Shown: piece by piece, positions 1 through 64,000 of the stretch
Position numbering within the stretch: the stretch's first letter is position 1
Layout: each line of letters begins with the position of its first letter
Source: Dokdonia sp. Dokd-P16
GTDB taxonomy: Bacteria > Bacteroidota > Bacteroidia > Flavobacteriales > Flavobacteriaceae
Reading direction: 5' to 3'
DNA length: 64,000 nucleotides
NCBI RefSeq assembly: GCF_003095655.1
Contig: NZ_CP029151.1
Coordinates: 3,285,001-3,349,000 of the forward strand
Translations under genes and position numbers: made by a program
Notes under the pieces: generated by a model
The model's input: only the letters and a program-made list of their open reading frames with translations
The model's database searches: none
What the model was told of the DNA's origin: nothing

Positions 1-19
1 ACTCAAAACACTCTAAATT

Positions 20-148
20 ATGAAAATTAAAGCTTTATTTTTAGCACTAGTGATCGCTGGTGCAACAGCATTATCGTACACAGTTCATACTCAAGATGCA
101 GAACAAGCAATCGAAAAAAGTAAAATTAAAGTACCAACATACGGATAA
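20..148 (+). CDS. small exported peptide, 42 aa
   Basis: A complete 42-residue reading frame starts ATGAAAATTAAAG and stops with TAA at 146-148. The N-terminus is a classic signal sequence: MKIK, then a hydrophobic run LFLALVIAGATALS, then a polar tail rich in Q, E and K that ends KVPTYG. No family is recognised. It overlaps the start of the next frame by about 50-90 bases, depending on that gene's real start, so the two may be translationally coupled. The start lies only 19 bases into the window, so its promoter is not visible. It could instead be a leader peptide for the membrane protein downstream. Confidence 0.55.
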   Translation: MKIKALFLALVIAGATALSYTVHTQDAEQAIEKSKIKVPTYG

Positions 149-683
149 GAGACGTATACTTTCTATCAGTATGTTTACAGCCTTAGTTATAATGCTGTCA
201 CCTCTATTATTTTATGCATACCAAGGATTCCCAGACGTAAAGTCTTGGGAATCCTCTGTTTTTGGTACGATTCAAAGTAATTATTACGGAAGCATACACA
301 CACTAGCTTGGGTTTTATTTGGTAAGATTGTTCCGTTTTTCCTTTTATTTATTTGGTTTTTTACATGTAAACATTGGTGGTATCATGTTATACTAGTACC
401 CATATCTATGTATGTGTTTCAAATTTTTAATATATTAAATGATGATTTAAAATTTATCGATACTGGTGAATTAGTATTAATTATACCTATAATAGCAATA
501 GTCGCTGCATTATCCTACACTATTAGAACCAAAATTTTCGATCGCTTATATGGAGTAGATTTAGATCAAGAATTAAAGCGTGTTCGCTGGAATGGGAAAA
601 TTGTAAAAATCCCTGCAGACTCTCCACTTAATATTCCCGAGGTAGGTGATGATGAAGTAGATGACGAAGAGCTAGATGATTAG
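60..683 (+). CDS. four-helix integral membrane protein of unknown function
   Basis: Not recognised as a named family. The frame holds a basic cytosolic N-terminus (KYQHTDKRR) and about four hydrophobic segments: ISMFTALVIMLSPLLFYAY, then TLAWVLFGKIVPFFLLFIWFF, then the stretch after KHWW, then LVLIIPIIAIVAALSY. It ends in an acidic tail, DDEVDDEELDD. The true start is unclear. The first ATG (60) lies inside the preceding exported-peptide gene, the ATG at 96 gives a plausible basic N-terminus, and the ATG at 171 would cut into the first helix. No good ribosome-binding site decides between them. Function is unknown. Confidence 0.75.
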   Translation: MQQHYRTQFILKMQNKQSKKVKLKYQHTDKRRILSISMFTALVIMLSPLLFYAYQGFPDVKSWESSVFGTIQSNYYGSIHTLAWVLFGKIVPFFLLFIWFFTCKHWWYHVILVPISMYVFQIFNILNDDLKFIDTGELVLIIPIIAIVAALSYTIRTKIFDRLYGVDLDQELKRVRWNGKIVKIPADSPLNIPEVGDDEVDDEELDD

Positions 684-771
684 TCCGTAGGATCATCAAA
701 GTTTCATGTTACAATAATGTCTCAGTTATTACTATCTAACAAACATTTAATAAACCTCTTTCTTTTTATCA

Positions 772-906
772 GGGCGTACCCCTATCCTTCTTTCATTTCA
801 TTCTTGAAGTCTAGTGACCGGGCTTTACGTTTATACGCTTCGTGATGCTACGCTATCGCTTCACAACACTGCAGGGTAACCACTGCTATCCCTCACGCAA
901 AAAATT
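772..906. repeat. intergenic repeat of the GGGCGTACCCC...TATCCCTCACGC type
   Basis: The stretch starts GGGCGTACCCCTATCC and ends CTGCTATCCCTCACGCAAA, with a CGGGCTTTACG motif in the middle. It has no open frame. From memory, these end motifs match an element of about 130-150 bases scattered between genes in many Flavobacteriia; its function is unknown to me. This is an identification by recall and has not been aligned. The rest of 684-1000 shows nothing else supportable. Confidence 0.5.
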
Positions 907-1001
907 AAACGGTATCCAAGAATTACATAGAGCTAAAGCTTGTTTAAACGCTAAGATTGCTTAGCAGATAACTGATTATTTCTATCCTAAATATCAATAC
1001 A

Positions 1002-1037
1002 CAAAAAAGCCCCAGTAACACATACTGAGGGCTTTTT
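1002..1037 (-). terminator. hairpin terminator of the giant T9SS protein gene
   Basis: The arms AAAAAAGCCCCAGTA and TACTGAGGGCTTTTT face each other across a short loop. A/T tracts on both sides let it work in either direction. It lies about 20 bases after the stop of the minus-strand gene. Confidence 0.8.
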
Positions 1038-1057
1038 GTAATCAATGCATGCTTTGC

Positions 1058-4000
1058 TTATCTCTTCAACGTAAAGTGTCCGTTTACGGTTCTTTGTGTT
1101 CCTTCCTCATCTACTTCTGTAAACTCTACGCGGAACCAGTAATCGTTTGATGGCATAGGCTGTCCATTAAAGGTACCGTCCCATCCAGCACCTACTGGGC
1201 TGATCTGCTTTAAGAGTTTTCCGTATCTATCAAAGATGAAGATCTTTGCATTTAAGTTTGGTGCTACTCCCAGTCCTATGATATTCCATGTATCGTGGAA
1301 ACCATCTGCGTTTGGTGTAAAGAATCGTGGGTAGTCAATTATCCCTATCTCTACTTCTGATACGCTACAGTTACCACTGGCTAGTCTTCCAAAAACAGTG
1401 TGTGTTCCCAGTGTTACTCCTGTAAAAGTAGTACTGCTCTGGAACGGCCCATCATCTATGGCAAACTCATATTCTGAACTAGCATCTGCTCCTGTGATAT
1501 TAATGACTTCTACCGTGTATAATCCGCTATTGTTAAAAGAAGATTCTACAACGACCGCTTCAAAAACAGGTGCGCTCTCTGCGCTATACACCGCTTCTGC
1601 CACATAATCACAGCTTGTACCATCTCCATAAGTAGCGGTAATCATCACTTGATACGTCCCTGCAGAATCAATAGTCACCTCAGGGTTTAAGGATACTAAT
1701 GCACCATCACGTGTCCATGCATAACTATAAGTCACCCCAATCTGTGGACTCTCCACCGTACCATCAATGGTAAACGGATTAAGCGCTTGGCCTGTAATCT
1801 CATCTACACAAATCTGTCCGCCTTCATTAGTTAAATTGGTGTATGGTAACGGTTGTACAAATATCTCAAAATCTACTACCGTGCTACTTTCACAGCCACT
1901 TGCAGTGTTTACCGCTCTAGCATAAATCACCTGAGGATTTATGGTGTTTTCAAAAGCACTAGGAGTAGCAATCGCATTGACCATTGCCTGGGCATCTGCA
2001 AGGCTGGTGTAATAACTCACGGAAGTTGCTGCTACGTTTCCAGTGATAACAGCGTTTTGCTGAGTAAGATCAAAAGTTGCCGTACTCTGCTCTGGTGCGA
2101 TATTTACTCCAAAATCGTCTGCACATTGCACGATATTATCAGCTGGAAATACCTCTGGACGTGATTCTACCGTAAAGATGATGCTGGTAAAATTCACGCA
2201 TCCTGTGGTCGCATTTTCAATGCGCACAAATAATTCTTGATTATCTGCCACCGTGTATGGCGAGCTAAGCGCTGCTTCATTTGCTGCCGCTTGCACTTCT
2301 AGTTCATGGTAAGTAATGATAAAATCACTGGTTACCTGCGGCGCCGCAAGTAGTCCAGCCAAATCTGCGAGGGTTGTAAGATCTACACTTCCCATCGCGT
2401 CATCACCATCAAATTCTTCACAGAAGGTATAATCTACCGGTCCAGCTGCTGCCAAGATCGGTAGCGGATTTACCACTACTTCAAAAGGAACGACTACAAA
2501 ACATAGATTTCCGTCGCTATCCAAGTCACTGTTTCCTGGCACATCACGTTCCACTCTTGCGTATAATGTTTGGTTGCCAGTCACCGTATTGATAAACGCA
2601 GTCACATCTGCAATGGCGAGCGTGGTGTCTTCTGGGTTCGCTTCCGCGAAAGCGAGTTCTGTATACACCGTTATATTCACCGGTTCTGCTCCAGCAATCT
2701 GCGTGATAGCAGCTGTTAAATCAAATATTTCAAAACCATCTGTTGCCGAACCTGAACCTGCATCAATCACCCCGTCACCATCAGTATCAATATCTGTAGT
2801 CGTATCACATACTTCTAGTGCATCTGGATTGGTATTTGGCGTTGGCAGTGGTAACACTTCAATATTAAAGGTCGTTCCATCACTACACCCTGCTGGGCTT
2901 GATACTACTGCCTGGATGGTCTGAGGATTTAAAACATTTGTGTACGCCGAAGGATCTACAATAGGAGTTCCTGCATTCAAAGCAGTAAGACTCTCATAAT
3001 ACACTACCGTAAGCAGCGGATCACCACCAGTGAGACTGGCTTGGTTTACGCTCAAATCAAACACCGTAAAGGTATCTGTATCATCATCACAAATCATAAG
3101 GTCTAGCTCGTCACCATTCGGGTTTGCCGTAGGTGGTGTCTCTACCGATATCTCAAAGGAACCGATGGCAGCACATATATTTGGAGAGCCGTCACTTACT
3201 TGTAAGCGTACCCAGATAGTTTCTAGTGGTGCTATCTGCGTTGCTGTATAAGCGGTAGGGTTTACAATTGGATTGATTCCCAAATCGGCATCTGCTTGTG
3301 TATTATGGTAAGTAATAACAAGGATTGCTGGATCTTGCGTTCCTATAATCGCAGCCTCATTTTGAGTAAGGTCAATAACCTCCATTAAATCATTATTATC
3401 ATCACATGCTGCAAGAGTTTCAAGGGTTGTAGGAAGTTCTGGAATAGGGAATACTATAAGCTCAAACTCATAAATCTTCGTACAACTTGTGGCTGTGGTA
3501 GCGTCTGTATCTTGTGCAACTACATACAACGAAGTCATCCCTGAGATGTTATTATAAGGAACCGTAATATCTATCTGACCTGCGCCTGTATCTGCCGTTG
3601 CATTATCTAGTGTTTCATAAAAACGTAAGTCTATGTTTGTTACTGTTGCTAGTAAGTCGTCATTATACTGCTGCAAGTCAAAAGCTCCAAAGCCGTCATT
3701 ATCTTCATCACAAGCAACTGCTGCTGGTAAAGGTTCTCCAATTACTGGCAGCGGATTCACCTGAAGGTCTACCGTAGTTTGAGCACCACACATTCCTGCC
3801 TGATCACTTGTAACTAAGATAAAAATAGTCTGCGGACTCATGCCTGTATTTACATAGGCTGTTGGGGTCGTTATCGCATTAGTTGCTCCAGCATCTAAGT
3901 CGGCTTGCGACTCATAATAGCTAACACTTAAAGTGGTGTCTCCTCCAGTGATTAAAGTATCAAGGCTCGTTAAATCAAAACTTGTAATCCCATCAGTATC

Positions 4001-7000
4001 GGTGCCTACCAGTGCTCCTGCGCTATCACACTCCTCAAAAACTCCAGGAGGTGTGATTGCTGGAATCATCGCTATGTTTAGATTGAAAGTGCCAACGACC
4101 GTACATCCTGTAGTTGTATTTTCTAGACGCACCCAGATTGGCGTGATTGGCGCACTTGCTAAGTAGTTCAGCGGATCTGCAACTGGCATATCACTTGCGC
4201 TTCCTACCATCGCCTCTGCGCTAGCCAGCGTTTCATGATACGTTAAAGTAACATCAGCAGTGGTTTGTGTTCCTAGAACAATTGCATCATTTTGAGTAAG
4301 ATCAAAAAGCGCTTGTCCATCTACATTATCATCGCAAGAGGTTAAATCTGGGATTACTGTAGGAAGTACAGGTGCTGGTTGTACAGTAAGTGCTAGTTCG
4401 ATAACACGGTAACACTGTGTTGCTGTTGCCGGGTCCGTATCGGTTGCTCGTACATATATTGTTCTAGATGCTGTTTCATAAGCCGCCGGAGTTGCTATCG
4501 ATGGACTTCCCAGTTCCGCGGAAGCGAGTGTCTCGTGAAAAGTGAGTGACATAAACGTCTCTCCATTAATAATATCTGTAGTTACTTGGCCTGTAAGATC
4601 AAATACTGCATCTCCATCATTATCTGCATCACCATCATTTGCCATGGTATCACATTCTTCTACCGCTGCAATAGTGGTAGGTGATGGTAATGGGTTTACC
4701 ACTAAAGTAAGTGTGGTGGTTTCAAAACAACTAGTTACGATATTCTCTACTCTAGCAAAGATGGTTTGGTTAGCCATTACGGTGTTTTGATATACATCTG
4801 GAAGAACAGGTGTCCCTGCATCGGCATCGCCTTGGGTAAGGTGATAACTCACTGCCCAGTCATTATTACCGCCAGTAATCTCATCATCACGGCTACGCAA
4901 ATCAAAACTTGCAAACTCATCGGTATCACTACCGCTCTCTAAATCATCACAAAGCTCATACTCGGCAGGTTGTACCGGTGTAGGCAGCGGATTCACAATA
5001 AGGGAAAGGGTCGCTATATTACTACAAAAAGTAGCCGTGGTCGTTGGTTGCGCCGTATCTGTAACTACTGCAAAAACGATTGCCGTGTTACTGGTGTAAG
5101 CGGTAGGAGCTGCGATGGCAGGCGTTCCATTTTCCGCGGAAGCGAGAGAAGAAAACCATTCCACGCTGTGAGTTGCAGGGTCTAAACTTCCTAAAATATT
5201 TACTACCTGTGTACTTAAATCAAAAATCTGTAGTCCGTCGCTATTATCATCACACAGTGCAAAAGGAGTTGCATTTTCATTAGGCATCGGAGTATTAAGT
5301 ACTCTCAGGGTAAGTGGTGTCGTGTCATAACAACCTATCGCATTAAATACACGAGCAAAAACTATTTGCTCAAAAGGGTCGTTGTTGATATACATTGCTG
5401 CGTCCAGTTCTTGACCTACAGGCGCATTATCTGCATCTGCTTGGGTGAGATAGTAAGCAACACTCAAACTAGTGTCTCCACCAGTAATTTCAGCATCTCT
5501 AGAAGAAAGCACAAAAAAGTCAAACACACCATCATTATCATCATCACAAGCCTCATAGTCGGCTGGAGTGACGGCCACAGGTACTGGGAAACTACGGATG
5601 CTCATACTCGTCGTTGAAAAACAACCTGTTGTATTATTAGTCACACGAACTCCTACAACCTGAGGATTGCTCGTGGTGGTAAACATCGTGCTATCTGGAA
5701 TGCTTGTATCGCCAGTAGCAGCGCCAGCAGCGTCCAAGTGATAGGTTACCGTAAGATTTGCATTAAAACCACTGGTGATTTCTGCATCTTTTTGAGAAAG
5801 ATCAACCGTTGTAAATCCATCTGCTACACCATCATCATCACACACTTGAAGCTCAGATGGCGTGATAGCCACAGGGTTCTGATTCACAATAATCTCAAAA
5901 TTCATCGCAGTATCAAACGTCGTACACGTGCTACTCGTACTTCTTAAACTATAGAAAATAGTTTGAGGATTACTACTGTTTGAAAAAGATGCAGGACTTG
6001 CAATCGCTACTGGAGGTGTTGCTGTATAAGCTGCAATACTCTCGTAAAAAGTAACTTCTAAATCTGCATCTCCACCAGTGATCTCCGCTACATTCTGCGT
6101 TAAATCAAAAGTAGCTGCATTGGCTACAGCAGAACAAGTCTCAATACTACTGATTGTAGGTAGGAATGTTGGGTTGGGAGTGACGGTGAGTCTCACGTGC
6201 TCTCCAAGACCTACACATCCATTATCTGTATCTGCCTCTACACGAACCCAAATATCTTGCACACCACCAGCATTTGTAAATAACGGATTATTGCTATAAG
6301 CAGCTATATCCGTAATAGGATTAATCTCAGATAAGGCTTCTTGTTCTGTCTCGTAATAAGCAACAGATACTACCTGTGGTGAGAAAAATGTTTCTATCGT
6401 AGCGGTAGCTCCAGAGAAATCAAATACAGCAATACCATCACTATCGGTATCACACTCAATCTCATCTGCGAAGAGTGTTCCTGTTGGAATTTGAGAAGCA
6501 CTCACAACCACATTGATGACGCCTTCTCGTGAACATCCATCTAGATTTGTAACAGTCACAGCAATAGCCTCATTAAAAGGAGAACCACTATTTACATAAG
6601 CCGTTGGATCAGTTATAGGTGTGCCAGAAGCGTCTACATAAGTAAAGGTCTCGTTAGCTGAATTTGTACTCAACTCGCTTTGTGACTGTGTTAAGTTTAA
6701 AGTCGTAACACCATTTGTATCATCATCACACTGACGTAAAGTTACTGGCGTGGTTAGGACTGGGAGCTCACCTACCACAAGTGAAATATTTCTAGTAGCA
6801 AAGCAATTTACATCACTATTATTTTCCACGCGTACTACAATAGTTTCTCCGCCGGCATTAGAATTAGTGTAAGCGAGTGGTAAAGGATTGTCATTATTGT
6901 TAGCATCTACACCTCCACTATGAAAGCTCACATTAAATAAAAAAGGGTCTTGAACTCCTAAAATAGTATCCGTAATACTAGATAAATCAAAAACAGTAAT

Positions 7001-8545
7001 TCCATTAGTATCGTCTCCATCTGTAGCATCGTCACAAACTAAAAATGGCCCAGGATCATTTGCTACAGTTTGGTCGCTTACAGATATTACAAACGAACCT
7101 ACTTCAAAACAATTTGAACTTAGCATGGTCTCTATACGGACAAAAATCTCTTCTGATGGACTTGTGTTTGTATAAGCCCCTGGGTTAGATATGTCATTTA
7201 TATCCATTTCTGCATCCGATTGAAGCGTATGAAATGTAACCATTACATCTGTTTGGCCTGAGATAATAGCGGGTAACTGATCATTTAAATTAAATACTTC
7301 AACTCCATCGCCAGATGGATCATCGCAAACCATAATATCCATAGGATCATTATACATAGCAGACGCAAACTCTATCGCTACTGAATCCTCACCTATACAA
7401 CCACTTCCAGTATCTACAAAAACTTTGTATTGACCATTAACCATTACATCGAGCGTTCCATTAACTTGAGCCGGTACAAACGGCTCAAACATACTAGTTG
7501 TAGTATTAAATTGTTGCCACTCAAATGTTGTAGTTGCAGTTGTATTATCTGTTGCATCTAGCGTTATAGTCTCTCCTTCACAAGCAGCATTGAAATTAAT
7601 ACCAACTTGATCTGCTCCAATATCTACACCCAAACTCAAACTACCACCACGCAAAAACACAGCTGAGTCAAAACCGTTATCAGAACGATCTGCAATTACC
7701 ATTTTGAGCGTGTACGTTTCATTAGGTACTATTGCTACTGTCGTTGTGGTCAATACTGTAGTCAATCCATCAAACTGAGTAGGGATATCATTAAGATTAT
7801 CATTAGAATTACTTACATACAATTCTGGAAAATAATTTACACCTAAGTCCTCTGAACCGCATAAAAATCCATTGATGGCATCTTGCGTAGGATCTAAATG
7901 TATTGTTGCTGTACTTACAGCAACATTTGAAGATCCTTGTATAGCGGCAATATTAGTACCTCCAAAAGCAGTACCCGAGTCATCTGGAATTCCTGGACCT
8001 TTTACTAAAAAAGCAAAGCCATCTCTAAAATTATCATCACACTCAAATTCATTTTCATATTCTTCAGAAGCAAAAATAAATTCGAAATCTACGGTGTCTA
8101 TATTTGAAGAAAAAGTAAATTCAAATACAGTGGCATCATTAGTGACTGCGACGGTTCCATATAAGTTATCTAAAATCGTTTGAAGGTCAGTATCTCCATT
8201 CCAGCCACCTGCACTATTACCACCTCCATCATTATTAGGACCTTCTGCAAGTCTAGAAAAACCAGAGGTCAAAATAATCCCATCTTGAAAAGGAAAATTA
8301 GAACCATTTGCATTAAAGTAACCCCAGCTTTTTTCACTTGGGTTTGTAGCTCCTCCAGGGTTTTCTTGAAAATTAGTAAGCGCTACTTCTGCACATGAAG
8401 ATCCGCTTATTAGAACATTTTGGATAAGCTCTTCTGCAGTAAAAGCAGATTCTGGATAAACTGGATTATTTACAGCTATACTCTGCGCTGATAAACTATT
8501 GTAACAAGAAAAAAATAAAATAATAGCTAGTAAAAATACTCTCAT
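1058..8545 (-). CDS. giant T9SS type B cargo protein with choice-of-anchor L domain and about 18 tandem domains
   Basis: A 2495-residue secreted protein. A signal peptide (about residues 1-20, ending SLSAQS) is followed by a choice-of-anchor L-like region to about residue 310, with FASEEYENEFECDD. About 18 tandem domains of about 95-125 residues follow. Each opens near a CDD or CD(D/E/T) motif with 'G..FDLT' after it, continues with 'ITGGD..L.V.YY.(T/S)..A', 'P.AY.N...PQTI(F/Y).R' and a C before the next, and ends 'V.PLP'. The last about 85 residues (RFFTPNADGFHDTW, FDRYGKLLK, GWDGTFNG, GHFTLKR) are the type B gliding-motility/T9SS sorting domain. It is probably exported by T9SS and surface-attached or released, as an adhesin or matrix component by inference. 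The domain-initial Asp clusters suggest calcium binding. The gene stands alone and is monocistronic. Confidence 0.92.
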   Translation of the reverse strand: MRVFLLAIILFFSCYNSLSAQSIAVNNPVYPESAFTAEELIQNVLISGSSCAEVALTNFQENPGGATNPSEKSWGYFNANGSNFPFQDGIILTSGFSRLAEGPNNDGGGNSAGGWNGDTDLQTILDNLYGTVAVTNDATVFEFTFSSNIDTVDFEFIFASEEYENEFECDDNFRDGFAFLVKGPGIPDDSGTAFGGTNIAAIQGSSNVAVSTATIHLDPTQDAINGFLCGSEDLGVNYFPELYVSNSNDNLNDIPTQFDGLTTVLTTTTVAIVPNETYTLKMVIADRSDNGFDSAVFLRGGSLSLGVDIGADQVGINFNAACEGETITLDATDNTTATTTFEWQQFNTTTSMFEPFVPAQVNGTLDVMVNGQYKVFVDTGSGCIGEDSVAIEFASAMYNDPMDIMVCDDPSGDGVEVFNLNDQLPAIISGQTDVMVTFHTLQSDAEMDINDISNPGAYTNTSPSEEIFVRIETMLSSNCFEVGSFVISVSDQTVANDPGPFLVCDDATDGDDTNGITVFDLSSITDTILGVQDPFLFNVSFHSGGVDANNNDNPLPLAYTNSNAGGETIVVRVENNSDVNCFATRNISLVVGELPVLTTPVTLRQCDDDTNGVTTLNLTQSQSELSTNSANETFTYVDASGTPITDPTAYVNSGSPFNEAIAVTVTNLDGCSREGVINVVVSASQIPTGTLFADEIECDTDSDGIAVFDFSGATATIETFFSPQVVSVAYYETEQEALSEINPITDIAAYSNNPLFTNAGGVQDIWVRVEADTDNGCVGLGEHVRLTVTPNPTFLPTISSIETCSAVANAATFDLTQNVAEITGGDADLEVTFYESIAAYTATPPVAIASPASFSNSSNPQTIFYSLRSTSSTCTTFDTAMNFEIIVNQNPVAITPSELQVCDDDGVADGFTTVDLSQKDAEITSGFNANLTVTYHLDAAGAATGDTSIPDSTMFTTTSNPQVVGVRVTNNTTGCFSTTSMSIRSFPVPVAVTPADYEACDDDNDGVFDFFVLSSRDAEITGGDTSLSVAYYLTQADADNAPVGQELDAAMYINNDPFEQIVFARVFNAIGCYDTTPLTLRVLNTPMPNENATPFALCDDNSDGLQIFDLSTQVVNILGSLDPATHSVEWFSSLASAENGTPAIAAPTAYTSNTAIVFAVVTDTAQPTTTATFCSNIATLSLIVNPLPTPVQPAEYELCDDLESGSDTDEFASFDLRSRDDEITGGNNDWAVSYHLTQGDADAGTPVLPDVYQNTVMANQTIFARVENIVTSCFETTTLTLVVNPLPSPTTIAAVEECDTMANDGDADNDGDAVFDLTGQVTTDIINGETFMSLTFHETLASAELGSPSIATPAAYETASRTIYVRATDTDPATATQCYRVIELALTVQPAPVLPTVIPDLTSCDDNVDGQALFDLTQNDAIVLGTQTTADVTLTYHETLASAEAMVGSASDMPVADPLNYLASAPITPIWVRLENTTTGCTVVGTFNLNIAMIPAITPPGVFEECDSAGALVGTDTDGITSFDLTSLDTLITGGDTTLSVSYYESQADLDAGATNAITTPTAYVNTGMSPQTIFILVTSDQAGMCGAQTTVDLQVNPLPVIGEPLPAAVACDEDNDGFGAFDLQQYNDDLLATVTNIDLRFYETLDNATADTGAGQIDITVPYNNISGMTSLYVVAQDTDATTATSCTKIYEFELIVFPIPELPTTLETLAACDDNNDLMEVIDLTQNEAAIIGTQDPAILVITYHNTQADADLGINPIVNPTAYTATQIAPLETIWVRLQVSDGSPNICAAIGSFEISVETPPTANPNGDELDLMICDDDTDTFTVFDLSVNQASLTGGDPLLTVVYYESLTALNAGTPIVDPSAYTNVLNPQTIQAVVSSPAGCSDGTTFNIEVLPLPTPNTNPDALEVCDTTTDIDTDGDGVIDAGSGSATDGFEIFDLTAAITQIAGAEPVNITVYTELAFAEANPEDTTLAIADVTAFINTVTGNQTLYARVERDVPGNSDLDSDGNLCFVVVPFEVVVNPLPILAAAGPVDYTFCEEFDGDDAMGSVDLTTLADLAGLLAAPQVTSDFIITYHELEVQAAANEAALSSPYTVADNQELFVRIENATTGCVNFTSIIFTVESRPEVFPADNIVQCADDFGVNIAPEQSTATFDLTQQNAVITGNVAATSVSYYTSLADAQAMVNAIATPSAFENTINPQVIYARAVNTASGCESSTVVDFEIFVQPLPYTNLTNEGGQICVDEITGQALNPFTIDGTVESPQIGVTYSYAWTRDGALVSLNPEVTIDSAGTYQVMITATYGDGTSCDYVAEAVYSAESAPVFEAVVVESSFNNSGLYTVEVINITGADASSEYEFAIDDGPFQSSTTFTGVTLGTHTVFGRLASGNCSVSEVEIGIIDYPRFFTPNADGFHDTWNIIGLGVAPNLNAKIFIFDRYGKLLKQISPVGAGWDGTFNGQPMPSNDYWFRVEFTEVDEEGTQRTVNGHFTLKR

Positions 8546-8843
8546 ATAAAAATGCTTGAAATTTAAAAACAGAAAAAATATCTAGCGCATGAGTCTAGAT
8601 TGAGATTTTCAAAACCTTCAGTATGTAATTAATAATTTACTTTCACTATTCTGTATTATAGAACAGTTGAGATTATAAAATCCATAACAAACATTGAAAA
8701 TTAATTCTCATAATTATTGAGAATACTAAAAATATCTAAGCTATTGATTTTAAGGTTCGAATATATAAAAACATCGAGCTATAAATAAGAGGATATCCTC
8801 ATATTGTGATAAAAAGAGTTATTTAATTAAAATCAATCCAAAA

Positions 8844-8875
8844 AAAAACCACATTCTAAAAAGAATGTGGTTTTT
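8844..8875 (-). terminator. hairpin terminator after tRNA-Arg
   Basis: Perfect arms AAAAACCACATTCT and AGAATGTGGTTTTT around an AAAA loop. It lies just 3' of tRNA-Arg on the minus strand. The rest of 8546-8843 is very AT-rich, and I see no gene or clear promoter in it. Confidence 0.85.
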
Positions 8876-8884
8876 AAAGTGATG

Positions 8885-8958
8885 TGAGCCCTGCAGGATT
8901 CGAACCTGCGACCGCCTCCTTAGAAGGGAGGTGCTCTATCCAGCTGAGCTAAGAGCCC
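8885..8958 (-). tRNA. tRNA-Arg (anticodon TCT)
   Basis: The reverse complement folds as a 74-base cloverleaf. It has a GGGCTCT acceptor, D-arm AGCTCAGCTGGATAGAGC, anticodon stem CTCCC/GGAGG with loop TTCTAA, and T-arm GCAGGTTCGAATCCTGC. The anticodon reads TCT. CCA is not encoded after the discriminator A. Confidence 0.95.
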
Positions 8959-8972
8959 TAATCAACAATAAG

Positions 8973-9047
8973 TCGGGGTAGCAAGATTCGAACTTGCGAC
9001 CTCCTCGTCCCAAACGAGGCGCGATAACCGGGCTACGCTATACCCCG
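8973..9047 (-). tRNA. tRNA-Pro (anticodon TGG)
   Basis: A 75-base cloverleaf on the reverse strand with acceptor CGGGGTA paired to TACCCCG. The anticodon arm is CCTCG-TTTGGGA-CGAGG and the T-arm contains GTTCGAATC. CCA is not encoded. It lies 14 bases upstream of tRNA-Arg in transcription order, so the two are probably co-transcribed. Confidence 0.95.
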
Positions 9048-9078
9048 AAATATACACTAAGTGTATAAATCTTTAAAT

Positions 9079-9110
9079 AACAAAACAGATGGTTACTCAT
9101 CTGTTTTGTT
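9079..9110 (-). terminator. hairpin between tRNA-Ser and tRNA-Pro
   Basis: The arms AACAAAACAGATG and CATCTGTTTTGTT enclose a six-base loop. It sits between two tRNA genes read in the same direction, so it may end the Ser transcript or guide processing of a joint transcript. Confidence 0.6.
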
Positions 9111-9118
9111 ATGACTTG

Positions 9119-9207
9119 CGGAGAGACAGGGATTCGAACCCTGGGTAAGTGTTTCCACCTACGACGATTTAGCAAACCGCTCCTTTCGGCCACTCAGGCA
9201 CCTCTCC
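9119..9207 (-). tRNA. tRNA-Ser (anticodon GCT)
   Basis: An 89-base class II tRNA on the reverse strand. It has a GGAGAGG acceptor, anticodon loop TTGCTAA, a long variable arm typical of tRNA-Ser, T-arm with GGTTCGAATCC, and discriminator G. CCA is not encoded. Confidence 0.94.
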
Positions 9208-9394
9208 TTTAATAAAATAATGAACTTGCTTGTTGTAAGCGGATGCAAATTTACATCAACAAATAGAAGAAAACAAGAATAATTTCAACTTTAATTCAAA
9301 AAAAAATAAAGATTATATACAGTGCTATTCTATTCAATTAAAAATCAGATACTCACCTCTAATTATTGCCAATAAAATAATTTAAAAAAAATCA

Positions 9395-9410
9395 CATTTT
9401 CGCGAAAGCG
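9395..9410. repeat. CGCTTTCGCGAAA palindrome copy, intergenic
   Basis: Core TTTCGCGAAA at 9398-9407, extended on one side to AAAGCG and on the other to CACATTTT. It sits directly after the stop of the minus-strand T9SS gene. The rest of 9208-9394 is AT-rich, with nothing else seen. Confidence 0.85.
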
Positions 9411-9417
9411 GTATTCA

Positions 9418-11178
9418 TCAATACCTTCTCAAAGCAAAATATCCAGTAAACGTCACGTTTGAAAGGGTATTTGCCTTATACCAAAATCCATTATCAAAAA
9501 GCATTTTACCATGATAGTTTCCATCCCAACCTTGACCATAAGGAGAAATAGTCTTGAGACGCTTTCCAAACCTGTCGTAAATTTCTATACTCGTAACTGT
9601 CTCTCCACGTATTACTACTCCCCTCACTTGCCAAGTGTCATTAACACCATCTCCATTAGGAGTGAAGTATTTTGGAAATCCCGGGTCAGGTTTGATACGC
9701 CTGCTATCCAAGCCACAACCGTTGCGGTCTCTTACATAAACCTGAATATCTGTCGCATCAATATTTGTAAGTAATGGACTAGATTGATAAGGGCCATTCT
9801 CACTAGTGCTAGAATATTCAAAATCACCTTCCTCTTCTAATTCTACAAGAACGTTTACTGTGTTTCCTTGATTTGAAATCACTAAGTTATCAATGATAGG
9901 AGGATCAATTATAGAAACCTCAAACGAGTGGGTTGCTGTACAAATAATAATTCCAGAATCAATAACTGTTTCTGTACTCACCTCCACCATATATACTCCT
10001 GAGGTATTGATTGTAACTAGAGCGTCTGATGATATACTCACCATTTCACCATCACTTATTGTACTCCACACAATGCGCTCATACGGTTCTAGATAGCTCA
10101 GGATTAATGGAGCATTATCTCTGCAAATCTCATAATTTTCGGCGAGATCAATTATGGGATTTAAATCAACCATTTCACCTGTAATTCCATCTGTGTAAGG
10201 GCCACAACCATAGGTGGTCGTAAAGCTTGTTTGCGTACAATTTTGTGCCTCTCCAGCAGCATTAAAAGGTGTTATGGTTACAAAGTATAAAGTTCCTTCA
10301 AGAAAGTCAAGTACGGCTGTAGATGTAGCTAGACCAATATCTGTATTTGCAAGTACGTCTGATCCTCCGGGTGTTGTACCTATTCTTATAAGATAACCCT
10401 CTACATTAGTCACTGCTGGCCATTCAAGTATTGGTGTGAGTGCAACTTCAGTTGCTCCATCTGCTGGCGCTATAAGTTGGGTGCAGTCTGGTATTTCCGT
10501 AGCAATATTTTCTGTAGTAAATGAGGTCTCTGCACAACCTGTGGCTTGTCCATTCTCATTATATGCTATCACGGTAACAAAATACGTCGTATCAGGTTCA
10601 AAATTTACATCGTTATTATACGTCAAAGTATTACCTAAATTCTGGGCACTTACGACATCGATTCCTCCAGGTGAAGTACCTATATTTATAATGTAGCCCG
10701 TAGCTCTAGGCGCATAAGGCCAACTTATTGTAGTGTTTAAAGAAACGTCTACTGCTCCATTTACTGGAAAACTTGCTTGCGTACAGGACGGAATAACGGT
10801 AACATCTTCCGTAGTAAAAGACTGACTATTGCATGACTGCGAGCCACTTACAAAAAAGGCTCGGATCGTAATGTAGATGATTGTACTTTCTGGCATTCCC
10901 TGCGGAGGATTAAAACTCGCTGAAATACCTACACTAAAATTATTGAGTATGTCTGCACCTCCTGCAGTAGTACCTAAGTCTATAAAATAATTAACTGCTC
11001 CTGCTACTGGCTCAAAACTTATTGGGGCAATTACAGAAACATTGGTTTCTCCTTGAGCTGGAGAAATAAGCAAAGCACAGCTGGTGTCTTGAACGGCCGC
11101 TTTCGCGAAAACGTGAAAAACACAAAACAGTCCTATTAAATAGAACCGAAGGCAACTCTCTTTACAGCTCAAGTTCAT
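9418..11178 (-). CDS. T9SS type B cargo protein with three FN3-like domains
   Basis: A 586-residue exported protein. The signal peptide ends in HVFAKAAVQD, where a copy of the genome palindrome encodes the AFAKA-like peptidase site. Three repeats of about 95 residues follow (about 35-330). Each starts near C..L..P..G...V and carries GY.I.IGT.PGG.D(V/I), then TYFVT(V/I).(A/P)(Y/F)N..G and ETSFTT, which is a fibronectin type III-like fold. An Ig/PKD-like region follows. The last about 85 residues (KYFTPNGDGVNDTWQ, IYDRFGKRLKTISP, GWDGNYHG, GYFALRRY) are the type B sorting domain of T9SS cargo. It is probably surface-exposed. It is separated from the giant cargo gene only by tRNA genes and carries a similar C-terminal domain. 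Ligand unknown. Confidence 0.92.
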   Translation of the reverse strand: MNLSCKESCLRFYLIGLFCVFHVFAKAAVQDTSCALLISPAQGETNVSVIAPISFEPVAGAVNYFIDLGTTAGGADILNNFSVGISASFNPPQGMPESTIIYITIRAFFVSGSQSCNSQSFTTEDVTVIPSCTQASFPVNGAVDVSLNTTISWPYAPRATGYIINIGTSPGGIDVVSAQNLGNTLTYNNDVNFEPDTTYFVTVIAYNENGQATGCAETSFTTENIATEIPDCTQLIAPADGATEVALTPILEWPAVTNVEGYLIRIGTTPGGSDVLANTDIGLATSTAVLDFLEGTLYFVTITPFNAAGEAQNCTQTSFTTTYGCGPYTDGITGEMVDLNPIIDLAENYEICRDNAPLILSYLEPYERIVWSTISDGEMVSISSDALVTINTSGVYMVEVSTETVIDSGIIICTATHSFEVSIIDPPIIDNLVISNQGNTVNVLVELEEEGDFEYSSTSENGPYQSSPLLTNIDATDIQVYVRDRNGCGLDSRRIKPDPGFPKYFTPNGDGVNDTWQVRGVVIRGETVTSIEIYDRFGKRLKTISPYGQGWDGNYHGKMLFDNGFWYKANTLSNVTFTGYFALRRY

Positions 11179-11275
11179 TCCACAAAGTTTTCAAAATAAA
11201 GACCTATCAAATATACTGACTAGTCGTTAAAGCATCTTGTAGGAAAAATAGGTGTGATTTTAAATCAATTAAAAT

Positions 11276-13960
11276 CTAAAATAAAGAGGTTTGCGACTCA
11301 GAATCATCATCATCGTTGCCTACTTCACCATCTGCTTTTTTTACGGGTTGAGAAGAACTCTTTTCTGGAATTACTTCTTCCTCACCTACCACTTCAATAT
11401 TTTCTTTTTCCTCTTCTACCTCCTCATAAGGTAAAGACTCCATCCAGTTTACACCTTTAAGCTTTTCTGTATAAAACGTATTACCTAGGGCACTTATACC
11501 TTTTACAGCTATAAAGTCTTCCATGGATACAATCTCATTTTCCTTAGCCTCCTTACCTCGCTGCTTGTAAAATATCATTTCGGCTACTGGTCGCCAGTCG
11601 GTAGAGACAAGCTCTAGCACGCTATTCTCATGATCAGATATAAATGTTTCTTCTTTATCTGGAGTATCTATAAGAAAACGCTTACCGTAATAACGATCTT
11701 TATTACCGTCCCAATAGATAGCCGTAATAGGCTTTTGCGGATTCCATTTTTCTAACACAATCATATCTTCATCAAAATGATGAGTCACTTCTGGAATAAT
11801 CGTGCGCACATTACCATGCTGATTGATAATCAATAAACGGTCATCTGGACGGAATTCACCCAGAAGATCTCCGCGCTCATCTAGGTTAAGACGCTGTACC
11901 GTATTATCAAACCAAATTTTACGTGGTTTAAGCGTAGATAACCCTTTTTCTTTAAGCTCTACAGATTTAACTGCATTTTTAGAAACGATGTTACCTTTGG
12001 AAGATCGGCCTTTTATAATTACATCTGCAAAGTCTATTTCTAATCGGAGCTTCTTTATAGAGGCAACTGCTCTCAAGTATACCGTAACTAGTTCTGCTTC
12101 TCCATTAGGGTTTGCACTAAAATAAAGTACCTGAGCGCTTTTCTGGTCTCCAGCAAGCTTATAATCATTATTACGCGTAACAGAGGTAACGTTAAAACGC
12201 TTAACGTACGTAGGTAATCCATTACCTGCTCTGTAAATCATATTGTATGTTGTACGCTTATCCTTTTTCTTGAAAATAGCGACATGCAAAATATCCTTAC
12301 CTATAAAGGTTTTAGACTCCACCTTTACCACCATCATCGTTCCAGACTTTGTAAATACAATTACATCATCTATATCAGAACAATCGGTTACATACTCATC
12401 TTTTTTAAGAGATGTTCCCACAAATCCTTCTTCACGGTTTACATAAAGTTTCGTATTTCTCAATACTACCTTGGCTGCTTGAATATCATCAAAGATTTTA
12501 ATCTCTGTTTTGCGTTCTTTTCCTTCGCCGTAGTCCTTTTTTAATCTTGTGAAATAATCTATCGCATATTGCGTAAGATTATCTAGGTGATATTTTACTT
12601 GAGTGATTTGATCCTCTAATGCATCTATCTTCTGTTGTGCTTTGTCTATATCAAACTTAGAAATACGTTTTATACGTATCTCCGTTAGTCTTGTGATATC
12701 CTCAACAGTAACCGCTCTTTTTAGATGACCTATATGTGGTTTTAAACCGTCATCAATTGCCTTAATTACACCATCCCAAGTTTCTTGCTCTTCAATGTCA
12801 CGGTAAATTCTATTTTCAATAAAAATACGCTCTAGTGAAGCATAATGCCATTGGTTTTCAAACTCACCTAACTGAATCTCAAGTTCTGCTTTTAATAAAT
12901 CTTTTGTACGGTCTGTTGAGCGACGTAACATCTCTGTTACTCCCACAAAGAGTGGTTTATTATTTTCTATAACACAACTAAGCGGTGATATAGAAGTCTC
13001 ACAATTTGTAAATGCATACAATGCATCAATTGTTTTATCTGGTGAGATTCCAGCAGGAAGATGTACTAATATCTCTACGTTTGCAGAAGTATTATCTTCT
13101 ATTTTTTTAATCTTAATCTTACCCTTGTCGTTTGCTTTAAGAATAGAATCTATAAGCGATGTAGTAGTCTGCCCAAAAGGTAACTCAGTAATAACGAGCG
13201 TGTTTTTATCCTGCTGACTTATACGCGCTCTACAACGTACTCTACCACCTCGTAATCCATCTTTATAGTCAGTAAAATCGGCTATACCTGCTGTAGGGAA
13301 ATCTGGATATAATGTAAATTTCTTATCCTTAAGATGCTTGATAGAAGCATCTATTAGTTCTATAAAATTATGAGGAAGTACCTTTGTACTCAAACCTACA
13401 GCAATACCTTCTGCTCCAGATGCTAGCAACATTGGGAACATTACTGGTAGATTTATCGGCTCCTTCTTTCGTCCATCGTATGAAGCTTGCCATTCTGTAA
13501 TTTTTGGATTGTAGACAACATCAAGTGCAAACTTGGTAAGTCTTGCTTCTATGTAACGAGATGCCGCTGCGCGGTCACCTGTTAGAATATTTCCCCAGTT
13601 ACCTTGGGTATCAATGAGTAGATCTTTTTGCCCTATTTGCACCATGGCATCACCTATACTCGCATCACCATGAGGGTGATACTGCATCGTGTGACCTACC
13701 ACATTTGCAACCTTGTTATAGCGACCATCATCAAGCTCCTTGAGAGCATGCATAATACGACGTTGTACCGGTTTGAAACCATCTTCTATAGATGGAACGG
13801 CACGCTCTAGAATTACATAAGATGCATAATCTAGAAACCAGTCTTCAAACATCCCCGAAACTCGAGTGATGCTTTCTCCTCCACCGTCCACTACTTCTGC
13901 TGGAAGTGTTTCTGGATTTAATTCTTCGTCTTCGTTATGGTCGTTTATTTCTTCGCTCAT
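11276..13960 (-). CDS. parC: DNA topoisomerase IV subunit A
   Basis: An 894-residue type IIA topoisomerase A subunit. The catalytic tyrosine is Y136 in AAASRYIEARLT. Upstream lie the conserved GFKPVQRRIMHAL and the quinolone-region motif HPHGDASIGDA. A long coiled-coil tower (about 400-460) is followed by beta-propeller-like blades (about 500-830). There is no GyrA box (QRRGGKG), and the neighbouring parE supports topoisomerase IV rather than gyrase. The tail is acidic and low in complexity (EEVEEEKENIEVVGEEE). At the position of the main quinolone-resistance serine there is alanine (A100), and an acidic residue (D104) is kept at the second site. It decatenates chromosomes together with ParE. 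Confidence 0.95.
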   Translation of the reverse strand: MSEEINDHNEDEELNPETLPAEVVDGGGESITRVSGMFEDWFLDYASYVILERAVPSIEDGFKPVQRRIMHALKELDDGRYNKVANVVGHTMQYHPHGDASIGDAMVQIGQKDLLIDTQGNWGNILTGDRAAASRYIEARLTKFALDVVYNPKITEWQASYDGRKKEPINLPVMFPMLLASGAEGIAVGLSTKVLPHNFIELIDASIKHLKDKKFTLYPDFPTAGIADFTDYKDGLRGGRVRCRARISQQDKNTLVITELPFGQTTTSLIDSILKANDKGKIKIKKIEDNTSANVEILVHLPAGISPDKTIDALYAFTNCETSISPLSCVIENNKPLFVGVTEMLRRSTDRTKDLLKAELEIQLGEFENQWHYASLERIFIENRIYRDIEEQETWDGVIKAIDDGLKPHIGHLKRAVTVEDITRLTEIRIKRISKFDIDKAQQKIDALEDQITQVKYHLDNLTQYAIDYFTRLKKDYGEGKERKTEIKIFDDIQAAKVVLRNTKLYVNREEGFVGTSLKKDEYVTDCSDIDDVIVFTKSGTMMVVKVESKTFIGKDILHVAIFKKKDKRTTYNMIYRAGNGLPTYVKRFNVTSVTRNNDYKLAGDQKSAQVLYFSANPNGEAELVTVYLRAVASIKKLRLEIDFADVIIKGRSSKGNIVSKNAVKSVELKEKGLSTLKPRKIWFDNTVQRLNLDERGDLLGEFRPDDRLLIINQHGNVRTIIPEVTHHFDEDMIVLEKWNPQKPITAIYWDGNKDRYYGKRFLIDTPDKEETFISDHENSVLELVSTDWRPVAEMIFYKQRGKEAKENEIVSMEDFIAVKGISALGNTFYTEKLKGVNWMESLPYEEVEEEKENIEVVGEEEVIPEKSSSQPVKKADGEVGNDDDDSESQTSLF

Positions 13961-13979
13961 TAATTGGTTGTAATAACAC

Positions 13980-14405
13980 TTACTTTTTTAATGGTTCCAT
14001 CGTGTCTTGCCACGGCGTTACAAATACATTTATGAATCTATGGTCGCCATAGGTCTGAACTCGCACTTCACGTTTGTCTTCATTTTCCTTAAAACTTGCG
14101 ATAAAGCGATAGTTCATAGTATCTGAGGTCGTCCCTTTAACACTTTTTAGTTTCATATTCTTTAAAGTACCAGCTTCATTTCTTATTGATTTATAATAAG
14201 CTATACCTTCATCACTTTTCAAATATTCCTTTAAATCGCTAGACACAGAAAATTTTCTAAACTCAATTGGTTCATCACCCATCACAGCTTTGGCAAATCT
14301 TTTTGCTTCTCCTGTATTAATCTTCATTACCGTATTTATTACTGCAGAGGCACACCCCATCAATAAAATACTCACCATTGCAATTAATGTAAATCTCTTT
14401 ATCAT
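13980..14405 (-). CDS. small lipoprotein between parE and parC
   Basis: 141 residues. The N-terminus MIKRFTLIAMVSILLMGC is a lipoprotein signal with lipobox LMGC, so the mature protein should be lipid-anchored, probably facing the periplasm. The mature part (about 120 residues) has no recognised domain; it ends RFINVFVTPWQDTMEPLKK and looks like a small alpha/beta fold. The gene sits 19 bases upstream of parC and about 95 bases downstream of parE on the same strand, so it may share their transcript. An envelope protein between two topoisomerase genes is unexpected, and no functional link is evident. DUF assignment unknown. Confidence 0.85.
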   Translation of the reverse strand: MIKRFTLIAMVSILLMGCASAVINTVMKINTGEAKRFAKAVMGDEPIEFRKFSVSSDLKEYLKSDEGIAYYKSIRNEAGTLKNMKLKSVKGTTSDTMNYRFIASFKENEDKREVRVQTYGDHRFINVFVTPWQDTMEPLKK

Positions 14406-14479
14406 ATTTCTTGTTTTAAAGTTCTATAACTATAGACGCTTAAAAACTTATAATAGTTGCCTCAATCTTTATTTATTCA

Positions 14480-14497
14480 CGATTTCGCGAAAGCGCA
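14480..14497. repeat. palindrome copy, intergenic, 3' of parE
   Basis: Core TTTCGCGAAA at 14483-14492 with flanks CACGA and GCGCA, four bases before the parE stop on the minus strand. Confidence 0.85.
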
Positions 14498-14500
14498 CTA

Positions 14501-16360
14501 CTAATCCTCCTCCACTACTCTGTCTAGTTCTACCTTGAGATTCTCAATAATAAACTTCTGTCTATCTGGCGTGTTTTTACCCATGTAAAAAGACAATAAT
14601 TCTTCAATCATCAAAGCTTTATCTAGCATTACTGGCGCTAGCCTTATATCTTCTCCTATAAAAAACTGGAACTCATCTGGTGATATCTCACCCAGTCCCT
14701 TAAATCGAGTAATTTCTGGTTTTGCACCTAGGCGCGCCATAGCATCTGCCTTTTCTTGATCACTATAACAGTACACTGTTTCTTTCTTATTACGCACTCT
14801 AAAAAGAGGTGTTTCTAATATGTATAAATGTCCTTCTTTTATAAGCTCTGGAAAGAACTGCAAGAAGAAGGTGATTAATAATAATCGTATGTGCATACCG
14901 TCAACATCGGCATCTGTTGCTATCACAATGTTGTTATAACGTAAGTCTTCTATAGATTCTTCTATATTAAGTGCAGCTTGCAAGAGATTAAACTCCTCGT
15001 TTTCGTAAACGATTTTCTTTGAAAGTCCGTAGCTATTAAGAGGCTTTCCTTTAAGACTAAAAACAGCTTGTGTGTTTACATCACGTGACTTTGTAATTGA
15101 TCCAGATGCTGAATCTCCCTCGGTAATAAACAACGTAGTCTCGAGGTTACGTTCTTTCTTACTATCTGTAAGGTGGATACGGCAATCTCTTAATTTCTTA
15201 TTATGAAGGTTTGCTTTTTTTGCCCTGTCTTTTGCTAGTTTACGTATTCCAGAAAGATCCTTTCGCTCACGTTCTGCTTGTAATATTTTACGTTGCAGTG
15301 CATCGGCTACAGGAGTATTTTTATGTAAAAAGTTATCAAGTGCAGTTTTAAGAAAATCATTAATATACGTTCTTACGGTAGGTAACTCACCTCCCATATC
15401 TGTAGATCCTAGTTTGGTCTTCGTTTGCGACTCAAAAACAGGCTCCATCACCTTGATACTTATGGCAGAGACAATAGATTTTCTAATATCTGATGCCTCA
15501 TAACTCTTATTATAAAACTCACGAATAGTTTTTACTATGCTTTCGCGAAAAGCTGCCTGGTGCGTTCCACCCTGCGTAGTATTCTGTCCATTTACAAATG
15601 AATGATACTCCTCAGAATATTGCGATTTACTATGTGTAATTGCAACTTCAATATCTTCTCCTTTTAAGTGGATGATATCATATAAGCGATCTCCCTCTGC
15701 AATACTTTCTGAAAGTAAATCTTTCAGTCCATTTTCAGAAAAAAATTTCTCCCCGTTAAATACAATCGTTAATCCTGGATTAAGATACACGTAGTTCTTA
15801 ATTAAACGTTCTACGTACTCAGAGCGAAATTTAAAGTTCTTAAAAATCTCTGCGTCTGGAACAAAAGACACTTTAGTACCGCGTCTGCGAGAGGTCTCAT
15901 CTAGCAAATCTTGATTTGTTAGTTCGCCACGAGCAAACTCTGCACTTGCAGATTTTGCATCTCTAGTAGATTCTACTCTAAAGTAGCTGGATAATGCGTT
16001 TACCGCCTTAGTACCTACTCCATTTAAACCTACAGATTTTTTAAAAGCACGCGAATCATACTTACCTCCCGTGTTCATTTTTGAAACAACATCTACTACT
16101 TTTCCAAGCGGAATACCACGACCGTAATCACGTACGATTACTTTTTCTCCTTGTATGGAAATCTCTATGGTCTTCCCGGCTCCCATTACAAACTCATCGA
16201 TACAGTTATCAAGCACCTCTTTTACAAGGATATAGATACCGTCATCTGCGCTAGAACCATCACCTAGTTTACCTATGTACATCCCTGGACGCATGCGGAT
16301 GTGCTCCTTCCAATCGAGCGATCGGATATTATCTTCGTTGTATTGTGTTTCTTGAGTCAT
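14501..16360 (-). CDS. parE: DNA topoisomerase IV subunit B
   Basis: A 619-residue GHKL-ATPase topoisomerase B subunit, starting [10 protein letters not shown] at 16360. An in-frame upstream ATG at 16462 would add 34 hydrophobic, unconserved residues and is rejected. ATP-site motifs are EVLDNCIDE (about 48-56), DYGRGIP (78-84) and [14 protein letters not shown] (111-124). The TOPRIM motifs are [12 protein letters not shown] and [12 protein letters not shown], supplying the metal-binding acidic residues. It drives strand passage with ParC. A palindrome copy at 15541-15550 is read in frame as AAFRESIV. This is the canonical order parE - lipoprotein - parC, all on the minus strand. Confidence 0.95.
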
Positions 16361-16471
16361 AAAATGTCGTGGAGTCGCTAATATAAGGACTTGCAATGGC
16401 TTAAAGAACCTCAAAATAAAGAAATAATTAACAATTTTAAAAATAGCATTGTTGATTACCAAATTCTCTAT

Positions 16472-16484
16472 GCTTTCGCGAAAA
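16472..16484. repeat. palindrome copy, intergenic, 5' of parE and the divergent gene
   Basis: Core TTTCGCGAAA at 16474-16483 with flanks TGC and ATATGA, in the space between two divergent genes. Confidence 0.8.
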
Positions 16485-16563
16485 TATGATTAAATTATTC
16501 TCTCTCCTTTTTCTTTACAAACCATGCGATTTGTATCTTTCTATCCTTACAAAGTTAGATTTT

Positions 16564-17322
16564 ATGGCAGTATTAAATGGATTAAATCGAAGATTATTAT
16601 TAATCGCCTTTGTAGGTGGCGCCATTGCTATACTACTGATTTATAAAAGCCAAACAACAACATCTCCCGAAGTTCGTACAGCCGAAGATTTACTAGAAAA
16701 AGTAATGAACGCTAGTGGTACAAAAAAGCGTTACAACAACATAGAAAACATACGCTTTGAAAAAGCTTTTCATCTATACCACGAAGATGGAACTGTAGAA
16801 ATAGATCGTACTGAGTTACATCAATATGATTTTAGTAATGGAACACAACGTAATGTAAGTTGGTCATCAGATACTACAAATTATGAACTTATACAAAAGG
16901 ACACAGCTATATACCAGACTATAAATAATATCAGAGACACTATTACAACAAAAGTTTCACTACAGAATAAACTAAATGCCGCTACTTTCGTTTTAGGACT
17001 GCCCTACACTTTAGATAGTGATAGTTCGACAAAAACATACAATGGCTTACAAGATTTTGAAGGCGTAAGATCACATGAACTGGTCGTTACATTTACAGGT
17101 AGCGAAGATGTCTGGAGCCTTTATTATGAGCCAAAAACGTTTGCATGGCTAGGTTACTGGGTACAAACCCCAGATCACTATAGCCTTGTTATTAATGATG
17201 AAATGACAGAGGTGGACGGATTTCAATTTTCGCGAAAGCGTAACAGTTACCGCACAGATTCCTTCAAAGTGAGACAATACTTAAGAGCAGATTACGATTA
17301 CTCAAACTATGAAATAAAGTAA
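16564..17322 (+). CDS. membrane-anchored periplasmic protein, possibly DUF6503-like
   Basis: 252 residues from MAVLNGLNRRLLLIAF. The ATG at 16486 would add 26 residues of a second hydrophobic stretch and is less likely. One N-terminal transmembrane anchor (about residues 10-27) is followed by a soluble domain. It opens with AEDLLEKVMNASG (the start of many flavobacterial substrate-like beta-barrel domains), then GYWVQTPDHYSL and DGFQFSRKRNSYRTDSFKV. The palindrome at 17228-17237 encodes FSRKR near the C-terminus. The beta-rich pattern with aromatic pairs resembles outer-membrane-lipoprotein folds related to DUF6503, but the assignment is from memory. It faces away from the polyketide operon and ends one base before the ACP stop. 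Confidence 0.75.
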   Translation: MAVLNGLNRRLLLIAFVGGAIAILLIYKSQTTTSPEVRTAEDLLEKVMNASGTKKRYNNIENIRFEKAFHLYHEDGTVEIDRTELHQYDFSNGTQRNVSWSSDTTNYELIQKDTAIYQTINNIRDTITTKVSLQNKLNAATFVLGLPYTLDSDSSTKTYNGLQDFEGVRSHELVVTFTGSEDVWSLYYEPKTFAWLGYWVQTPDHYSLVINDEMTEVDGFQFSRKRNSYRTDSFKVRQYLRADYDYSNYEIK

Positions 17323-17323
17323 A

Positions 17324-17572
17324 TTAAGACTGTACTTTTGCCTCGATAATCTCGATAGCAGACTGCACCGTTTCCATTTTTTCTATCTCATCATCTTCAA
17401 TAGTAATATCAAAATGATCTTCTACGTCAAGCACGACATCTACAAGGTTTGCAGAATTTACGTTGAGTTCTTGAGTTAAGTGGCTTGTAGGTTTTATATC
17501 ATCTACAGAGACATCTTCTGGTAGGTAAATTTTGATGATATTCTTTAATGCTTCGTAGTGTTCGTTATTCAT
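17324..17572 (-). CDS. acyl carrier protein of the type III PKS operon
   Basis: 82 residues, acidic and helical, with the usual carrier-protein length. The phosphopantetheine serine is S40 in ELNVNSANLVDVVLDVEDHF. The motif is N-S-A where housekeeping AcpP has D-S-L, which points to a specialised carrier. It is the last gene of a seven-gene minus-strand operon and follows the ketosynthase by 54 bases. Its likely job is to carry the growing acyl chain for the ketosynthase, reductase and dehydratase encoded upstream, and to hand it to the type III polyketide synthase. Confidence 0.9.
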   Translation of the reverse strand: MNNEHYEALKNIIKIYLPEDVSVDDIKPTSHLTQELNVNSANLVDVVLDVEDHFDITIEDDEIEKMETVQSAIEIIEAKVQS

Positions 17573-17626
17573 AATCTTATGTGTAAGCTGTGATAATTAC
17601 CACAGTGTGTTATTTTAAATATTTAG

Positions 17627-18898
17627 TTATTCAAATTTCTTAAAAAGCATACAGCAATTAACATCGCCAAAACCAAAACTAGCTTTTGCCGCTACGTTTA
17701 CAGGCATATCAATGGTTTGTGTGAGAACTTTATCTTGAGCTACGCGCGCTAATATTTCCGGATGTATGTGAGCCGAGTTAATATTTCCAAAAATACGACC
17801 TTCTTCAAGTTCTAAAATAGTCGCTACGGTCTCAATACTCCCAGCCGCCGCGAGACAGTGTCCCGTCATACTTTTAAGAGAATTGATATAAGGAAAATCC
17901 TTTCCTTTTAATCCTAAGGCTTCACTCCAATTTGCGACCTCGGTAGGACACATCCCTGTAGAGGTGAGATGCCCATTTATGGTATCAATTTCCGTCGCAG
18001 ATACTCCTGCATTTTTAACGGCAGTTTTTATACAATGCTGTACAGCCTCACTATTAGGTGCAGTCATAGTACCGCCATTACGCTGTCCTCCGCTATTTAC
18101 TGCACCACCTAAAACTTCGGCATATATCTTTGCCCCTCGTTGTTGTGCACTTTCGAGAGTTTCTAGCACTAATGCTCCTGCTCCAGCACCTGGCACAAAA
18201 CCATTTGCATCTTCCTGCATAGGTCTGCTCCCAGCTTCTGGATCTTCATTATATTTTTTTGTGAGTACGCGCATCGCATCAAAACCTCCCCAAATATAAG
18301 GACCGCTATCATTGCAACTGCCTACAAGCATTCTCACAGCATCACCGTTGCGCACACGCTCATAGCCCATAAGTACGCTTTCTAGTCCTGTAGTGCAAGC
18401 ACTAGAATTAGTAGTTACTTGGTTTCCACAACCTAGATACCCTCCTAAATATGCACTAATACCACTTGCCATCGTTTGCACAACAGAAGTACTTCCTAAG
18501 CGGCGTACTTTGCCTTCATCAGTTAGGTATATAGCACTTCTAAATTTTTCGGCACCTAGTAAGGAAACTCCAAAAACGATTCCGCTATCATAATCAACGG
18601 TGTCTTTATCCGTAGGTGCAAGTCCAGCGTCTGTCCACGCATCTACTCCTGCTATCATTCCGTACTCAATTCCAGAACTTTGTAAATCTCGCAGTTGTAA
18701 AGCTGTAAAATAGTTTTCGAGCATTCCTTTTGGAATTTCTGGCTGCCCTGCAATCTGACACCCAAAGTTGAGGTCTGCTAGTTTCTGGTGAAATTTAATT
18801 CCACTTTTACCTGAGAATATGGCATCAGAAAATGCTTTGAGACCTATTCCATTAGGTGCACAAACGCCCATTCCAGTTATAACTACTCTATTTTTCAT
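17627..18898 (-). CDS. beta-ketoacyl-ACP synthase (FabF-like) of the PKS operon
   Basis: A 423-residue thiolase-fold condensing enzyme. The active site is Cys-His-His: C168 in NSSACTTGLE, H310 in INGHLTSTG and H347 in SLKSMTGHCLAAAG, with the supporting lysine K342. The histidine motif NGHLTSTGMC departs from the NAHGTST of housekeeping FabF, so this is a divergent, pathway-specific enzyme. Its start overlaps the stop of the dehydratase by one base. With the ACP, FabL/FabI-type reductase and FabZ-like dehydratase it forms most of a fatty-acid elongation cycle; no separate ketoreductase is seen in the operon. Confidence 0.92.
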   Translation of the reverse strand: MKNRVVITGMGVCAPNGIGLKAFSDAIFSGKSGIKFHQKLADLNFGCQIAGQPEIPKGMLENYFTALQLRDLQSSGIEYGMIAGVDAWTDAGLAPTDKDTVDYDSGIVFGVSLLGAEKFRSAIYLTDEGKVRRLGSTSVVQTMASGISAYLGGYLGCGNQVTTNSSACTTGLESVLMGYERVRNGDAVRMLVGSCNDSGPYIWGGFDAMRVLTKKYNEDPEAGSRPMQEDANGFVPGAGAGALVLETLESAQQRGAKIYAEVLGGAVNSGGQRNGGTMTAPNSEAVQHCIKTAVKNAGVSATEIDTINGHLTSTGMCPTEVANWSEALGLKGKDFPYINSLKSMTGHCLAAAGSIETVATILELEEGRIFGNINSAHIHPEILARVAQDKVLTQTIDMPVNVAAKASFGFGDVNCCMLFKKFE

Positions 18899-19332
18899 TA
18901 TTTAGTACTAAAAATTCCTGCAAGTGTTCCTTTTACACATACCTCATCTTGCGCATTAAGAAGCTTCACATTACATTTTAATTTATTAAATCTAAAATAG
19001 GCCTCCTCTGATACAACGGTCACTTTCTCGCCAGGCATCACAGGTTTTAAAAACTCAACATCTGCGCTAGTAAATGCTACTTTTAAAGCAGCTAGATCTT
19101 GACCTGCCAACTTAGAAATACCCAGACTTACTAAACCTATTTGCGCCATGCATTCTGTAAGTATCACGCCAGGTGTAACAGGATTACCCTTAAAGTGTCC
19201 TTCATAAAAATAAGATGCTCTAGAAAATGTATAAGAACCAACAATATATGAGTCACCCAGCTCTTCTATCTGATCTACAAATAGAAAAGGTGCCGTATAA
19301 GGTAATAGCGCTATGATCTCTTCACTACTCAT
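18898..19332 (-). CDS. FabZ-like hotdog dehydratase of the PKS operon
   Basis: 144 residues, one hotdog domain. The signature GHFKGNPVTPGVILTECMAQIG supplies H46 and E60, the catalytic pair of FabZ 3-hydroxyacyl-ACP dehydratases. It overlaps the reductase gene upstream by four bases and touches the ketosynthase gene downstream, so translation is probably coupled. Its role by context is to dehydrate hydroxyacyl-ACP during assembly of the starter chain. Housekeeping FabZ of Bacteroidota is usually fused to LpxC, so this separate copy is likely dedicated to the pathway. Confidence 0.9.
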   Translation of the reverse strand: MSSEEIIALLPYTAPFLFVDQIEELGDSYIVGSYTFSRASYFYEGHFKGNPVTPGVILTECMAQIGLVSLGISKLAGQDLAALKVAFTSADVEFLKPVMPGEKVTVVSEEAYFRFNKLKCNVKLLNAQDEVCVKGTLAGIFSTK

Positions 19333-20117
19333 CGTATATGCTCTCCTCCATCTACAGGAATCACTGTCCCGTTAATCCAGGATGCTTCATCACGTGTTAA
19401 TAAATACACAGCATTGCCTACATCCTTAGGCAGTGTTAATCGCTTATAGGGATTACGTTGTTGTGCCATTTCTTTCATATGCTCACTCCCAGGTATGAGG
19501 CGTAAGCTCTCTGTATCTGTCACTCCTGCTTGAATACAGTTAGACGTAAGACCTAGTGGTGCAAACTCTAATGCAATCCCTCTCGAGATGGCTTCAAGAG
19601 CTGCTTTGGCCGCAGCAACTGCGCCATATTGTGGCCATGCTTTGCTGCTACCTTCACTTGTAAATGCAATGGCTCTAGCAGATGGGGTAAATAATTCCGC
19701 TTTCGCGAAAGCGGATACCCAATCATAATAACTCACTGCCATAGCGTCCAGTGTGCCTTTAAAATCCTCGTTACTAAGCGTAGCGCCGTCTTCTGAATAT
19801 AAAGGCTTCAAATTACCACGGGCGATGCTATGCACCACTACTTTTATGGCTCCTACACCCACAGTATCTTTTATTTCAGTGATAGTAGCTTGACGCTTAT
19901 CTGCATTAAGGGCATCTGTATTATATGATAAAATGGTCGCTCCAGAAACTTCCATCTCACGCATAGCGTCTTCAAAAGCTGCTATCACACTACGACGAGA
20001 TCTATGAATGATGATGATATTCATTCCCTCATGCGCTAGTTTCTTTGCGGTGGCTAGCCCAAGACCTGAGCTACCTCCTAAGATTACTGCATATTTATTC
20101 TTATAAGATTGACTCAT
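19329..20117 (-). CDS. SDR enoyl-ACP reductase-like protein (FabL/FabI type, Y-x6-K)
   Basis: About 262 residues of a short-chain dehydrogenase. The cofactor loop GGSSGLG is at 14-20. The catalytic pair is Y164 and K171, spaced Tyr-x6-Lys as in enoyl-ACP reductases FabI and FabL, not Tyr-x3-Lys as in FabG; VVVHSIARG also resembles FabI. It is therefore likely an enoyl-ACP reductase, although the classic-SDR glycine motif makes it closer to FabL. The codon before this ATG is GTG and could add one residue. A palindrome copy (19697-19714, a perfect 18-base palindrome) encodes SAFAKAEL at about 135-142, in the helix before the active site. Confidence 0.88.
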   Translation of the reverse strand: MSQSYKNKYAVILGGSSGLGLATAKKLAHEGMNIIIIHRSRRSVIAAFEDAMREMEVSGATILSYNTDALNADKRQATITEIKDTVGVGAIKVVVHSIARGNLKPLYSEDGATLSNEDFKGTLDAMAVSYYDWVSAFAKAELFTPSARAIAFTSEGSSKAWPQYGAVAAAKAALEAISRGIALEFAPLGLTSNCIQAGVTDTESLRLIPGSEHMKEMAQQRNPYKRLTLPKDVGNAVYLLTRDEASWINGTVIPVDGGEHIR

Positions 20118-20120
20118 CAC

Positions 20121-21173
20121 TTACCATTTTAATAATACACGTTGCGCCGAGAATCCTGGACCAAAACTCAACATAATTCCTAAGTCTCCTTCCTTACATT
20201 CTCTATCAAGAAAACGTTCTAAAACGTACAACACAGTAGCACTACTCATATTTCCATATAATTTAAGTATCTCCTTCGTGTCGTCTATATTCTTTCCAAG
20301 CTTACCAAAGAGATCCTCAACCGTTTCTACAATTTTACGTCCTCCTGGATGAAATATAAGATGATTTACATCTTCTATACTATATCCATTCTTTTCTAAA
20401 AAAGGATGAATTATATCTGGAAACTTATCTGCTATCTGTTGTGGCACCTGTTGATCTAGAATCATCTGTAAACCACTATTTACAAGCTTAAAGCCCATCA
20501 TTTCTTGAGCATCATAAAAGTGATACATTTCTGTATCCACTATTTGCGGCCCGCTATCTTCTTCTTTACTTGACATGAGAACGCAAGCCGCACCATCTCC
20601 AAAGATAGCTGCACTCACCACGTTTACCATCGAGTAATCATCATGTTGAAAGGTAGCCGTAGGACTTTCTATCGCAATTACTGCTGCTCGTTTTCCAGGA
20701 TTTGCTTTAAGAAATTCATTTGCATATAGCACACCACTTACTCCAGCAGCACAACCCATCTCCGTTACCGGTAATCGTACAATATCTTGGCGTAGTTTGA
20801 GCGCGTTAATTAGATATGCATCTAGCGAAGGTATCATGATACCTGTACAGCTTACCGTAATGATATAGTCTAGGCTAGTACCTTCCCATGAGGCTTTAGT
20901 AAGCGCTTTAGATAACACCTGCTCGCCTAGTTTTACAACCTCACGAGTGTAAATGTCATTTTTTTCTTGAAAACTTGTGGCTGTAAACACCTCTTCTGGC
21001 GCCATAATGCTATAGCGCTTGTCTACAGCAGCATTACCAAAAATCTTCTTAACCTTACGTTTAAAACGATCTTCTTGCCCATCTAGCCATAGGTCTAGAA
21101 AAGGCATTATCTCTGCTGTAGTACGTGAATATTGTGGTAACTGTTTTGCTACCGTCGTAATGGTTACGCTCAT
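20121..21173 (-). CDS. type III polyketide synthase
   Basis: 350 residues from MSVTITTVAKQ, whose ATG overlaps the methyltransferase stop (ATGA); an ATG 18 bases upstream is possible. The chalcone/stilbene synthase-family triad is complete: C141 in TEMGCAAGVSG, H275 in IFHPGGRKIV and N308 in YGNMSSATVL. The closing motif is SFGPGFSAQRVLL. Such enzymes extend an acyl starter with malonyl-CoA and cyclise it to alkylresorcinols or alkylpyrones. The operon partners, methyltransferase and FAD oxidoreductase, parallel the srsA-srsB-srsC phenolic lipid genes of Streptomyces griseus. The product is inferred, not known. Confidence 0.93.
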   Translation of the reverse strand: MSVTITTVAKQLPQYSRTTAEIMPFLDLWLDGQEDRFKRKVKKIFGNAAVDKRYSIMAPEEVFTATSFQEKNDIYTREVVKLGEQVLSKALTKASWEGTSLDYIITVSCTGIMIPSLDAYLINALKLRQDIVRLPVTEMGCAAGVSGVLYANEFLKANPGKRAAVIAIESPTATFQHDDYSMVNVVSAAIFGDGAACVLMSSKEEDSGPQIVDTEMYHFYDAQEMMGFKLVNSGLQMILDQQVPQQIADKFPDIIHPFLEKNGYSIEDVNHLIFHPGGRKIVETVEDLFGKLGKNIDDTKEILKLYGNMSSATVLYVLERFLDRECKEGDLGIMLSFGPGFSAQRVLLKW

Positions 21174-21877
21174 ATAGTTTTTATCACCCACAAATATCTA
21201 AACGCCCATTTCCATTGTATGGAATAGTCGTCTAGTGCAAGTTGTTTTGAATAGGTTTCTAATTCTTTTCTTCTAAAAGAACGGGCAATGCTCACTCTTC
21301 CGTCGTATTTAGCAATCTTACTTTTCATAAATATACCGCTAAAAAGCTGAAATAAACGGTACGCTATCTTACTTCGCTGTAAATCGTTAACTATGATACC
21401 AATACTTGCCAACTTTTTAAATTTCTCCATAAACACCAATAGTTGTTCATCAGAAAAATGGTGCATTGTTAAGGTACATATAATCACATCACATTCAAAC
21501 GTAGTTTCATCTATCGTTAATATATTCTGGCGGCTAAAGGTTAAGTTATCATAGTCCTTAGATTTCTCTCGGGCGCTATCAATACTTTTATCATTGATAT
21601 CAACCCCAAAAAACGAAATATCAATAGTGCTTTTTTGAAAGTGCTTAGCTATGTGTCTCAATACCTCTCCATCGCTACAACCCACATCTACTATCTTCCA
21701 TTTCCTTTTCTCGGGGTGTGCACTTATTAATTCTTCTAGCGCGGTAATCGTAATGTGATTACCTCCTAGGTATTTATTTACCGTAGCGAGGTCCTTTAAT
21801 GCTAGATGTAAGTCTGCCTCCGGAAGACTGGGGTCATCCATTAACTCAGGAGTGGTGCTACGATTTTTAAAATTCAT
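21170..21877 (-). CDS. class I SAM-dependent methyltransferase of the PKS operon
   Basis: 235 residues with SAM motif I VDVGCSDGEVLRHIA (about 63-77), the acidic end of strand 2 (GVDINDKSI) and the motif IICTLTMHHFS. The C-terminal half is basic and hydrophobic (RSKIAYRLFQLFSGIF), consistent with membrane association. It overlaps the type III PKS start by four bases and the FAD oxidoreductase stop by one. By context it would methylate the aromatic polyketide lipid. A quinone-ring methyltransferase is an alternative, but the tight operon argues for the PKS product. Confidence 0.88.
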   Translation of the reverse strand: MNFKNRSTTPELMDDPSLPEADLHLALKDLATVNKYLGGNHITITALEELISAHPEKRKWKIVDVGCSDGEVLRHIAKHFQKSTIDISFFGVDINDKSIDSAREKSKDYDNLTFSRQNILTIDETTFECDVIICTLTMHHFSDEQLLVFMEKFKKLASIGIIVNDLQRSKIAYRLFQLFSGIFMKSKIAKYDGRVSIARSFRRKELETYSKQLALDDYSIQWKWAFRYLWVIKTI

Positions 21878-22995
21878 TATGTTATAAGATTTCCGTGTGT
21901 AGACTGTATCACGCTACTTAATAATTTTGGCGACTTTTGAAGTATCCCTACTCCTAATCTAGTTATCGTTGTATTATGCAACCCACGCTGTATAAGCGCC
22001 CCGTTGCGCATTCTCTTGGCAAAGTTGCGTTTCCATTGTTTTGTGTATTCTTTCTCTAGCTGTTCTCGTTTATTTAGATTTCCTCTATGATCAATAAGAC
22101 ACTCACTAGCAATCTTTGCGCTATGTATTGCCATTGCCATACCGTTACCGCATAAAGGATGTATAAGTCCTGCACTATCACCTATCATAAGTATGTGATT
22201 TTCCACAGCAGATTTATCTTGAAATGAGATCTGACTAATGGTGAGTGGTTTTTCAAAAATAGGTTCCGCTTGCGCGAAAAATTCTTTTAAATAACGATTT
22301 TGCTCTAACACCTCAACTCGATATGTGTCTAAGTCTTTATGCTTTTTGAACGAATTTACATCTGCTAGATAACAAACATTTATTGCGTCTGTTTCCACTT
22401 TTGATAATCCGCAGTAACCTCCTGAAAAATTGTGCAATGCTACTAGATCTTCTGGAAATTGTCCAGCATAATGTGCTTTTACACCCATCCAAGGGGATTT
22501 TGTACTTATAAATTTTCGCGAAAGCGTAATATCTAATCCGCTTCTCTTACCAAAAGCTCCAAGAGCATAAGGCGCCCGAAAGCTTTTATCTTTTGTAGTG
22601 ACCTCAAATTCCTCTCTCCCGAAAGTAACATTTATCACTGTTGCCTGCTCAAATACCAACCCTAAACTTAAAGCTCGTTCATATAGCGCTAGATCTAAAG
22701 CATACCTGCTAATCCCAAAACCTCCTAAGGGAAGTGCAATCTCAAGTGCATTTCCAGAGAGTCCAGAAAATTGAAAACGGTTTATTTTCTTAGCGCCATT
22801 AGTTATGGGATATATACCTAACGCATCAAGATATGGCAATACTTCATTAGAAACGTACTCTCCACATACCTTATGCTTAGGGTATGTATTTTTCTCAATA
22901 AGAACCACAGAGAAGTCAGCTTGCAGCAAGTGTACAGCGGCTGTGAGTCCTGCAAGACCCCCACCTATTATTATGATATCACAATCTTGTTCCAC
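21877..22995 (-). CDS. FAD-dependent oxidoreductase, geranylgeranyl-reductase/hydroxylase-like
   Basis: 372 residues. The N-terminal Rossmann motif IIIIGGGLAGLTAAVHL binds FAD. YPKHKVCGEYVS follows, as in the geranylgeranyl reductase family, then the GD motif MIGDSAGLIHPLCGNGMAMAIHSA. It is the first gene of the operon, so the promoter should lie just upstream at 22996-23020, though no clear box is visible. It is a monooxygenase-like flavoprotein that could hydroxylate or oxidise the polyketide ring, as SrsC does. A palindrome copy at 22514-22523 is read as TLSRKFIS. A degenerate copy near 22266 is read as FFAQAEP. Confidence 0.9.
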   Translation of the reverse strand: MEQDCDIIIIGGGLAGLTAAVHLLQADFSVVLIEKNTYPKHKVCGEYVSNEVLPYLDALGIYPITNGAKKINRFQFSGLSGNALEIALPLGGFGISRYALDLALYERALSLGLVFEQATVINVTFGREEFEVTTKDKSFRAPYALGAFGKRSGLDITLSRKFISTKSPWMGVKAHYAGQFPEDLVALHNFSGGYCGLSKVETDAINVCYLADVNSFKKHKDLDTYRVEVLEQNRYLKEFFAQAEPIFEKPLTISQISFQDKSAVENHILMIGDSAGLIHPLCGNGMAMAIHSAKIASECLIDHRGNLNKREQLEKEYTKQWKRNFAKRMRNGALIQRGLHNTTITRLGVGILQKSPKLLSSVIQSTHGNLIT

Positions 22996-23023
22996 TATGT
23001 GAATTTACAGATTAGATTGCATA

Positions 23024-23056
23024 AAAAATCCCCAAAACATAAGTTTTGAGGATTTT
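23024..23056 (-). terminator. hairpin terminator after the OmpA-family gene
   Basis: The arms AAAATCCCCAAAAC and GTTTTGAGGATTTT sit 25 bases past the stop of the minus-strand OmpA-family gene. Confidence 0.85.
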
Positions 23057-23080
23057 GTGATTTCTGTTTAACAGAAGGAT

Positions 23081-23791
23081 TTAGTTCCCTCCGTTTGCTT
23101 CTTTCATTGCATCCTGCTTCATCTCTTCGTTAGGAACAATAGCAAGTTGAACACGTCTGTTTTGAGCACGTCCCTCTGCAGTATCATTACTTGCAGCTGG
23201 CTGCGCTTCACCGTACCATACCGTTGTAAATCTTCCTGCAGATAATCCAGTACCCACCATATAATTAGTAACTGCGTTAGCTCTATTTTGTGATAAGGTC
23301 ATGTTATTTGTATCCGACCCTACACTATCAGTATGTCCAGCAACTACAACATTAGTTTGATTATATTCTTTCATAATATTAGAAAGTTTATTTAGTAACG
23401 TTTGGCTTGCTGTATTAACGTTGTACTTTGCAGTATCAAAGTAAACACCAGAGGTTTCATCAAATGTCACTACAATGCCATCATCTATACGCTCTACAGT
23501 AGCTCCTGGAAGTTCTTGCTCGATTTGTTGTGCTTGCTTATCCATCTTGTTACCAATTAGAACACCTGCTCCACCACCTACTACACCACCTATAACGGCT
23601 CCTAGTTCTCCATTTCCACCTTTACCAGCATTGTTCCCAATGATAGCTCCAAGGATTGCTCCACCTGTAGCTCCTATAACAGCTCCTTTCTGTTTGTTGT
23701 TTGCATTTTTTGTAGCCTCACAACTTGTGAAACCTGTAAGCATTGCTGCTCCTAATGCTATTACTGTGATATTTCTTACTATATTTTTCAT
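23081..23791 (-). CDS. OmpA-family outer-membrane lipoprotein with glycine zipper
   Basis: 236 residues. The signal ends in a lipobox-like GFTSC. A glycine-zipper segment (about 35-85, GAVIGATGGAILGAIIGNNAG and a second GAVIGGVVGGGAG) precedes an OmpA C-terminal peptidoglycan-binding domain (about 105-225) with VYFDTAKYNVN, VVVAGHTDSVGSD and LSQNRANAVTNYM. The domain order matches YiaD-type proteins. It probably ties the outer membrane to the cell wall. It follows the lipocalin-like gene by 35 bases on the same strand. Confidence 0.92.
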   Translation of the reverse strand: MKNIVRNITVIALGAAMLTGFTSCEATKNANNKQKGAVIGATGGAILGAIIGNNAGKGGNGELGAVIGGVVGGGAGVLIGNKMDKQAQQIEQELPGATVERIDDGIVVTFDETSGVYFDTAKYNVNTASQTLLNKLSNIMKEYNQTNVVVAGHTDSVGSDTNNMTLSQNRANAVTNYMVGTGLSAGRFTTVWYGEAQPAASNDTAEGRAQNRRVQLAIVPNEEMKQDAMKEANGGN

Positions 23792-23826
23792 AATCTTAAT
23801 TCTTTAAGTTGATTGTTGACTACAGA

Positions 23827-24312
23827 CTACTCTGCTATTTTTGTAAAATTCATTGTGATATTAAATGGCTTTCCTTCTACGCTTACTGTCTGTGACATTT
23901 GTAATTGATCTTCAGAAAGGTAAGAAAGTGCAACTCTAAAACCAGCATTAGTTTCAGACTTCATTTTGGCATCTGTTGGTTTTACAAGAATATTATAATT
24001 CATATCATCCCCTTCATTATCTGGAATACTCCATACGAAGTAACGCTTCTCTATATCACAGCCTACTCCAGAAAGTTCGTAGTTTCCAAAGTTATTATTT
24101 GGGATAAAACGCCATGTACTTCCTTCCATACATTCTTGTGATGCGTCATTGAAAAGGTTGATTTTAAAAGTTCCTTGACGATCATAACTTACTTCGTTAA
24201 GCGTCCAAGTTCCTTTGAGTGTTTTTTTAGATTGCTTTACCACTTGAGATGGTCCACAGCTTGCTATAGTAGCAACTAAAAGAACGAGTATTACTGATTT
24301 TATATATTTCAT
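23827..24312 (-). CDS. lipocalin-like lipoprotein
   Basis: 161 residues. The lipoprotein signal has the box TIASC. The mature part has the lipocalin-like GTWTLNEVSYD strand and later GSTWRFIPNNNFGNYEL, typical of the short lipocalin family of Bacteroidota. Two further cysteines (in SQECME and GVGCDI) could form a disulphide. It is likely co-transcribed with the OmpA-family gene downstream. Ligand unknown. Confidence 0.85.
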   Translation of the reverse strand: MKYIKSVILVLLVATIASCGPSQVVKQSKKTLKGTWTLNEVSYDRQGTFKINLFNDASQECMEGSTWRFIPNNNFGNYELSGVGCDIEKRYFVWSIPDNEGDDMNYNILVKPTDAKMKSETNAGFRVALSYLSEDQLQMSQTVSVEGKPFNITMNFTKIAE

Positions 24313-24330
24313 AATAGTTAGGGTTAAATT

Positions 24331-24369
24331 AAAAAAAGCAACCTTTCATAAGTGAAAGGCTGCGTTTTA
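24331..24369 (-). terminator. hairpin terminator after the DUF1328 gene
   Basis: The arms GCAACCTTTCA and TGAAAGGCTGC (one mismatch) are flanked by a run of A on the left, which is T in the minus-strand transcript. Some read-through into the lipocalin-like gene is likely, because only 18 bases follow. Confidence 0.75.
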
Positions 24370-24386
24370 AGTATGTTTAGATAGTC

Positions 24387-24548
24387 TTATCTTTTAAATA
24401 ATCTACTTACTAAAGAAAGTAAGAAGAGTACAATAAAGATGAAGAATAATATTTTTGCAATGCTTTCTGCACCTTCTGCGATTCCTCCAAATCCAAATAC
24501 TGCTGCGATGATTGCAATGATGATAAAAATAACTGTCCAGCGTAACAT
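24387..24548 (-). CDS. DUF1328 (YtjA-type) small membrane protein, 53 aa
   Basis: The reverse strand encodes a 53-residue peptide starting [19 protein letters not shown] and ending [10 protein letters not shown]. It has two hydrophobic helices joined by [13 protein letters not shown], which is the pattern and length of the DUF1328/YtjA family of inner-membrane peptides. Family members are often stress-induced; I infer an envelope-stress role. The two envelope lipoproteins follow it on the same strand. Confidence 0.9.
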
Positions 24549-24714
24549 AATATATTGTTTTTATTGATTAGTATGATGTAAAAGTATCTGTATATGCCGC
24601 TTTATTTTTATGCTTTAGCAGCTTTTAACTAGGATCTGTTAACGATACGCCAATAATAATTGCAAACATTGGTTTTTGCTTAAAATATTAACATCTTAAA
24701 CCATCGTATAAAAC

Positions 24715-24750
24715 AAAGCCCCTAACTACATGATGTAGTTAGGGGCTTTT
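24715..24750 (-). terminator. hairpin terminator after the E1 gene
   Basis: AAAGCCCCTAACTACAT is followed directly by its reverse complement and a T-rich tract. It lies 20 bases past the E1 stop. Upstream of it, 24549-24700 shows no gene. Confidence 0.85.
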
Positions 24751-24768
24751 AATTTTTTTATACTTGTC

Positions 24769-26772
24769 TTAGTAATCTAGTAACTCTTGAAGTGTGCTAG
24801 CTAATCGCTCTACAGGTAAATACTGTTTCTCAAGTTCTGCATCAAAAGGTATAGGAGTATCTAAACTCGCAACACGTCTTACAGGAGCATCTAGGCTTTC
24901 AAAACATTCTTCCATAATCATTGCCGAAATATCAGACATTACAGATCCAAAGGCGCTGTCTTCTGTAAGTAGTAACACTCTTCCCGTTTTACGTACAGAG
25001 GTAATTATTGCTTCTTTATCTAACGGCTGTAACGTACGCAAGTCTAGTAAATCTGCAGAGACATTAATACTATCAAGCAACTCAATTGCCCAGTGCACGC
25101 CTGCGCCATAGGTTATAATAGTTACTTGCTCGCCTTCTCTTACTAATGAAGCTCTACCTAGAGGTAATGTGTAGTAGTTAGTTGGCACCTCTTGACGGAT
25201 GCTGCGATATAATTTTTTATGCTCAAAAAACAGTACTGGATTAGGGTCTTCTATTGCAGTCGCTAGCAATCCTTTTGCATCTGCTGGAAACGCTGGATAC
25301 ACCACTTTTAAACCTGGTGTATGGGTAAACCACGCTTCATTTGTTTGCGAGTGAAAAGGACCTGCCCCCACACCAGCACCACAAGGCATACGTATCACCA
25401 CATCTGCGGGTTGAGACCAACGATAGTGTGATTTTGCGAGGTAGTTTACAATAGGATTAAACCCAGAAGTTGCAAAATCTGAGAATTGCATTTCCATCAG
25501 TGCTTTTTTACCATTGATTGCAAGACCCATAGCTGTCTCTACAATGGCGCTCTCGCAAATAGGTGTGTTACGCACACGATCGCGACCAAACTGCTCCACA
25601 AAACCATCAGTGATTTTAAATACACCTCCGTATTCGGCTACATCTTGCCCCATGATCACAAGATCATCATACTTCTCCATAGACTGTCTCAGTCCTTGGG
25701 AAATTGCATCAATCAAGCGGAGTTCTTCTGTGTCTTTGCTTGGTACGCTTTCGCGAAAGCTAAACGGAGCATATACATCATTCATCTCAGTTTCTAGATT
25801 AGGAGTTATATTCTCCTCTGCATATGCTTTATCTAGATGTTCTGTGATTTCCTCTTTAATAGAGACTTCATAAGCATCTTTTGTCTCTTGAGAGAGAATC
25901 CCTTCTTGAATTAAGTACTTTTCAAAATTAAGTAGCGGGTCTTTTTCTCCCCATACTTCCATTAATTCCTCAGGAACATACTTGGTACCACTTGCTTCCT
26001 CGTGACCACGCATTCTAAATGTTTTAAACTCTATTAAAACAGGACGCGGATTGTTACGAATATCTTCAGTAATTTCTGAAATCTTAGTGTAGACCTCTAG
26101 AATATTATTCCCATCAATGATGTGAGATTCCATCCCATAACCTTTTGCTCTATCTGCAAGATGCTCACAATTATATTGCTCACTAGTAGGTGTCGATAGT
26201 CCGTATCCGTTATTCTCTATGCAGAATAGCACAGGTAACTGCCACACAGAAGCGACGTTTAGCGCTTCGTGAAAATCTCCTTCACTTGTTCCACCTTCCC
26301 CAGTAAATACTGTGGTTACAGCCTTCTCACTACGTAATTTATGTGCAAGTGCAATACCATCTGCCACACCTAGTTGCGGACCTAAGTGAGATATCATACC
26401 TACAATATTAAATTCTTGTGTCCCAAAGTGAAAACTACGATCGCGTCCCTTTGTAAAGCCGCTCATTTTCCCTTGCCACTGTGTAAATAATCTATATAAA
26501 GGAATCTCACGAGTAGTAAAAACACCGAGGTTACGGTGCATAGGTAATATGTACTCTTCTGGCTTCATCGCAGCAGTAACTCCTACGGAGATTGCTTCTT
26601 GGCCTATTCCAGAAAACCATTTTGACACCTTTCCTTGTCTTAGTAAAATAAGCATGCGCTCCTCTATTAATCGAGGTTTAAGCATTGCTCTGTATAGTCT
26701 AAGTAAGGTATCGTTATCTAAAGATGCTCTATTGTAAATAAAGGTTATGCTAGATTTTGTTGTAGTCGCCAT
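24769..26772 (-). CDS. fused 2-oxoacid dehydrogenase E1 alpha-beta subunit, branched-chain type
   Basis: 667 residues: E1-alpha (about 1-335) fused to E1-beta (about 350-667). The thiamine-diphosphate motif runs from GEGGTSEGDFHEAL to ENNGYG in the alpha half. The beta half has MGQDVAEYGGVFK, CESAIVETAMGLA and PCGAGVGAGPFHSQ. It oxidatively decarboxylates a 2-oxoacid and passes the acyl group to an E2 lipoyl enzyme, which is not encoded nearby. Substrate preference for branched-chain oxoacids is by family likeness. The palindrome at 25749-25758 encodes FSFRESVPS exactly in the alpha-beta linker (about 337-345). A matching -7 box lies upstream. Confidence 0.93.
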   Translation of the reverse strand: MATTTKSSITFIYNRASLDNDTLLRLYRAMLKPRLIEERMLILLRQGKVSKWFSGIGQEAISVGVTAAMKPEEYILPMHRNLGVFTTREIPLYRLFTQWQGKMSGFTKGRDRSFHFGTQEFNIVGMISHLGPQLGVADGIALAHKLRSEKAVTTVFTGEGGTSEGDFHEALNVASVWQLPVLFCIENNGYGLSTPTSEQYNCEHLADRAKGYGMESHIIDGNNILEVYTKISEITEDIRNNPRPVLIEFKTFRMRGHEEASGTKYVPEELMEVWGEKDPLLNFEKYLIQEGILSQETKDAYEVSIKEEITEHLDKAYAEENITPNLETEMNDVYAPFSFRESVPSKDTEELRLIDAISQGLRQSMEKYDDLVIMGQDVAEYGGVFKITDGFVEQFGRDRVRNTPICESAIVETAMGLAINGKKALMEMQFSDFATSGFNPIVNYLAKSHYRWSQPADVVIRMPCGAGVGAGPFHSQTNEAWFTHTPGLKVVYPAFPADAKGLLATAIEDPNPVLFFEHKKLYRSIRQEVPTNYYTLPLGRASLVREGEQVTIITYGAGVHWAIELLDSINVSADLLDLRTLQPLDKEAIITSVRKTGRVLLLTEDSAFGSVMSDISAMIMEECFESLDAPVRRVASLDTPIPFDAELEKQYLPVERLASTLQELLDY

Positions 26773-26792
26773 TAGGTTGTTATCTATTACCT

Positions 26793-26800
26793 CAAATGTA
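26793..26800 (-). promoter_or_regulatory. candidate -7 box of the E1 gene
   Basis: Read on the minus strand the site is TACATTTG, matching the Bacteroidota -7 consensus TAnnTTTG, 21 bases before the ATG. No clear TTG at the expected -33 distance was found. Confidence 0.5.
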
Positions 26801-26878
26801 GCGAATTATAAGAACGAAAACGATATCGCGATTTATTTTGATTTCATTCTAATTTATCATTACCTCTCTAGCATAAAA

Positions 26879-26913
26879 TAACCCATTATGGCATAAGTAC
26901 CGTAATGGGCTAT
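26879..26913 (-). terminator. hairpin terminator after the methyltransferase gene
   Basis: TAACCCATTATGG faces CCGTAATGGGCTA across a seven-base loop, with wobble pairs, 24 bases past the stop. Confidence 0.7.
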
Positions 26914-26936
26914 TAGTATATATTCAAAAAATTCTC

Positions 26937-28022
26937 CTATTCAGGTGCTACGTAATCTTTATGAGTAAGCACCCATAATTCAACTTGCTCATCCTCTCGC
27001 CAGTGTTGGTCACGTTTTGTCTCTTCAGAGGCTTTTCTAACTTTCTTTTTTAAGCATTTTTCTAATTGGAATCTTCCACCTTTTTCAAGCTCTTGCTCTA
27101 TAGGGTGCGTATCAATTAGATGTGTGATTTTGGCAAGGTTAGAAAATATGAGTACTAATTTTCCGTCTGGCAATAATGCATCTTTTGCCTTGGTAAAAAA
27201 TGTTGGGAAAAGATCTTCATTATAATACATTGCCTCATCTATATTCTCAAGCTTTTGAGAAGAAGGCAACCACGGCGGATTAAAAACAATAAGCTCTGTA
27301 GGCTTATTAAATTTACCAAAATACGGCGCATAATCCAGCTCAATCTTACGCGAGAGCTTTGTGTCTCCCATAGATTCCTTTAATCCTATAATTGCATTAG
27401 GATTTGTATCTGTCCCAAATACTTTTTGAAAACCAGACTGTACCATCTGCAATGATAATACACCACTACCTATACCTACATCAATAGCCGTTTTCTTAGA
27501 TCCTTCATAACGCTTTAACCAGTTGTCAAAAAGCTTAAGATGATCAAAACGAGTTGGAAAATACGTTCCATAATAAGGGTGAACTTTATTACGTAACACA
27601 GGAATTACAATTCCATTTTTATACCACTGCCATGCACTATTAAGTCCTTGAACTTGAGGAAACGTAAGTAAAAAGTCTTCTGTTTCTGGGTATAGCTTTT
27701 CAAACCAGCCTATGGAAGGTGCTTTTTTTACAGCAAGCGCATGATTTACCACTTCTATCACAATAAAGTTTGACATTCTATGGTACGCTTCACGGTGCGC
27801 ACGCTGCTCTTCAAAAGAATCATTAGGCATTGTTCTGTCTAAATGAACTTTGAGCGCCTTAAGTAGCGTCAACCCATCACTATAAAATGCTGAGATTAAA
27901 ACCTCCTTTCCTTGCTCTAGTAATCTAATGGTGCGTTTTACATCTGTATCACGCTCAAAAGTACCTCTTCTTTTTTCTGAAGTAATAGGGGTCGGTCTAT
28001 GTAATGGTATGTCTGTACTCAT
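26937..28022 (-). CDS. class I methyltransferase with NPPW motif
   Basis: 361 residues. A helical N-terminal half (about 1-190) precedes a Rossmann methyltransferase domain with motif I AIDVGIGSGVLSLQM and motif IV FNPPWLP, the NPP(Y/W) signature of enzymes that methylate amide or ring nitrogens, such as PrmC/HemK and N6-adenine methyltransferases. Substrate is not known; release-factor-like or rRNA targets are possible. The gene is apparently single, with its own terminator. The C-terminal region is basic (KCLKKKVRKASEETKRD), suggesting RNA or ribosome contact. Confidence 0.85.
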   Translation of the reverse strand: MSTDIPLHRPTPITSEKRRGTFERDTDVKRTIRLLEQGKEVLISAFYSDGLTLLKALKVHLDRTMPNDSFEEQRAHREAYHRMSNFIVIEVVNHALAVKKAPSIGWFEKLYPETEDFLLTFPQVQGLNSAWQWYKNGIVIPVLRNKVHPYYGTYFPTRFDHLKLFDNWLKRYEGSKKTAIDVGIGSGVLSLQMVQSGFQKVFGTDTNPNAIIGLKESMGDTKLSRKIELDYAPYFGKFNKPTELIVFNPPWLPSSQKLENIDEAMYYNEDLFPTFFTKAKDALLPDGKLVLIFSNLAKITHLIDTHPIEQELEKGGRFQLEKCLKKKVRKASEETKRDQHWREDEQVELWVLTHKDYVAPE

Positions 28023-28206
28023 GCTGTTATGTCGTTTAGTAGTGGGATTGTATCTCTATAATTATAAGTTGTAAAGAACATCCCATAATCAATTATTGCA
28101 GTGCGCGAAGATATAAACTGCTTCTTAAAGGTACGCTATTAAAACCCATCGATATAAGGCGATATAAAAGTTATTGAAATATTTAAGGTTGACTATAATA
28201 ATGTTT

Positions 28207-28222
28207 CCGCTTTCGCGAAAAT
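28207..28222. repeat. palindrome copy, intergenic
   Basis: Core TTTCGCGAAA at 28211-28220 with flanks CCGC and ATGTGAG. It lies between two divergent genes. I see no other gene in 28023-28290. Confidence 0.85.
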
Positions 28223-28293
28223 GTGAGAAAAAGCAGCTCAATTTTTTATAATAAAACACATAGTTGACAATCTCAAACTGTACGCTATTTCCA

Positions 28294-28301
28294 TACTTTT
28301 G
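28294..28301 (+). promoter_or_regulatory. -7 box close to the amine oxidase ATG
   Basis: TACTTTTG fits TAnnTTTG and ends five bases before the ATG at 28306. That would place the transcript start at or next to the start codon. Confidence 0.5.
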
Positions 28302-28305
28302 TAAG

Positions 28306-29355
28306 ATGGTTATAATTATAGGAGCTGGATTATCAGGATTACTTACAGCATATCGATTACAAGAACAAGGGATTCCCTATACCATTCTCGAGGCGAGATC
28401 TCGCGTAGGAGGAAGAATACACACACTTTACAATGAGAAGCAAGCTCCCGTAGAAATGGGCGCAACATGGTTCGGAGATTATCATACGGAGGTTGTTCGA
28501 CTTTTGGAGGAGTTAGACATTCCTAGATTTACACAGCACATGGATGCTACTGTTTTTTATGAACCTGTGGGCAGCAATGGAGCACAGCAAGTAAAAATCC
28601 CACCACAAGCAGCTAGTTATAGAGTAGCGGGCGGAACATCTGCATTAATCAATGCGATTTACAACAAGCTAGATAGCGCAAATGTTTTACTAAATCAATC
28701 TGTAAAATCCATTCGCTACATAAATAATAAAGTGCAAGTTTTAAGTAAAGACACCTTTGAAGGAGATGTAGTCGTTCTTGCGTTACCTCCAAAACTTTGG
28801 GGTTCTCATATTAATTTTGAGCCGCAATTATCAGATAATTTAAAACAACTTTCATTACAAACGCACACCTGGATGGAAGACTCCATAAAAGTGGCGATTA
28901 CCTATCCTACCCCTTTCTGGAAAGAAGCGCAAAAGCCTAGTACACTCTTTAGCAACATAGGACCCGTGACTGAATTTTACAACCATGAAAATGTTGAAAA
29001 ATCAAAATTTGCGCTTTGCGGCTTTGTAAATGCTTCATATAGCAAACTGAGTAATGAAGAACGTCAAAAGCTAGTTGTAAATCAGCTGGTGAGTGTTTTT
29101 GGCGCAAGTGCGCAAGACTATATAGCATATCACGAATGCGTCTGGAGCAATGAGCCACAAACTCATGTAGTATCTGAGAGTCCATTATTTCCTCATCAAA
29201 ACAACGGCAACCCACTATTTCGTGAGTCTCTATGGAATAACAGTTTATTTATCTCAAGTTCAGAAAGTGCAAAAGAGTTTCCAGGATATATGGATGGTGC
29301 AATTTCATCGGCAAATGAAACTGCTGCCAAGATTATAAAACGATTAGACTTATAA
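28306..29355 (+). CDS. flavin-containing amine oxidase-like protein
   Basis: 349 residues from MVIIIGAGLSGLLTAYRL, which places the dinucleotide-binding motif at the very N-terminus as usual. An upstream ATG (28264) lies within the likely promoter and is rejected. LEARSRVGGRIHTLYNE is the second FAD motif, GATWFGDYH follows, and the C-terminal FAD motif is represented by PGYMDGAISSANETAAKII. It is shorter than eukaryotic monoamine oxidases (about 500). It oxidises an amine or a related substrate with FAD; substrate unknown. It is not in an operon. Confidence 0.88.
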   Translation: MVIIIGAGLSGLLTAYRLQEQGIPYTILEARSRVGGRIHTLYNEKQAPVEMGATWFGDYHTEVVRLLEELDIPRFTQHMDATVFYEPVGSNGAQQVKIPPQAASYRVAGGTSALINAIYNKLDSANVLLNQSVKSIRYINNKVQVLSKDTFEGDVVVLALPPKLWGSHINFEPQLSDNLKQLSLQTHTWMEDSIKVAITYPTPFWKEAQKPSTLFSNIGPVTEFYNHENVEKSKFALCGFVNASYSKLSNEERQKLVVNQLVSVFGASAQDYIAYHECVWSNEPQTHVVSESPLFPHQNNGNPLFRESLWNNSLFISSSESAKEFPGYMDGAISSANETAAKIIKRLDL

Positions 29356-29403
29356 TAAGTTGCTTAAATGTTTTAAATTATTTTAATCAAAAATAACGGG
29401 CAA

Positions 29404-29441
29404 AAAAAAATGCGACTTCCCAAAGGAAGTCGCATTTTTTT
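29404..29441. terminator. bidirectional hairpin terminator
   Basis: AAAAAATGCGACTTCC, a CAAA loop, then GGAAGTCGCATTTTTT. It separates the converging amine oxidase and SDR genes and can serve both. Confidence 0.9.
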
Positions 29442-29458
29442 TAGTTGGTCGAATTTTA

Positions 29459-30097
29459 TTAATGTACAGCTACTTTATTTAAAGCGTCTGCAATAATTGT
29501 ATCGCCTTTTATAATTTCAAAAGTAGATTTATTTGCTACATCGTCATTTAATGTGCGCACTAATGTTTGTGCAACATCATTTCGGCTTATCTCACCTCTT
29601 TTATTGAGCTTTTCGGCAAGCTCTATTTTATTTGTTAGTTCGTTATCTGTAAGACTTCCAGGTCTTACAATAGCATAATTTAATCCGCTGTCTTTTAGAT
29701 ATTCATCAGCATTATGCTTCGCTTTCAAGTAATCCTGTAACTCTTCTGCCTCAGAAGGATTATCTGCACCCATGGAGCTTAACATCACAAACTTCTTAAT
29801 GTTATGCTGTTTTGATGCGTCAATCATTTTCTTTGCACCTTCTTGATCAACCTCTACAACTTTCTTTCCTCCAGATCCTGCTGCAAAAAGTACTTTATCG
29901 TATGATTGATTAAAAACCGGACTTACATCCTCTTCTAGATCTCCCATAACCGTCTCTACTCCTTGTGATTCGAAAAAGCTTTTTTGCTCTTCTTTTCTCA
30001 CCATTGCGATTGGATTGAAATATTGAGATTCTTTTAATAAGTTAACTATTTTTTTTCCTGTGGTACCATGTGCACCTGCTACTAATATCTTTTCCAT
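29459..30097 (-). CDS. atypical SDR, NAD(P)-binding YwnB-like protein
   Basis: 212 residues. The NAD(P) motif is at the N-terminus, ILVAGAHGTTGKKIVNLL. SSMGADNP and YAIVRPGSLTDN are typical of atypical SDR (NmrA/YwnB-like) proteins, which often lack the full catalytic tetrad and can act as redox sensors or flavin-reductase-like enzymes. A near -7 box (TATCTTGA read on the minus strand) lies just upstream. Substrate unknown. Confidence 0.87.
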   Translation of the reverse strand: MEKILVAGAHGTTGKKIVNLLKESQYFNPIAMVRKEEQKSFFESQGVETVMGDLEEDVSPVFNQSYDKVLFAAGSGGKKVVEVDQEGAKKMIDASKQHNIKKFVMLSSMGADNPSEAEELQDYLKAKHNADEYLKDSGLNYAIVRPGSLTDNELTNKIELAEKLNKRGEISRNDVAQTLVRTLNDDVANKSTFEIIKGDTIIADALNKVAVH

Positions 30098-30227
30098 GAC
30101 CTCAAGATACAGGCTTATCGCGTGTTTTAAAAAAAACGACTCTCAGTTTAACTATGATTTAATAGAAATGAGTAAATATTTAAGTTATTCATTAAAGTTA
30201 TTAACACTATGAGGAAACTTTTAAGAG

Positions 30228-30246
30228 TGCGCTTTCGCGAAAGCGT
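30228..30246. repeat. palindrome copy, intergenic
   Basis: GCGCTTTCGCGAAAGCGT, core at 30233-30242, followed by AACC. It lies in the divergent region 30098-30339, about 95 bases before the oxygenase gene. Confidence 0.88.
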
Positions 30247-30339
30247 AACCCTAAAATATCACGTCTTGACACCTCTTAACTGCTTATAAAACCTATAGAA
30301 AATTCTTATCTTCGTAACACAACCCTAAAGAAGGAAAAG

Positions 30340-31290
30340 ATGAATAATATACCAAGTGTAGATCTCGCAGATTTTTTAAGTGATGATCCTAACCGTAAAG
30401 CAAAATTTGTTCAAGAAATAGGTTCTGCATACGAAGACATAGGATTTGTATCATTAAAGAATCACTTTCTAGATGACCAGCTTGTAGATGGATTATATAA
30501 GAATGTGAAGGGCTTTTTTGCACTTCCTGAGGATACTAAGAAAAAGTACGAAATAGAAGGTGGTGGTGGCCAGCGTGGTTACATTTCTTTTGGAAAAGAA
30601 CATGCAAAAGGAAAGAAAGAAGGAGATTTAAAAGAATTCTGGCATTTTGGTCAAGAAGCAGACGAAGACGCAAACCTTGCCGAAGCGTATCCAGAGAATA
30701 TTGATGTAGCGGAGTTACCAGAGTTCAATGAAAAAGGTATGGAAGCATACCGCATGCTAGAAAAAACAGGTATTTATGTACTTAGAGCGCTAGCACTATA
30801 TATAGGTCTTGATGAATTCTATTTTGATCACTGGGCAAATAATGGGAACAGCATCTTGCGCCCTATTCATTACCCACCTATTAGTGAAGAGCCTAAGGGA
30901 GCGGTACGTGCCGGAGCACACGGAGACATCAACCTGATTACATTATTAATGGGAGCATCTGCTGGAGGTCTTCAAGTGTTACGTAAAGATGGAGAATGGA
31001 TAGACGCTATACCTAACGAAGATGAGCTAGTAATAAATGTAGGTGACATGCTAGAGCGCCATACTAATAATAAGTTACGTTCTACCATACATCGTGTGAT
31101 TAATCCGCCTAAAGAAGAATGGGGAACGGCTCGTTACAGCATTCCTTTCTTTATGCACCCACGATCAGATATGAAACTTAACTGTCTTGATGAGTGTATA
31201 AGTGAAGAGCACCCTAAAGCGTTTGAGGATATTACTGCAGGAGAATTTTTACACCAACGCCTTGTAGAAATAGGATTGATTAAAGAATAA
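30340..31290 (+). CDS. Fe(II)/2-oxoglutarate-dependent oxygenase, isopenicillin N synthase-like
   Basis: 316 residues. The N-terminal DIOX_N-like part (IPSVDLADFL, YEDIGFVSLKNH) precedes the jelly-roll core. Iron ligands are H194 and D196 in AGAHGDINLITLL and H251 in STIHRVINP. R265 and S267 in RYSIPFF bind 2-oxoglutarate. It hydroxylates or otherwise oxidises an unknown small molecule. It starts a run of four plus-strand genes, with SUI1 only two bases behind it. A weak ribosome-binding site, AAGGAAAAG, precedes the ATG. Confidence 0.93.
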   Translation: MNNIPSVDLADFLSDDPNRKAKFVQEIGSAYEDIGFVSLKNHFLDDQLVDGLYKNVKGFFALPEDTKKKYEIEGGGGQRGYISFGKEHAKGKKEGDLKEFWHFGQEADEDANLAEAYPENIDVAELPEFNEKGMEAYRMLEKTGIYVLRALALYIGLDEFYFDHWANNGNSILRPIHYPPISEEPKGAVRAGAHGDINLITLLMGASAGGLQVLRKDGEWIDAIPNEDELVINVGDMLERHTNNKLRSTIHRVINPPKEEWGTARYSIPFFMHPRSDMKLNCLDECISEEHPKAFEDITAGEFLHQRLVEIGLIKE

Positions 31291-31292
31291 AT

Positions 31293-31625
31293 ATGGACTT
31301 AGGCGACCAATTAAAGAATCTTTTTCCTGATCACACTCCGGAAAAAGATCCTATAGAAAATCTTGATATAGAAGATACACTCTGGATTCAAAATGACCCA
31401 CTCATCTGTAAATATGAGAAACGTAAAGGCAAACCCATTACAATAATTGAAGGTTATACTGGAGAAACATCAGACTTTAAAATCCTAGCTAAAGAGATTA
31501 AGGTCTTACTTGGTGTAGGAGGAAGTTTTAAAAATGAAAGTATTATCATTCAAGGCGATTACAGAGATCGCATCATGAGTTTTTTAAAAGAAAAAGGCTT
31601 CAAAACTAAACGTGTAGGCGGCTAG
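31293..31625 (+). CDS. SUI1/YciH family translation factor
   Basis: 110 residues. The SUI1 (eIF1-like) domain fills the second half: YEKRKGKPITIIEGYTG, then LAKEIKVLLGVGGSFKNESIIIQGDYRDRIMSFL. The loop GVGGSFKN..IIIQGD is the family signature. In bacteria such proteins are thought to tune start-codon selection. Many genes here lack Shine-Dalgarno sequences, so such a factor is of interest, but a link is only inference. It is tightly coupled to the oxygenase gene. Confidence 0.92.
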   Translation: MDLGDQLKNLFPDHTPEKDPIENLDIEDTLWIQNDPLICKYEKRKGKPITIIEGYTGETSDFKILAKEIKVLLGVGGSFKNESIIIQGDYRDRIMSFLKEKGFKTKRVGG

Positions 31626-31673
31626 TATATCTATTATTAAAACTGTTGCCATTTTAAAATATCCCTCCGTATT

Positions 31674-32606
31674 ATGAAGAAAACGTTACACGTTACTAAT
31701 GGTGACAGTCTTAATGACCGCCTATTAACTATGAAAATAGATGGTGATTATGCAGTATGGAGAGAGATGCTTTGTGAGGGAAAAACAATAGTAGACCTTG
31801 CGAGTAGTGCTTTTAGAAAAACACGTGTTTCCTTTTTTAAAAACAAATACCCCGAGCAAGCGGGAGATTATGATGAGAAATTTGGTAGTCAGCTAGCAAT
31901 TATTGCAGATGCTCATCATTACGAAGAAATTATATTGTGGTTTGAATATGATCTTTTTTGCCATATTAATATGCTCGCCTGTATAAGTTTTATAAAATCT
32001 CTCGGATATAAAGGAAGTGTTTATCTAGTATGCAGTGGCAGGGTCTCTGGAGAAAAGGATTTATTTGCGCTCTCTCAATTATCTGACAAGCAATTACTGA
32101 TTCACTATAAAGACAAAGTACTACTCAATAATCATGACCTTTTTATTGCAGATGACTTATGGAGACTTTATTGTGGTAAAGACCCACTTAAGCTGGATCC
32201 AAAAAGAGCCAAAGATTCTAATTTTACTTATTTATCTAATTGCATAAGCGCTCATAAAGAACGTTTTCCTAGTGTAATCACCGGTCTCAATACGCTCGAA
32301 ACAAATATGCTTAGACTCATAAGAAAGTATAATATTAAAACACCACATCAATTATGTGGCTATATGCTCAATTATCAAGGGTACTATGGCTACGGTGATA
32401 TACAAATCAAAAAAATGATCACTCGCATGTCTCCATTTTTTACGGACACAGAAGGTCGTCTTACCCTCACAGAGAAAGCAAATAACATTCTAGACAATTC
32501 ATACAATGTTTTTAAAGAAATGAAGTACCCCTGCACATTAGGAGGTGCATCAAAGTATGAATATGTTTACAACAACGATAACCATCAACTTACAAAAGCT
32601 CAATAA
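31674..32606 (+). CDS. DUF1835 domain protein
   Basis: 310 residues. The start KTLHVTNGDSLNDRL, then VWREMLCEGKT and later IILWFEYDLFCHINMLACI, are hallmarks of DUF1835, a cytosolic family without assigned activity. The C-terminal half resembles the winged DUF3658-like tail: LTEKANNILDN. The next gene follows with no spacing (stop at 32606, ATG at 32607), suggesting an operon with the nucleoside phosphorylase. Function unknown. Confidence 0.85.
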   Translation: MKKTLHVTNGDSLNDRLLTMKIDGDYAVWREMLCEGKTIVDLASSAFRKTRVSFFKNKYPEQAGDYDEKFGSQLAIIADAHHYEEIILWFEYDLFCHINMLACISFIKSLGYKGSVYLVCSGRVSGEKDLFALSQLSDKQLLIHYKDKVLLNNHDLFIADDLWRLYCGKDPLKLDPKRAKDSNFTYLSNCISAHKERFPSVITGLNTLETNMLRLIRKYNIKTPHQLCGYMLNYQGYYGYGDIQIKKMITRMSPFFTDTEGRLTLTEKANNILDNSYNVFKEMKYPCTLGGASKYEYVYNNDNHQLTKAQ

Positions 32607-33497
32607 ATGACAATAGCACCATCAGAACTTATACTTAATCCAGACGGTAGTATTTACCACCTAAATTTAAGACCAGAACACCTTGCATCTACAATAATAA
32701 CTGTAGGAGATCCTGACCGTGTAGATACGGTTACAAAATATTTTGACAGTGTACGTTTTACAACGCAAAAACGCGAATTCAAAACAAGCACCGGAACTTA
32801 TAAAGGAAAAGAAATCACAGTTATTTCAACTGGGATAGGTACAGATAACATCGACATTGTACTCAATGAACTTGATGCGCTAGTTAATATAAATCTAGAA
32901 ACAAGAGAAATAAATGAAGAGCACACTAGTTTAGATATTGTACGTATAGGTACAAGTGGCTCTATCCAAGCAGATATTCCTGTAAACTCTTTCTTAATGA
33001 GCCGCTATGCGATAGGACTAGACGCCCTACTCCACTTTTATGATAGTAAACATGTACAGCATCCAGCAATCCAAAAAGCTTTTATAGAACACATGTCATG
33101 GGCACCAGAAAAAAGTGATCCTTATGCAGTGGCTTGCGATGAGCAACTTGCAGATAAATTTGCTTCAGATAAAATAGTCGATGGATTTACTGCTACAAAT
33201 ATTGGATTTTATGGGCCGCAAGGAAGAGTGTTAAGACTTAAAACGACTGACGCTACCATGAATGACAAATTAGGAACTTTTTGCTTTCGCGAAAACGTGA
33301 CTAGCAAAGAACTTAAGGTTACGAATTTAGAGATGGAAACTTCTGGAATATATGGCCTCGCAAAATTACTAGGACACCGTGCCGTTTCTCTTAATTGTAT
33401 TATTGCTAATAGAGCAAATATGACTTTTAGCGAGCAACCTACAGAGCAAACCGAAGCTCTTATCCAGTATACACTTGACGCGCTTACTAAAAATTAA
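32607..33497 (+). CDS. nucleoside phosphorylase, uridine phosphorylase-like
   Basis: 296 residues of the NP-I fold. Phosphate and nucleoside contacts are visible in TIITVGDPDRVD, STGIGTDNIDIVLNEL, IVRIGTSGSIQ and the ribose-binding NLEMETSGIYGLAKLLGH. It cleaves a nucleoside with phosphate to base and ribose-1-phosphate. Base preference (uridine or purine) cannot be decided. The palindrome at 33285-33294 encodes FCFRENVTSK at about 226-232, in a loop before the core motif NLEMETSGIYGL. The gene is co-directional with, and abuts, DUF1835. Confidence 0.88.
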   Translation: MTIAPSELILNPDGSIYHLNLRPEHLASTIITVGDPDRVDTVTKYFDSVRFTTQKREFKTSTGTYKGKEITVISTGIGTDNIDIVLNELDALVNINLETREINEEHTSLDIVRIGTSGSIQADIPVNSFLMSRYAIGLDALLHFYDSKHVQHPAIQKAFIEHMSWAPEKSDPYAVACDEQLADKFASDKIVDGFTATNIGFYGPQGRVLRLKTTDATMNDKLGTFCFRENVTSKELKVTNLEMETSGIYGLAKLLGHRAVSLNCIIANRANMTFSEQPTEQTEALIQYTLDALTKN

Positions 33498-33525
33498 TAC
33501 GCTTTAAGTCAATTTCATTTACATT

Positions 33526-33554
33526 AAGAGGAGCATTTATTGCTCCTCTTTTAA
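33526..33554 (+). terminator. hairpin terminator after the nucleoside phosphorylase
   Basis: AAGAGGAGCA, a TTTAT loop, TGCTCCTCTT, then TTAA, 28 bases past the stop. Confidence 0.85.
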
Positions 33555-33592
33555 CATAGACTTAATCCTTTCAGGGTGGTGCTTTTGTACAT

Positions 33593-35665
33593 TTGAGTAA
33601 ATACCCTGAGATGATTAAACTTACCGACGAAAATTTTAGACATAGAGATTTAAACTGGCTTAGTTTTAACGAGCGAGTACTTCAAGAAGCTGAGGATGTT
33701 GAGAATAATCCACTGTATGAGCGTCTTAAGTTTCTAGCGATATACTCTACTAATCTCGATGAGTTTTTCCGAGTACGCGTGTCACAGTTGCGCCAACTCA
33801 AAAGAGTTAAAAAAGAAATTAGAAAGCAATTATCCCTCAAACCAAATAAGATTGTAAAAGAGATAAAAGCTACGGTACATGAGCAGCAGCAACGTTTTGG
33901 TCACACTTTTAGAAAAGTGATCATCCCAGAACTTGAAAAGCATCATATTCACATCCTTACCTCAAAAACCTACACAGATAAGCATAAAATTCTTGCAGAT
34001 GGCTGGTACACTTCTACCATAAGAGAACATCTTGATGTAAAAAAGGTTGACCTTGGGGATAAGAATGATATTTTTCTAGAAGATCAGTCACTATACTTTT
34101 ACGTACTTTTTAAGGACACCTCAAAAGTGGGATTTGTCACTATCCCTACCCATAAAGTAGATCGTTTTGTACACCTAGTTAAAGATAATGACGAGCACTA
34201 TCTTACTTTTATTGATGACATTATTCATTATAAAATGGATACTATTTTTCCTGATGAGCAAATACGTGGCATTTTTGAAGTAAAGATTTCTAGAGATGCA
34301 GAGCTATACCTAGATGATGAGCTTGACGGTATACTCGCAGATCGTATTTATGAATCCTTAAAACGACGCCACAAAGGGCAGCCTACAAGACTGCTTTATG
34401 ATGCTTCTATGGATAAAGATGATGCAAAAAAATTAAGAAAGCTCTTGCGTGTAGGTAAAGTAGACATGATGCCAGGCGGTCGCTATCACAACTTCAATGA
34501 CTTTTTTCAGTTTCCAGACCCTACAGAAAATCCTGAGCTACATTTTGAAAAACAACCATTAATAAAACATAATGCGCTCGAGAGAGCCACAGATTACTTT
34601 AAAGTATTAAAAGAACGTGATCATCTCGTACATTTTCCTTTTATGTCTTTTCATTATGTGGAGCGTTTTATAGAGCAAGCCTCAGAAGATAAAGATGTCA
34701 CAGAAATAAAGATATCCTTGTATCGCGTTGCAAGTGAATCTCCGCTTACTTCGGCGCTTCTTAAGGCCTTAGATAACGGTAAAAAGGTGTTTATATTCAT
34801 CGAAGCAAAAGCTCGCTTTGACGAAGAGAATAACATTACTTGGGGACGCACTTTTGAAGAGAAAGGAGCCACTGTTATTTATAGCTATCCGCGTATCAAA
34901 GTACATTCAAAAATATTACTTGTAAAGCGCAAAGAGGAAGGTAAAAACCGCCGATACATTTATATAGGTACTGGTAACTTTAATGCTAAGACCTCAAAAA
35001 TCTATGCAGATCATGGTTTCTTTTCGGGAGATAAGAAATTGGGTAAAGAACTTAACCGTGTGTTTAAAGTACTAGAGGGAGACCTCATTGTACCTCGCAA
35101 CAAACATTTACTCGTTTCTCCATTTACCACGAGACGCACTTTTGAAAAACTCATTAATGATGAAATCGATTTTGCTCAATCTGGTAAACACGCAGAGATC
35201 AAAATAAAAATGAATAGCTTTGAGGATAAGGATATGATTAAACTCCTCTATAAAGCGAGTCAAGCTGGAGTAAAAATCACAATGCTTGTGCGCGGCTTTA
35301 CCGCTCTTATCCCTGGAGTAAAAGGACTGAGCGAGAATATCTATATGACTTCCATTTTAGATAGATACCTCGAGCATGGACGTATTTACTGGTTTAATCA
35401 TGATGGCGATGAGCAGTTATTTATGGGAAGTGCAGACTGGATGACTAGAAATCTAGATAGACGTATTGAGGTACTTGTTCCTATCACAGACACAGATTGC
35501 CGTAAGGAGTTAAAAGAGATTTTTGACATTCAGCTATCAGATAATGTCAAGGCTCGTATTCAAAATAAAGAAGAGAATAACGCTTTCGCGAAAGCAGAAA
35601 AAGAAACACCAAAAATTAGATCACAATATGCTATTTTTGACTATCTAAAAGCGAAGCACAATTAA
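33593..35665 (+). CDS. ppk1: polyphosphate kinase 1
   Basis: 690 residues, normal PPK1 length. The N-terminal domain opens HRDLNWLSFNERVLQEAED. The phosphorylated histidine is H438 in RIKVHSKILLV, and GTGNFNAKTSKIYADHGFF follows. It makes long-chain polyphosphate from ATP. The listed start is TTG (33593); the ATG at 33611 (MIKLTDENF) is equally possible. Upstream GCTTTTG may be a -7 box. A palindrome copy at 35584-35593 encodes NAFAKAEKE in the variable C-terminal tail. The substrate-binding-like gene follows after four bases. Confidence 0.94.
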   Translation: MSKYPEMIKLTDENFRHRDLNWLSFNERVLQEAEDVENNPLYERLKFLAIYSTNLDEFFRVRVSQLRQLKRVKKEIRKQLSLKPNKIVKEIKATVHEQQQRFGHTFRKVIIPELEKHHIHILTSKTYTDKHKILADGWYTSTIREHLDVKKVDLGDKNDIFLEDQSLYFYVLFKDTSKVGFVTIPTHKVDRFVHLVKDNDEHYLTFIDDIIHYKMDTIFPDEQIRGIFEVKISRDAELYLDDELDGILADRIYESLKRRHKGQPTRLLYDASMDKDDAKKLRKLLRVGKVDMMPGGRYHNFNDFFQFPDPTENPELHFEKQPLIKHNALERATDYFKVLKERDHLVHFPFMSFHYVERFIEQASEDKDVTEIKISLYRVASESPLTSALLKALDNGKKVFIFIEAKARFDEENNITWGRTFEEKGATVIYSYPRIKVHSKILLVKRKEEGKNRRYIYIGTGNFNAKTSKIYADHGFFSGDKKLGKELNRVFKVLEGDLIVPRNKHLLVSPFTTRRTFEKLINDEIDFAQSGKHAEIKIKMNSFEDKDMIKLLYKASQAGVKITMLVRGFTALIPGVKGLSENIYMTSILDRYLEHGRIYWFNHDGDEQLFMGSADWMTRNLDRRIEVLVPITDTDCRKELKEIFDIQLSDNVKARIQNKEENNAFAKAEKETPKIRSQYAIFDYLKAKHN

Positions 35666-35669
35666 GCAT

Positions 35670-36521
35670 ATGACTACAGTACGAATAGGTGGAGTACCAG
35701 AACATTTTAACCTTCCTTGGCATCTAGCAATAGAGGATGAAATGTTTATTGAGCAAGGAGTACATGTACAGTGGATAGATTTCCCAGAAGGTACAGGTGC
35801 TATGAATAAAGCTTTACGTGATAACGAGATTGACCTTGCGGTTATATTAACTGGTGGAATCATTAAGGACATCGCAAATGGTAATCCGTCAAAAATTTTA
35901 CAAATATTTGTTTCTTCTCCATTACAATGGGGCGTTCATGTTGCTGGCAGCAGTACATTACAGTCTATAGAAGAACTTGAGGATAAGGTATGTGCAATAA
36001 GCCGCTATGGCTCTGGATCACACGTAATGGCTCATGTACAAGCAGAACAAAGAGGATGGAATACAGATGAACTTAAGTTTAAAGTAATAAACACCTTAGA
36101 TGGAGCTATTACAGCACTTACAGAAGGTACTGCAGATTATTTTATGTGGGAACACTTTACTACAAAACCTATTGTAGATAAAGGAGTCTTTAAGAGATTG
36201 GGTGATTTTCCTACGCCTTGGAGTTGCTTTGTGATTGCGGGTAGAGAAGATTTTATTGCTGAGCATTATGATGCTATTAACGTCGTACTAGAAACCATCA
36301 ATACAGTTTCGGCAGATTTTAAAAATATCCCTTCTATAGATCGTACGCTGGCTAATAGATATGAGCAACAGCTAGAAGATATTCAAAAATGGCTCACGAT
36401 GACCACTTGGTCTCAAGAGCAGATCACAAACAAAGAAATTGAGCGCATACAATCACGACTATCAGATTTAAAAATGATTGATAACAAGCTTGAAGCGAGT
36501 CTCTTTAAAGCAACACTATAA
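35670..36521 (+). CDS. type 2 substrate-binding-protein fold without signal peptide
   Basis: 283 residues. The N-terminus MTTVRIGGVPEHFNLPWHLAIEDEMF begins directly with the first strand of a SsuA/ThiY-type binding protein and has no signal peptide, so it should be cytosolic. MNKALRDNEIDLAVILTGG, SRYGSGSHVMAHV, LDGAITALTEGTADYFMWE and FPTPWSCFVIAGRED follow the two-lobed fold. No ABC permease or ATPase is adjacent. It resembles the cytosolic Ca3427-like group, from memory. It may be a small-molecule enzyme or sensor. It shares an operon with ppk1 (four-base gap). Confidence 0.85.
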   Translation: MTTVRIGGVPEHFNLPWHLAIEDEMFIEQGVHVQWIDFPEGTGAMNKALRDNEIDLAVILTGGIIKDIANGNPSKILQIFVSSPLQWGVHVAGSSTLQSIEELEDKVCAISRYGSGSHVMAHVQAEQRGWNTDELKFKVINTLDGAITALTEGTADYFMWEHFTTKPIVDKGVFKRLGDFPTPWSCFVIAGREDFIAEHYDAINVVLETINTVSADFKNIPSIDRTLANRYEQQLEDIQKWLTMTTWSQEQITNKEIERIQSRLSDLKMIDNKLEASLFKATL

Positions 36522-36593
36522 TATTTACTACATACTCACGCAACCTTTCCCATAGATAAGCATCTATAGGGTACAAACTACATATTTTTTCTA

Positions 36594-36704
36594 ATGACCA
36601 TTTTTTTTAGTGTGATAGCAATCCTTATTGCTATCAATTTCCTCCTATTGCAATTTTCATGTAATGAAGTTACAGATCCTGAAGCAGAGGAAGAAGAAGA
36701 ATAA
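36594..36704 (+). CDS. small membrane peptide with acidic tail, 36 aa
   Basis: The frame ATGACCATTTTTTTTAGTG... to TAA at 36702-36704 encodes 36 residues. A hydrophobic run FFSVIAILIAINFLLLQFSC is followed by NEVTDPEAEEEEE. It is either a single-span peptide or a tiny lipoprotein (lipobox-like QFSC). A strong terminator directly after it supports real transcription. The rest of 36522-36777 holds only this frame and that terminator. Confidence 0.6.
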   Translation: MTIFFSVIAILIAINFLLLQFSCNEVTDPEAEEEEE

Positions 36705-36722
36705 AAATTCAACCTTTAAAGC

Positions 36723-36764
36723 AAAACGACGCCGAAAGCAAATTAAAATTTTCGGCGTCGTTTT
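36723..36764. terminator. bidirectional hairpin terminator
   Basis: AAAACGACGCCGAAA and TTTTCGGCGTCGTTTT enclose an 11-base loop. It separates the small peptide gene from the convergent ung gene. Confidence 0.9.
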
Positions 36765-36777
36765 TTTATGTCTTAAT

Positions 36778-37443
36778 CTACCATTTAATAGGAGCTTGTC
36801 CTTTACTCAGTAAGATATCATTAACTGCACTAAAATGTTTGTTCCCAAACCAATATCCGCGATTTGCGCTTAGTGGTGAAGGATGCCCAGATAATAGTAT
36901 AAAATGTTTTGAAGCATCTATTTTCTTTCCTTTCTTTTTGGCAAATCCTCCCCAAAGTAGGAAAATAATGTTTTCACGCTTTCGCGAAAGCGTATCTATC
37001 ACCACATCTGTAAACTGCTCCCAGCCTTGTTTTTGATGTGACCCAGCCTCACCTGCTCGTACCGTAAGCGTTGCATTAAGAAGTAAAACGCCTTGTGCTG
37101 CCCATCTATCAAGATTGCCAGATATAGGTGTTTCAATCCCCATGTCTGCCGCTATTTCTTTAAAAATATTTTTAAGTGACGGTGGATGGTTAATTCCTTC
37201 TTGTACAGAAAAACATAATCCGTTAGCCTGCCCTGCTCCATGATACGGGTCTTGACCTATAATCACTACCTTAACCTTATCAAAGGGACAATGATCAAAA
37301 GCCGAAAATATCTCTTCGCCGGGTGGATAACACGTTTGTGTATGGTACTCCTGTGCTACAAAATCTGTAAGTGATTTAAAATATGGCTTATCAAATTCTT
37401 CCCTAAGTTCTTGCTTCCAGCTTGCTTCTATTTTTACGTGCAT
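36778..37443 (-). CDS. ung: uracil-DNA glycosylase
   Basis: 221 residues from MHVKIEASWKQ. The ATG at 37491 would add a nonconserved extension. Family 1 motifs are complete: GQDPYHG with catalytic D65, LLNATLTVRAGEAGSH, and GHPSPLSA with H187 (the same number as in E. coli Ung). It removes uracil from DNA for base-excision repair. The palindrome copy at 36980-36989 encodes DTLSRKREN in a helix between the conserved blocks. Confidence 0.97.
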   Translation of the reverse strand: MHVKIEASWKQELREEFDKPYFKSLTDFVAQEYHTQTCYPPGEEIFSAFDHCPFDKVKVVIIGQDPYHGAGQANGLCFSVQEGINHPPSLKNIFKEIAADMGIETPISGNLDRWAAQGVLLLNATLTVRAGEAGSHQKQGWEQFTDVVIDTLSRKRENIIFLLWGGFAKKKGKKIDASKHFILLSGHPSPLSANRGYWFGNKHFSAVNDILLSKGQAPIKW

Positions 37444-37538
37444 TATCCGTATTTTTGTTAAGAAGTTTGTTCTTATTATTAGACAACCCAAAGCTATAGA
37501 AAAAGAAAATAATTACAAGAGTCGTTTGTGGCTCTATT

Positions 37539-37557
37539 ACGCTTTCGCGAAAGCGAG
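37539..37557. repeat. palindrome copy, 5' of mutS2
   Basis: ACGCTTTCGCGAAAGCGA, core at 37543-37552, only seven bases before the likely ATG at 37564. If the ATG at 37528 were used, it would encode RFRESE. Confidence 0.8.
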
Positions 37558-37563
37558 ATCCCT

Positions 37564-39741
37564 ATGATAAAGATCACTAATAAAACATTACAAGATTTAG
37601 AGTTTGATACTGTATGTGAGCAAGTCTCAGAGCGCTGTACTACAGACAAAGGTAAGGCAAAGGCACTAGCTATAGAGCCATACCCTACTCCTAAACAAGC
37701 AATTTTTGGGCTTCATCAAACTAATGAATATCTATCTTCTCGCACTGCAGATGCCGCGATACCTAATCATGGTTTTGACAGTCTTGATCATGAGGTGAAG
37801 TATCTTGCTATTGAAGATAGTACCTTAGAAAAAGGGAGTTTTAAAAAGCTCGCTAGTATTTCTGAGACTGTAAATATTCACCTCAAATTCTTTAAAAAAT
37901 TTGAGGAGCTCTACCCTACTTTATATAATACGGTAAGAGAGACAGAATACACTACAGATATTATTGATACCATCACGCGCATTATTGATAAATACGGCGA
38001 GGTACGTGATGATGCAACTCCTACGCTTGGAACATTGCGTAGAGCAATTAACCAAACCAAAGGACGCATCAATTCTAGTTTTGCTAGCGCTTTAGGTCAA
38101 TATGCCGGTTATGGATACCTAGATGATATACGAGAGACTATTGTAGATAATGTGCGCGTGCTTGCTGTTACTGCAATGCATAGACGTAAAGTCAAAGGTT
38201 CTATTATGGGAAGCTCAAAGACTGGAAGTATTACCTACATCCAGCCAGAAGCGACATTGCAGGCACAAAGAGAACTTAATAATCTCGTTTTTGAAGAAGA
38301 TGAGGAGGTAAAACGCATACTCAAAGAGCTCACAAATAGCATGCGACCTTATATTCCGCTTTTTGAGGAATACCAAGAGTTACTAAGTGATATTGATCTG
38401 ATTGCTGCCAAAATGAAGTACGCCGAAAAAATGAACGGCTTACTCCCTAAAATCACTACAGATCGCGAACTCACTATAAAAGATGCCTATCACCCATTAT
38501 TGCTTTTAAGTAATAATGCTAAAAAAGAAAAAACCTACCCACAAGATATTCACCTAAATCAAGAAAGCCGCATTATTGTGATTTCTGGACCTAACGCCGG
38601 CGGTAAGAGTATTACGCTTAAAACCGTAGGATTACTTCAATTAATGTTGCAAAGTGGGATGCTCATACCTGTACACGAGTATTCTCGCATGTGCTTATTT
38701 GATAAAATCCTCACAGATATAGGTGATAATCAGAGTATAGAAAATCACTTGAGTACCTATAGTTATCGCCTTAAAAACATGAATTACTTCTTAAAGAAGT
38801 GCGATAAAAACACGCTTATTCTCATTGATGAATTTGGTACAGGATCAGATCCAGAGCTTGGTGGTGCCCTGGCAGAGACGTTTCTAGAAGTTTTTCACGA
38901 GCGCGAGGCTTTTGGAATTATTACCACACACTATGCAAATCTGAAGATGATGGCAAATGAAACGCCAGAGATTGTAAATGCAAATATGCTTTTTGATGCG
39001 CGCACGCTGGAGCCGCTATTTAAATTACATATGGGAGAAGCTGGTAGCTCTTTTACCTTTGAGGTAGCACAAAAAAATGGCATCCCCTACTCGCTTATTA
39101 ATCGCTCAAAGAAAAAGGTAGAGCGTGGCAAAATACGTTTTGACAAGAGTATAGCAAACCTACAAAAGGAACGCAGCAAGCTATCAAAAACTACGAGTTC
39201 GCTTAAAGCGAAAGAACAACAAGCAGCAAAAGAAAAAGCACAGCTTGCCGAAATAAATGAGAAAGTACAAAGTAAGCTAGAGGCGTATCAAGAACTGTAT
39301 GACAGCAATCAGCGCTTGATTTATCTAGGTACGAAGCTGGATGGAATCAGTAAAAAATTCTATCACGATAAGAAAAAACGCGACCTCATGGACGAGTTCA
39401 TGAAAATCGTACAAATAGAAAATAGCAAGCGCAAAAAACAAAGTGCTAAACAAGCAAAAGCCGAAAAAGCAAAAGAGCAAGCCACAAAAAAGGAAGCCGA
39501 AAAACACGTAAAAGTAATACGCGAGAAAAAGAAAGAGGCTAAGAAAAAAGAACCCGAAGCAGTAAAACCAAAGGTGACTTTAAAAGAAGGAGATCGCGTG
39601 CGTATGTTTGATGGGAAGGCTGTTGGTGTTATTGATAATATAGAAAAAGGTAAAGCCACTGTAGATTACGGGATGTTTACTACAAATGTCTCTCTGGAGC
39701 AACTAGAACTTGTACAACGCAAGAAGAAGAATGCAAAATAA
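37564..39741 (+). CDS. MutS2-family ATPase without Smr domain
   Basis: 725 residues. MutS core and clamp regions (about 1-330, with TKGRINSSFASALG) are followed by the ABC-type ATPase: Walker A GPNAGGKSITLK (343-349), then Walker B ILIDEFGTGSDPELGGAL and ITTHYANLK. A highly charged coiled coil (about 515-670, rich in K, E, A) precedes a KOW/SH3-like end, LKEGDRVRMFDGKAVGVIDNIEKGKATV. The C-terminal Smr nuclease domain of Bacillus-type MutS2 is absent. It could act in recombination control or ribosome-collision rescue; nuclease activity would need another protein. Confidence 0.92.
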   Translation: MIKITNKTLQDLEFDTVCEQVSERCTTDKGKAKALAIEPYPTPKQAIFGLHQTNEYLSSRTADAAIPNHGFDSLDHEVKYLAIEDSTLEKGSFKKLASISETVNIHLKFFKKFEELYPTLYNTVRETEYTTDIIDTITRIIDKYGEVRDDATPTLGTLRRAINQTKGRINSSFASALGQYAGYGYLDDIRETIVDNVRVLAVTAMHRRKVKGSIMGSSKTGSITYIQPEATLQAQRELNNLVFEEDEEVKRILKELTNSMRPYIPLFEEYQELLSDIDLIAAKMKYAEKMNGLLPKITTDRELTIKDAYHPLLLLSNNAKKEKTYPQDIHLNQESRIIVISGPNAGGKSITLKTVGLLQLMLQSGMLIPVHEYSRMCLFDKILTDIGDNQSIENHLSTYSYRLKNMNYFLKKCDKNTLILIDEFGTGSDPELGGALAETFLEVFHEREAFGIITTHYANLKMMANETPEIVNANMLFDARTLEPLFKLHMGEAGSSFTFEVAQKNGIPYSLINRSKKKVERGKIRFDKSIANLQKERSKLSKTTSSLKAKEQQAAKEKAQLAEINEKVQSKLEAYQELYDSNQRLIYLGTKLDGISKKFYHDKKKRDLMDEFMKIVQIENSKRKKQSAKQAKAEKAKEQATKKEAEKHVKVIREKKKEAKKKEPEAVKPKVTLKEGDRVRMFDGKAVGVIDNIEKGKATVDYGMFTTNVSLEQLELVQRKKKNAK

Positions 39742-40147
39742 AAACATCATCCTTTTTGACGGAGTTTGCAACTTGTGCAACGGCGCCATCACTTTTATCA
39801 TACAACGTGATAAAAATGATGTGTTTAGATATGCGCCTTTGCAAAGCGAAGTAGGAAAAGAACTTGCTGTAAAGCATCATATAGACCTCAATAAGGTAGA
39901 CTCTATTATTTTAGTGACTGAAGACAAAGCCTTTGCAAAGTCTACGGCTGCTCTTCGTATTGCAAAACAACTCTCTGGTGGATGGCCTTTGCTTGCTGTG
40001 TTTTTAATTCTCCCGAGGTTTTTGCGTGATGCGGTTTATGACTTTATTGCCCGCAATCGTTATAAATGGTTTGGGAAAAAAGATGCCTGCATGATTCCTA
40101 CTCCGGAGCTTAAGAGTAAGTTTTTAGATTATGAGCAGCCACAATAG
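39731..40147 (+). CDS. thiol-disulfide oxidoreductase, DCC family (DUF393)
   Basis: 138 residues from MQNKNIILFDGVCNLCNG; the gene overlaps the mutS2 stop by 11 bases. The motif DGVCNLCNG near the N-terminus is the DCC signature with its Cys pair, and FRYAPLQSEVGK follows. A later hydrophobic stretch (WPLLAVFLILPRFLRDAVYDFIA) and RYKWFGKKDAC are usual for the family. It is likely a thioredoxin-like redox protein at the membrane. Partner unknown. Confidence 0.9.
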   Translation: MQNKNIILFDGVCNLCNGAITFIIQRDKNDVFRYAPLQSEVGKELAVKHHIDLNKVDSIILVTEDKAFAKSTAALRIAKQLSGGWPLLAVFLILPRFLRDAVYDFIARNRYKWFGKKDACMIPTPELKSKFLDYEQPQ

Positions 40148-40210
40148 TTCGTTCACTCATTGAGATGACCCACTCACTCAATAGTCATTTTATTTCCAAT
40201 GGTGTACTTA

Positions 40211-40218
40211 TAGATTTG
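40211..40218 (+). promoter_or_regulatory. candidate -7 box of the DUF4139 gene
   Basis: TAGATTTG fits TAnnTTTG, 22 bases before the ATG at 40241. No convincing -33 element. Confidence 0.45.
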
Positions 40219-40240
40219 ACCAACTATAAAAATCACACCA

Positions 40241-42181
40241 ATGAAAAGATTTACAATATTACTCGTCTTTTGTTTGATAGGTTACGCTTTCGCGAAAGCG
40301 TCTACAAACCCACCGCAAACTAAAAATACTAACCTATCAAAAGTAACTGTCTACTTAAGCGGCGCTCAAATAGAGCGCACTGCAGAAGTTTTGGTAACTG
40401 AGGGAACAAATAGCTTTCTATTTGATAATCTGTCCAACGATATTGATGAGAGCAGCATCCAGATCTCTGGCTTAAAAAACGCTTCTATATTATCTATTAA
40501 CTTCGGAATTAACTATCTCACAGAACAACTCAATACGAAGAAAGTAGACAGTTTACGAAGTTTAAAAACTAAACTTGAGACGGATATCCTCAAACTCAAC
40601 AGTCTTATGAGTGGTTTGCACAAAGAGGAGGAAGTAATTACAGCAAACCAACGATTAGGTAGCAACACCACAGAAATAGACCTAACTAAAATCAAGGAGC
40701 TATCTACTTACTACAGAAAACGTGTAACCGAAATTAAAAATGGAATCCTCGATGCTGAAATTGAAAAAACAACCTTACAACGTCGTGTAAATGATCTTAC
40801 GAAGCAATTTAACGAGCTTAACATCTCAGAAGAAAAAAGTAAAGGACAAATTACTCTAAAACTCAACGGTGAGCAGAGAGAGACATTAAAACTTAAGATC
40901 ACATATAATGTGAGTGAAGCAGGATGGTATCCAGAATATGACTTAAAAGCAATTGCAACAGATGCACCATTACAATTATCTTACAAAGCCCATTTGTATC
41001 AAAAAACAGGAATAGACTGGGATGATGTAAATCTGGTATTATCAACAGGAGATCCTAACACTAATAATCTTAAGCCAACTATTGATACAAAGTACTTACG
41101 TTTTGTAAATCGAAATTATCGTAATAATAGTACAACGACTCGCGCATACAATTATAAATACAACCCAACCATTAAAACCATCACAGGAATAGTTACTGAA
41201 GATAATGGACCGTTACCTGGCGCAAATGTTATAGTAAAAGGAACAACAAACGGAACGCAAACAGACTTTGATGGAAAATACACACTTCAAGTAAATGAAG
41301 GAGAAACGCTAGCGTTTTCCTTTGTAGGCTTTAAAACTAAGGAAATTCCTATTCACGCTAGTATTATCAATGCAAACTTAGAAACAGATAATGCGCTGGA
41401 CGAAGTCGTAATTACTGCTTATGGTACATCCAGATCTCAAAAAAGTCTATCATATGCAGTTACCACTGTAGAATCTGAAGATATTAGTAGTACTTTACAG
41501 GGAAAAGCTGCAGGAGTGCAAATACGCGGGGCAAGTAGTATCACAACGGCTACAGGTGATCAAAAAACAGAAGGAATTACAACAACCACATTTGAAATCA
41601 ATAAAAAATACTCAATTGAGTCTGATGGAGATGTGACCGTAATAGAAATTGATAAGTTTGAAGTACCAGCAACCTATGAATACTTTGTCGCTCCTGCTAT
41701 AAATGAGAATGTATTTCTTACAGCTTCTATAAAAGACTGGGTGCGTTATAGTTTACTTCCTGGAGAGGCAAATATTTATTTTGAAGGTAGCTTTTCTGGT
41801 AAAACCTATATCAATCCGCTAGAGACTACGGAGGAATTATCTGTGTCACTCGGAGTTGATCCTAATATTATTGTGAAGCGCAAACAGCTAGATAATTTCA
41901 AGTCTACTTCTTTTATTGGTTCGCAACGTATTGTCGACATGGCGTACTCAACAACAGTGAAGAATAATAAAAGTACAGGTATCAATCTAAAGATGGTAGA
42001 TCGTGTTCCTGTATCACAAAACAAGGAAATCAAAGTAGATGATATTGAAACTTCAGATGCTTCTTATGATAAGGATACAGGTTTACTAGAATGGACTATA
42101 AACCTTGCACCATCAGATAGCTCTAAAAAGGAATTCAGATACGAACTAAAATATCCTAAACATAAGAGAGTAAATCTTTAG
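40241..42181 (+). CDS. DUF4139/MuiA-like protein with carboxypeptidase-regulatory and TonB-plug-like insert
   Basis: 646 residues, exported. The signal peptide ends GYAFAKAST, where the palindrome copy (40284-40301) encodes AFAKA at the cleavage site. Residues about 25-210 form a coiled-coil N-terminal region (DUF4140-like, VTVYLSGAQIERTAEV). The DUF4139 part starts about 215 (YNVSEAGWYPEYDLKA) and is interrupted at about 310-460 by a carboxypeptidase-regulatory-like domain (ITGIVTEDNGPLPGANVIVKGT, FVGFKTKEIPI) and a TonB-plug-like stretch (LDEVVITAYG, LQGKAAGVQIRG). It then resumes (FEVPATYEYFVAPAI) to the end. No beta-barrel follows, so it is not a receptor. Function unknown. Confidence 0.9.
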   Translation: MKRFTILLVFCLIGYAFAKASTNPPQTKNTNLSKVTVYLSGAQIERTAEVLVTEGTNSFLFDNLSNDIDESSIQISGLKNASILSINFGINYLTEQLNTKKVDSLRSLKTKLETDILKLNSLMSGLHKEEEVITANQRLGSNTTEIDLTKIKELSTYYRKRVTEIKNGILDAEIEKTTLQRRVNDLTKQFNELNISEEKSKGQITLKLNGEQRETLKLKITYNVSEAGWYPEYDLKAIATDAPLQLSYKAHLYQKTGIDWDDVNLVLSTGDPNTNNLKPTIDTKYLRFVNRNYRNNSTTTRAYNYKYNPTIKTITGIVTEDNGPLPGANVIVKGTTNGTQTDFDGKYTLQVNEGETLAFSFVGFKTKEIPIHASIINANLETDNALDEVVITAYGTSRSQKSLSYAVTTVESEDISSTLQGKAAGVQIRGASSITTATGDQKTEGITTTTFEINKKYSIESDGDVTVIEIDKFEVPATYEYFVAPAINENVFLTASIKDWVRYSLLPGEANIYFEGSFSGKTYINPLETTEELSVSLGVDPNIIVKRKQLDNFKSTSFIGSQRIVDMAYSTTVKNNKSTGINLKMVDRVPVSQNKEIKVDDIETSDASYDKDTGLLEWTINLAPSDSSKKEFRYELKYPKHKRVNL

Positions 42182-42242
42182 TAATTATAAAAATACGTGT
42201 CTATCAAATATAATAGGCTGCTAAATGTATAATTCATTTCAC

Positions 42243-42259
42243 CTTTTCGCGAAAGCGTA
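42243..42259. repeat. palindrome copy, intergenic
   Basis: CTTTTCGCGAAAGCGTAA, core at 42245-42254, about 45 bases upstream of the sigma-54 promoter. Confidence 0.85.
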
Positions 42260-42299
42260 AACACCTATAAACACTACACGTAACAAGGTTATTCTATTT

Positions 42300-42316
42300 C
42301 TGGCACGCTGATTGCG
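42300..42316 (+). promoter_or_regulatory. sigma-54 (RpoN) -24/-12 promoter
   Basis: CTGGCACGCTGATTGCG matches the consensus YTGGCACGNNNNTTGCW. The invariant GG (42302-42303) and GC (42314-42315) have exactly ten bases between them. A transcript would start about 12 bases downstream, leaving a leader of about 50 bases before the ATG at 42377. Confidence 0.8.
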
Positions 42317-42376
42317 AACTAACTAACAAGCGCATACCGAAAGACGGTAACGTATCAACCCTAATACTTTTATATT

Positions 42377-42928
42377 ATGAAAAAGCTATTAATCGCAGTA
42401 TTGTTTCTAGGAGGAATGACTGCACAAGCAAACACAGTGACAGATCTCGATCACACTACAGAAAGAGGGCCACGTTACAATGTACCACAGTCTATCACAT
42501 TTACAGAAGGTGGTGTTGAATTTGAAGTTTTTATAAGTGGACAGTTTGATTTTGCTCGTTCTGGAGAACGTTTTCAAATTCGCAATCAAGGTCGCAGAGG
42601 ATATGCTCAAAGTGCACCAGGTACAACTTACGGAGTGAGTTTTCCATACAGAGGTAACAGCTTTGTAAAATATGATTGTCGCGGAGACATCTATCAAGTA
42701 GGCCGTAATGTGATAAACTATAACCGAAAAGGAAAAGTAAATCAAATAGGCACGGTAGCACTTCGTTATGAAAATGGCAAACTAGCTCGTGTAGGCGACA
42801 TGCACGTTATTTATAACAGAAGCGGCCGTATTGTAAAGCTTTCAAGATTTGCACGCGGAAACAACGCACTTTATAAAGCAAATAAAATAAAAGTAAATAC
42901 TAAAAATAATAAGCGTCTCAGAGGTTAG
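42377..42928 (+). CDS. exported basic protein of unknown function, sigma-54 controlled
   Basis: 183 residues. The signal peptide MKKLLIAVLFLGGMTAQA is followed by VTDLDHTTERGPRYNVPQSI. The mature protein is very basic. Its second half has short repeated strands (GDIYQVGRNVINYNRKGKVNQIGTVALRYENGKLARVGDMHVIYNRSGRI), a tandem Y(N/D)R.G.(I/V)..(I/V)G.. pattern resembling a small beta repeat. No domain is recognised. A textbook sigma-54 promoter lies 60 bases upstream, so it is likely switched on by an enhancer-binding regulator under a specific stress or nutrient condition. Confidence 0.85.
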   Translation: MKKLLIAVLFLGGMTAQANTVTDLDHTTERGPRYNVPQSITFTEGGVEFEVFISGQFDFARSGERFQIRNQGRRGYAQSAPGTTYGVSFPYRGNSFVKYDCRGDIYQVGRNVINYNRKGKVNQIGTVALRYENGKLARVGDMHVIYNRSGRIVKLSRFARGNNALYKANKIKVNTKNNKRLRG

Positions 42929-42973
42929 AAATAATTCCGAAGATGACTAAACGATAACTTTGGTTGGTTTTTT

Positions 42974-43012
42974 AAAGCCTCGGTCTGTTTCATTACAGGC
43001 TGGGGTTTTTCT
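42974..43012. terminator. hairpin between convergent genes
   Basis: AAAGCCTCGGTCTGT pairs with ACAGGCTGGGGTTTT through several G-U pairs, then a T run. It can end the plus-strand gene; its complement is weaker for the minus-strand gene. Confidence 0.7.
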
Positions 43013-43022
43013 ATGTAATGAA

Positions 43023-44516
43023 TTAGCTTCTTTTTCTAACGATGTTGAGTACTTTATCCATAGCAACGTTAATGTCGTGGGATAACTTTAGAACATAAGA
43101 AATCGCAAGGTAACTTAATGCAATAATGGAACCTTTCAAGGCTATAGCTATTATAGGATGTATACCAAAATCCCAAAAATAACATAGACAAAACACACCT
43201 ATAATTAGCCCAAAAGTCTTGAGCGAATTCTTTGAAAATGGCTGCATTTTAAATTTAGATTGTACCACAAAAAGTTTAGCAACCGAGTATCCTACTGTGG
43301 CAATAAGCGTTGCCACTCCAGCACCATTAATCCCTAATACTGGGATTAAAATCATATTTAATATAATTGCTACAATCACGGCAACCACACCTATTACTAG
43401 CACGATGCGATAATAATCACTATTAAAAATGATTGCATTGTTGATCCCAAGGCAGTTATCTAATAGTTTTGAAGCGCTTATAAATAGTACCACATACAAG
43501 CCAGTAGCATACTCTGGACCTACAATTAAGTACAAGCTTTTAATGTTACAAACGATAAGGAGAAATAACAAACCAGAAATTACCAGCAAACTCAGGCTAC
43601 TCTTTTTATATAGCACATTCATATCACTCCACTGCTTTTTATTAAGCATCTCTGCCACCATAGGATACGTAATCTGGTGCATCGCTCTAGAAGGCACACC
43701 AATAACCGTAGCGATGTAAATAGCAACAGCATAATAAGCTACATTTTCTATCGCCACATATTTACCTATCATAAACTTGTCTATGTCAATAAGTAAGGTC
43801 GCCACAGAACCCGCAATTATGATAAGCGTGGAGTATTTTATAATAGCGATGCGCTGTCTATCAAGTTTTGAAGTGGTATTCGCACGCTTTCGCGAAAATG
43901 TGATTACCGGCCTACGTTGCTTGAAGGCATACACCATCATGATGATCATTCTAACTATATAAATTACGACTGTTAGAATTATAAAGGTATCTACATCAAT
44001 TGCAGATATTGCTAGTAAAATAAGTAGCAGTGTAACCCCTAAGCGATGAAAAACCTCTTTTAAGAAATTACCAAATGTACTTTTGAGCTGCACCTTAGAC
44101 CATGAAAAGAAAATTTCAAAATACGCCGAAGACAACGCTATTATGAAGATATACCAAACATAACCAGCTACTATCTCATTTTTTGACGAAAGGAAATCTG
44201 CTATTTGTTGATGTAAAAAATAAGTGATTCCAGTAAGAGGAATTATTAGGACCAATGGCAATAACAACATCCAACTCAAAAAACGATCTTGATCTTCTCC
44301 CTCAAAAGATGAGTAAAACTTGACTATCGTGTTTTGAACCCCAAAAGCCAGAAAAGGCACTAAAATAAAAGCTGTAGAAAGAATAAAGCTCACTAGACCA
44401 TAATAGGTGTCGCTCATGAAATTCACGTACAGAAACAACGTGTTTACCGCTCCTAGTCCAAAGCCTAAGTAAGTCGTGATAAGATTCTGAAAAGATTGTT
44501 TTAATACGATTCCCAC
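43023..44516 (-). CDS. polysaccharide flippase (Wzx/MurJ-like, MVF superfamily)
   Basis: 497 residues with about 14 hydrophobic helices and no signal peptide. The start MGIVLKQSFQNLITTYLGFGLGAVNTLFLY and the pattern GIGVPSRAMHQITYPMVAEML are typical of oligosaccharide flippases. It would move lipid-linked sugar units across the inner membrane. It lies ten bases after a glycosyltransferase gene and in the same direction as YfhO, suggesting a surface-glycan cluster. The palindrome copy at 43888-43897 encodes FSRKRANTT in a cytosolic loop. Confidence 0.9.
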   Translation of the reverse strand: MGIVLKQSFQNLITTYLGFGLGAVNTLFLYVNFMSDTYYGLVSFILSTAFILVPFLAFGVQNTIVKFYSSFEGEDQDRFLSWMLLLPLVLIIPLTGITYFLHQQIADFLSSKNEIVAGYVWYIFIIALSSAYFEIFFSWSKVQLKSTFGNFLKEVFHRLGVTLLLILLAISAIDVDTFIILTVVIYIVRMIIMMVYAFKQRRPVITFSRKRANTTSKLDRQRIAIIKYSTLIIIAGSVATLLIDIDKFMIGKYVAIENVAYYAVAIYIATVIGVPSRAMHQITYPMVAEMLNKKQWSDMNVLYKKSSLSLLVISGLLFLLIVCNIKSLYLIVGPEYATGLYVVLFISASKLLDNCLGINNAIIFNSDYYRIVLVIGVVAVIVAIILNMILIPVLGINGAGVATLIATVGYSVAKLFVVQSKFKMQPFSKNSLKTFGLIIGVFCLCYFWDFGIHPIIAIALKGSIIALSYLAISYVLKLSHDINVAMDKVLNIVRKRS

Positions 44517-44525
44517 AGTTTTCTT

Positions 44526-45809
44526 TTATAGATGCGCTATTAAATTACTCAGTTGCGCTGTGAGTTCTCTCCTGTGATAGTTGGCTACTTCGTTTTCATT
44601 ACTAGCATACTTGTAGCCACCTGTAAATAAAGCTTTGATTACTGTTTTCAACTTTTTCTCTTGACTGTAATCTACAAAACTTCCTGTTGCTGTTTTTTCT
44701 ATAATAGTTCCTATATCTGCTCCCTGCGGCCCTATAGCAACTATAGGTCGCTGTGCGCTTAGGTATTCAAAGAGTTTTCCGGCAATGATACCTTTTGTTT
44801 TTTCGGCATTGATTTCTATGAGGAGCAAGGCGTTTGCTTGTCCTTGTAAACGCTGTGCTTCTTGGTGACTTACATAACCAACGAGATTTAATTGTGATTC
44901 TAGACCGCATTCCGTTATTGCGTCAATGATTTCTTGACTCACTTTACCTACAAGCTGTATTTCTAACGCTTTAGAAAAAGCTGGTAACTCATCACATAAT
45001 TCTCTCAACACCTTCCACAACAACTGCGGATTGCGATCTGAGAGCAAGGAACCTATATGAGATAATACAAATCGTTCTGAAGGATGATGCGGAGTGATTA
45101 TTCTATCATCAAACCCGTTTGTGATAACGGTAATAGGTCTTTTGGTAATTGACTGAAATTCTCTTTTTGTTCCTGGGCTGGTTACAATTATATGATTTGC
45201 AGTAGTGAGTACTTGCTTTTCTAACAGCTTGTGACGCGCATTTGTTTTGGCGGTCATTCGCAATTTATCGTGATACCCAATAGTCGTCCACGGATCTCTA
45301 AAATCGGCCAACCAATTAAGGCTAGGTTTCCAGTTTTTAAGTTGGTTGCCTATGAGATGTAGGCTGTGTGGTGGTCCTGTAGTGATGATTTTCTCAATAT
45401 TGTTTTCTTCGATATACATTTTCAAGTACTCCACAGAAGGCGCTACCCACCCTACTCTAGCGTCAGGCACAAAGAAATTACCACGCACATAAAGCATCGC
45501 TTTTTGCAACAGACTTTGCTTTCCTTCCTTAGGTAAAATACCAGATGAAATGGTTTTAGTTTGTTTTCGCGAAAGCGTACTCGCCCACCCATACGGCTCT
45601 CTAATAGGCTGTTTTATAACCGTCACCTTATCTGAAACCTCAGCAACCAAAGAATCATCTAAAATGGGATAACTTGGATTTTCTGGAACGTAAACAATAG
45701 GTTCAACACCAAATTCTGGTAGGTACTTTGCAAACTTCAACCAGCGCTGCACCCCAGGACCACCAGCCGGTGGCCAATAATATGCGATGATGAGTACCTT
45801 ATTATTCAT
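44526..45809 (-). CDS. glycosyltransferase family 4-like protein
   Basis: 427 residues. A GT-B fold is indicated by the N-terminal YYWPPAGGPGVQRWLKFAKYL, the loop DFRDPWTT, TNGFDD in the middle, and the C-terminal nucleotide-sugar contact region AGKLFEYLSAQRPIVAIGPQGADIGTII. It uses an activated sugar to extend a glycan; donor unknown. It shares one base with YfhO (which stops at 45809) and precedes the flippase by nine bases, so the three genes form one operon. The palindrome copy at 45565-45574 encodes STLSRKQTK in a variable loop. Confidence 0.92.
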   Translation of the reverse strand: MNNKVLIIAYYWPPAGGPGVQRWLKFAKYLPEFGVEPIVYVPENPSYPILDDSLVAEVSDKVTVIKQPIREPYGWASTLSRKQTKTISSGILPKEGKQSLLQKAMLYVRGNFFVPDARVGWVAPSVEYLKMYIEENNIEKIITTGPPHSLHLIGNQLKNWKPSLNWLADFRDPWTTIGYHDKLRMTAKTNARHKLLEKQVLTTANHIIVTSPGTKREFQSITKRPITVITNGFDDRIITPHHPSERFVLSHIGSLLSDRNPQLLWKVLRELCDELPAFSKALEIQLVGKVSQEIIDAITECGLESQLNLVGYVSHQEAQRLQGQANALLLIEINAEKTKGIIAGKLFEYLSAQRPIVAIGPQGADIGTIIEKTATGSFVDYSQEKKLKTVIKALFTGGYKYASNENEVANYHRRELTAQLSNLIAHL

Positions 45810-48235
45810 TAAGCCTGTGCTTCTGTATCACGGTTTTTTACCGTGTAGAATATCCCACCGGCAACTAGTAAGAAAAGTAATAAACTACTTCCTAGCATAA
45901 TCATCCCTCCGGTTTTTACCACTTGTGGCTCAAAAGTCATCACCACTTCGTGAGCACCTGCAGGCACTTTTATACCTCTCAAGGCATAGTTTACTGGTAA
46001 AATGGTAGTTTCTACACCATCTACGGTTGCAATCCATCCATTTTTGTAATAGTTCTCTGCAAAGACCATAAAGCCATCGCTTCCATTTTCTACTTGGTAC
46101 ACGAGTTTATTAGGCTGTATCTCTTTTGTTTGTACCACTGCCGTGCTATCACGTTGCGGTTGGAAGTTTCCTAATTCCTCACGTAAAGCCTCACGGATGA
46201 GTACTGTATTCTTTGTGTCTACTTTAGTGAGACCATCAAACTCTGCATTATAATCTGGTACGTACTGTATCTCGTTTACAAACCAAGCAGGACCGTTTGC
46301 TTCTGGATTTTTACTAATGCTCATCCCTTTTTCACCATCTTGAAGAATGTATTTTACATTATACATATTGAGAATCTCTGTATTCCCTTGAGCAATCTGT
46401 TGAGTGTATAGATCATCAATCGTACGCGGTTGTACGGCAGAATATCCATTAAGCGAATTGAAATAGTACGAAGTATGGCTATTATTAAATCCTCGAGCAA
46501 GATCAATCACGCGGAAGTAGCTATCATCCTTTCTGATTTCTTCATCGATAGGAGTAATCTGGAAGTTCTGATCATACTGTCGCTGGGTAATAAAGTTCTC
46601 TTCATTTACAGAACGTCTATCTACACCCACAAGATCAAAAACTATGAGCGCACCAATCGTGATTATTGCGATATTTTCTGAAATCTTTTTCTTGAGTGTT
46701 AACCACAAGGCTACACCTATAAAAAGCACAAATAATAAAGACCTCAACACATCACTTTTTAATACAGCGAGGCGATCTTCTTTTATGGCATTTAATATTT
46801 CTGGTTGCTCGATGGCCATCTGTCCTTCGGCGGCAGAGCGTAGATTAAATAAGCTTCCGCTAAAAAGGTAGAGGATCACAAAAAGACCTGCTAGTGAACC
46901 TATAGCGATGAGTAATTTCTTTTGCTTTTCGGCTTGATCAACTCGGTCGTTTAAAAATCTATGTAAACCCACCATTGCTGCAATAGGTAATAACAACTCT
47001 AAAATCACCTGTATACTCGTAACCGCTCTAAACTTATTGTATAATGGCACGTAGTCAATAAAGAAACGTGTAATTCCTTCTACGTTCTTTCCCCAACTCA
47101 GTACTAAGGAAACAATCATACCTGCTAGTAACCACCAGCGCAATCTTCCATTTACTAGAAACAGTCCTAATAATGCAAGTGCAAAAACTGTTACTCCGAG
47201 GTATGGCGGTGCTTCTACAAATGGCTGCTCTCCCCAGTATAATCTCGTTCCTTGAGCATAATAACTTACTTCGTTAGGAGGAACTCCTAATGCACTTAAC
47301 TTTTTCGCGAAAGCAGAATCACGACCCAAATCGGCAGCGGTACCGGTTCCCATAAAATCTGATGCAATGAGATTGAGAGACTCTAGCTTTCCGTAACTCC
47401 ACTGCGTGATGTAATCAAACCCAAGACCGTCTTCAACAGCGTCTTTTGCTAGGTCATCTTTTAATAATTGCTCTCCACGTATACTTGTCTTTGCATATTC
47501 GGCCGTAGCAAGCAAGGTCGTTGCGTTTGTAGCCAGACCAAGTAGCACTGCTATGACTAATATTCCCGAAGCTTTAAGAAAATGTGGGAGTTGTTTTTTC
47601 TTGATAGCGTCTATCAAGTAAGCAATTCCTAAAATCACGCATAATAAACCTAAGTAATAAGTCATCTGGTAGTGATTTGCTTGAATTTCTAGTCCCATTG
47701 CAACGGCAGTGAGTAAAAATCCCCAAAGATATCTTTTTTGATAGGTGAGTATAATACCAGCAAGTACGAGTGGGAAATAACCTATGGCGTGCACCTTTGA
47801 GTTATGCCCTACGCCTATAATGATTATGAGATAGGTAGACAGACCAAAGGCAAGCGCACCAACTACGGCAAGCTTCCAAGGGACACGCATCACGAGCATT
47901 AATGCATAAAAAGAAATAAAATATAGAAAAAGATAATCTGCTGGGCGTGGTAAAAAGCGAATCACACGGTCCAACTTATCCATCATATCATACTCAAACC
48001 TCGCTCCCATCTGGTAGGTAGGCATCCCTCCAAAGGCACTATTAGTCCAGTAAGTCTCCTCACCCGTCTCTGCTCTAAAGTCACGATGTTGCTTTGCCAT
48101 CCCTTCATAGAGCTTGATATCATTTTGATAAATACGCTTTCCAGATAATACTGGATTGAAGTATACGAGTGCCACGACTATAAAGCCAAGTACAACTAGA
48201 ATATGCGGAAGCAGTTTTTTAAAATCGATGTTCAT
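45809..48235 (-). CDS. YfhO-family membrane glycosyltransferase
   Basis: 808 residues with about a dozen membrane helices in the first 520 residues and a large extracytosolic C-terminal domain (about 560-770) ending in a last helix. The start VVALVYFNPVLSGKRIYQNDI, the Asp-rich loop and GMPTYQMG are typical of YfhO (GT-C-like) proteins, which glycosylate lipoteichoic acid in Gram-positives. In Bacteroidota it may act on a surface glycan, consistent with the two downstream glycan genes. The palindrome copy at 47303-47312 encodes SAFAKKLS in an extracytosolic loop. Confidence 0.9.
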   Translation of the reverse strand: MNIDFKKLLPHILVVLGFIVVALVYFNPVLSGKRIYQNDIKLYEGMAKQHRDFRAETGEETYWTNSAFGGMPTYQMGARFEYDMMDKLDRVIRFLPRPADYLFLYFISFYALMLVMRVPWKLAVVGALAFGLSTYLIIIIGVGHNSKVHAIGYFPLVLAGIILTYQKRYLWGFLLTAVAMGLEIQANHYQMTYYLGLLCVILGIAYLIDAIKKKQLPHFLKASGILVIAVLLGLATNATTLLATAEYAKTSIRGEQLLKDDLAKDAVEDGLGFDYITQWSYGKLESLNLIASDFMGTGTAADLGRDSAFAKKLSALGVPPNEVSYYAQGTRLYWGEQPFVEAPPYLGVTVFALALLGLFLVNGRLRWWLLAGMIVSLVLSWGKNVEGITRFFIDYVPLYNKFRAVTSIQVILELLLPIAAMVGLHRFLNDRVDQAEKQKKLLIAIGSLAGLFVILYLFSGSLFNLRSAAEGQMAIEQPEILNAIKEDRLAVLKSDVLRSLLFVLFIGVALWLTLKKKISENIAIITIGALIVFDLVGVDRRSVNEENFITQRQYDQNFQITPIDEEIRKDDSYFRVIDLARGFNNSHTSYYFNSLNGYSAVQPRTIDDLYTQQIAQGNTEILNMYNVKYILQDGEKGMSISKNPEANGPAWFVNEIQYVPDYNAEFDGLTKVDTKNTVLIREALREELGNFQPQRDSTAVVQTKEIQPNKLVYQVENGSDGFMVFAENYYKNGWIATVDGVETTILPVNYALRGIKVPAGAHEVVMTFEPQVVKTGGMIMLGSSLLLFLLVAGGIFYTVKNRDTEAQA

Positions 48236-48261
48236 ATTTGTTTAGTCAGTAGTCGTTAGTC

Positions 48262-48590
48262 ACCGAGCTTTCCCCGTCCCTGAAGGGTGGCTCGGTCTAA
48301 AATTCTCACCGAGCTTTCCCCGTTCCTGAAGGGTGGCTCGGTTTACTCATTATAATTTTTCTCCCTTTAGGGCTGGGGAAATAAAAATTCCTCATCGAGC
48401 TTTCCCCGTTCCTGAAGGGTGGCTCGGTTTACTCATTATAATTTTTCTCCCTTTAGGGCTGGGGAAATAAAAATTCCTCATCGAGCTTGCTCCACCTTTG
48501 AAATTCTCACCGAGCTTTCTCCACCCTAAAGGGTGGCTCGGATTACTCATTATAATTTTTCTCCCTTTAGGGCTGGGGAAATAAAAATTT
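48262..48590. repeat. tandem GC-richer repeat, 86-bp unit, five full or partial copies
   Basis: The units start with CGAGC at 48264 (46 bases, partial), 48310 (86), 48396 (86), 48482 (29, partial) and 48511 (about 80). Each full unit has CCGAGCTTTCCCC facing GGGTGGCTCGG, a TTACTCATTATAATTTTTCT spacer, then CCCTTTAGGGCTGGGG, so each can fold into hairpins. It fills the whole gap between hisS and yfhO up to the hisS stop. There is no open frame. It may act as an mRNA-end or termination element. It is not a CRISPR array, because there are no unique spacers. Confidence 0.9.
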
Positions 48591-49972
48591 TATTTCAAAG
48601 CTGCTACTAGTTCATCTATGCTTACAGTCTCTTGTGAGCCTTCTGTCATATTTTTGAGCGTGTATTGTTTTGCATCCATCTCTTCCTTTCCAGCAAGTAC
48701 TAAAAACGGAATATTGCGCCGGTTTGCATAGGTCATTTGCTTTTTCATTTGCTTATTGCTCGTCACGGCATCTGGATATAACTCGGCAGAGATTCCTGAT
48801 TGGCGTAATTTGCTTATCGCTTGCATTGCGTAGCCCGCTTCTTGATCTCCAAAGTTTACAAAAAACACTTTTACACCTTCTGTCGCCTCTTCTGGAAACA
48901 AGCCTAGCTCTTCTATCACAAGGTAAATACGATCTAGACCAAACGAGATCCCAACCCCACTCATATCTTTAAGCCCAAAAATACCTGTAAGATCTGCATA
49001 GCGACCACCGCCACCTATACTTCCCATCTCTACACCTTCTGGAGCACTTACTTCAAAAATAGCTCCCGTGTAATAGTTGAGTCCGCGGGCTAGTGTTACG
49101 TCTAATTGTAGTGTTGCGGTTTGTAAACCTAAGTTTTCTATGGCATCATTAATAAACAATAGTTCGTTAATTCCTTCCATTCCCGTCTCAGATTCTGCAA
49201 GCAAAGTTTTAAGTGTTGCTAGCTGATCACCAAAAGTGCCAGATAGTGTAAACAACGGTGCTACCTTATCTATCGCCTCTTGAGTAATGCCTTTTTCAAG
49301 CATTTCTTTGGTCACGCCCTCTTCTCCTATTTTGTCAAGCTTATCTAGCGCTACGGTAAAATCTATGAGTTTATCACTTGCACCTATCACCTCTGCAATA
49401 CCGGAGAGTACCTTACGGTTGTTCATCTTGATAGTCACTCCTTCTAGCTTTAATGCGCTAAAAACAGCATCATATAACTGTACAAACTCTACTTCTTGCC
49501 AAAGAGAATCACTTCCTACCACATCTGCATCACACTGATAGAACTCGCGGAAACGTCCTTTCTGTGGGCGATCTGCTCTCCATACGGGTTGCATCTGGAA
49601 ACGCTTAAATGGAAATACAATATCATTCTGATGTTGTACTACGTATCTCGCAAAAGGTACCGTAAGATCGTAACGAAGTGCTTTTTCTGAGATTTGTGGT
49701 GTGAGTGCTGTTGAGTCCGCTTTCGCGAAAGCGTCATCCTTCACTTTACGTAAATAGTCACCACTATTCAATATCTTAAATATCAAGCGGTCACCTTCTT
49801 CTCCATACTTACCCATCAATGTGCTGCTGTTTTCAAAACTAGGCGTCTCGATAGGCTGAAAACCAAAACGCTGAAACTGTGTGCGTATGGTGTTCATAAT
49901 ATAGCTGCGTTTTGCAACTTCTTCTGGTGAAAAATCTCTGGTTCCTTTAGGTATAGAAGGTTTTGTACTCAT
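48590..49972 (-). CDS. hisS: histidyl-tRNA synthetase
   Basis: 460 residues of a class II synthetase. Motif 1 lies near [14 protein letters not shown]...[16 protein letters not shown]; motif 2 is [26 protein letters not shown]; the His-binding loops are [19 protein letters not shown] and [11 protein letters not shown]. The C-terminal anticodon-binding domain is about 360-460. The palindrome copy at 49721-49730 encodes [10 protein letters not shown] in a segment after the KVK motif (about residues 79-85). It ends right at the 86-bp repeat, so transcript ends may fall in that repeat. Confidence 0.96.
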
Positions 49973-50168
49973 ATGATATGTTAGACGTTAATCCTTTACG
50001 TTTATATTTTGGTAATCTGGTAATTGATTCTATTTGAATATCACCTTACACTTTATTTATTATAGAGGCTATTGCTCTTGCTTTCATTTTCATGACTTCC
50101 TAATCATAGAGAAATACTGTTTCGGAAAATGACCTATTGCATTCACTTTTACTAATCCACATCCTCAA

Positions 50169-50639
50169 TTATTCACGTAGTAAGTGCCTCTTAGTAAACT
50201 TATCGATTCTCCTTTTGTTTTGTTGTTGTAATAGTGATGGATAAAGGTTCATCAAAATATTTATAATAAAAATCATAAATCCAAAGACAATATTAATCTT
50301 CAGACTATAATAGAAACAAAAAAAAAGCACAAAAATAAATGCCATTAAATGACTAATTTCTGCTCTTGTCATTTCTTCTCTTATTTCGAAAAAATCAGTT
50401 TTACTATTTTTAATCTTTATTTTTTGATTAAAAAACTTAAAGAAAGTATTTTCAATAACCCACTTAATCTTTTTAATTCCAATTTTTCTATTAATTCTTT
50501 CACTTGTAATAAAATTGAGATTTGATAATTTCGAATAAAACCTTGTTTTCATAAGGATTAAGTTCATTATCATACCTACAATCCAAGATAAAAAAGCAAT
50601 AGATATTCCAAAACTAATTCCCAGTATTATGTCTCTCAT
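50169..50639 (-). CDS. CrtO-like glycosyl-4,4'-diaponeurosporenoate acyltransferase family membrane protein
   Basis: About 156 residues from MRDIILGISFGIS. An upstream in-frame ATG at 50702 would add 21 residues including AFAK from a palindrome copy. Two membrane segments flank a basic loop. EEMTRAEISHLMAFIFVL and NLYPSLLQQQNKRRIDKF resemble the CrtO-type acyltransferase signature (E-T-x-AE-x-H, NLYP-x-LLQ-x-x-NR). The staphylococcal CrtO esterifies a carotenoid glycoside. Here it is an orphan: no crt genes are nearby. The codon choice is more AT-rich than in the neighbours. The assignment is by motif only. Confidence 0.65.
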   Translation of the reverse strand: MRDIILGISFGISIAFLSWIVGMIMNLILMKTRFYSKLSNLNFITSERINRKIGIKKIKWVIENTFFKFFNQKIKIKNSKTDFFEIREEMTRAEISHLMAFIFVLFFCFYYSLKINIVFGFMIFIINILMNLYPSLLQQQNKRRIDKFTKRHLLRE

Positions 50640-50669
50640 TATTATCACGGATAAAATCAATCTAAATAT

Positions 50670-50688
50670 TGCTTTCGCGAAAACGTGA
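50670..50688. repeat. palindrome copy, intergenic or 5' of the CrtO-like gene
   Basis: TGCTTTCGCGAAAACGTGA, core at 50673-50682, lies just upstream of the start at 50639. Confidence 0.82.
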
Positions 50689-50899
50689 TAAACACCCACC
50701 AAAAGCTATTTTACATTAATCATTGCTGAGAAGATGTTTACAGTCAAATCCCTGCAAATCCACTACCAACATTACCAAACGGCATTGCACAAATATCTTA
50801 AAAAATGAGGGGTTGCGAGCAAGATTTTGAAACTTTGACAAGACTTCTTAGTTCATTCTCTTTTACTCATGTGAGTCGCTACGCAAAAACAATGCTCTC

Positions 50900-50985
50900 T
50901 AGCCCCGATTGTAGTGTAAATCCCGCAAGCAATGGCGTAGCCATGCTGAGGAATTGCAACGGAAAGCGGGAGGAAACGCTAGCAA
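50900..50985. repeat. structured intergenic repeat, AGCCCCGAT...GCGGGA type
   Basis: The segment runs AGCCCCGATTGTAGTG, AATCCCGC, AAGCAAT, GGCGTAGCC, GAATTGCAACGG and AAAGCGGGAGGAAACGCT. CCCGC pairs with GCGGG, GCAAT with ATTGC and ATGG with CCAT, so it can fold into a nested hairpin. From memory, this matches a short sequence scattered between genes in many Flavobacteriia. No frame is open. The remaining 50703-51106 is AT-rich and no other feature is supported. Confidence 0.55.
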
Positions 50986-51106
50986 ATACACAAAACTTAA
51001 TACGCTCCTAATAGCTAAAACAAAAAAGAATCTAGAAATAATGGTAACGTTTTGACCACTTGATAGTCTTATTGTAAATTGTTCCAACCAATTCTGATCT
51101 AAAAAT

Positions 51107-52342
51107 ATGTTTTCACTCTTCCGCGAGAATCTTCGTATTGCCTTTGATAGTATCAAAAGTCAGCTTCTTAGAACTGTCTTAACCGTTTTTATTATTGCGA
51201 TAGGAATTACGGCTTTAGTAGGTATACTTAGCCTTGTAAAGGCGCTTGAGAACACAATAAGCTCAGATTTTGCAAGTATGGGAAGTAATACATTTAACTT
51301 ACAACGTTATGAGTTTACCTCTAGACGCTCTGATGAGAAGCAAGTCATTAATCCAATTATAGGCTATCGTCAAGTAAAAGAATTTACGGAACAATATAAC
51401 TACCCTACTGCGCTTACAGCCATCTCTTTTCAAGGAACTCGTAGTGCTGAGGTGAAATATGAAAATGATAAAACAGATCCAGAAGCAAGTGTAGTTGGTG
51501 TAAATGAGAACTTCTTAAACAACTCGGGACTCAAGCTAGAAAAGGGACGAAACTTTACTTCTTTTGACATTGATAATAATACGCGTGTTTGTGTGTTAGG
51601 GAGTGATTTTTATAAAAATATATTTAAAGATGACAATCCTATAGGAAAAACAATAAGCATACGCGGAACCAAGTTTAACGTGATAGGAATGCTCGAAGAA
51701 AAAGGTGCCACCTTCGGTAACAATCAAGATTTACGAGTACTTATCCCGATACAAGTAGCGCGAACAATGTATACTCAAGCTAACATTAATTATAATGTAA
51801 GTGTTATGGTAGAAGATGCCGAGTATATAGATAGTGCTGAGGAAGAAGCGATCTTAACCTTTAGAAACATACGCGGTCTCTCACCTGTAGAGGAGAATAA
51901 CTTTGGTATAGGACGTAGTGATGACCTGATTAATCAGATTAGTGAGATTACTGGTGTACTAGGTGTTGCTGCTTGGGTAATTAGTATAATCACCATTTTT
52001 GGCTCATGTATTGCTCTTATGAATATTATGCTCGTTTCTGTAACAGAGCGTACACGTGAGATAGGTGTAAGGAAAGCGCTAGGCGCAAAAAAATCTGTAA
52101 TTGCTGCACAATTTCTTTATGAAGCGATTATCGTAGGGCAACTAGGCGGACTTCTAGGAATCATACTTGGTATAAGTATAGGAGCACTAATAGCCTCTGT
52201 TGCCGGTTTTGTATTTACAACTCCCTGGGGAGCAATCATTGCGGCTACTATTATCACTTTTGTGATTGCAATTCTATCCGGATTATTCCCTGCTATAAAA
52301 GCGGCTAAGCTTGATCCAGTAGAGTCATTGCGTTATGAGTAA
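51107..52342 (+). CDS. MacB/FtsX-type ABC transporter permease
   Basis: 411 residues. One N-terminal helix (RTVLTVFIIAIGITALVGIL) is followed by a large extracytosolic MacB-like domain (about 45-280) and three C-terminal helices with the FtsX signature LMNIMLVSVTERTREIGVRKALGAKK...FLYEA. It ends FPAIKAAKLDPVESLRYE, also typical. No ATPase gene is adjacent, so its partner is elsewhere. Such permeases export peptides, lipoproteins or antibiotics. No palindrome copy occurs in it. Confidence 0.92.
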   Translation: MFSLFRENLRIAFDSIKSQLLRTVLTVFIIAIGITALVGILSLVKALENTISSDFASMGSNTFNLQRYEFTSRRSDEKQVINPIIGYRQVKEFTEQYNYPTALTAISFQGTRSAEVKYENDKTDPEASVVGVNENFLNNSGLKLEKGRNFTSFDIDNNTRVCVLGSDFYKNIFKDDNPIGKTISIRGTKFNVIGMLEEKGATFGNNQDLRVLIPIQVARTMYTQANINYNVSVMVEDAEYIDSAEEEAILTFRNIRGLSPVEENNFGIGRSDDLINQISEITGVLGVAAWVISIITIFGSCIALMNIMLVSVTERTREIGVRKALGAKKSVIAAQFLYEAIIVGQLGGLLGIILGISIGALIASVAGFVFTTPWGAIIAATIITFVIAILSGLFPAIKAAKLDPVESLRYE

Positions 52343-52429
52343 TGCGTAGTAATTATCTAGATAATTTTATTCTTACAATCTGCAATTATTTATCAAAAGG
52401 CTATATTCGTATGACCTAACGATTCATGT

Positions 52430-53863
52430 ATGCAACCCATTCATATTTTACTTCTCATTGGAGGATACTTCGGTATCTTAATGCTTATAAGTTACCTTAC
52501 AAGTAGAGGAGATTCTAACACAGACTTTTTTAAAGCTGGAAAGCAATCCCCTTGGTACCTTGTCGCTTTTGGGATGATAGGTGCTTCACTATCTGGAGTT
52601 ACCTTTATTTCTGTGCCTGGATGGATTGAGGCATCAAGCTTTAGCTACTTTCAAGTCGTACTTGGGTACACTGTGGGTTATGCTGTGATAAGTCTTGTAT
52701 TGCTACCACTCTATTACAAACTGAACCTTACCTCCATTTATACTTATCTTGAAGGAAGATTTGGTACGTACTCCTATAAAACAGGAGCTTCTTTTTTCTT
52801 ATTAAGCAGAATTATAGGCGCGAGTTTTAGACTATACTTAGTAGCAAACGTATTGCAATTACTTGTGTTTGATGAGATGGGTGTTCCGTTTTTTGTAACC
52901 GTAACGATTACTATACTTCTAATTTGGCTCTACACCTTTAAAGCAGGTATCAAAACCATTGTATGGACAGATACCTTACAGACACTCTTTATGCTCATCG
53001 CGGTAGGTGTTGCTATTTACTTTGTAAGTGACGAGATGGGACTTAATGCTAGTGCCGTAGTGAACCTGATCTCTGAAAGTGATATGAGTCAGATTTTCTT
53101 TTTTGACGACTGGAAAAGCGGCGACTTCTTTGTAAAGCAATTCTTATCTGGAGCTTTCATTTCAATTGTAATGACAGGACTTGATCAAGATATGATGCAA
53201 AAAAATCTTACCTGTAGAAACCTAGGAGACGCACAAAAAAATATGTTCTGGTTTACCATCGTGCTTACTATTGTAAATCTCGTTTTTCTTGCTTTAGGTT
53301 TATTACTTACAGTATATGCTTCTCAAAATGGAATCGATGCACATAAAGATGAACTCTTTCCAACTATTGCCGTAAATAGCGGTTTAGGAATAGGGCTTGC
53401 AGTTGTTTTCTTACTAGGACTAATTGCTGCAGCATATTCTAGTGCAGACAGCGCCCTTACATCACTTACTACTTCCTTTAGTATAGACATATTAGAGATT
53501 GAAAAGAAATACGACGCCATCAAACAAGTTGCTATACGTAAGCGCATACATATCGCTATGTCTATAGTGCTTATACTTGTAATCATCATATTCAAATATG
53601 TGATTGCAGATGCTACGGTAATTGCAAAACTTTTTACGTTTGCAGGATATACTTACGGTCCGCTATTAGGACTTTATGCCTTCGGCTTATTTACAAAGTG
53701 GAATGTAAACGACAAGTATGTTCCTGTCGTTGCGATTGCTTCGCCTATTGTAGCCTACTTTACAAGCGCTTTTGCTTCGACGGTTGGGTTTGAATTTGGC
53801 TTCTTTATATTGATCTTAAATGGTGCCTTAACGTTTCTTGGACTGCTTATTATTAAGGAATAA
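52430..53863 (+). CDS. sodium:solute symporter (SSS family)
   Basis: 477 residues with about 13 hydrophobic helices. GASLSGVTFISVPGWIEASSFSYFQVVLGYTVGYAVI and TYLEGRFGTYSYKTGASFFLLSRIIGASFR follow the SSS (SglT/PutP-like) signature. GLIAAAYSSADSALTSLTTSFSIDI matches the sodium-site helix. It likely takes up a sugar, amino acid or vitamin with sodium, as expected for a marine bacterium; substrate unknown. The SSS-neighbouring permease is separated by about 90 bases. Confidence 0.94.
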   Translation: MQPIHILLLIGGYFGILMLISYLTSRGDSNTDFFKAGKQSPWYLVAFGMIGASLSGVTFISVPGWIEASSFSYFQVVLGYTVGYAVISLVLLPLYYKLNLTSIYTYLEGRFGTYSYKTGASFFLLSRIIGASFRLYLVANVLQLLVFDEMGVPFFVTVTITILLIWLYTFKAGIKTIVWTDTLQTLFMLIAVGVAIYFVSDEMGLNASAVVNLISESDMSQIFFFDDWKSGDFFVKQFLSGAFISIVMTGLDQDMMQKNLTCRNLGDAQKNMFWFTIVLTIVNLVFLALGLLLTVYASQNGIDAHKDELFPTIAVNSGLGIGLAVVFLLGLIAAAYSSADSALTSLTTSFSIDILEIEKKYDAIKQVAIRKRIHIAMSIVLILVIIIFKYVIADATVIAKLFTFAGYTYGPLLGLYAFGLFTKWNVNDKYVPVVAIASPIVAYFTSAFASTVGFEFGFFILILNGALTFLGLLIIKE

Positions 53864-53867
53864 TGGT

Positions 53868-53889
53868 TACGCTTTCGCGAAAGCGTGAT
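53868..53889. repeat. palindrome copy, intergenic, most complete
   Basis: TTACGCTTTCGCGAAAGCGTG, core at 53873-53882, between two convergent genes. An inverted-repeat hairpin with 18-base symmetry that could also help end transcription. Confidence 0.9.
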
Positions 53890-53905
53890 TAAAAAAAACC
53901 TAGTC

Positions 53906-54289
53906 TTAATATTGACCAGTAGCGAGCATTACAAGGGTACAAGCAGATTCTGTGAGAATACCTTTTGATTGTAATTTGGCAGCAAATAAAGGATTATCTG
54001 TTCCTGGATTAAAAATCACACGCCTCGGGTTGAGGTCTATGATAAAATCATAATACTCCTCTTGACACTGTGGATTAAGATATAAAGTTATGGTATTAAG
54101 ATTTTCTTTGAGGGTCTCTAATTGTGCTACTGCAGTATCAAATGTTATAATATCTGTAGTGCCTACTCTTCCTTCTCTCAACCCTACGGCAATGACAGGA
54201 ATGTCTAGAGCATCTAAACGTATAATAGCACTGTGCGAGTATCTTTGTGGCTTCAATGAAGCGCCTATGACCATGGTAGCTTTTATCAT
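53906..54289 (-). CDS. CoA-binding (YccU-like) protein
   Basis: 127 residues with one CoA_binding_2-type Rossmann domain: TMVIGASLKPQRYSHSAI, VIAVGLREGRVG and RRVIFNPGTDNPLF. It is short and cytosolic. YccU-like proteins bind CoA or a nucleotide and their function is not settled. The start could be the ATG at residue 6 (MVIGASL). Confidence 0.9.
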   Translation of the reverse strand: MIKATMVIGASLKPQRYSHSAIIRLDALDIPVIAVGLREGRVGTTDIITFDTAVAQLETLKENLNTITLYLNPQCQEEYYDFIIDLNPRRVIFNPGTDNPLFAAKLQSKGILTESACTLVMLATGQY

Positions 54290-54360
54290 AAGGTAAAGTT
54301 AAATAATAATTATGGTGTAACGTTGACTCAATTAAACCGTCTATAGGCTAAGTTAACTTA

Positions 54361-54458
54361 TTTGTTAGGTTAGTTTTTAATACGTTTTGATGGTTAGTGT
54401 TTATTAAAAACAAAACCTAACAAAGAAATCCCGAGAACTCGAGTCTCGGGATTTTGTT
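54361..54458 (+). ncRNA. candidate small RNA: long hairpin followed by intrinsic terminator
   Basis: TTTGTTAGGTTAGTTTTTAA (54361-54380) starts an arm to 54382, mirrored by the arm 54402-54424 (TATTAAAAAC...ACCTAACAAA) across a 19-base loop. The terminator hairpin AAATCCCGAGA/TCTCGGGATTT (54426-54454) and a T-rich end follow at once, on the plus strand. No frame explains it: the gap 54290-54692 contains no gene. The arms could also be a transposon-like or MITE-like relic. Confidence 0.4.
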
Positions 54459-54661
54459 TTTGGAGACTTTTCGGGCCAAATAAACCCTCCTAGGTTAAAA
54501 AATTGTTAATTCAATCCCTCCGATGAAACTTTGCTTACTTTTTCTCGTCTATGAGTATATACTGTAGTCTCAACACTGGAACTAACTTTTGGTTTTATAA
54601 ATTATTTGAATTAGCCTTTAAAATATTTTAAACCTGCTTTCTAAAGAGTCTATTAGGTTTT

Positions 54662-54691
54662 AAAAGGTTTTTGCTAGCGCAGAAACCTTTT
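54662..54691 (-). terminator. hairpin terminator after the TRIC-channel gene
   Basis: AAAAGGTTTTTGC and GCAGAAACCTTTTT, just outside the stop at 54693. The remainder of 54459-54661 shows nothing further. Confidence 0.8.
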
Positions 54692-54692
54692 T

Positions 54693-55310
54693 TTATGCTT
54701 GCTGTTTTCTATAAACACTAGGTAAGCTCCATTTCTTTACTACAGCGAGTGTTCTGATAAGAATAGTGATACTGCCTGCAATAAGCATCGCATATACTTT
54801 AGGTAAGCCAGAAGTTTCAAGTGACAAATAGATACTTCCGCCTAGTATACATACGGTGGCATATATCTCTTTATGAAAAATCACAGGGATTTCATTACAT
54901 AATATATCACGCAACACTCCACCAAAACATGCAGAAATAGTACCTAGCACTACACAAATAACGGGATGTAATCCTGCTGCACTTGCTATTTGAACTCCTG
55001 CCATCGTATATAAAGCAATCCCAATAGTATCAAACAAGAACAAAGAACGTCTCACATACTTAAGCTGACTTCTAAAAATAATTGCAACAATAGTTGCTGC
55101 AAAAATCACGTATACAAACGTCATATTGAGCATCCAGCTCACGGGCGTTTTACCAATAAGTATATCTCTCAATGTACCACCACCTACAGAGGTGACAAGC
55201 GCAATAATAAGAATCCCAAAAACATCCATTTTTTTGCGCATAGCCGTAAGCGCACCAGATATTGCAAAGGAGATAGTACCTAGAATATCAATAATTGTAG
55301 TAATCTCCAT
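54693..55310 (-). CDS. TRIC-type cation channel family protein (YicG/UPF0126-like)
   Basis: 205 residues with about seven helices. Two repeats of the family signature are clear: VTSVGGGTLRDILIGKTPVSW and GTISACFGGVLRDILCNEIPVIF. FDTIGIALYTMAG precedes the second repeat. These are trimeric potassium/cation channels. It is tightly packed after the RDD gene (they share base 55310), and both are membrane proteins, so they may be co-transcribed. Confidence 0.92.
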   Translation of the reverse strand: MEITTIIDILGTISFAISGALTAMRKKMDVFGILIIALVTSVGGGTLRDILIGKTPVSWMLNMTFVYVIFAATIVAIIFRSQLKYVRRSLFLFDTIGIALYTMAGVQIASAAGLHPVICVVLGTISACFGGVLRDILCNEIPVIFHKEIYATVCILGGSIYLSLETSGLPKVYAMLIAGSITILIRTLAVVKKWSLPSVYRKQQA

Positions 55311-56035
55311 TATTGCTGTGTGTAGTAGTTATAATCTGCAAGGACGCGCTCTACAAATTGAATATTATTCTCGTCTAGAGTAGTTACATCCATTTTCTCC
55401 CTGAGCCTATCTGCTAGTTTTACAATCACATTGTGATTACCATTACGTTTAGCGTTTAAGAATAGCGTCTTAATAAGCTGCACATCTTTATCATTAAAGA
55501 CCGTTACTTGAGGATAGGTAGGTATATAATCTACAGGAATATCTACTATGAGACTATCAGAAAGACGCACGCGTTTCTTTTCTGTTATTACGGTAGTTCC
55601 TGCTGCCATATCTCCTAAGCGTTGTCCTTTCTCACTTATCAAGATACTTACAACGGCAATTCCCCCAGAAGAACCCGCGATATCAATAATGCGCATAATC
55701 CATCGCACAAAATAGCTTCCAAAACCTGGTTTTGAACCATCGAGTTTTACCACTCTTAGTTTCATTGCTGCTTTTCCTGGTGTTTTTCCGTCCCAAAATG
55801 TTTCAAAAAGAATAAAATATAAGAAGATAGGCAATCCTAACACCATGTAATAAACCCATAAATCGCCCATAGACTGAGTGTCTAAACCAAATTGTGCAAT
55901 TAAAAATAAAGAAAGAATCCAATAAGCTATCAAAATCAATCCATCAATTAGATATGCAAGAATGCGATCGCCTATGCTCGCAACATTCTGATAAATACTT
56001 ACATTTTGAGCGGTTTCTATTTGAAAGTTATCCAT
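55310..56035 (-). CDS. RDD-family membrane protein
   Basis: 241 residues. The RDD domain (about 12-150) has VASIGDRILAYLIDGLILIAYWI, ETFWDGKTPGKAAMKLRVV and RWIMRIIDIAG. A hydrophilic tail follows. Family members transport ions or sodium or assist membrane-protein function; the role is not settled. It is divergent from the SpoIIM-MoxR-DUF58 operon with only 35 bases between the start codons. In other genomes RDD genes commonly accompany this operon type. Confidence 0.92.
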   Translation of the reverse strand: MDNFQIETAQNVSIYQNVASIGDRILAYLIDGLILIAYWILSLFLIAQFGLDTQSMGDLWVYYMVLGLPIFLYFILFETFWDGKTPGKAAMKLRVVKLDGSKPGFGSYFVRWIMRIIDIAGSSGGIAVVSILISEKGQRLGDMAAGTTVITEKKRVRLSDSLIVDIPVDYIPTYPQVTVFNDKDVQLIKTLFLNAKRNGNHNVIVKLADRLREKMDVTTLDENNIQFVERVLADYNYYTQQ

Positions 56036-56070
56036 ATATTCTTTTTCTTTACCTCTATAACAAAGTGTAT

Positions 56071-57063
56071 ATGCGTGAGGCTGCTTTTGTCAAGCAAAAT
56101 AAGGATAAATGGTTAACATTTGAAAGTGTTCTGGTCAACAAAGATCAGATTCATCCAGATGAGCTATCTAGTCTTTACATGGAAGTGACAGATCACCTTA
56201 GTTATGCGCAAACATTTTATCCTCAAAGTAAGACGCTGGAGTATTTAAATCACCTCGCCTCTCAGTCTCATCAAATCATTTATAAGACAAAACGTGAGTC
56301 AAGCAAGCGCTTTATAACATTCTTTACCGAGGAGTTTCCGCTTATTATGTATCGCTACCAACGACAATTGCTTATCGCTTTTTTAACTTTTTTACTGTTT
56401 AGTATTATAGGCGCTTACAGCGCTGCAAATGATGGCTCTTTTGTAAGAGGCATTATGGGTGATGGTTATGTAAACATGACTCTTAGTAATATTGAGAAAG
56501 GCGACCCAATGGGTGTTTATAAAAAACAAGGAGAACTCAATATGTTTTTAGGGATTACCATTAACAACATAAAAGTTGCGTTGATGGCTTTTGTCTACGG
56601 AATCTTCTTAACCATAGGATCGTTATATATCATCATGCGCAACGCTATCATGCTGGGCAGTTTTCAATACTTCTTTTTTGAGCAAGGCGTAGGTTGGGAA
56701 TCTGTGCGTACCATATGGATACATGGTACAATAGAAATCTCAGTCATAATCATAGCAGGTTGCGCAGGCATGGTACTAGGTAATTCAATTTTATTTCCTA
56801 AAACATACACACGCCTAGAATCATTTAAAAGAGGAATGAAAAATGGTCTCAAAATAGTAGTAAGTACTATACCTCTTTTTGTGATAGCAGGCTTTCTAGA
56901 AGGGTTTGTAACAAGACACACAGAAATGCCAGACTGGCTTGCTATTGTAATCATCGCAAGCTCTCTCGCTTTAATCATATTTTATTACGTGTACTACCCT
57001 ATTAAAAAACATAAAGAAGAAGCTACTAGACTAGCGCTTGTTCCTAATCTTGAAAATTTATAA
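56071..57063 (+). CDS. SpoIIM-family (stage II sporulation protein M-like) membrane protein
   Basis: 330 residues from MREAAFVKQNKDKWLTF; a longer open frame (from 55894) is antisense to the RDD gene and rejected. A helical N-terminal part (about 1-95) precedes the SpoIIM-like domain with MFLGITINNIKVALMAFVYGIFLTIGSLYIIMRNAIMLG and WIHGTIEISVIIIAGCAGMVLG, the family signature. In non-sporulating bacteria such proteins occur beside RDD, DUF58 and MoxR genes. It is first in a six-gene operon with spacings of only a few bases. Confidence 0.92.
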   Translation: MREAAFVKQNKDKWLTFESVLVNKDQIHPDELSSLYMEVTDHLSYAQTFYPQSKTLEYLNHLASQSHQIIYKTKRESSKRFITFFTEEFPLIMYRYQRQLLIAFLTFLLFSIIGAYSAANDGSFVRGIMGDGYVNMTLSNIEKGDPMGVYKKQGELNMFLGITINNIKVALMAFVYGIFLTIGSLYIIMRNAIMLGSFQYFFFEQGVGWESVRTIWIHGTIEISVIIIAGCAGMVLGNSILFPKTYTRLESFKRGMKNGLKIVVSTIPLFVIAGFLEGFVTRHTEMPDWLAIVIIASSLALIIFYYVYYPIKKHKEEATRLALVPNLENL

Positions 57064-57066
57064 TTA

Positions 57067-58008
57067 ATGACCTTAACTAAACTAGTGGAATTTAGAAAAC
57101 AGCGTGAGCTAGGCCAGATCATAAGTGATACATTCACCTTTTTACGCCGCAATGCAAAACCACTTCTTAATGTACTTGTGCGCACGTGTGCTATCCCTTT
57201 TATTCTCCTCATAGTTGCTGTAGGATTCTATACCAACGCTACGGCAGGCGCAAATTTCTTAACAAGTTTTGGTGATGGATCAGATATGAGCAGCTTCTTC
57301 ATCTCGGTTGCATGCCTTGCCATTGTAGGTATTATATACAACTCAATGCTTTATGGAAGCGTTTCTGAATATATAAAAGCTTACATCGCTGGAGGTGACG
57401 TTCCAGATCCTACTACTGTAGTAGCTACTATTAAGTCAAAAACTGGAACCTTTTTAGGTCTAGGCTTTTCAAACTTATTAATCATACTAGTTGTAGCATT
57501 AGTTCCTGTAGGACTAGGTGGTGCCATATTTGCAACAGGATCTGAGGCGGTAGGTGTCTTGGTTGTCATACTAGCTATCTTTCCATTACTTTATGTGTAT
57601 GTAAAGCTTAGTGTCATCTTTCCTGCACTTATAGACAAGAATCTTAGTATAAAGGAAGCTATAAAAGAGAGTTCAAGCTTGATTAAAAATGAATGGTGGA
57701 TGACGTTTATAACGCTTATCATCATTGGTTTTTTAATTGGGGTAATTGGCTTTGTTTTTCAAGTTCCCGTGGTTATTTATACGCTTATTAAGACCATAAC
57801 AAGTGTGCAATCTGGCTCTATGGGTGATCCAGCAGCACTTTTTGATAATGTTTATCTTGTGTTGCAGGTTCTTGCATCTGCAATGAACTATATCTTATAC
57901 ACTATACTCGCTATCTCTACAAACTTCATTTATTTTAACCTTAACGAGCGCAAAAATCAAACGGGAAGTCTTGATCAGATAAACAATATAGGCAGCACTA
58001 ATGCGTAA
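57067..58008 (+). CDS. multispan membrane protein of the SpoIIM-MoxR operon
   Basis: 313 residues and about six hydrophobic segments. The opening QRELGQIISDTFTFLRRNAKPLLNVLVRTCAIPFILL and the later IKESSSLIKNEWWMTFITLIIIGFLIG resemble DUF4013/glycerophosphodiester-phosphodiesterase-membrane-domain-like proteins. It starts three bases after SpoIIM and overlaps the DUF4129 gene by eight bases. No catalytic residues are seen. Confidence 0.85.
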   Translation: MTLTKLVEFRKQRELGQIISDTFTFLRRNAKPLLNVLVRTCAIPFILLIVAVGFYTNATAGANFLTSFGDGSDMSSFFISVACLAIVGIIYNSMLYGSVSEYIKAYIAGGDVPDPTTVVATIKSKTGTFLGLGFSNLLIILVVALVPVGLGGAIFATGSEAVGVLVVILAIFPLLYVYVKLSVIFPALIDKNLSIKEAIKESSSLIKNEWWMTFITLIIIGFLIGVIGFVFQVPVVIYTLIKTITSVQSGSMGDPAALFDNVYLVLQVLASAMNYILYTILAISTNFIYFNLNERKNQTGSLDQINNIGSTNA

Positions 58009-58807
58009 ACTGTGGTTGCTATGTATGCTGTTTCTATGTTCGCTTTGCGCGAAAGCTACCGCTATACAACAAACTCAAGAAGAAACTACTACAGAGGAAG
58101 TCGTTGAAGAGGAAGTAATCTATCCCGAAAACACCTATCATGATCCTCGTGGTATTCTTACTTATGATAATGGAACAGTAACACCGCTTCCCATCTCTGA
58201 AAATAGTCTTGATGAGTACAAACAAGACGACGAATTTAATTACAAAGAAGCGACTCCAGAAGATACCTGGTGGTCACGTTTCAAAAGAAAAATTGATGAT
58301 CTATATAACGCTTTCATACGCTGGCTTACTGGTGGTAACGAAGCAACAGGTGTCTGGGCAGTCATAGTAGAACTTCTACCCTACTTATTAATTGTAGGTT
58401 TACTCGTATTCTTTGTATGGCTATTTATGAAAATAGATAGCGGTTCCTTATTAATGGAAAAAATAAAAGCTCCTGAAACGTTACTCTCAGATGATGAGGA
58501 GCTCATCCAGCGACCAGACCTTGATCAATTAATAGAACAGGCTATTGCTGCTGGTAATTACAGATTAGCTGTGCGTTTTTATTATCTACGTGTACTTCAG
58601 AAAATGAGTACTCAAGATCTTATAGATTGGCAAGTACAGAAAACAAATCATGACTATTTATTCGAAATAGAAGACCTAAACTTAAGAAACCAGTTCAGAA
58701 AAGTGACAGATATTTACGACTATATCTGGTATGGAAATTTTGAGGTCGATGAGACCGCTTTCGCGAAAGCAAAAACATCTTTCACCCAAATAAATAATCA
58801 GCTATGA
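58001..58807 (+). CDS. DUF4129 domain protein
   Basis: 268 residues. The N-terminus MRKLWLLCMLFLCSLCAKATA is a signal peptide whose cleavage region is again read from a palindrome variant (58041-58055). A short acidic stretch (EETTTEEVVEEEV), a membrane segment (VELLPYLLIVGLLVFFVWLFM, about 125-145) and the DUF4129 domain follow: AIAAGNYRLAVRFYYLRVLQKMSTQDLIDWQVQKTNHDYL. The palindrome copy at 58759-58768 encodes TAFAKAKTS near the C-terminus. It overlaps its neighbours by four to eight bases. Confidence 0.92.
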   Translation: MRKLWLLCMLFLCSLCAKATAIQQTQEETTTEEVVEEEVIYPENTYHDPRGILTYDNGTVTPLPISENSLDEYKQDDEFNYKEATPEDTWWSRFKRKIDDLYNAFIRWLTGGNEATGVWAVIVELLPYLLIVGLLVFFVWLFMKIDSGSLLMEKIKAPETLLSDDEELIQRPDLDQLIEQAIAAGNYRLAVRFYYLRVLQKMSTQDLIDWQVQKTNHDYLFEIEDLNLRNQFRKVTDIYDYIWYGNFEVDETAFAKAKTSFTQINNQL

Positions 58808-60021
58808 GCAATAAATTTAAAGTAATTGCCGGTGTGCTGCTACTTGCTCTTGCACTCGTTATTTATATGGAGTCAAGTACTAAGGAAGATATAAACTGGT
58901 ATCCAAGTTATACGAAGACAGATAAAATCCCTTACGGTACATACGTTTTACACGATCTGCTTGAAAATAACTGGCAAAAAGATAAGTTTAAGGAAGTACG
59001 TATACCTCCTTATGAGTTTATGTCAGATAGCACGGATGCGCGTGGTACTTATTTATTTGTAAATGATTACATCCTCTTTAGTGAAGATGAATCACTCAAA
59101 CTTTTATCATGGGTAAGTGAGGGTAATACTTTATTTATTGCAGCAAGAGGTATAGGCGAGACTATACTAGATACCTTATCTCTAGAAACTGATCTTTATT
59201 ATGATTATGATAATTTTGAGCGCAAGCCTCTTGTAAACCTTGTAAATCCAAGTTTACGAAGAGCAGCTCCGTATTATCATGATGTAGAGACCACTGCTGG
59301 CTTTTTTGAAGAGGTAGATACCACAAATACGGTTGCCCTAGGAGAATTTGGCCTTATGGTTAATAAAGACACCATAACTGTAGCAGAACCTAGAATAAAT
59401 TTTGTGAAGCAGGATTTTGGTAAAGGTGAGATTATCATCCATCTTATGCCTGAGACGTTTACTAACTATTTTATACTGAGAGGGGATAATTACACATACA
59501 CAAAAAATGCGCTCTCCTATCTCGATCAGGATGATGTACTATACTGGGATAATCACTATAAAAATGGTAAAACTATTTATACGAGTCCGCTGTATATATT
59601 TTTTCAAAATAGATATTTAAAGTGGGCATATTACATCTTGCTCATAGGTGCCTTTTTGTGGGTAGTTTTTGAAGGAAGACGCAAGCAACGAGCCATCCCT
59701 ATTATAAAACCACTACCTAACCAGACGCTCACATTTACAAAGACTATTGCCGGCATGTATCTTGACAAGAAAGATCACAAGAGCATCGTAAGTCATCAAA
59801 TAAGTCATTTCCTAGAATTCATACGCAGTAATTATGCTCTAGACACTAATGTAATAAGTGAAGGTTTTATCAATAAGCTAGCATCTAAAAGTGGCAACAC
59901 ACTAGAGCAAACTAAATTACTGATTAATTATATGGTGGGTTTAAGAGCTAAACAAATCATAAGTCAGGAAGAATTATTAGAACTTAATAAACGTATAGAA
60001 GCATTTAAAAATCAAAAATAA
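58804..60021 (+). CDS. DUF4350 domain protein
   Basis: 405 residues. An N-terminal membrane anchor (KVIAGVLLLALALVIYM) is followed by a DUF4350-like domain (PYGTYVLHDLLENNW, LFVNDYILFSEDESLKLLSWVSEGNTLFIAARG, a glutamine-amidotransferase-like fold without its catalytic cysteine), a second membrane helix (WAYYILLIGAFLWVVFEGRR, about 273-292) and a helical cytosolic tail. It overlaps DUF4129 by four bases and MoxR by one base. Its role in the operon is unknown. Confidence 0.9.
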   Translation: MSNKFKVIAGVLLLALALVIYMESSTKEDINWYPSYTKTDKIPYGTYVLHDLLENNWQKDKFKEVRIPPYEFMSDSTDARGTYLFVNDYILFSEDESLKLLSWVSEGNTLFIAARGIGETILDTLSLETDLYYDYDNFERKPLVNLVNPSLRRAAPYYHDVETTAGFFEEVDTTNTVALGEFGLMVNKDTITVAEPRINFVKQDFGKGEIIIHLMPETFTNYFILRGDNYTYTKNALSYLDQDDVLYWDNHYKNGKTIYTSPLYIFFQNRYLKWAYYILLIGAFLWVVFEGRRKQRAIPIIKPLPNQTLTFTKTIAGMYLDKKDHKSIVSHQISHFLEFIRSNYALDTNVISEGFINKLASKSGNTLEQTKLLINYMVGLRAKQIISQEELLELNKRIEAFKNQK

Positions 60022-61088
60022 TGGACGATATCACACCACAAGATCCAGAAAATACAACAGAAGGAATCACTAATGCTACTCCTACTCCATCGCAAGATGT
60101 AAATCAAGCAGAAGAAGGAATTGCGTTTACTAATAGAATTCCATTAGAAGAACTACGCAACGCCGCCGAAGCAATACGAGCAGAGCTTGGTAAAATTATT
60201 ATTGGGCAACACGAATTTATAGAGCTCCTCATTGTTGCTTTACTTTCTGATGGTCACGTACTCATAGAAGGAGTTCCTGGTATTGCAAAGACAGTAACGG
60301 CAAAGTTATTTGCAAGGACTCTAGACACACAGTTTGGACGTATACAGTTTACGCCAGATCTGATGCCAAGTGATGTATTAGGAACTTCTATTCTTAATAT
60401 GAAAACGAGCGAATTCGAATTCAAAAAAGGCCCTATATTTTCAAACATCGTCCTTATTGATGAGATTAACCGTGCACCAGCCAAGACGCAAGCTGCACTT
60501 TTTGAATCTATGGAAGAACGCCAGATTACTATAGATGGCACAAAATATACCATGGAACCTCCTTTTATGGTACTTGCAACTCAAAACCCAGTAGAGCAAG
60601 AAGGAACATACGCTCTACCAGAAGCACAGCTAGACCGTTTTCTATTTAAGATTAAAGTAGATTACCCTACACTAGAACAAGAAGTTGCCATACTGCAGAG
60701 TCATCATGATCGTAAAGGTGGCGCTCCACAGAAAGGTATTAAGGCGGTACTTAATCCAGCTAAGCTTGCAGATTTTAGAAAGCAAACACAAGAAGTCCTT
60801 ATAGAAGAAAAGATTTTAAACTACGTCGCAGAGATTGTTGTAAAATCTAGAACGCATCCACATTTATACCTAGGAGGTTCTCCTCGAGCATCACTAGCAA
60901 TCATGAACGCTTCAAAAGCATTTGCTGCTATTTCGGGTAGAGACTTTGTGATTCCAGAAGATGTAAAACGTGCAGTTATACCAGTAATGCGTCACCGTTT
61001 AATACTCTCTCCAGAGCGTGAAATGGAAGGAATGACCACAGAACAAGTTATCGATATGATTGTTCAATCTGTAGAAATACCAAGATAG
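60021..61088 (+). CDS. MoxR-family AAA+ ATPase
   Basis: 355 residues with a disordered N-terminus (about 1-35). Walker A is GVPGIAKTVTAKLF, Walker B is LIDEINRAPAKTQAALFESMEERQ, sensor 1 is LATQNPVEQEGTYALPEAQLDRFLF, and the C-terminal lid has LGGSPRASLAIMNASKAFA. MoxR proteins act as chaperone-like remodelling ATPases with DUF58/vWA partners. The very next gene, DUF58, starts three bases after it, so the two probably act together. Confidence 0.95.
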   Translation: MDDITPQDPENTTEGITNATPTPSQDVNQAEEGIAFTNRIPLEELRNAAEAIRAELGKIIIGQHEFIELLIVALLSDGHVLIEGVPGIAKTVTAKLFARTLDTQFGRIQFTPDLMPSDVLGTSILNMKTSEFEFKKGPIFSNIVLIDEINRAPAKTQAALFESMEERQITIDGTKYTMEPPFMVLATQNPVEQEGTYALPEAQLDRFLFKIKVDYPTLEQEVAILQSHHDRKGGAPQKGIKAVLNPAKLADFRKQTQEVLIEEKILNYVAEIVVKSRTHPHLYLGGSPRASLAIMNASKAFAAISGRDFVIPEDVKRAVIPVMRHRLILSPEREMEGMTTEQVIDMIVQSVEIPR

Positions 61089-61090
61089 TA

Positions 61091-62431
61091 TTGGCTATTA
61101 TAAGATTTATAAAAGGTTTTTTTGTTCACCAGCGTTTGTTTTATGCACTGGGAGTTATCGGTGTGCTTTATTTGATTTCCTACTGGTTTAATGGCCTCTT
61201 TGGAATTACTAATATCTTATTGCTTTTACTGGTGCTCGCATTTTTTGTGGATGCATTAGTTCTTTTTCGCGCAAGCGGAAAAATAAAAGGTGTGAGAGAG
61301 CTACCAGAAAAATTCTCAAATAGTGATGCAAACGAGCTTCCTGTCATCCTTGAGAATAAATATCCGTTTGCAGTTACCCTTGATATTATAGATGAAATAC
61401 CAGAACAGTTTCAAAAACGTGATTTTAGTAAAGTAATTGAGATACCAGCACGAGAGACAAGGTCATTTTCATATTCCTTACGTCCTACAGAGCGTGGAGA
61501 GTATACCTTTGGGCATCTTAATGTGTACGTGAGTACCAAGCTTAAACTTGTAAAACGTCGCTACCGCTTTGAGAAAGACCAGATGGTAAAGGTGTATCCA
61601 TCTTTTATACAGATGAAAAAGTATGCATTTCTTGCCCTAGACAATAGACTTACTATGCACGGCATGAAAAAAATACGCCGTCTAGGACATACGATGGAGT
61701 TTGAGCAAATTAAAGATTACGTCCCTGGTGATGATGCTCGTACCATTAACTGGAAAGCAACTGCAAAACGCGCTAGCCTGATGGTAAATCAGTTTCAAGA
61801 CGAGAAGTCACAACCTGTATATGCACTCATAGACGCTAGCCGCGTGATGAAGATGCCTTTTAAAGGATTGACACTTTTAGACTATGCAATTAATAGTACG
61901 CTAGCATTTTCTAATATTGCCTTAAAGAAAAAAGACAAAGTGGGCATGCTCACCTTTGCAGAGTCTATTAAAAATCACCTTCCTGCGAGTAGTAAGAAAA
62001 CTCACTTGCAGACTATTCTAGAGGTGCTTTACAATATAGATACTAGGTTTTTAGATAGTGATTACGGTGCGTTATACAACCAAGTAAAACGTAAAATCAC
62101 CCAGCGTAGCTTACTATTATTGTATACTAATTTTGAGCACATAACAGCACTTGAAAGACAGTTACCTTATTTAAAAGCGCTTTCGCGAAAACATGTCTTG
62201 GTGGTTATCTTTTTCCAAAACACAGAACTTGACCAGCTCATTGCAACACCTGCCGAAACACTTCCCGAGGTGTATCATAAAACGATTGCCCAAAAAGCAG
62301 ATCTTGATAAAAAAGTAATGGTTGCACGACTTGAACAATACGGTATTCAAACCATATTAACTAAGCCAGATGACCTTACAGTAAATACTATTAATAAATA
62401 TCTAGAGATTAAAGCAAGAGGCCTATTATAA
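61091..62431 (+). CDS. DUF58 domain protein
   Basis: 446 residues from a TTG start (61091), three bases past the MoxR stop. Two N-terminal helices (about 13-60) are followed by a beta-rich region and the DUF58 core, VPGDDARTINWKATAKRASLMVNQFQDEKSQPVYALIDASRVM, the conserved pattern that precedes a vWA-like domain with the metal-site motif. The palindrome copy at 62181-62190 encodes ALSRKHVLV near residue 366. A variant near 61266 gives LFRASGKI. Expected partner: MoxR. Function unresolved. Confidence 0.93.
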   Translation: MAIIRFIKGFFVHQRLFYALGVIGVLYLISYWFNGLFGITNILLLLLVLAFFVDALVLFRASGKIKGVRELPEKFSNSDANELPVILENKYPFAVTLDIIDEIPEQFQKRDFSKVIEIPARETRSFSYSLRPTERGEYTFGHLNVYVSTKLKLVKRRYRFEKDQMVKVYPSFIQMKKYAFLALDNRLTMHGMKKIRRLGHTMEFEQIKDYVPGDDARTINWKATAKRASLMVNQFQDEKSQPVYALIDASRVMKMPFKGLTLLDYAINSTLAFSNIALKKKDKVGMLTFAESIKNHLPASSKKTHLQTILEVLYNIDTRFLDSDYGALYNQVKRKITQRSLLLLYTNFEHITALERQLPYLKALSRKHVLVVIFFQNTELDQLIATPAETLPEVYHKTIAQKADLDKKVMVARLEQYGIQTILTKPDDLTVNTINKYLEIKARGLL

Positions 62432-62477
62432 TCTGCCGATTTTTGCATTAGAATTCGGATAGACGAAGTCTTCTATA

Positions 62478-62485
62478 TATATTTG
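62478..62485 (+). promoter_or_regulatory. -7 box of purB
   Basis: TATATTTG fits TAnnTTTG, ending 23 bases before the ATG at 62509. No clear -33 TTG at the expected distance. Confidence 0.55.
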
Positions 62486-62508
62486 TCCCTTAACTAAAAT
62501 CACAACAA

Positions 62509-63852
62509 ATGTCGTTGTCACCACTTCAAGCCATCTCACCTATTGATGGTCGTTATGCCTCAAAAACAGAAACTTTAGCTCCTTTCTTTTCTGAAGCCGC
62601 ACTTATCAAATACAGAGTAAAAGTAGAAGTAGAATATTTTATCGCCTTGTGTGAGCTACCACTTCCGCAACTTGAAGATGTAGATAAAAGTGTCTTTACC
62701 GCTTTGCGCGAAATTTACCAAGACTTCACTACAGAAGACGCGCAGGCCATAAAAGACATTGAGAAAGTAACAAACCACGATGTAAAAGCGGTAGAATACT
62801 TTATCAAAGAAAAATTTGATGCACTTGACCTTGCATCTTACAAGGAGTTTATCCACTTTGGGTTAACATCTCAAGATATTAATAATACTGCAATCCCGAT
62901 GTCTCTTAAGGACGCGATGAATCAAGTATACATTCCAGAATTATTGGAGGTTGTAGATCATCTTAAGCAGCTTGTAGATGAGTGGGCAAACATTCCTTTA
63001 CTAGCTCGTACACACGGACAACCTGCTTCTCCTACTCGACTAGGAAAAGAAATTGAGGTTTTTGTAGTACGTATAGAAGAGCAACTTAATTTATTAAATG
63101 ATATTCCTAGTGCTGCAAAGTTTGGTGGTGCTACAGGAAACTTCAATGCACATAAAGTAGCATATCCATCTATAGATTGGAGAGCATTTGGTAAATCATT
63201 TGTACATGACACGCTAAAAATGCACCACTCCTTTCCTACTACGCAAATAGAGCACTATGATCACATGGCTGCATTATTTGATGGACTTAAGCGTATTAAT
63301 ACGATTTTAATAGATCTTGATCGTGATTTCTGGACCTATGTATCTATGGATTACTTCAAGCAGAAAATTAAAGCTGGAGAAGTAGGTTCTAGCGCCATGC
63401 CGCATAAAGTGAACCCAATTGACTTTGAAAACAGTGAAGGGAACTTAGGTATTGCAAACGCTATTTTTGAGCACCTTTCTGCAAAGCTTCCTATCTCAAG
63501 ACTACAAAGAGATCTTACGGATAGTACGGTATTAAGAAACATAGGTGTTCCATTAGGACATACATTAATAGGATTACGTTCTACCGTAAAAGGATTGAAC
63601 AAACTATTAATAAACGAAGAAAAAATCGCTGCCGATCTTGAGAATAACTGGGCTGTAGTAGCTGAGGCTATCCAGACTATTTTAAGAAGAGAAGGATATC
63701 CTAATCCTTATGAAGCACTTAAAGCACTTACTAGAGTAAACAGTAAGATTACAAAGAAGTCTATGGCTGAGTTTGTGGATACACTTGAGGTAAGCGCGGC
63801 AATTAAGAAAGAATTAAAAGCAATTACTCCTCAAAATTATACTGGGATATAG
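62509..63852 (+). CDS. purB: adenylosuccinate lyase
   Basis: 447 residues of the fumarase/aspartase superfamily. The signature loop SSAMPHKVNPIDFENSEGN carries the catalytic serine; THGQPASPTRLGKE provides the general acid/base region; GLTSQDINNTAIPMSLKD is the third conserved block. It acts twice in purine synthesis (SAICAR to AICAR and adenylosuccinate to AMP). It is the closing gene of the plus-strand block, but has its own promoter-like box and terminator. A palindrome-like variant at about 62702 is read as TALREIYQ. Confidence 0.97.
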   Translation: MSLSPLQAISPIDGRYASKTETLAPFFSEAALIKYRVKVEVEYFIALCELPLPQLEDVDKSVFTALREIYQDFTTEDAQAIKDIEKVTNHDVKAVEYFIKEKFDALDLASYKEFIHFGLTSQDINNTAIPMSLKDAMNQVYIPELLEVVDHLKQLVDEWANIPLLARTHGQPASPTRLGKEIEVFVVRIEEQLNLLNDIPSAAKFGGATGNFNAHKVAYPSIDWRAFGKSFVHDTLKMHHSFPTTQIEHYDHMAALFDGLKRINTILIDLDRDFWTYVSMDYFKQKIKAGEVGSSAMPHKVNPIDFENSEGNLGIANAIFEHLSAKLPISRLQRDLTDSTVLRNIGVPLGHTLIGLRSTVKGLNKLLINEEKIAADLENNWAVVAEAIQTILRREGYPNPYEALKALTRVNSKITKKSMAEFVDTLEVSAAIKKELKAITPQNYTGI

Positions 63853-63857
63853 TAGTT

Positions 63858-63875
63858 CGCTTTCGCGAAAGCGTT
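63858..63875. repeat. palindrome copy, intergenic, 3' of purB
   Basis: TCGCTTTCGCGAAAGCGT, core at 63861-63870, six bases after the purB stop and ahead of its terminator. Confidence 0.88.
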
Positions 63876-63885
63876 ATAAAATTAC

Positions 63886-63920
63886 AAAAGGGATGAGCAC
63901 AATGCTTATCCCTTTTTTTT
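63886..63920. terminator. hairpin terminator after purB
   Basis: AAAAGGGATGAGCA and TGCTTATCCCTTTT, then a run of T. It can also serve the convergent partial minus-strand gene. Confidence 0.88.
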
Positions 63921-63940
63921 ATGTATCAGGAAAATCGCAA

Positions 63941-64000
63941 CTATACTATAAACCAAAGTACCGTAGAGACAATAAGTCCTACGATTGCGATAATTGAAGT
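63941..64000 (-). CDS. partial C-terminus of a membrane protein
   Basis: The minus strand stays open from the window edge to a TAG at 63941-63943 and ends TSIIAIVGLIVSTVLWFIV, a hydrophobic helix. Only 19 codons are visible, so this is tentative. The terminator next to it fits a gene ending here. Family unknown. Confidence 0.4.
   Translation of the reverse strand, partial: TSIIAIVGLIVSTVLWFIV

Follow-up and report, generated by a model that had tools for sequence, protein, structure and literature searches.

Chi of E. coli is a short asymmetric word recognized in one direction. Its density is of an order similar to that of the word described here and its surroundings are strand-skewed; RecA and Chi islands prefer the G/T-rich strand. 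The parS and Noc sites are palindromes with TTTC...GAAA arms and number tens at most per genome. HIP1 (GCGATCGC) of cyanobacteria is a clade-specific palindrome with many hundred copies or more, and Elhai (2015; PMC4390886) ties alternative HIPs to methyltransferases with that target. The uptake sequences of Neisseriaceae (DUS) and Pasteurellaceae (USS) have many copies conserved in place. The Neisseria DUS is described as clade-specific, conserved in place and scarce in acquired DNA (PMC2397512), the Pasteurellaceae USS as building up in temperate phages but not in large phages that are probably lytic (PMC6776037), and the known uptake words as non-palindromic (PMC1939737).

The window analysed here, a 64-kb stretch of the Dokdonia sp. 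Dokd-P16 genome (GC 38.0%), contains 26 exact copies of a 10-bp palindromic core, TTTCGCGAAA, versus an expectation of 0.03 from dinucleotide shuffles (no more than 1 copy in any of 100). An earlier note on this DNA had placed the same 26 cores, and every coordinate matches exactly. Its assumed GC of ∼ 38%, its estimate of well under one chance occurrence and its statement that the first 9 kb hold no exact copy (zero here) are all borne out. It counted 16 genic and 10 intergenic copies; our rough ORF calls give 18 and 8, a difference within the uncertainty of the start codons. The extended form that it gave for the best copies, CGCTTTCGCGAAAGCG, is found at 8 of the 26, and the site reaches further than it reported. 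The copies are as follows (all are palindromes without strand, given as site and core).

9392-9413, core 9398-9407: intergenic; kept in G397
11095-11116, core 11101-11110: genic
14477-14498, core 14483-14492: intergenic; kept in G397 and G402
15535-15556, core 15541-15550: genic; kept in G402, absent in G397
16468-16489, core 16474-16483: intergenic
17222-17243, core 17228-17237: genic
19695-19716, core 19701-19710: genic
22508-22529, core 22514-22523: genic
25743-25764, core 25749-25758: genic
28205-28226, core 28211-28220: between divergent genes
30227-30248, core 30233-30242: between divergent genes
33279-33300, core 33285-33294: genic; in the same place in six congeners (two of them once an alignment gap is closed)
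35578-35599, core 35584-35593: genic; kept in G402 but not in G397; one- and two-base variants in G206 and G190
36974-36995, core 36980-36989: genic; kept in five congeners but not in G402; one base changed in G412
37537-37558, core 37543-37552: at an ORF start (start codon uncertain)
40282-40303, core 40288-40297: genic; encodes AFAKA in a signal-peptide-like start
42239-42260, core 42245-42254: intergenic; kept in G397, absent in G402
43882-43903, core 43888-43897: genic; one side with an ATGTGA-type arm
45559-45580, core 45565-45574: genic; kept in seven congeners
47297-47318, core 47303-47312: genic
49715-49736, core 49721-49730: inside a hisS-like gene; kept in four congeners
50667-50688, core 50673-50682: close to an ORF start
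53867-53888, core 53873-53882: between convergent genes
58753-58774, core 58759-58768: genic
62175-62196, core 62181-62190: genic
63855-63876, core 63861-63870: 3′ of a gene

The genome-wide count that the earlier note had proposed gave 1,074 copies of TTTCGCGAAA in 3,623,447 bp (∼ 1 per 3.4 kb) versus 10 of the reversed word, used as control; the motif is therefore not restricted to the window. As with HIPs, a palindromic oligomer far exceeds its expectation across the whole genome. The motif is thus genuine as a highly iterated palindrome; the suggestion that it is a DNA-binding or organizing signal is plausible. Neither the motif string nor its description returned a name or explanation in open-licence PMC full text.

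The sites are spread evenly. Gaps below 1 kb are rarer than expected in three site sets (9/99, 5/91 and 2/99, with 22.7, 18.2 and 18.5 expected) and counts in 20-kb bins are under-dispersed. The spacing check suggested earlier thus holds for the avoidance of short gaps, whereas overall evenness is significant only in the window and in G413; because of long gaps it is not so for the first 100 sites of the own genome (p 0.07) or in G397 (p 0.20). A tract of ∼ 23 kb in the own genome lacks the 10-mer, and sites are therefore not required everywhere. Site density per kb is 1.5 in convergent, 1.5 in tandem and 1.0 in divergent intergenic DNA and 0.19 inside genes; there is no promoter preference.

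The site is larger than first described: a strict dyad of 10 bp is bordered by GC(G) arms and by ∼ 15–20 bp of flank per side. In a 784-kb sample of the own genome (both strands), 421 of 466 CGAAAGC words carry the full partner half, and where that half has more than one change it is close to background. Half-sites are not used; the dyad is required. Partner halves one base off do occur beside CGAAAGC above chance (13 versus 0.5 expected), and one-change 10-mers number 53 versus 239 perfect ones, the 53 still including chance background; in GC-N10-GC context there are 182 perfect cores, seven with one change and one with two. At least one GC arm is present at 341/341 sites (orthologous copies counted in), where 4.0 sites with neither arm were expected; the second arm is sometimes A-Y-GTGA-like instead of GC. 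Beyond the arms, G on the outward strand falls to 3–12% at positions 11–25 and is back at background by ∼ 36. One flank strand is A/C-rich, and the strand running 5′–3′ towards the core is G/T-rich. This poverty in G is the same on both sides when read in the mRNA sense, and it recurs in the Nonlabens-like G416 and in phage contigs and, more weakly, in G190. An extended cruciform was rejected (left/right flank likeness 0.284 versus 0.297 expected).

Comparison of orthologous loci, also proposed in the earlier note, showed that most copies are kept in place in close congeners. The two closest-aligned congeners, G397 and G402, keep 20/22 and 14/16 window sites versus background 10-mer conservation of 16% and 8%; more distant congeners retain fewer (15/25), and of two sites alignable with G190/G416 neither is shared. 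Third codon positions within cores are identical at 46/50 (G397), 42/44 (G402) and 18/20 (G206), versus 58%, 50% and 48% outside cores. These data suggest that selection acts on the DNA sequence itself, silent codon positions included.

Loading with the palindrome is limited to two or three genera among the relatives sampled. All genomes examined in the own genus (18/18) and in a second, Nonlabens-like genus (23/23) are loaded, as is one additional genome of 44% GC. The hisS tree used here was built by a quick method. Among 397 sampled Flavobacteriaceae genomes six are loaded and the remaining 391 hold 0–34 copies; the motif, similar forms of which the earlier note mentioned for related Flavobacteriia, is thus no general feature of the group. 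A low-copy ancestral regulon in other genera was considered and rejected: 26 of 27 copies (20 stretches, eight genomes) lie within ORFs, two of these short, so that the copies are attributed to coincidence in coding sequence or to transfer. The palindrome also occurs in phage contigs, one of which has an integrase. Two related Nonlabens phages have no copy in 35.7 kb each, their designation as lytic resting on the missing integrase annotation, and an integron-like array has none in a 20-kb stretch. A 30-nt version of the site gave no convincing record among cultured phages and plasmids; the phage matches span 16–17 nt, the best plasmid match 27 nt at 88.9%.

Since the genome has some 1,000 exact copies that selection keeps almost unchanged, and since two or three genera among the relatives sampled are loaded, the palindrome is probably the landing site of a predicted genome-wide DNA-binding protein. 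The existence of such a protein, its dimerization and its function are our inferences. Each copy would be the two-fold symmetric binding site of a dedicated homodimer, putatively common to Dokdonia, the Nonlabens-like genus and one further lineage. The homodimer may recognize the 10-bp core together with its GC arms, with the flanks further out serving a second, strand-specific step, and on long-resident DNA selection at the DNA level would maintain ∼ 1 site per 3.4 kb where the protein code permits. A dimer docking site, whatever its role, is a reading that we regard as likely. Tentatively, the role could be genome maintenance in recombination or repair, as a palindromic, direction-independent analogue of Chi and not its kin: the full palindrome is needed here and lone half-sites are near background. 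Membership of the HIP1, uptake-sequence, Chi, ParB/Noc and mobile-element families in each case conflicts with a tested feature.

The alternatives share parts of this evidence. A clade-specific nucleoid protein that bridges or anchors the chromosome at ∼ 3-kb intervals would fit the scarcity of short gaps, the even 20-kb counts, the independence from promoters, the need for the dyad and the sites in phage contigs, among which is an integrase-bearing one. A simple bridge, however, would not need strand-skewed flanks, the own genome tolerates ∼ 23 kb free of the 10-mer, and the natural candidate family, ParB/Noc, has no extra member in loaded genomes. We hold this role to be rather doubtful, though little less probable than recombination or repair. 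The search for a conserved DNA-binding protein that the earlier note recommended found no binder in the family examined: ParB_N matches number 1 in each of nine loaded genomes and 1–3 in 11 others, and a ParB/Noc paralogue was rejected. The palindrome also differs from parS and Noc sites in spacing, and its carriers have no extra ParB homologue. A self-recognition signal for natural transformation, like DUS or USS but palindromic, appears unlikely. The natural history is alike: the word is clade-specific, kept in place and poor in acquired DNA, and, as judged from two related phages and one array, is found in phage contigs, an integrase-bearing one included, and not in the phages without annotated integrase or the array. 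ComEC is present, but in 16/16 genomes tested, loaded or not, and is uninformative. No type IV pilus/T2S ATPase (PF00437) scored over cut-off in the own genome, and pilus-based uptake was rejected; PF00437 is over cut-off in 4/11 loaded versus 5/19 other genomes. Known uptake words are not palindromes, and Neisseria has more one-off copies, with a DUS/DUS-1 ratio of ∼ 2.4 in aligned regions; the uncorrected ratio here is 239:53 (182:7 with GC arms), a different measure.

An iterated palindrome driven by methylation or repair, as proposed for HIP1, would account for a palindromic core with a CGCG centre. The likeness to HIP1 drawn in the earlier note stands as far as an iterated palindrome goes, but sequence and phylum differ, one-off variants of the 10-bp dyad are few and favoured, skewed flanks extend at least 25 bp from the centre. 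Once the 10-mer is masked, the inner palindromes TCGCGA (53 versus 51.9 expected) and TTCGCGAA (2 versus 1.7) are at expectation and CGCG is depleted (729 versus 941). A short methyltransferase target was rejected on these counts, and we consider the HIP1-type origin improbable. Less probable by far is a REP/MITE-like miniature element spread by a transposase, the mobile element of the earlier note. The many copies and the short inverted repeat would suit it, as would three of 14 missing orthologous copies, which align to a gap. The other 11, however, are replaced by ungapped different sequence; at 15541, for example, G397 differs at three of 10 core bases and the surrounding codons are all synonymous (AAFRESIV in both). 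Moreover, copies keep their place across congeners at ∼ 70% identity with diverged flanks, and the flanks share a composition bias only, no common sequence.

With ∼ 1,000 sites in cultivable marine bacteria, and with selection that shows at silent codon positions in all the alignments that could be made, the function of highly iterated palindromes becomes directly testable. A predicted binder could be fished with a single 50-bp probe. Like a watermark, the word may also reveal which DNA and phages come from these genera. We speculate that it could be the first palindromic, direction-independent, genome-wide signal for recombination or self-identity, with strand-skewed arms and a putative dimeric reader in two to three flavobacterial lineages. 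In loci of at least 12 kb from other genera, the best five 10-mers by ratio in each mostly have three or four copies; L220, L221, L223, L225, L228, L231 and L234 hold non-palindromic words with 5–7 copies.

The earlier note had reported 26 copies of the core in the window; all 26 lie where it placed them, against 0.03 expected from dinucleotide shuffles. The genome of Dokd-P16 (a single contig of 3,623,447 bases) contains 1,074 copies of the palindrome versus 10 of the reversed control word. The 14-mer GCTTTCGCGAAAGC occurs 808 times and the 16-mer CGCTTTCGCGAAAGCG 556 times, and neither was found reversed.

Site anatomy was analysed in 784 kb of Dokd-P16 sequence (the window and 36 further stretches), which holds 239 copies. 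The core is strict: in a GC-N10-GC context, 182 cores are perfect, seven carry one change and one carries two. One-change 10-mers without this context requirement number 53 in the 784 kb, chance matches included. Half-sites are not used, as 421 of 466 CGAAAGC words are part of a full palindrome and 13 belong to one-off forms (0.5 expected), the rest being background-like. The arms read GC(G), followed by T-A-A in Dokdonia versus A/G-A-A in G416, a genome of the Nonlabens-like genus g11. At least one GC arm is present at all 341 sites in own and congeneric sequence (orthologous copies counted), and at some of these the second arm is A-Y-GTGA-like. Further out, the outward strand has only 3–12% G at positions 11–25 from the centre and regains background near position 36 (237 sites). 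The bias is chiefly a strand skew (C exceeds G until about position 30, A exceeds T until about position 20) that barely alters the GC content of the flanks. Since it is seen on either side in the mRNA sense, it is a property of the DNA dyad and not of the transcript. No complementarity between left and right flanks was found at the sites.

Rough ORF calls place 136 of the 239 copies inside genes, at 0.19 per kb, and the other 103 in intergenic DNA. Between convergent and between tandem genes the density is 1.5 per kb, between divergent genes 1.0 per kb, thus there is no preference for promoters. Inside genes the palindrome is read as AFAK twice as often as FRES or LSRK, with a mild excess in the first 120 nt (27 copies versus 17.1 expected). 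Gaps below 1 kb are scarce in three genomes (9/99, 5/91 and 2/99 versus 22.7, 18.2 and 18.5 expected). Overall evenness of spacing reaches significance for the window and genome G413; it does not for the first 100 Dokd-P16 sites (p 0.07) and the congener G397 (p 0.20), where long gaps are present. With one motif-free stretch set aside, counts per 20 kb are less variable than Poisson. Protein-coding constraint and one another seem to be the only things that the sites avoid. Positions 1058–8545 of the window, encoding a protein of 2,495 amino acids that bears a type IX secretion signal (CHU_C), are palindrome-free.

The alignments show 20/22 window sites retained in G397 and 14/16 in the congener G402, and for five congeners at greater distance the figure is 15/25; the chance for a perfectly retained 10-mer is 16%, 8% and 4–6% respectively. 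Third codon positions within cores are identical at 46/50 (G397), 42/44 (G402) and 18/20 (G206, also a congener) positions, versus 58%, 50% and 48% outside cores. Sequence up to 150 bp from the sites shows no extra conservation compared with elsewhere. Eleven of the 14 missing orthologous copies are ungapped with 1–6 differences and three fall in gaps; at core 15541, G397 has three core bases changed and the encoded amino acids unchanged. Neither of the two sites alignable with G190 (a 44%-GC genome, genus g191) or G416 is shared.

Six of 397 Flavobacteriaceae genomes are loaded with 559–1,107 copies each (two from the genus of Dokd-P16, three from g11, one from g191), and the remaining 391 have 0–34. 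Within the own genus, each of the 18 genomes (Dokd-P16 included) holds 138–711 copies of the 16-mer, and in g11 each of the 23 holds 319–893 of the 10-mer. G190, the one g191 genome, has 408 14-mers and 44% GC in the sequence sampled. In a hisS tree built by a quick method, the own genus clusters with a Dokdonia record and G416, the single g11 genome included, with a Nonlabens record; G190 sits on a long branch without placement. In a phylum-wide sample of 395 genomes the 14-mer is present in 22, with 808 copies in Dokd-P16 and at most six in every other. Among a chosen set of moderate genomes, G076 and G287 (genus g77) have 16 and 19 14-mers and G051 has 17, with none reversed; an intermediate state, loss or transfer is possible. 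Three further genomes have almost no 14-mer outside clusters (G337, C5:46–61 kb and 100–103 kb; G160, C1:311–327 kb; G101, C1:2472–2476 kb), of which that in G160 sits in a run of genes resembling metal efflux. These clusters are possibly DNA acquired from a loaded genus, in which case the palindrome may be usable as a watermark of the donor.

A scan of viral contigs with a 15-mer gave at least 120 stretches. From the matches listed, 18 contigs were picked, mostly for several stretches or hits; 15 of them, some mutually close relatives, carry at least two palindromes. The arms at 49 phage sites are as in the genome, a result biased by the search word, and outward G is 10%. One palindrome-carrying contig encodes an integrase, and its primase gene contains a site; in others, sites lie within terminase, portal and head-protease genes. 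L085, L090, L094, L106, L117 and L160 are palindrome-carrying viral contigs with a GC content of 42–48%, above that of Dokdonia, and their hosts may be G190-like. The related Nonlabens phages P12024S and P12024L (35.7 kb each), taken as lytic because an annotated integrase is absent, have no palindromes; their host is perhaps loaded, perhaps not. Both lack GGCC and are poor in CCGG and CGCG, which looks like restriction-site avoidance. Dokd-P16 itself has a palindrome-free 20-kb stretch (90,001–110,000) with an integron-like array, in which a tyrosine recombinase (PF00589, PF13495) is followed by small genes with about ten long imperfect direct repeats between them. In G397 the 16-mer is absent over 38 kb, with two 10-mers inside.

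That the full dyad is needed points to a dimeric protein that would read it on double-stranded DNA; the skewed flanks point to an additional strand-specific step, and conservation at silent positions to selection acting on the sites. The palindrome is probably a docking site, and we suggest for it a role in genome maintenance, tentatively in recombination or repair because the core-directed strand is G/T-rich. RecA-preferred DNA and Chi islands likewise have a G/T-rich strand, and by this analogy a related role may be envisaged. Uptake sequences have a similar history in phages and acquired DNA (PMC6776037, PMC2397512), but known uptake words are non-palindromic (PMC1939737), unlike the Dokdonia word. 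No pilus ATPase scored over the cut-off in Dokd-P16; ComEC is encoded there, but so it is in each of the 16 genomes searched for it. HIP1, to which the earlier note likened the palindrome, is indeed the nearest known phenomenon, but the likeness does not extend to inner methyltransferase words and one-off forms, which are common for HIP1 (PMC4390886) and not here. A ParB-family binder was rejected, as no additional ParB-family protein accompanies the palindrome (nine loaded versus 11 other genomes). No published description of the palindrome was found in the full text of open-licence PMC papers.

Non-palindromic 10-mers with 5–7 copies inside one locus were also observed, for example GCTTTGCGAA in L220, AGTTGCAAAG in L228 and ACTGAACACT in L234, and at a few further loci.

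Follow-up and report, generated by a model that had tools for sequence, protein, structure and literature searches.

Dokdonia sp. Dokd-P16 carries a type III polyketide synthase (PKS) gene in a compact row with genes for tailoring and fatty-acid-type enzymes. This arrangement raises the question of what the genes make together and whether the fatty-acid-type enzymes feed the PKS. The window, that is, the whole stretch of 64,000 nucleotides analysed here, is part of a single-contig genome of 3.62 Mb. We examined the genes themselves, their relatives across Bacteroidota and their inheritance. We propose that the operon probably directs the synthesis of a methylated and oxidised alkyl-phenolic lipid of the alkylresorcinol or alkyl-quinone type, in which the operon's own acyl-ACP feeds the PKS.

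Results

Seven intact genes form a tightly packed operon

Seven intact open reading frames occupy positions 22995-17324 on the minus strand of the window. They are given here in the order of transcription, preceded by a hairpin at the upstream end.

23025..23056, minus strand: terminator-like hairpin with U-run, separating the operon from the OmpA gene (-19.9 kcal/mol, z -6.0)
21877..22995, minus strand: FAD-dependent oxidoreductase of the geranylgeranyl reductase/flavin monooxygenase/halogenase superfamily (Pfam FAD_binding_3; NCBIfam GG-red-SF below cut-off; PDB profile matches)
21170..21877, minus strand: SAM-dependent methyltransferase, MT (Methyltransf_25/31, PRK06202-like)
20121..21191, minus strand: type III PKS (Chal_sti_synt N and C domains; Cys147-His281-Asn314; Phe234)
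19329..20120, minus strand: enoyl-ACP-reductase-type SDR, ER (Y165-x6-K172, HSIA motif)
18898..19332, minus strand: FabZ/FabA-like hotdog dehydratase, DH (His46/Glu60)
17627..18898, minus strand: FabF-like ketosynthase of a separate module clade, KS (Cys168-His310-His347)
17324..17572, minus strand: acyl carrier protein, ACP (Ser40; NSA replaces DSL at the phosphopantetheine site)

Domain and profile matches bore out the original prediction, which had placed seven genes of these families at these coordinates. The complete Cys-His-Asn triad and the Y-x6-K motif that it had named are both present, and the triad together with the two Chal_sti_synt domains assigns the PKS to type III. The predicted packing by overlaps of 1 to 4 bases was found at the FAD/MT (1 nt), MT/PKS (4 nt from the ATG at 21173; 22 nt from the GTG at 21191), SDR/DH (4 nt) and DH/KS (1 nt) junctions, but not between the PKS and SDR genes, which abut without overlap, or between the KS and ACP genes, where a 54-nt gap forms the sole junction that neither overlaps nor abuts. 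For the PKS, the conserved ATG at 21173 is the probable start codon. The 3' end of the operon lies 1 nt from a convergent gene. Since a strong hairpin separates the OmpA gene from the FAD gene, the transcription unit plausibly begins downstream of it; promoter-like matches near the operon were no more frequent than in shuffled sequence. Upstream of the operon, at 23081-26772, the order E1 dehydrogenase-lipocalin-like-OmpA lipoprotein is kept in many Flavobacteriaceae genera, and the terminator-like hairpin cuts this block off from the window operon.

The PDB profile matches of the FAD enzyme are mixed and comprise flavin halogenases, geranylgeranyl reductases and monooxygenases. Judged from its sequence, it is a probable ring hydroxylase. 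The first three genes had been likened to srsC, srsB and srsA of Streptomyces griseus, whose srs locus is a three-gene cassette of PKS, MT and FAD-type enzyme. The parallel is one of gene content (FAD, MT, PKS).

The gene order is conserved across Bacteroidota

About 100 loci share the order FAD-MT-PKS-(ER)-DH-KS-ACP(-PPTase), and their genes mostly overlap or abut (median junctions -4 to +6 nt). The operon is thereby conserved across Flavobacteriaceae, a check proposed with the original prediction, and reaches beyond this family to Chitinophagaceae, Sphingobacteriaceae and Saprospiraceae. Within Flavobacteriaceae it occurs in Dokdonia, Leeuwenhoekiella, Flagellimonas/Muricauda, Aequorivita, Winogradskyella, Psychroserpens, Gelidibacter, Salinimicrobium, Aquimarina and many Flavobacterium; outside, it was found in Chitinophaga, Flavihumibacter, Pedobacter and Saprospiraceae MAGs. 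The window PKS is 98% identical to the copy of an uncultured Dokdonia and 85-87% identical to those of other Dokdonia. More distant loci in further families (PKS 50-61% identity) retain FAD-MT-PKS-ER-DH-KS. The catalytic residues of the PKS are conserved in 104/104 relatives, and the key residues of KS, DH, SDR and ACP are likewise kept.

At 65 loci, a PPTase gene follows the ACP as an eighth gene, with a median overlap of 4 nt; it is usually absent from loci in the window's own context (E1-lipocalin-OmpA-FAD). In 19 loci, a gene for a YceI lipid-binding protein lies directly upstream of the FAD gene (median overlap 1 nt); a planctomycetal type III PKS operon also has a lipid/isoprenoid-binding gene (PMC10896814).

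Chance adjacency of the genes was ruled out by the recurrence of their order at about 100 loci, and also by the co-occurrence and the split loci described below. Carriage on viruses or plasmids was rejected as well: the viral sequence scan found no relative, and plasmid relatives all fall below 60% identity (30-36% among the matches listed). In one locus (L036:6441-6818), an unrelated gene, by eye a GIY-YIG-like nuclease, sits inside the operon. Similar unrelated insertions between ER, DH and KS occur in Winogradskyella- and Gelidibacter-type loci, with no loss of operon genes.

The PKS belongs to a separate, Phe-type clade

The PKSs of this operon form one clade (SH-aLRT 100), separate from other Bacteroidota type III PKSs. 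At the position of ArsB Trp281, all clade members (104/104) have the Phe found as Phe234 in the window, and 12 further relatives (50-72% identity) have Phe or, once, Tyr. The Trp of resorcinol-type PKSs, present in 14/16 of the other Bacteroidota type III PKSs, is missing from the window enzyme, although Phe234 is still aromatic. The neighbours of those other PKSs are an ICMT-type methyltransferase (the Bacillus BpsB type), or MT/FAD genes, or neither; KS or ACP genes were found beside none of them in 16 sampled loci. Scored with the DarB model, whose cut-off is 550 bits, the window PKS reaches only 21. CylI is among its nearest PDB relatives.

The ArsB Trp281 position steers resorcinol versus pyrone cyclisation, and an aromatic residue there favours resorcinol, while Gly at the same position in ArsC goes with pyrones (PMC6274091). 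An aromatic residue is retained in the Phe-type clade, so resorcinol-type cyclisation is the likelier guess for these enzymes. Alternatively, the PKS could make alkylpyrones, which the MT would O-methylate and the FAD enzyme would modify on the pyrone or the chain. This has in its favour that the nearest solved relative of the PKS is Pks11 of M. tuberculosis, an alpha-pyrone synthase, and that the cyclisation position holds Phe, not Trp. We regard it as unlikely, given that the residue is aromatic in all relatives and not Gly as in the pyrone-forming ArsC, and that the Bacteroidota PKSs beside an ICMT-type methyltransferase belong to a different clade.

The acyl genes form a portable module that lacks a ketoreductase

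The best NCBIfam match of the SDR is FabL (below cut-off), its nearest PDB chain is FabL (3oic), and it has a FabI-like HSIA motif. It was considered as the missing ketoreductase (KR) and ruled out, since it combines Y-x6-K with HSIA, whereas the FabG of the same genome has Y-x3-K and NAG. The SDR being of the enoyl-reductase type, the operon has no ketoreductase, as the original prediction had noted, and an inspection of the window operon and of conserved blocks at other loci found none. A canonical FabG is encoded elsewhere in the genome (L082). The cluster does not contain a complete type II elongation set (KS, KR, DH, ER and ACP): the KR is absent and the ER is optional, missing in about 30 loci, chiefly of Flavobacterium and Pedobacter and also in some Winogradskyella operons.

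The KS was ruled out as a plain duplicate of FabF. It shares about 31% identity with the FabF of this genome and falls in a separate clade on a long stem. The module KSs group together as a single clade (SH-aLRT 100) that includes neither FabF nor any other KS from the genomes sampled, among them those of Flavobacteriaceae. The operon ACPs carry NSA at the phosphopantetheine site in 91/95 cases and NSS in 4, and the housekeeping ACP has DSL. Several operons of family f80 have no neighbouring private ACP. At L222-L224, the operon is only a few genes away from the housekeeping acpP-fabF pair, a hint that the module can make use of AcpP.

Relatives of the KS at 46-54% identity occur outside this operon. 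In two genomes (G344 and G625), ER-DH-KS-ACP-PPTase is divergent from DarB, DarG and DarH genes; these calls were made by testing the models on the G344 copies, which score above cut-off, and the G625 genes are homologs at 70-75%. The ACP of the G344 module gave only a weak match. In three more (G322, G369 and G292), genes for a GNAT-like protein and a family-2 glycosyltransferase lie on the flanks of DH-KS-ACP, which is accompanied by ER in one genome; one of the three also has a BioF/serine palmitoyltransferase-like gene nearby. Other copies are solo with a PPTase, one of them with KAS III inside (L217), and solo-module ACPs mostly have NSA, also NSM or DSF. Since DH-KS-ACP(-ER-PPTase) also occurs without this PKS, it constitutes a portable acyl-ACP module without ketoreductase.

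At L208:2351-12746, L209 and L210, the acyl module adjoins the GNAT-like protein and family-2 glycosyltransferase genes, together with a gene for a serine palmitoyltransferase-like enzyme at L208. Bacterial ceramide synthase is GNAT-like. A sphingolipid link of the GNAT-flanked modules is a lead only.

The optional ER bears on a different order of events, in which the PKS would first make a small aromatic acid in a DpgA- or orsellinate-like manner. The ACP would receive this acid, KS and DH would lengthen it to an aryl-polyene-like chain, and the ring would be methylated and oxidised. DpgA is the best NCBIfam match of the PKS (175 bits), and in the loci lacking an ER, a module with KS and DH alone could retain double bonds in the chain, like those of aryl polyenes. 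We consider this quite unlikely, as the DpgA score is far under the 425-bit cut-off, the DpgB-D partners were not seen, no ligase or transferase is present for moving an aromatic acid to the ACP, and relatives of the module adjoin other lipid genes at loci that have no type III PKS.

The two halves of the operon are inherited together

Among 249 genomes of the family, the KS ortholog is present in 84 and the PKS ortholog in 85 (plus one distant, at 32%), and 84/84 genomes with the KS carry the PKS (Fisher p ~1e-66, uncorrected for ancestry). The 85th PKS genome (G138) has no KS ortholog, and its contig ends inside the DH gene. Across 395 genomes of the phylum, a close PKS and a close KS each occur in 33, and the two sets of genomes are identical, a count likewise uncorrected for shared ancestry. 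In two genomes (G144 and G190), DH-KS-ACP has moved to a second locus with its order intact and is still present; the two splits look like one shared rearrangement.

The original prediction had divided the operon into three srs-like genes and four genes for a dedicated elongation cycle. The comparison of genomes strongly supports such a division, with FAD, MT and PKS as a head-group cassette and ER, DH, KS and ACP as a dedicated acyl module: co-occurrence is strict, both parts are retained after splitting, and the module occurs alone beside other lipid genes. That the PKS uses ordinary acyl-CoA and is merely co-transcribed with a module making a separate lipid is very improbable: the module exists without this PKS and so has uses of its own, but the co-occurrence is strict in both genome sets and both halves were retained after splitting.

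Discussion

A proposed route to a phenolic or quinone lipid

Taken together, we favour the reading in which an acyl-ACP made by the module primes the PKS. DH, KS and ACP, with ER where present, would build or remodel a dedicated acyl chain on the operon's own NSA-type ACP, and the missing ketoreduction may be supplied by housekeeping FabG. The PKS would take the acyl group from the ACP as starter, add malonyl units and close the ring, presumably to a resorcinol rather than a pyrone. The MT and the FAD enzyme would then methylate and hydroxylate the ring, in the order proposed here. The product may serve as a membrane lipid or an electron carrier. Counting against the route are the module's want of a KR, the f80 operons without a neighbouring private ACP, Phe in place of the Trp tested in ArsB, Pks11 as the nearest solved relative and the mixed relatives of the FAD enzyme.

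A wider picture is offered tentatively, at somewhat less than even confidence. A Bacteroidota portable acyl-ACP module (DH, KS and NSA-type ACP, usually with ER and PPTase and without KR) may have been plugged into several lipid systems, namely the Phe-type PKS clade, the DarB dialkylresorcinol genes and the GNAT/glycosyltransferase set. Here it would determine the tail of a phenolic or quinone lipid not yet described, which could act as an auxiliary electron carrier or as an antioxidant in bacteria that are very common in the sea and in soil.

The operon is present in about one third of the family genomes sampled and keeps one conserved chromosomal place in several genera. This wide presence, the conserved place and the retention of the split-off half suggest that the product is an important lipid and not an antibiotic made only occasionally. 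Should it be a quinone, Bacteroidota would join actinobacteria as makers of polyketide quinones. The portable module also offers a discrete, testable case of bacteria giving different lipids their own tails.

Elsewhere in the same genome, outside the window (L173:4876-19001; contig positions 3512876-3527000), a Sfp-type PPTase and a TetR-like regulator accompany a large type I PKS set. This set comprises KS-AT-four ACPs, a KR-DH protein and a second protein with two KS domains, and resembles a PUFA-synthase-like secondary lipid cluster.

Comparison with known systems

Among the unassigned BGCs of Flavobacteriaceae, type III PKS clusters rank with the commonest, amounting to 10.7% of the BGCs of the family (PMC10734526). 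No product of this operon was found in the open-access literature searched, in line with its earlier description as little characterised. The kinds of genes and both couplings, the MT/FAD/PKS cassette and the FAS-PKS link, are already known separately; their union, the Phe-type PKS clade and the portable KR-less module with NSA-type ACP were not found described in the open-access literature searched.

Cassettes of an MT, an oxidoreductase and a type III PKS lead to alkylresorcinols or polyketide quinones (PMC10896814, PMC9927152). The Dokdonia operon shares with srs, pkqABC of Mycobacterium smegmatis, hidABC of cyanobacteria and the planctomycetal operons the union of a type III PKS, an MT and a FAD oxidoreductase in one operon. 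Such three-gene cassettes yield alkylresorcinols or alkylquinones that are methylated and/or oxidised (PMC9927152, PMC10896814). The Dokdonia operon differs by four, often five, added acyl-ACP genes and in its PKS, which belongs to a clade of its own and has Phe where ArsB has Trp281.

Acyl-ACP is accepted by ArsB/ArsC and GCS (PMC6274091). The ars system of Azotobacter vinelandii resembles the Dokdonia operon in having a private FAS, where ArsA hands an ACP-bound chain directly to the type III PKSs ArsB and ArsC (PMC6274091). However, the ars ACP is a domain of the synthase, whereas the Dokdonia proteins are discrete, include no ketoreductase and are encoded with tailoring genes in one operon. 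In the cylindrocyclophane pathway, a free-standing ACP (CylB) and upstream elongation feed the resorcinol-forming type III PKS CylI (PMC8086630); that pathway has type I PKS modules and a halogenase, and its PKS clade and organisms are different. The flexirubin/dialkylresorcinol clusters (Dar, Flx) also make Bacteroidota resorcinol lipids, and a relative of the module stands beside DarB, DarG and DarH in two genomes. Their ring is formed by DarB-type chemistry, whereas the Dokdonia operon has a type III PKS in place of Dar genes.
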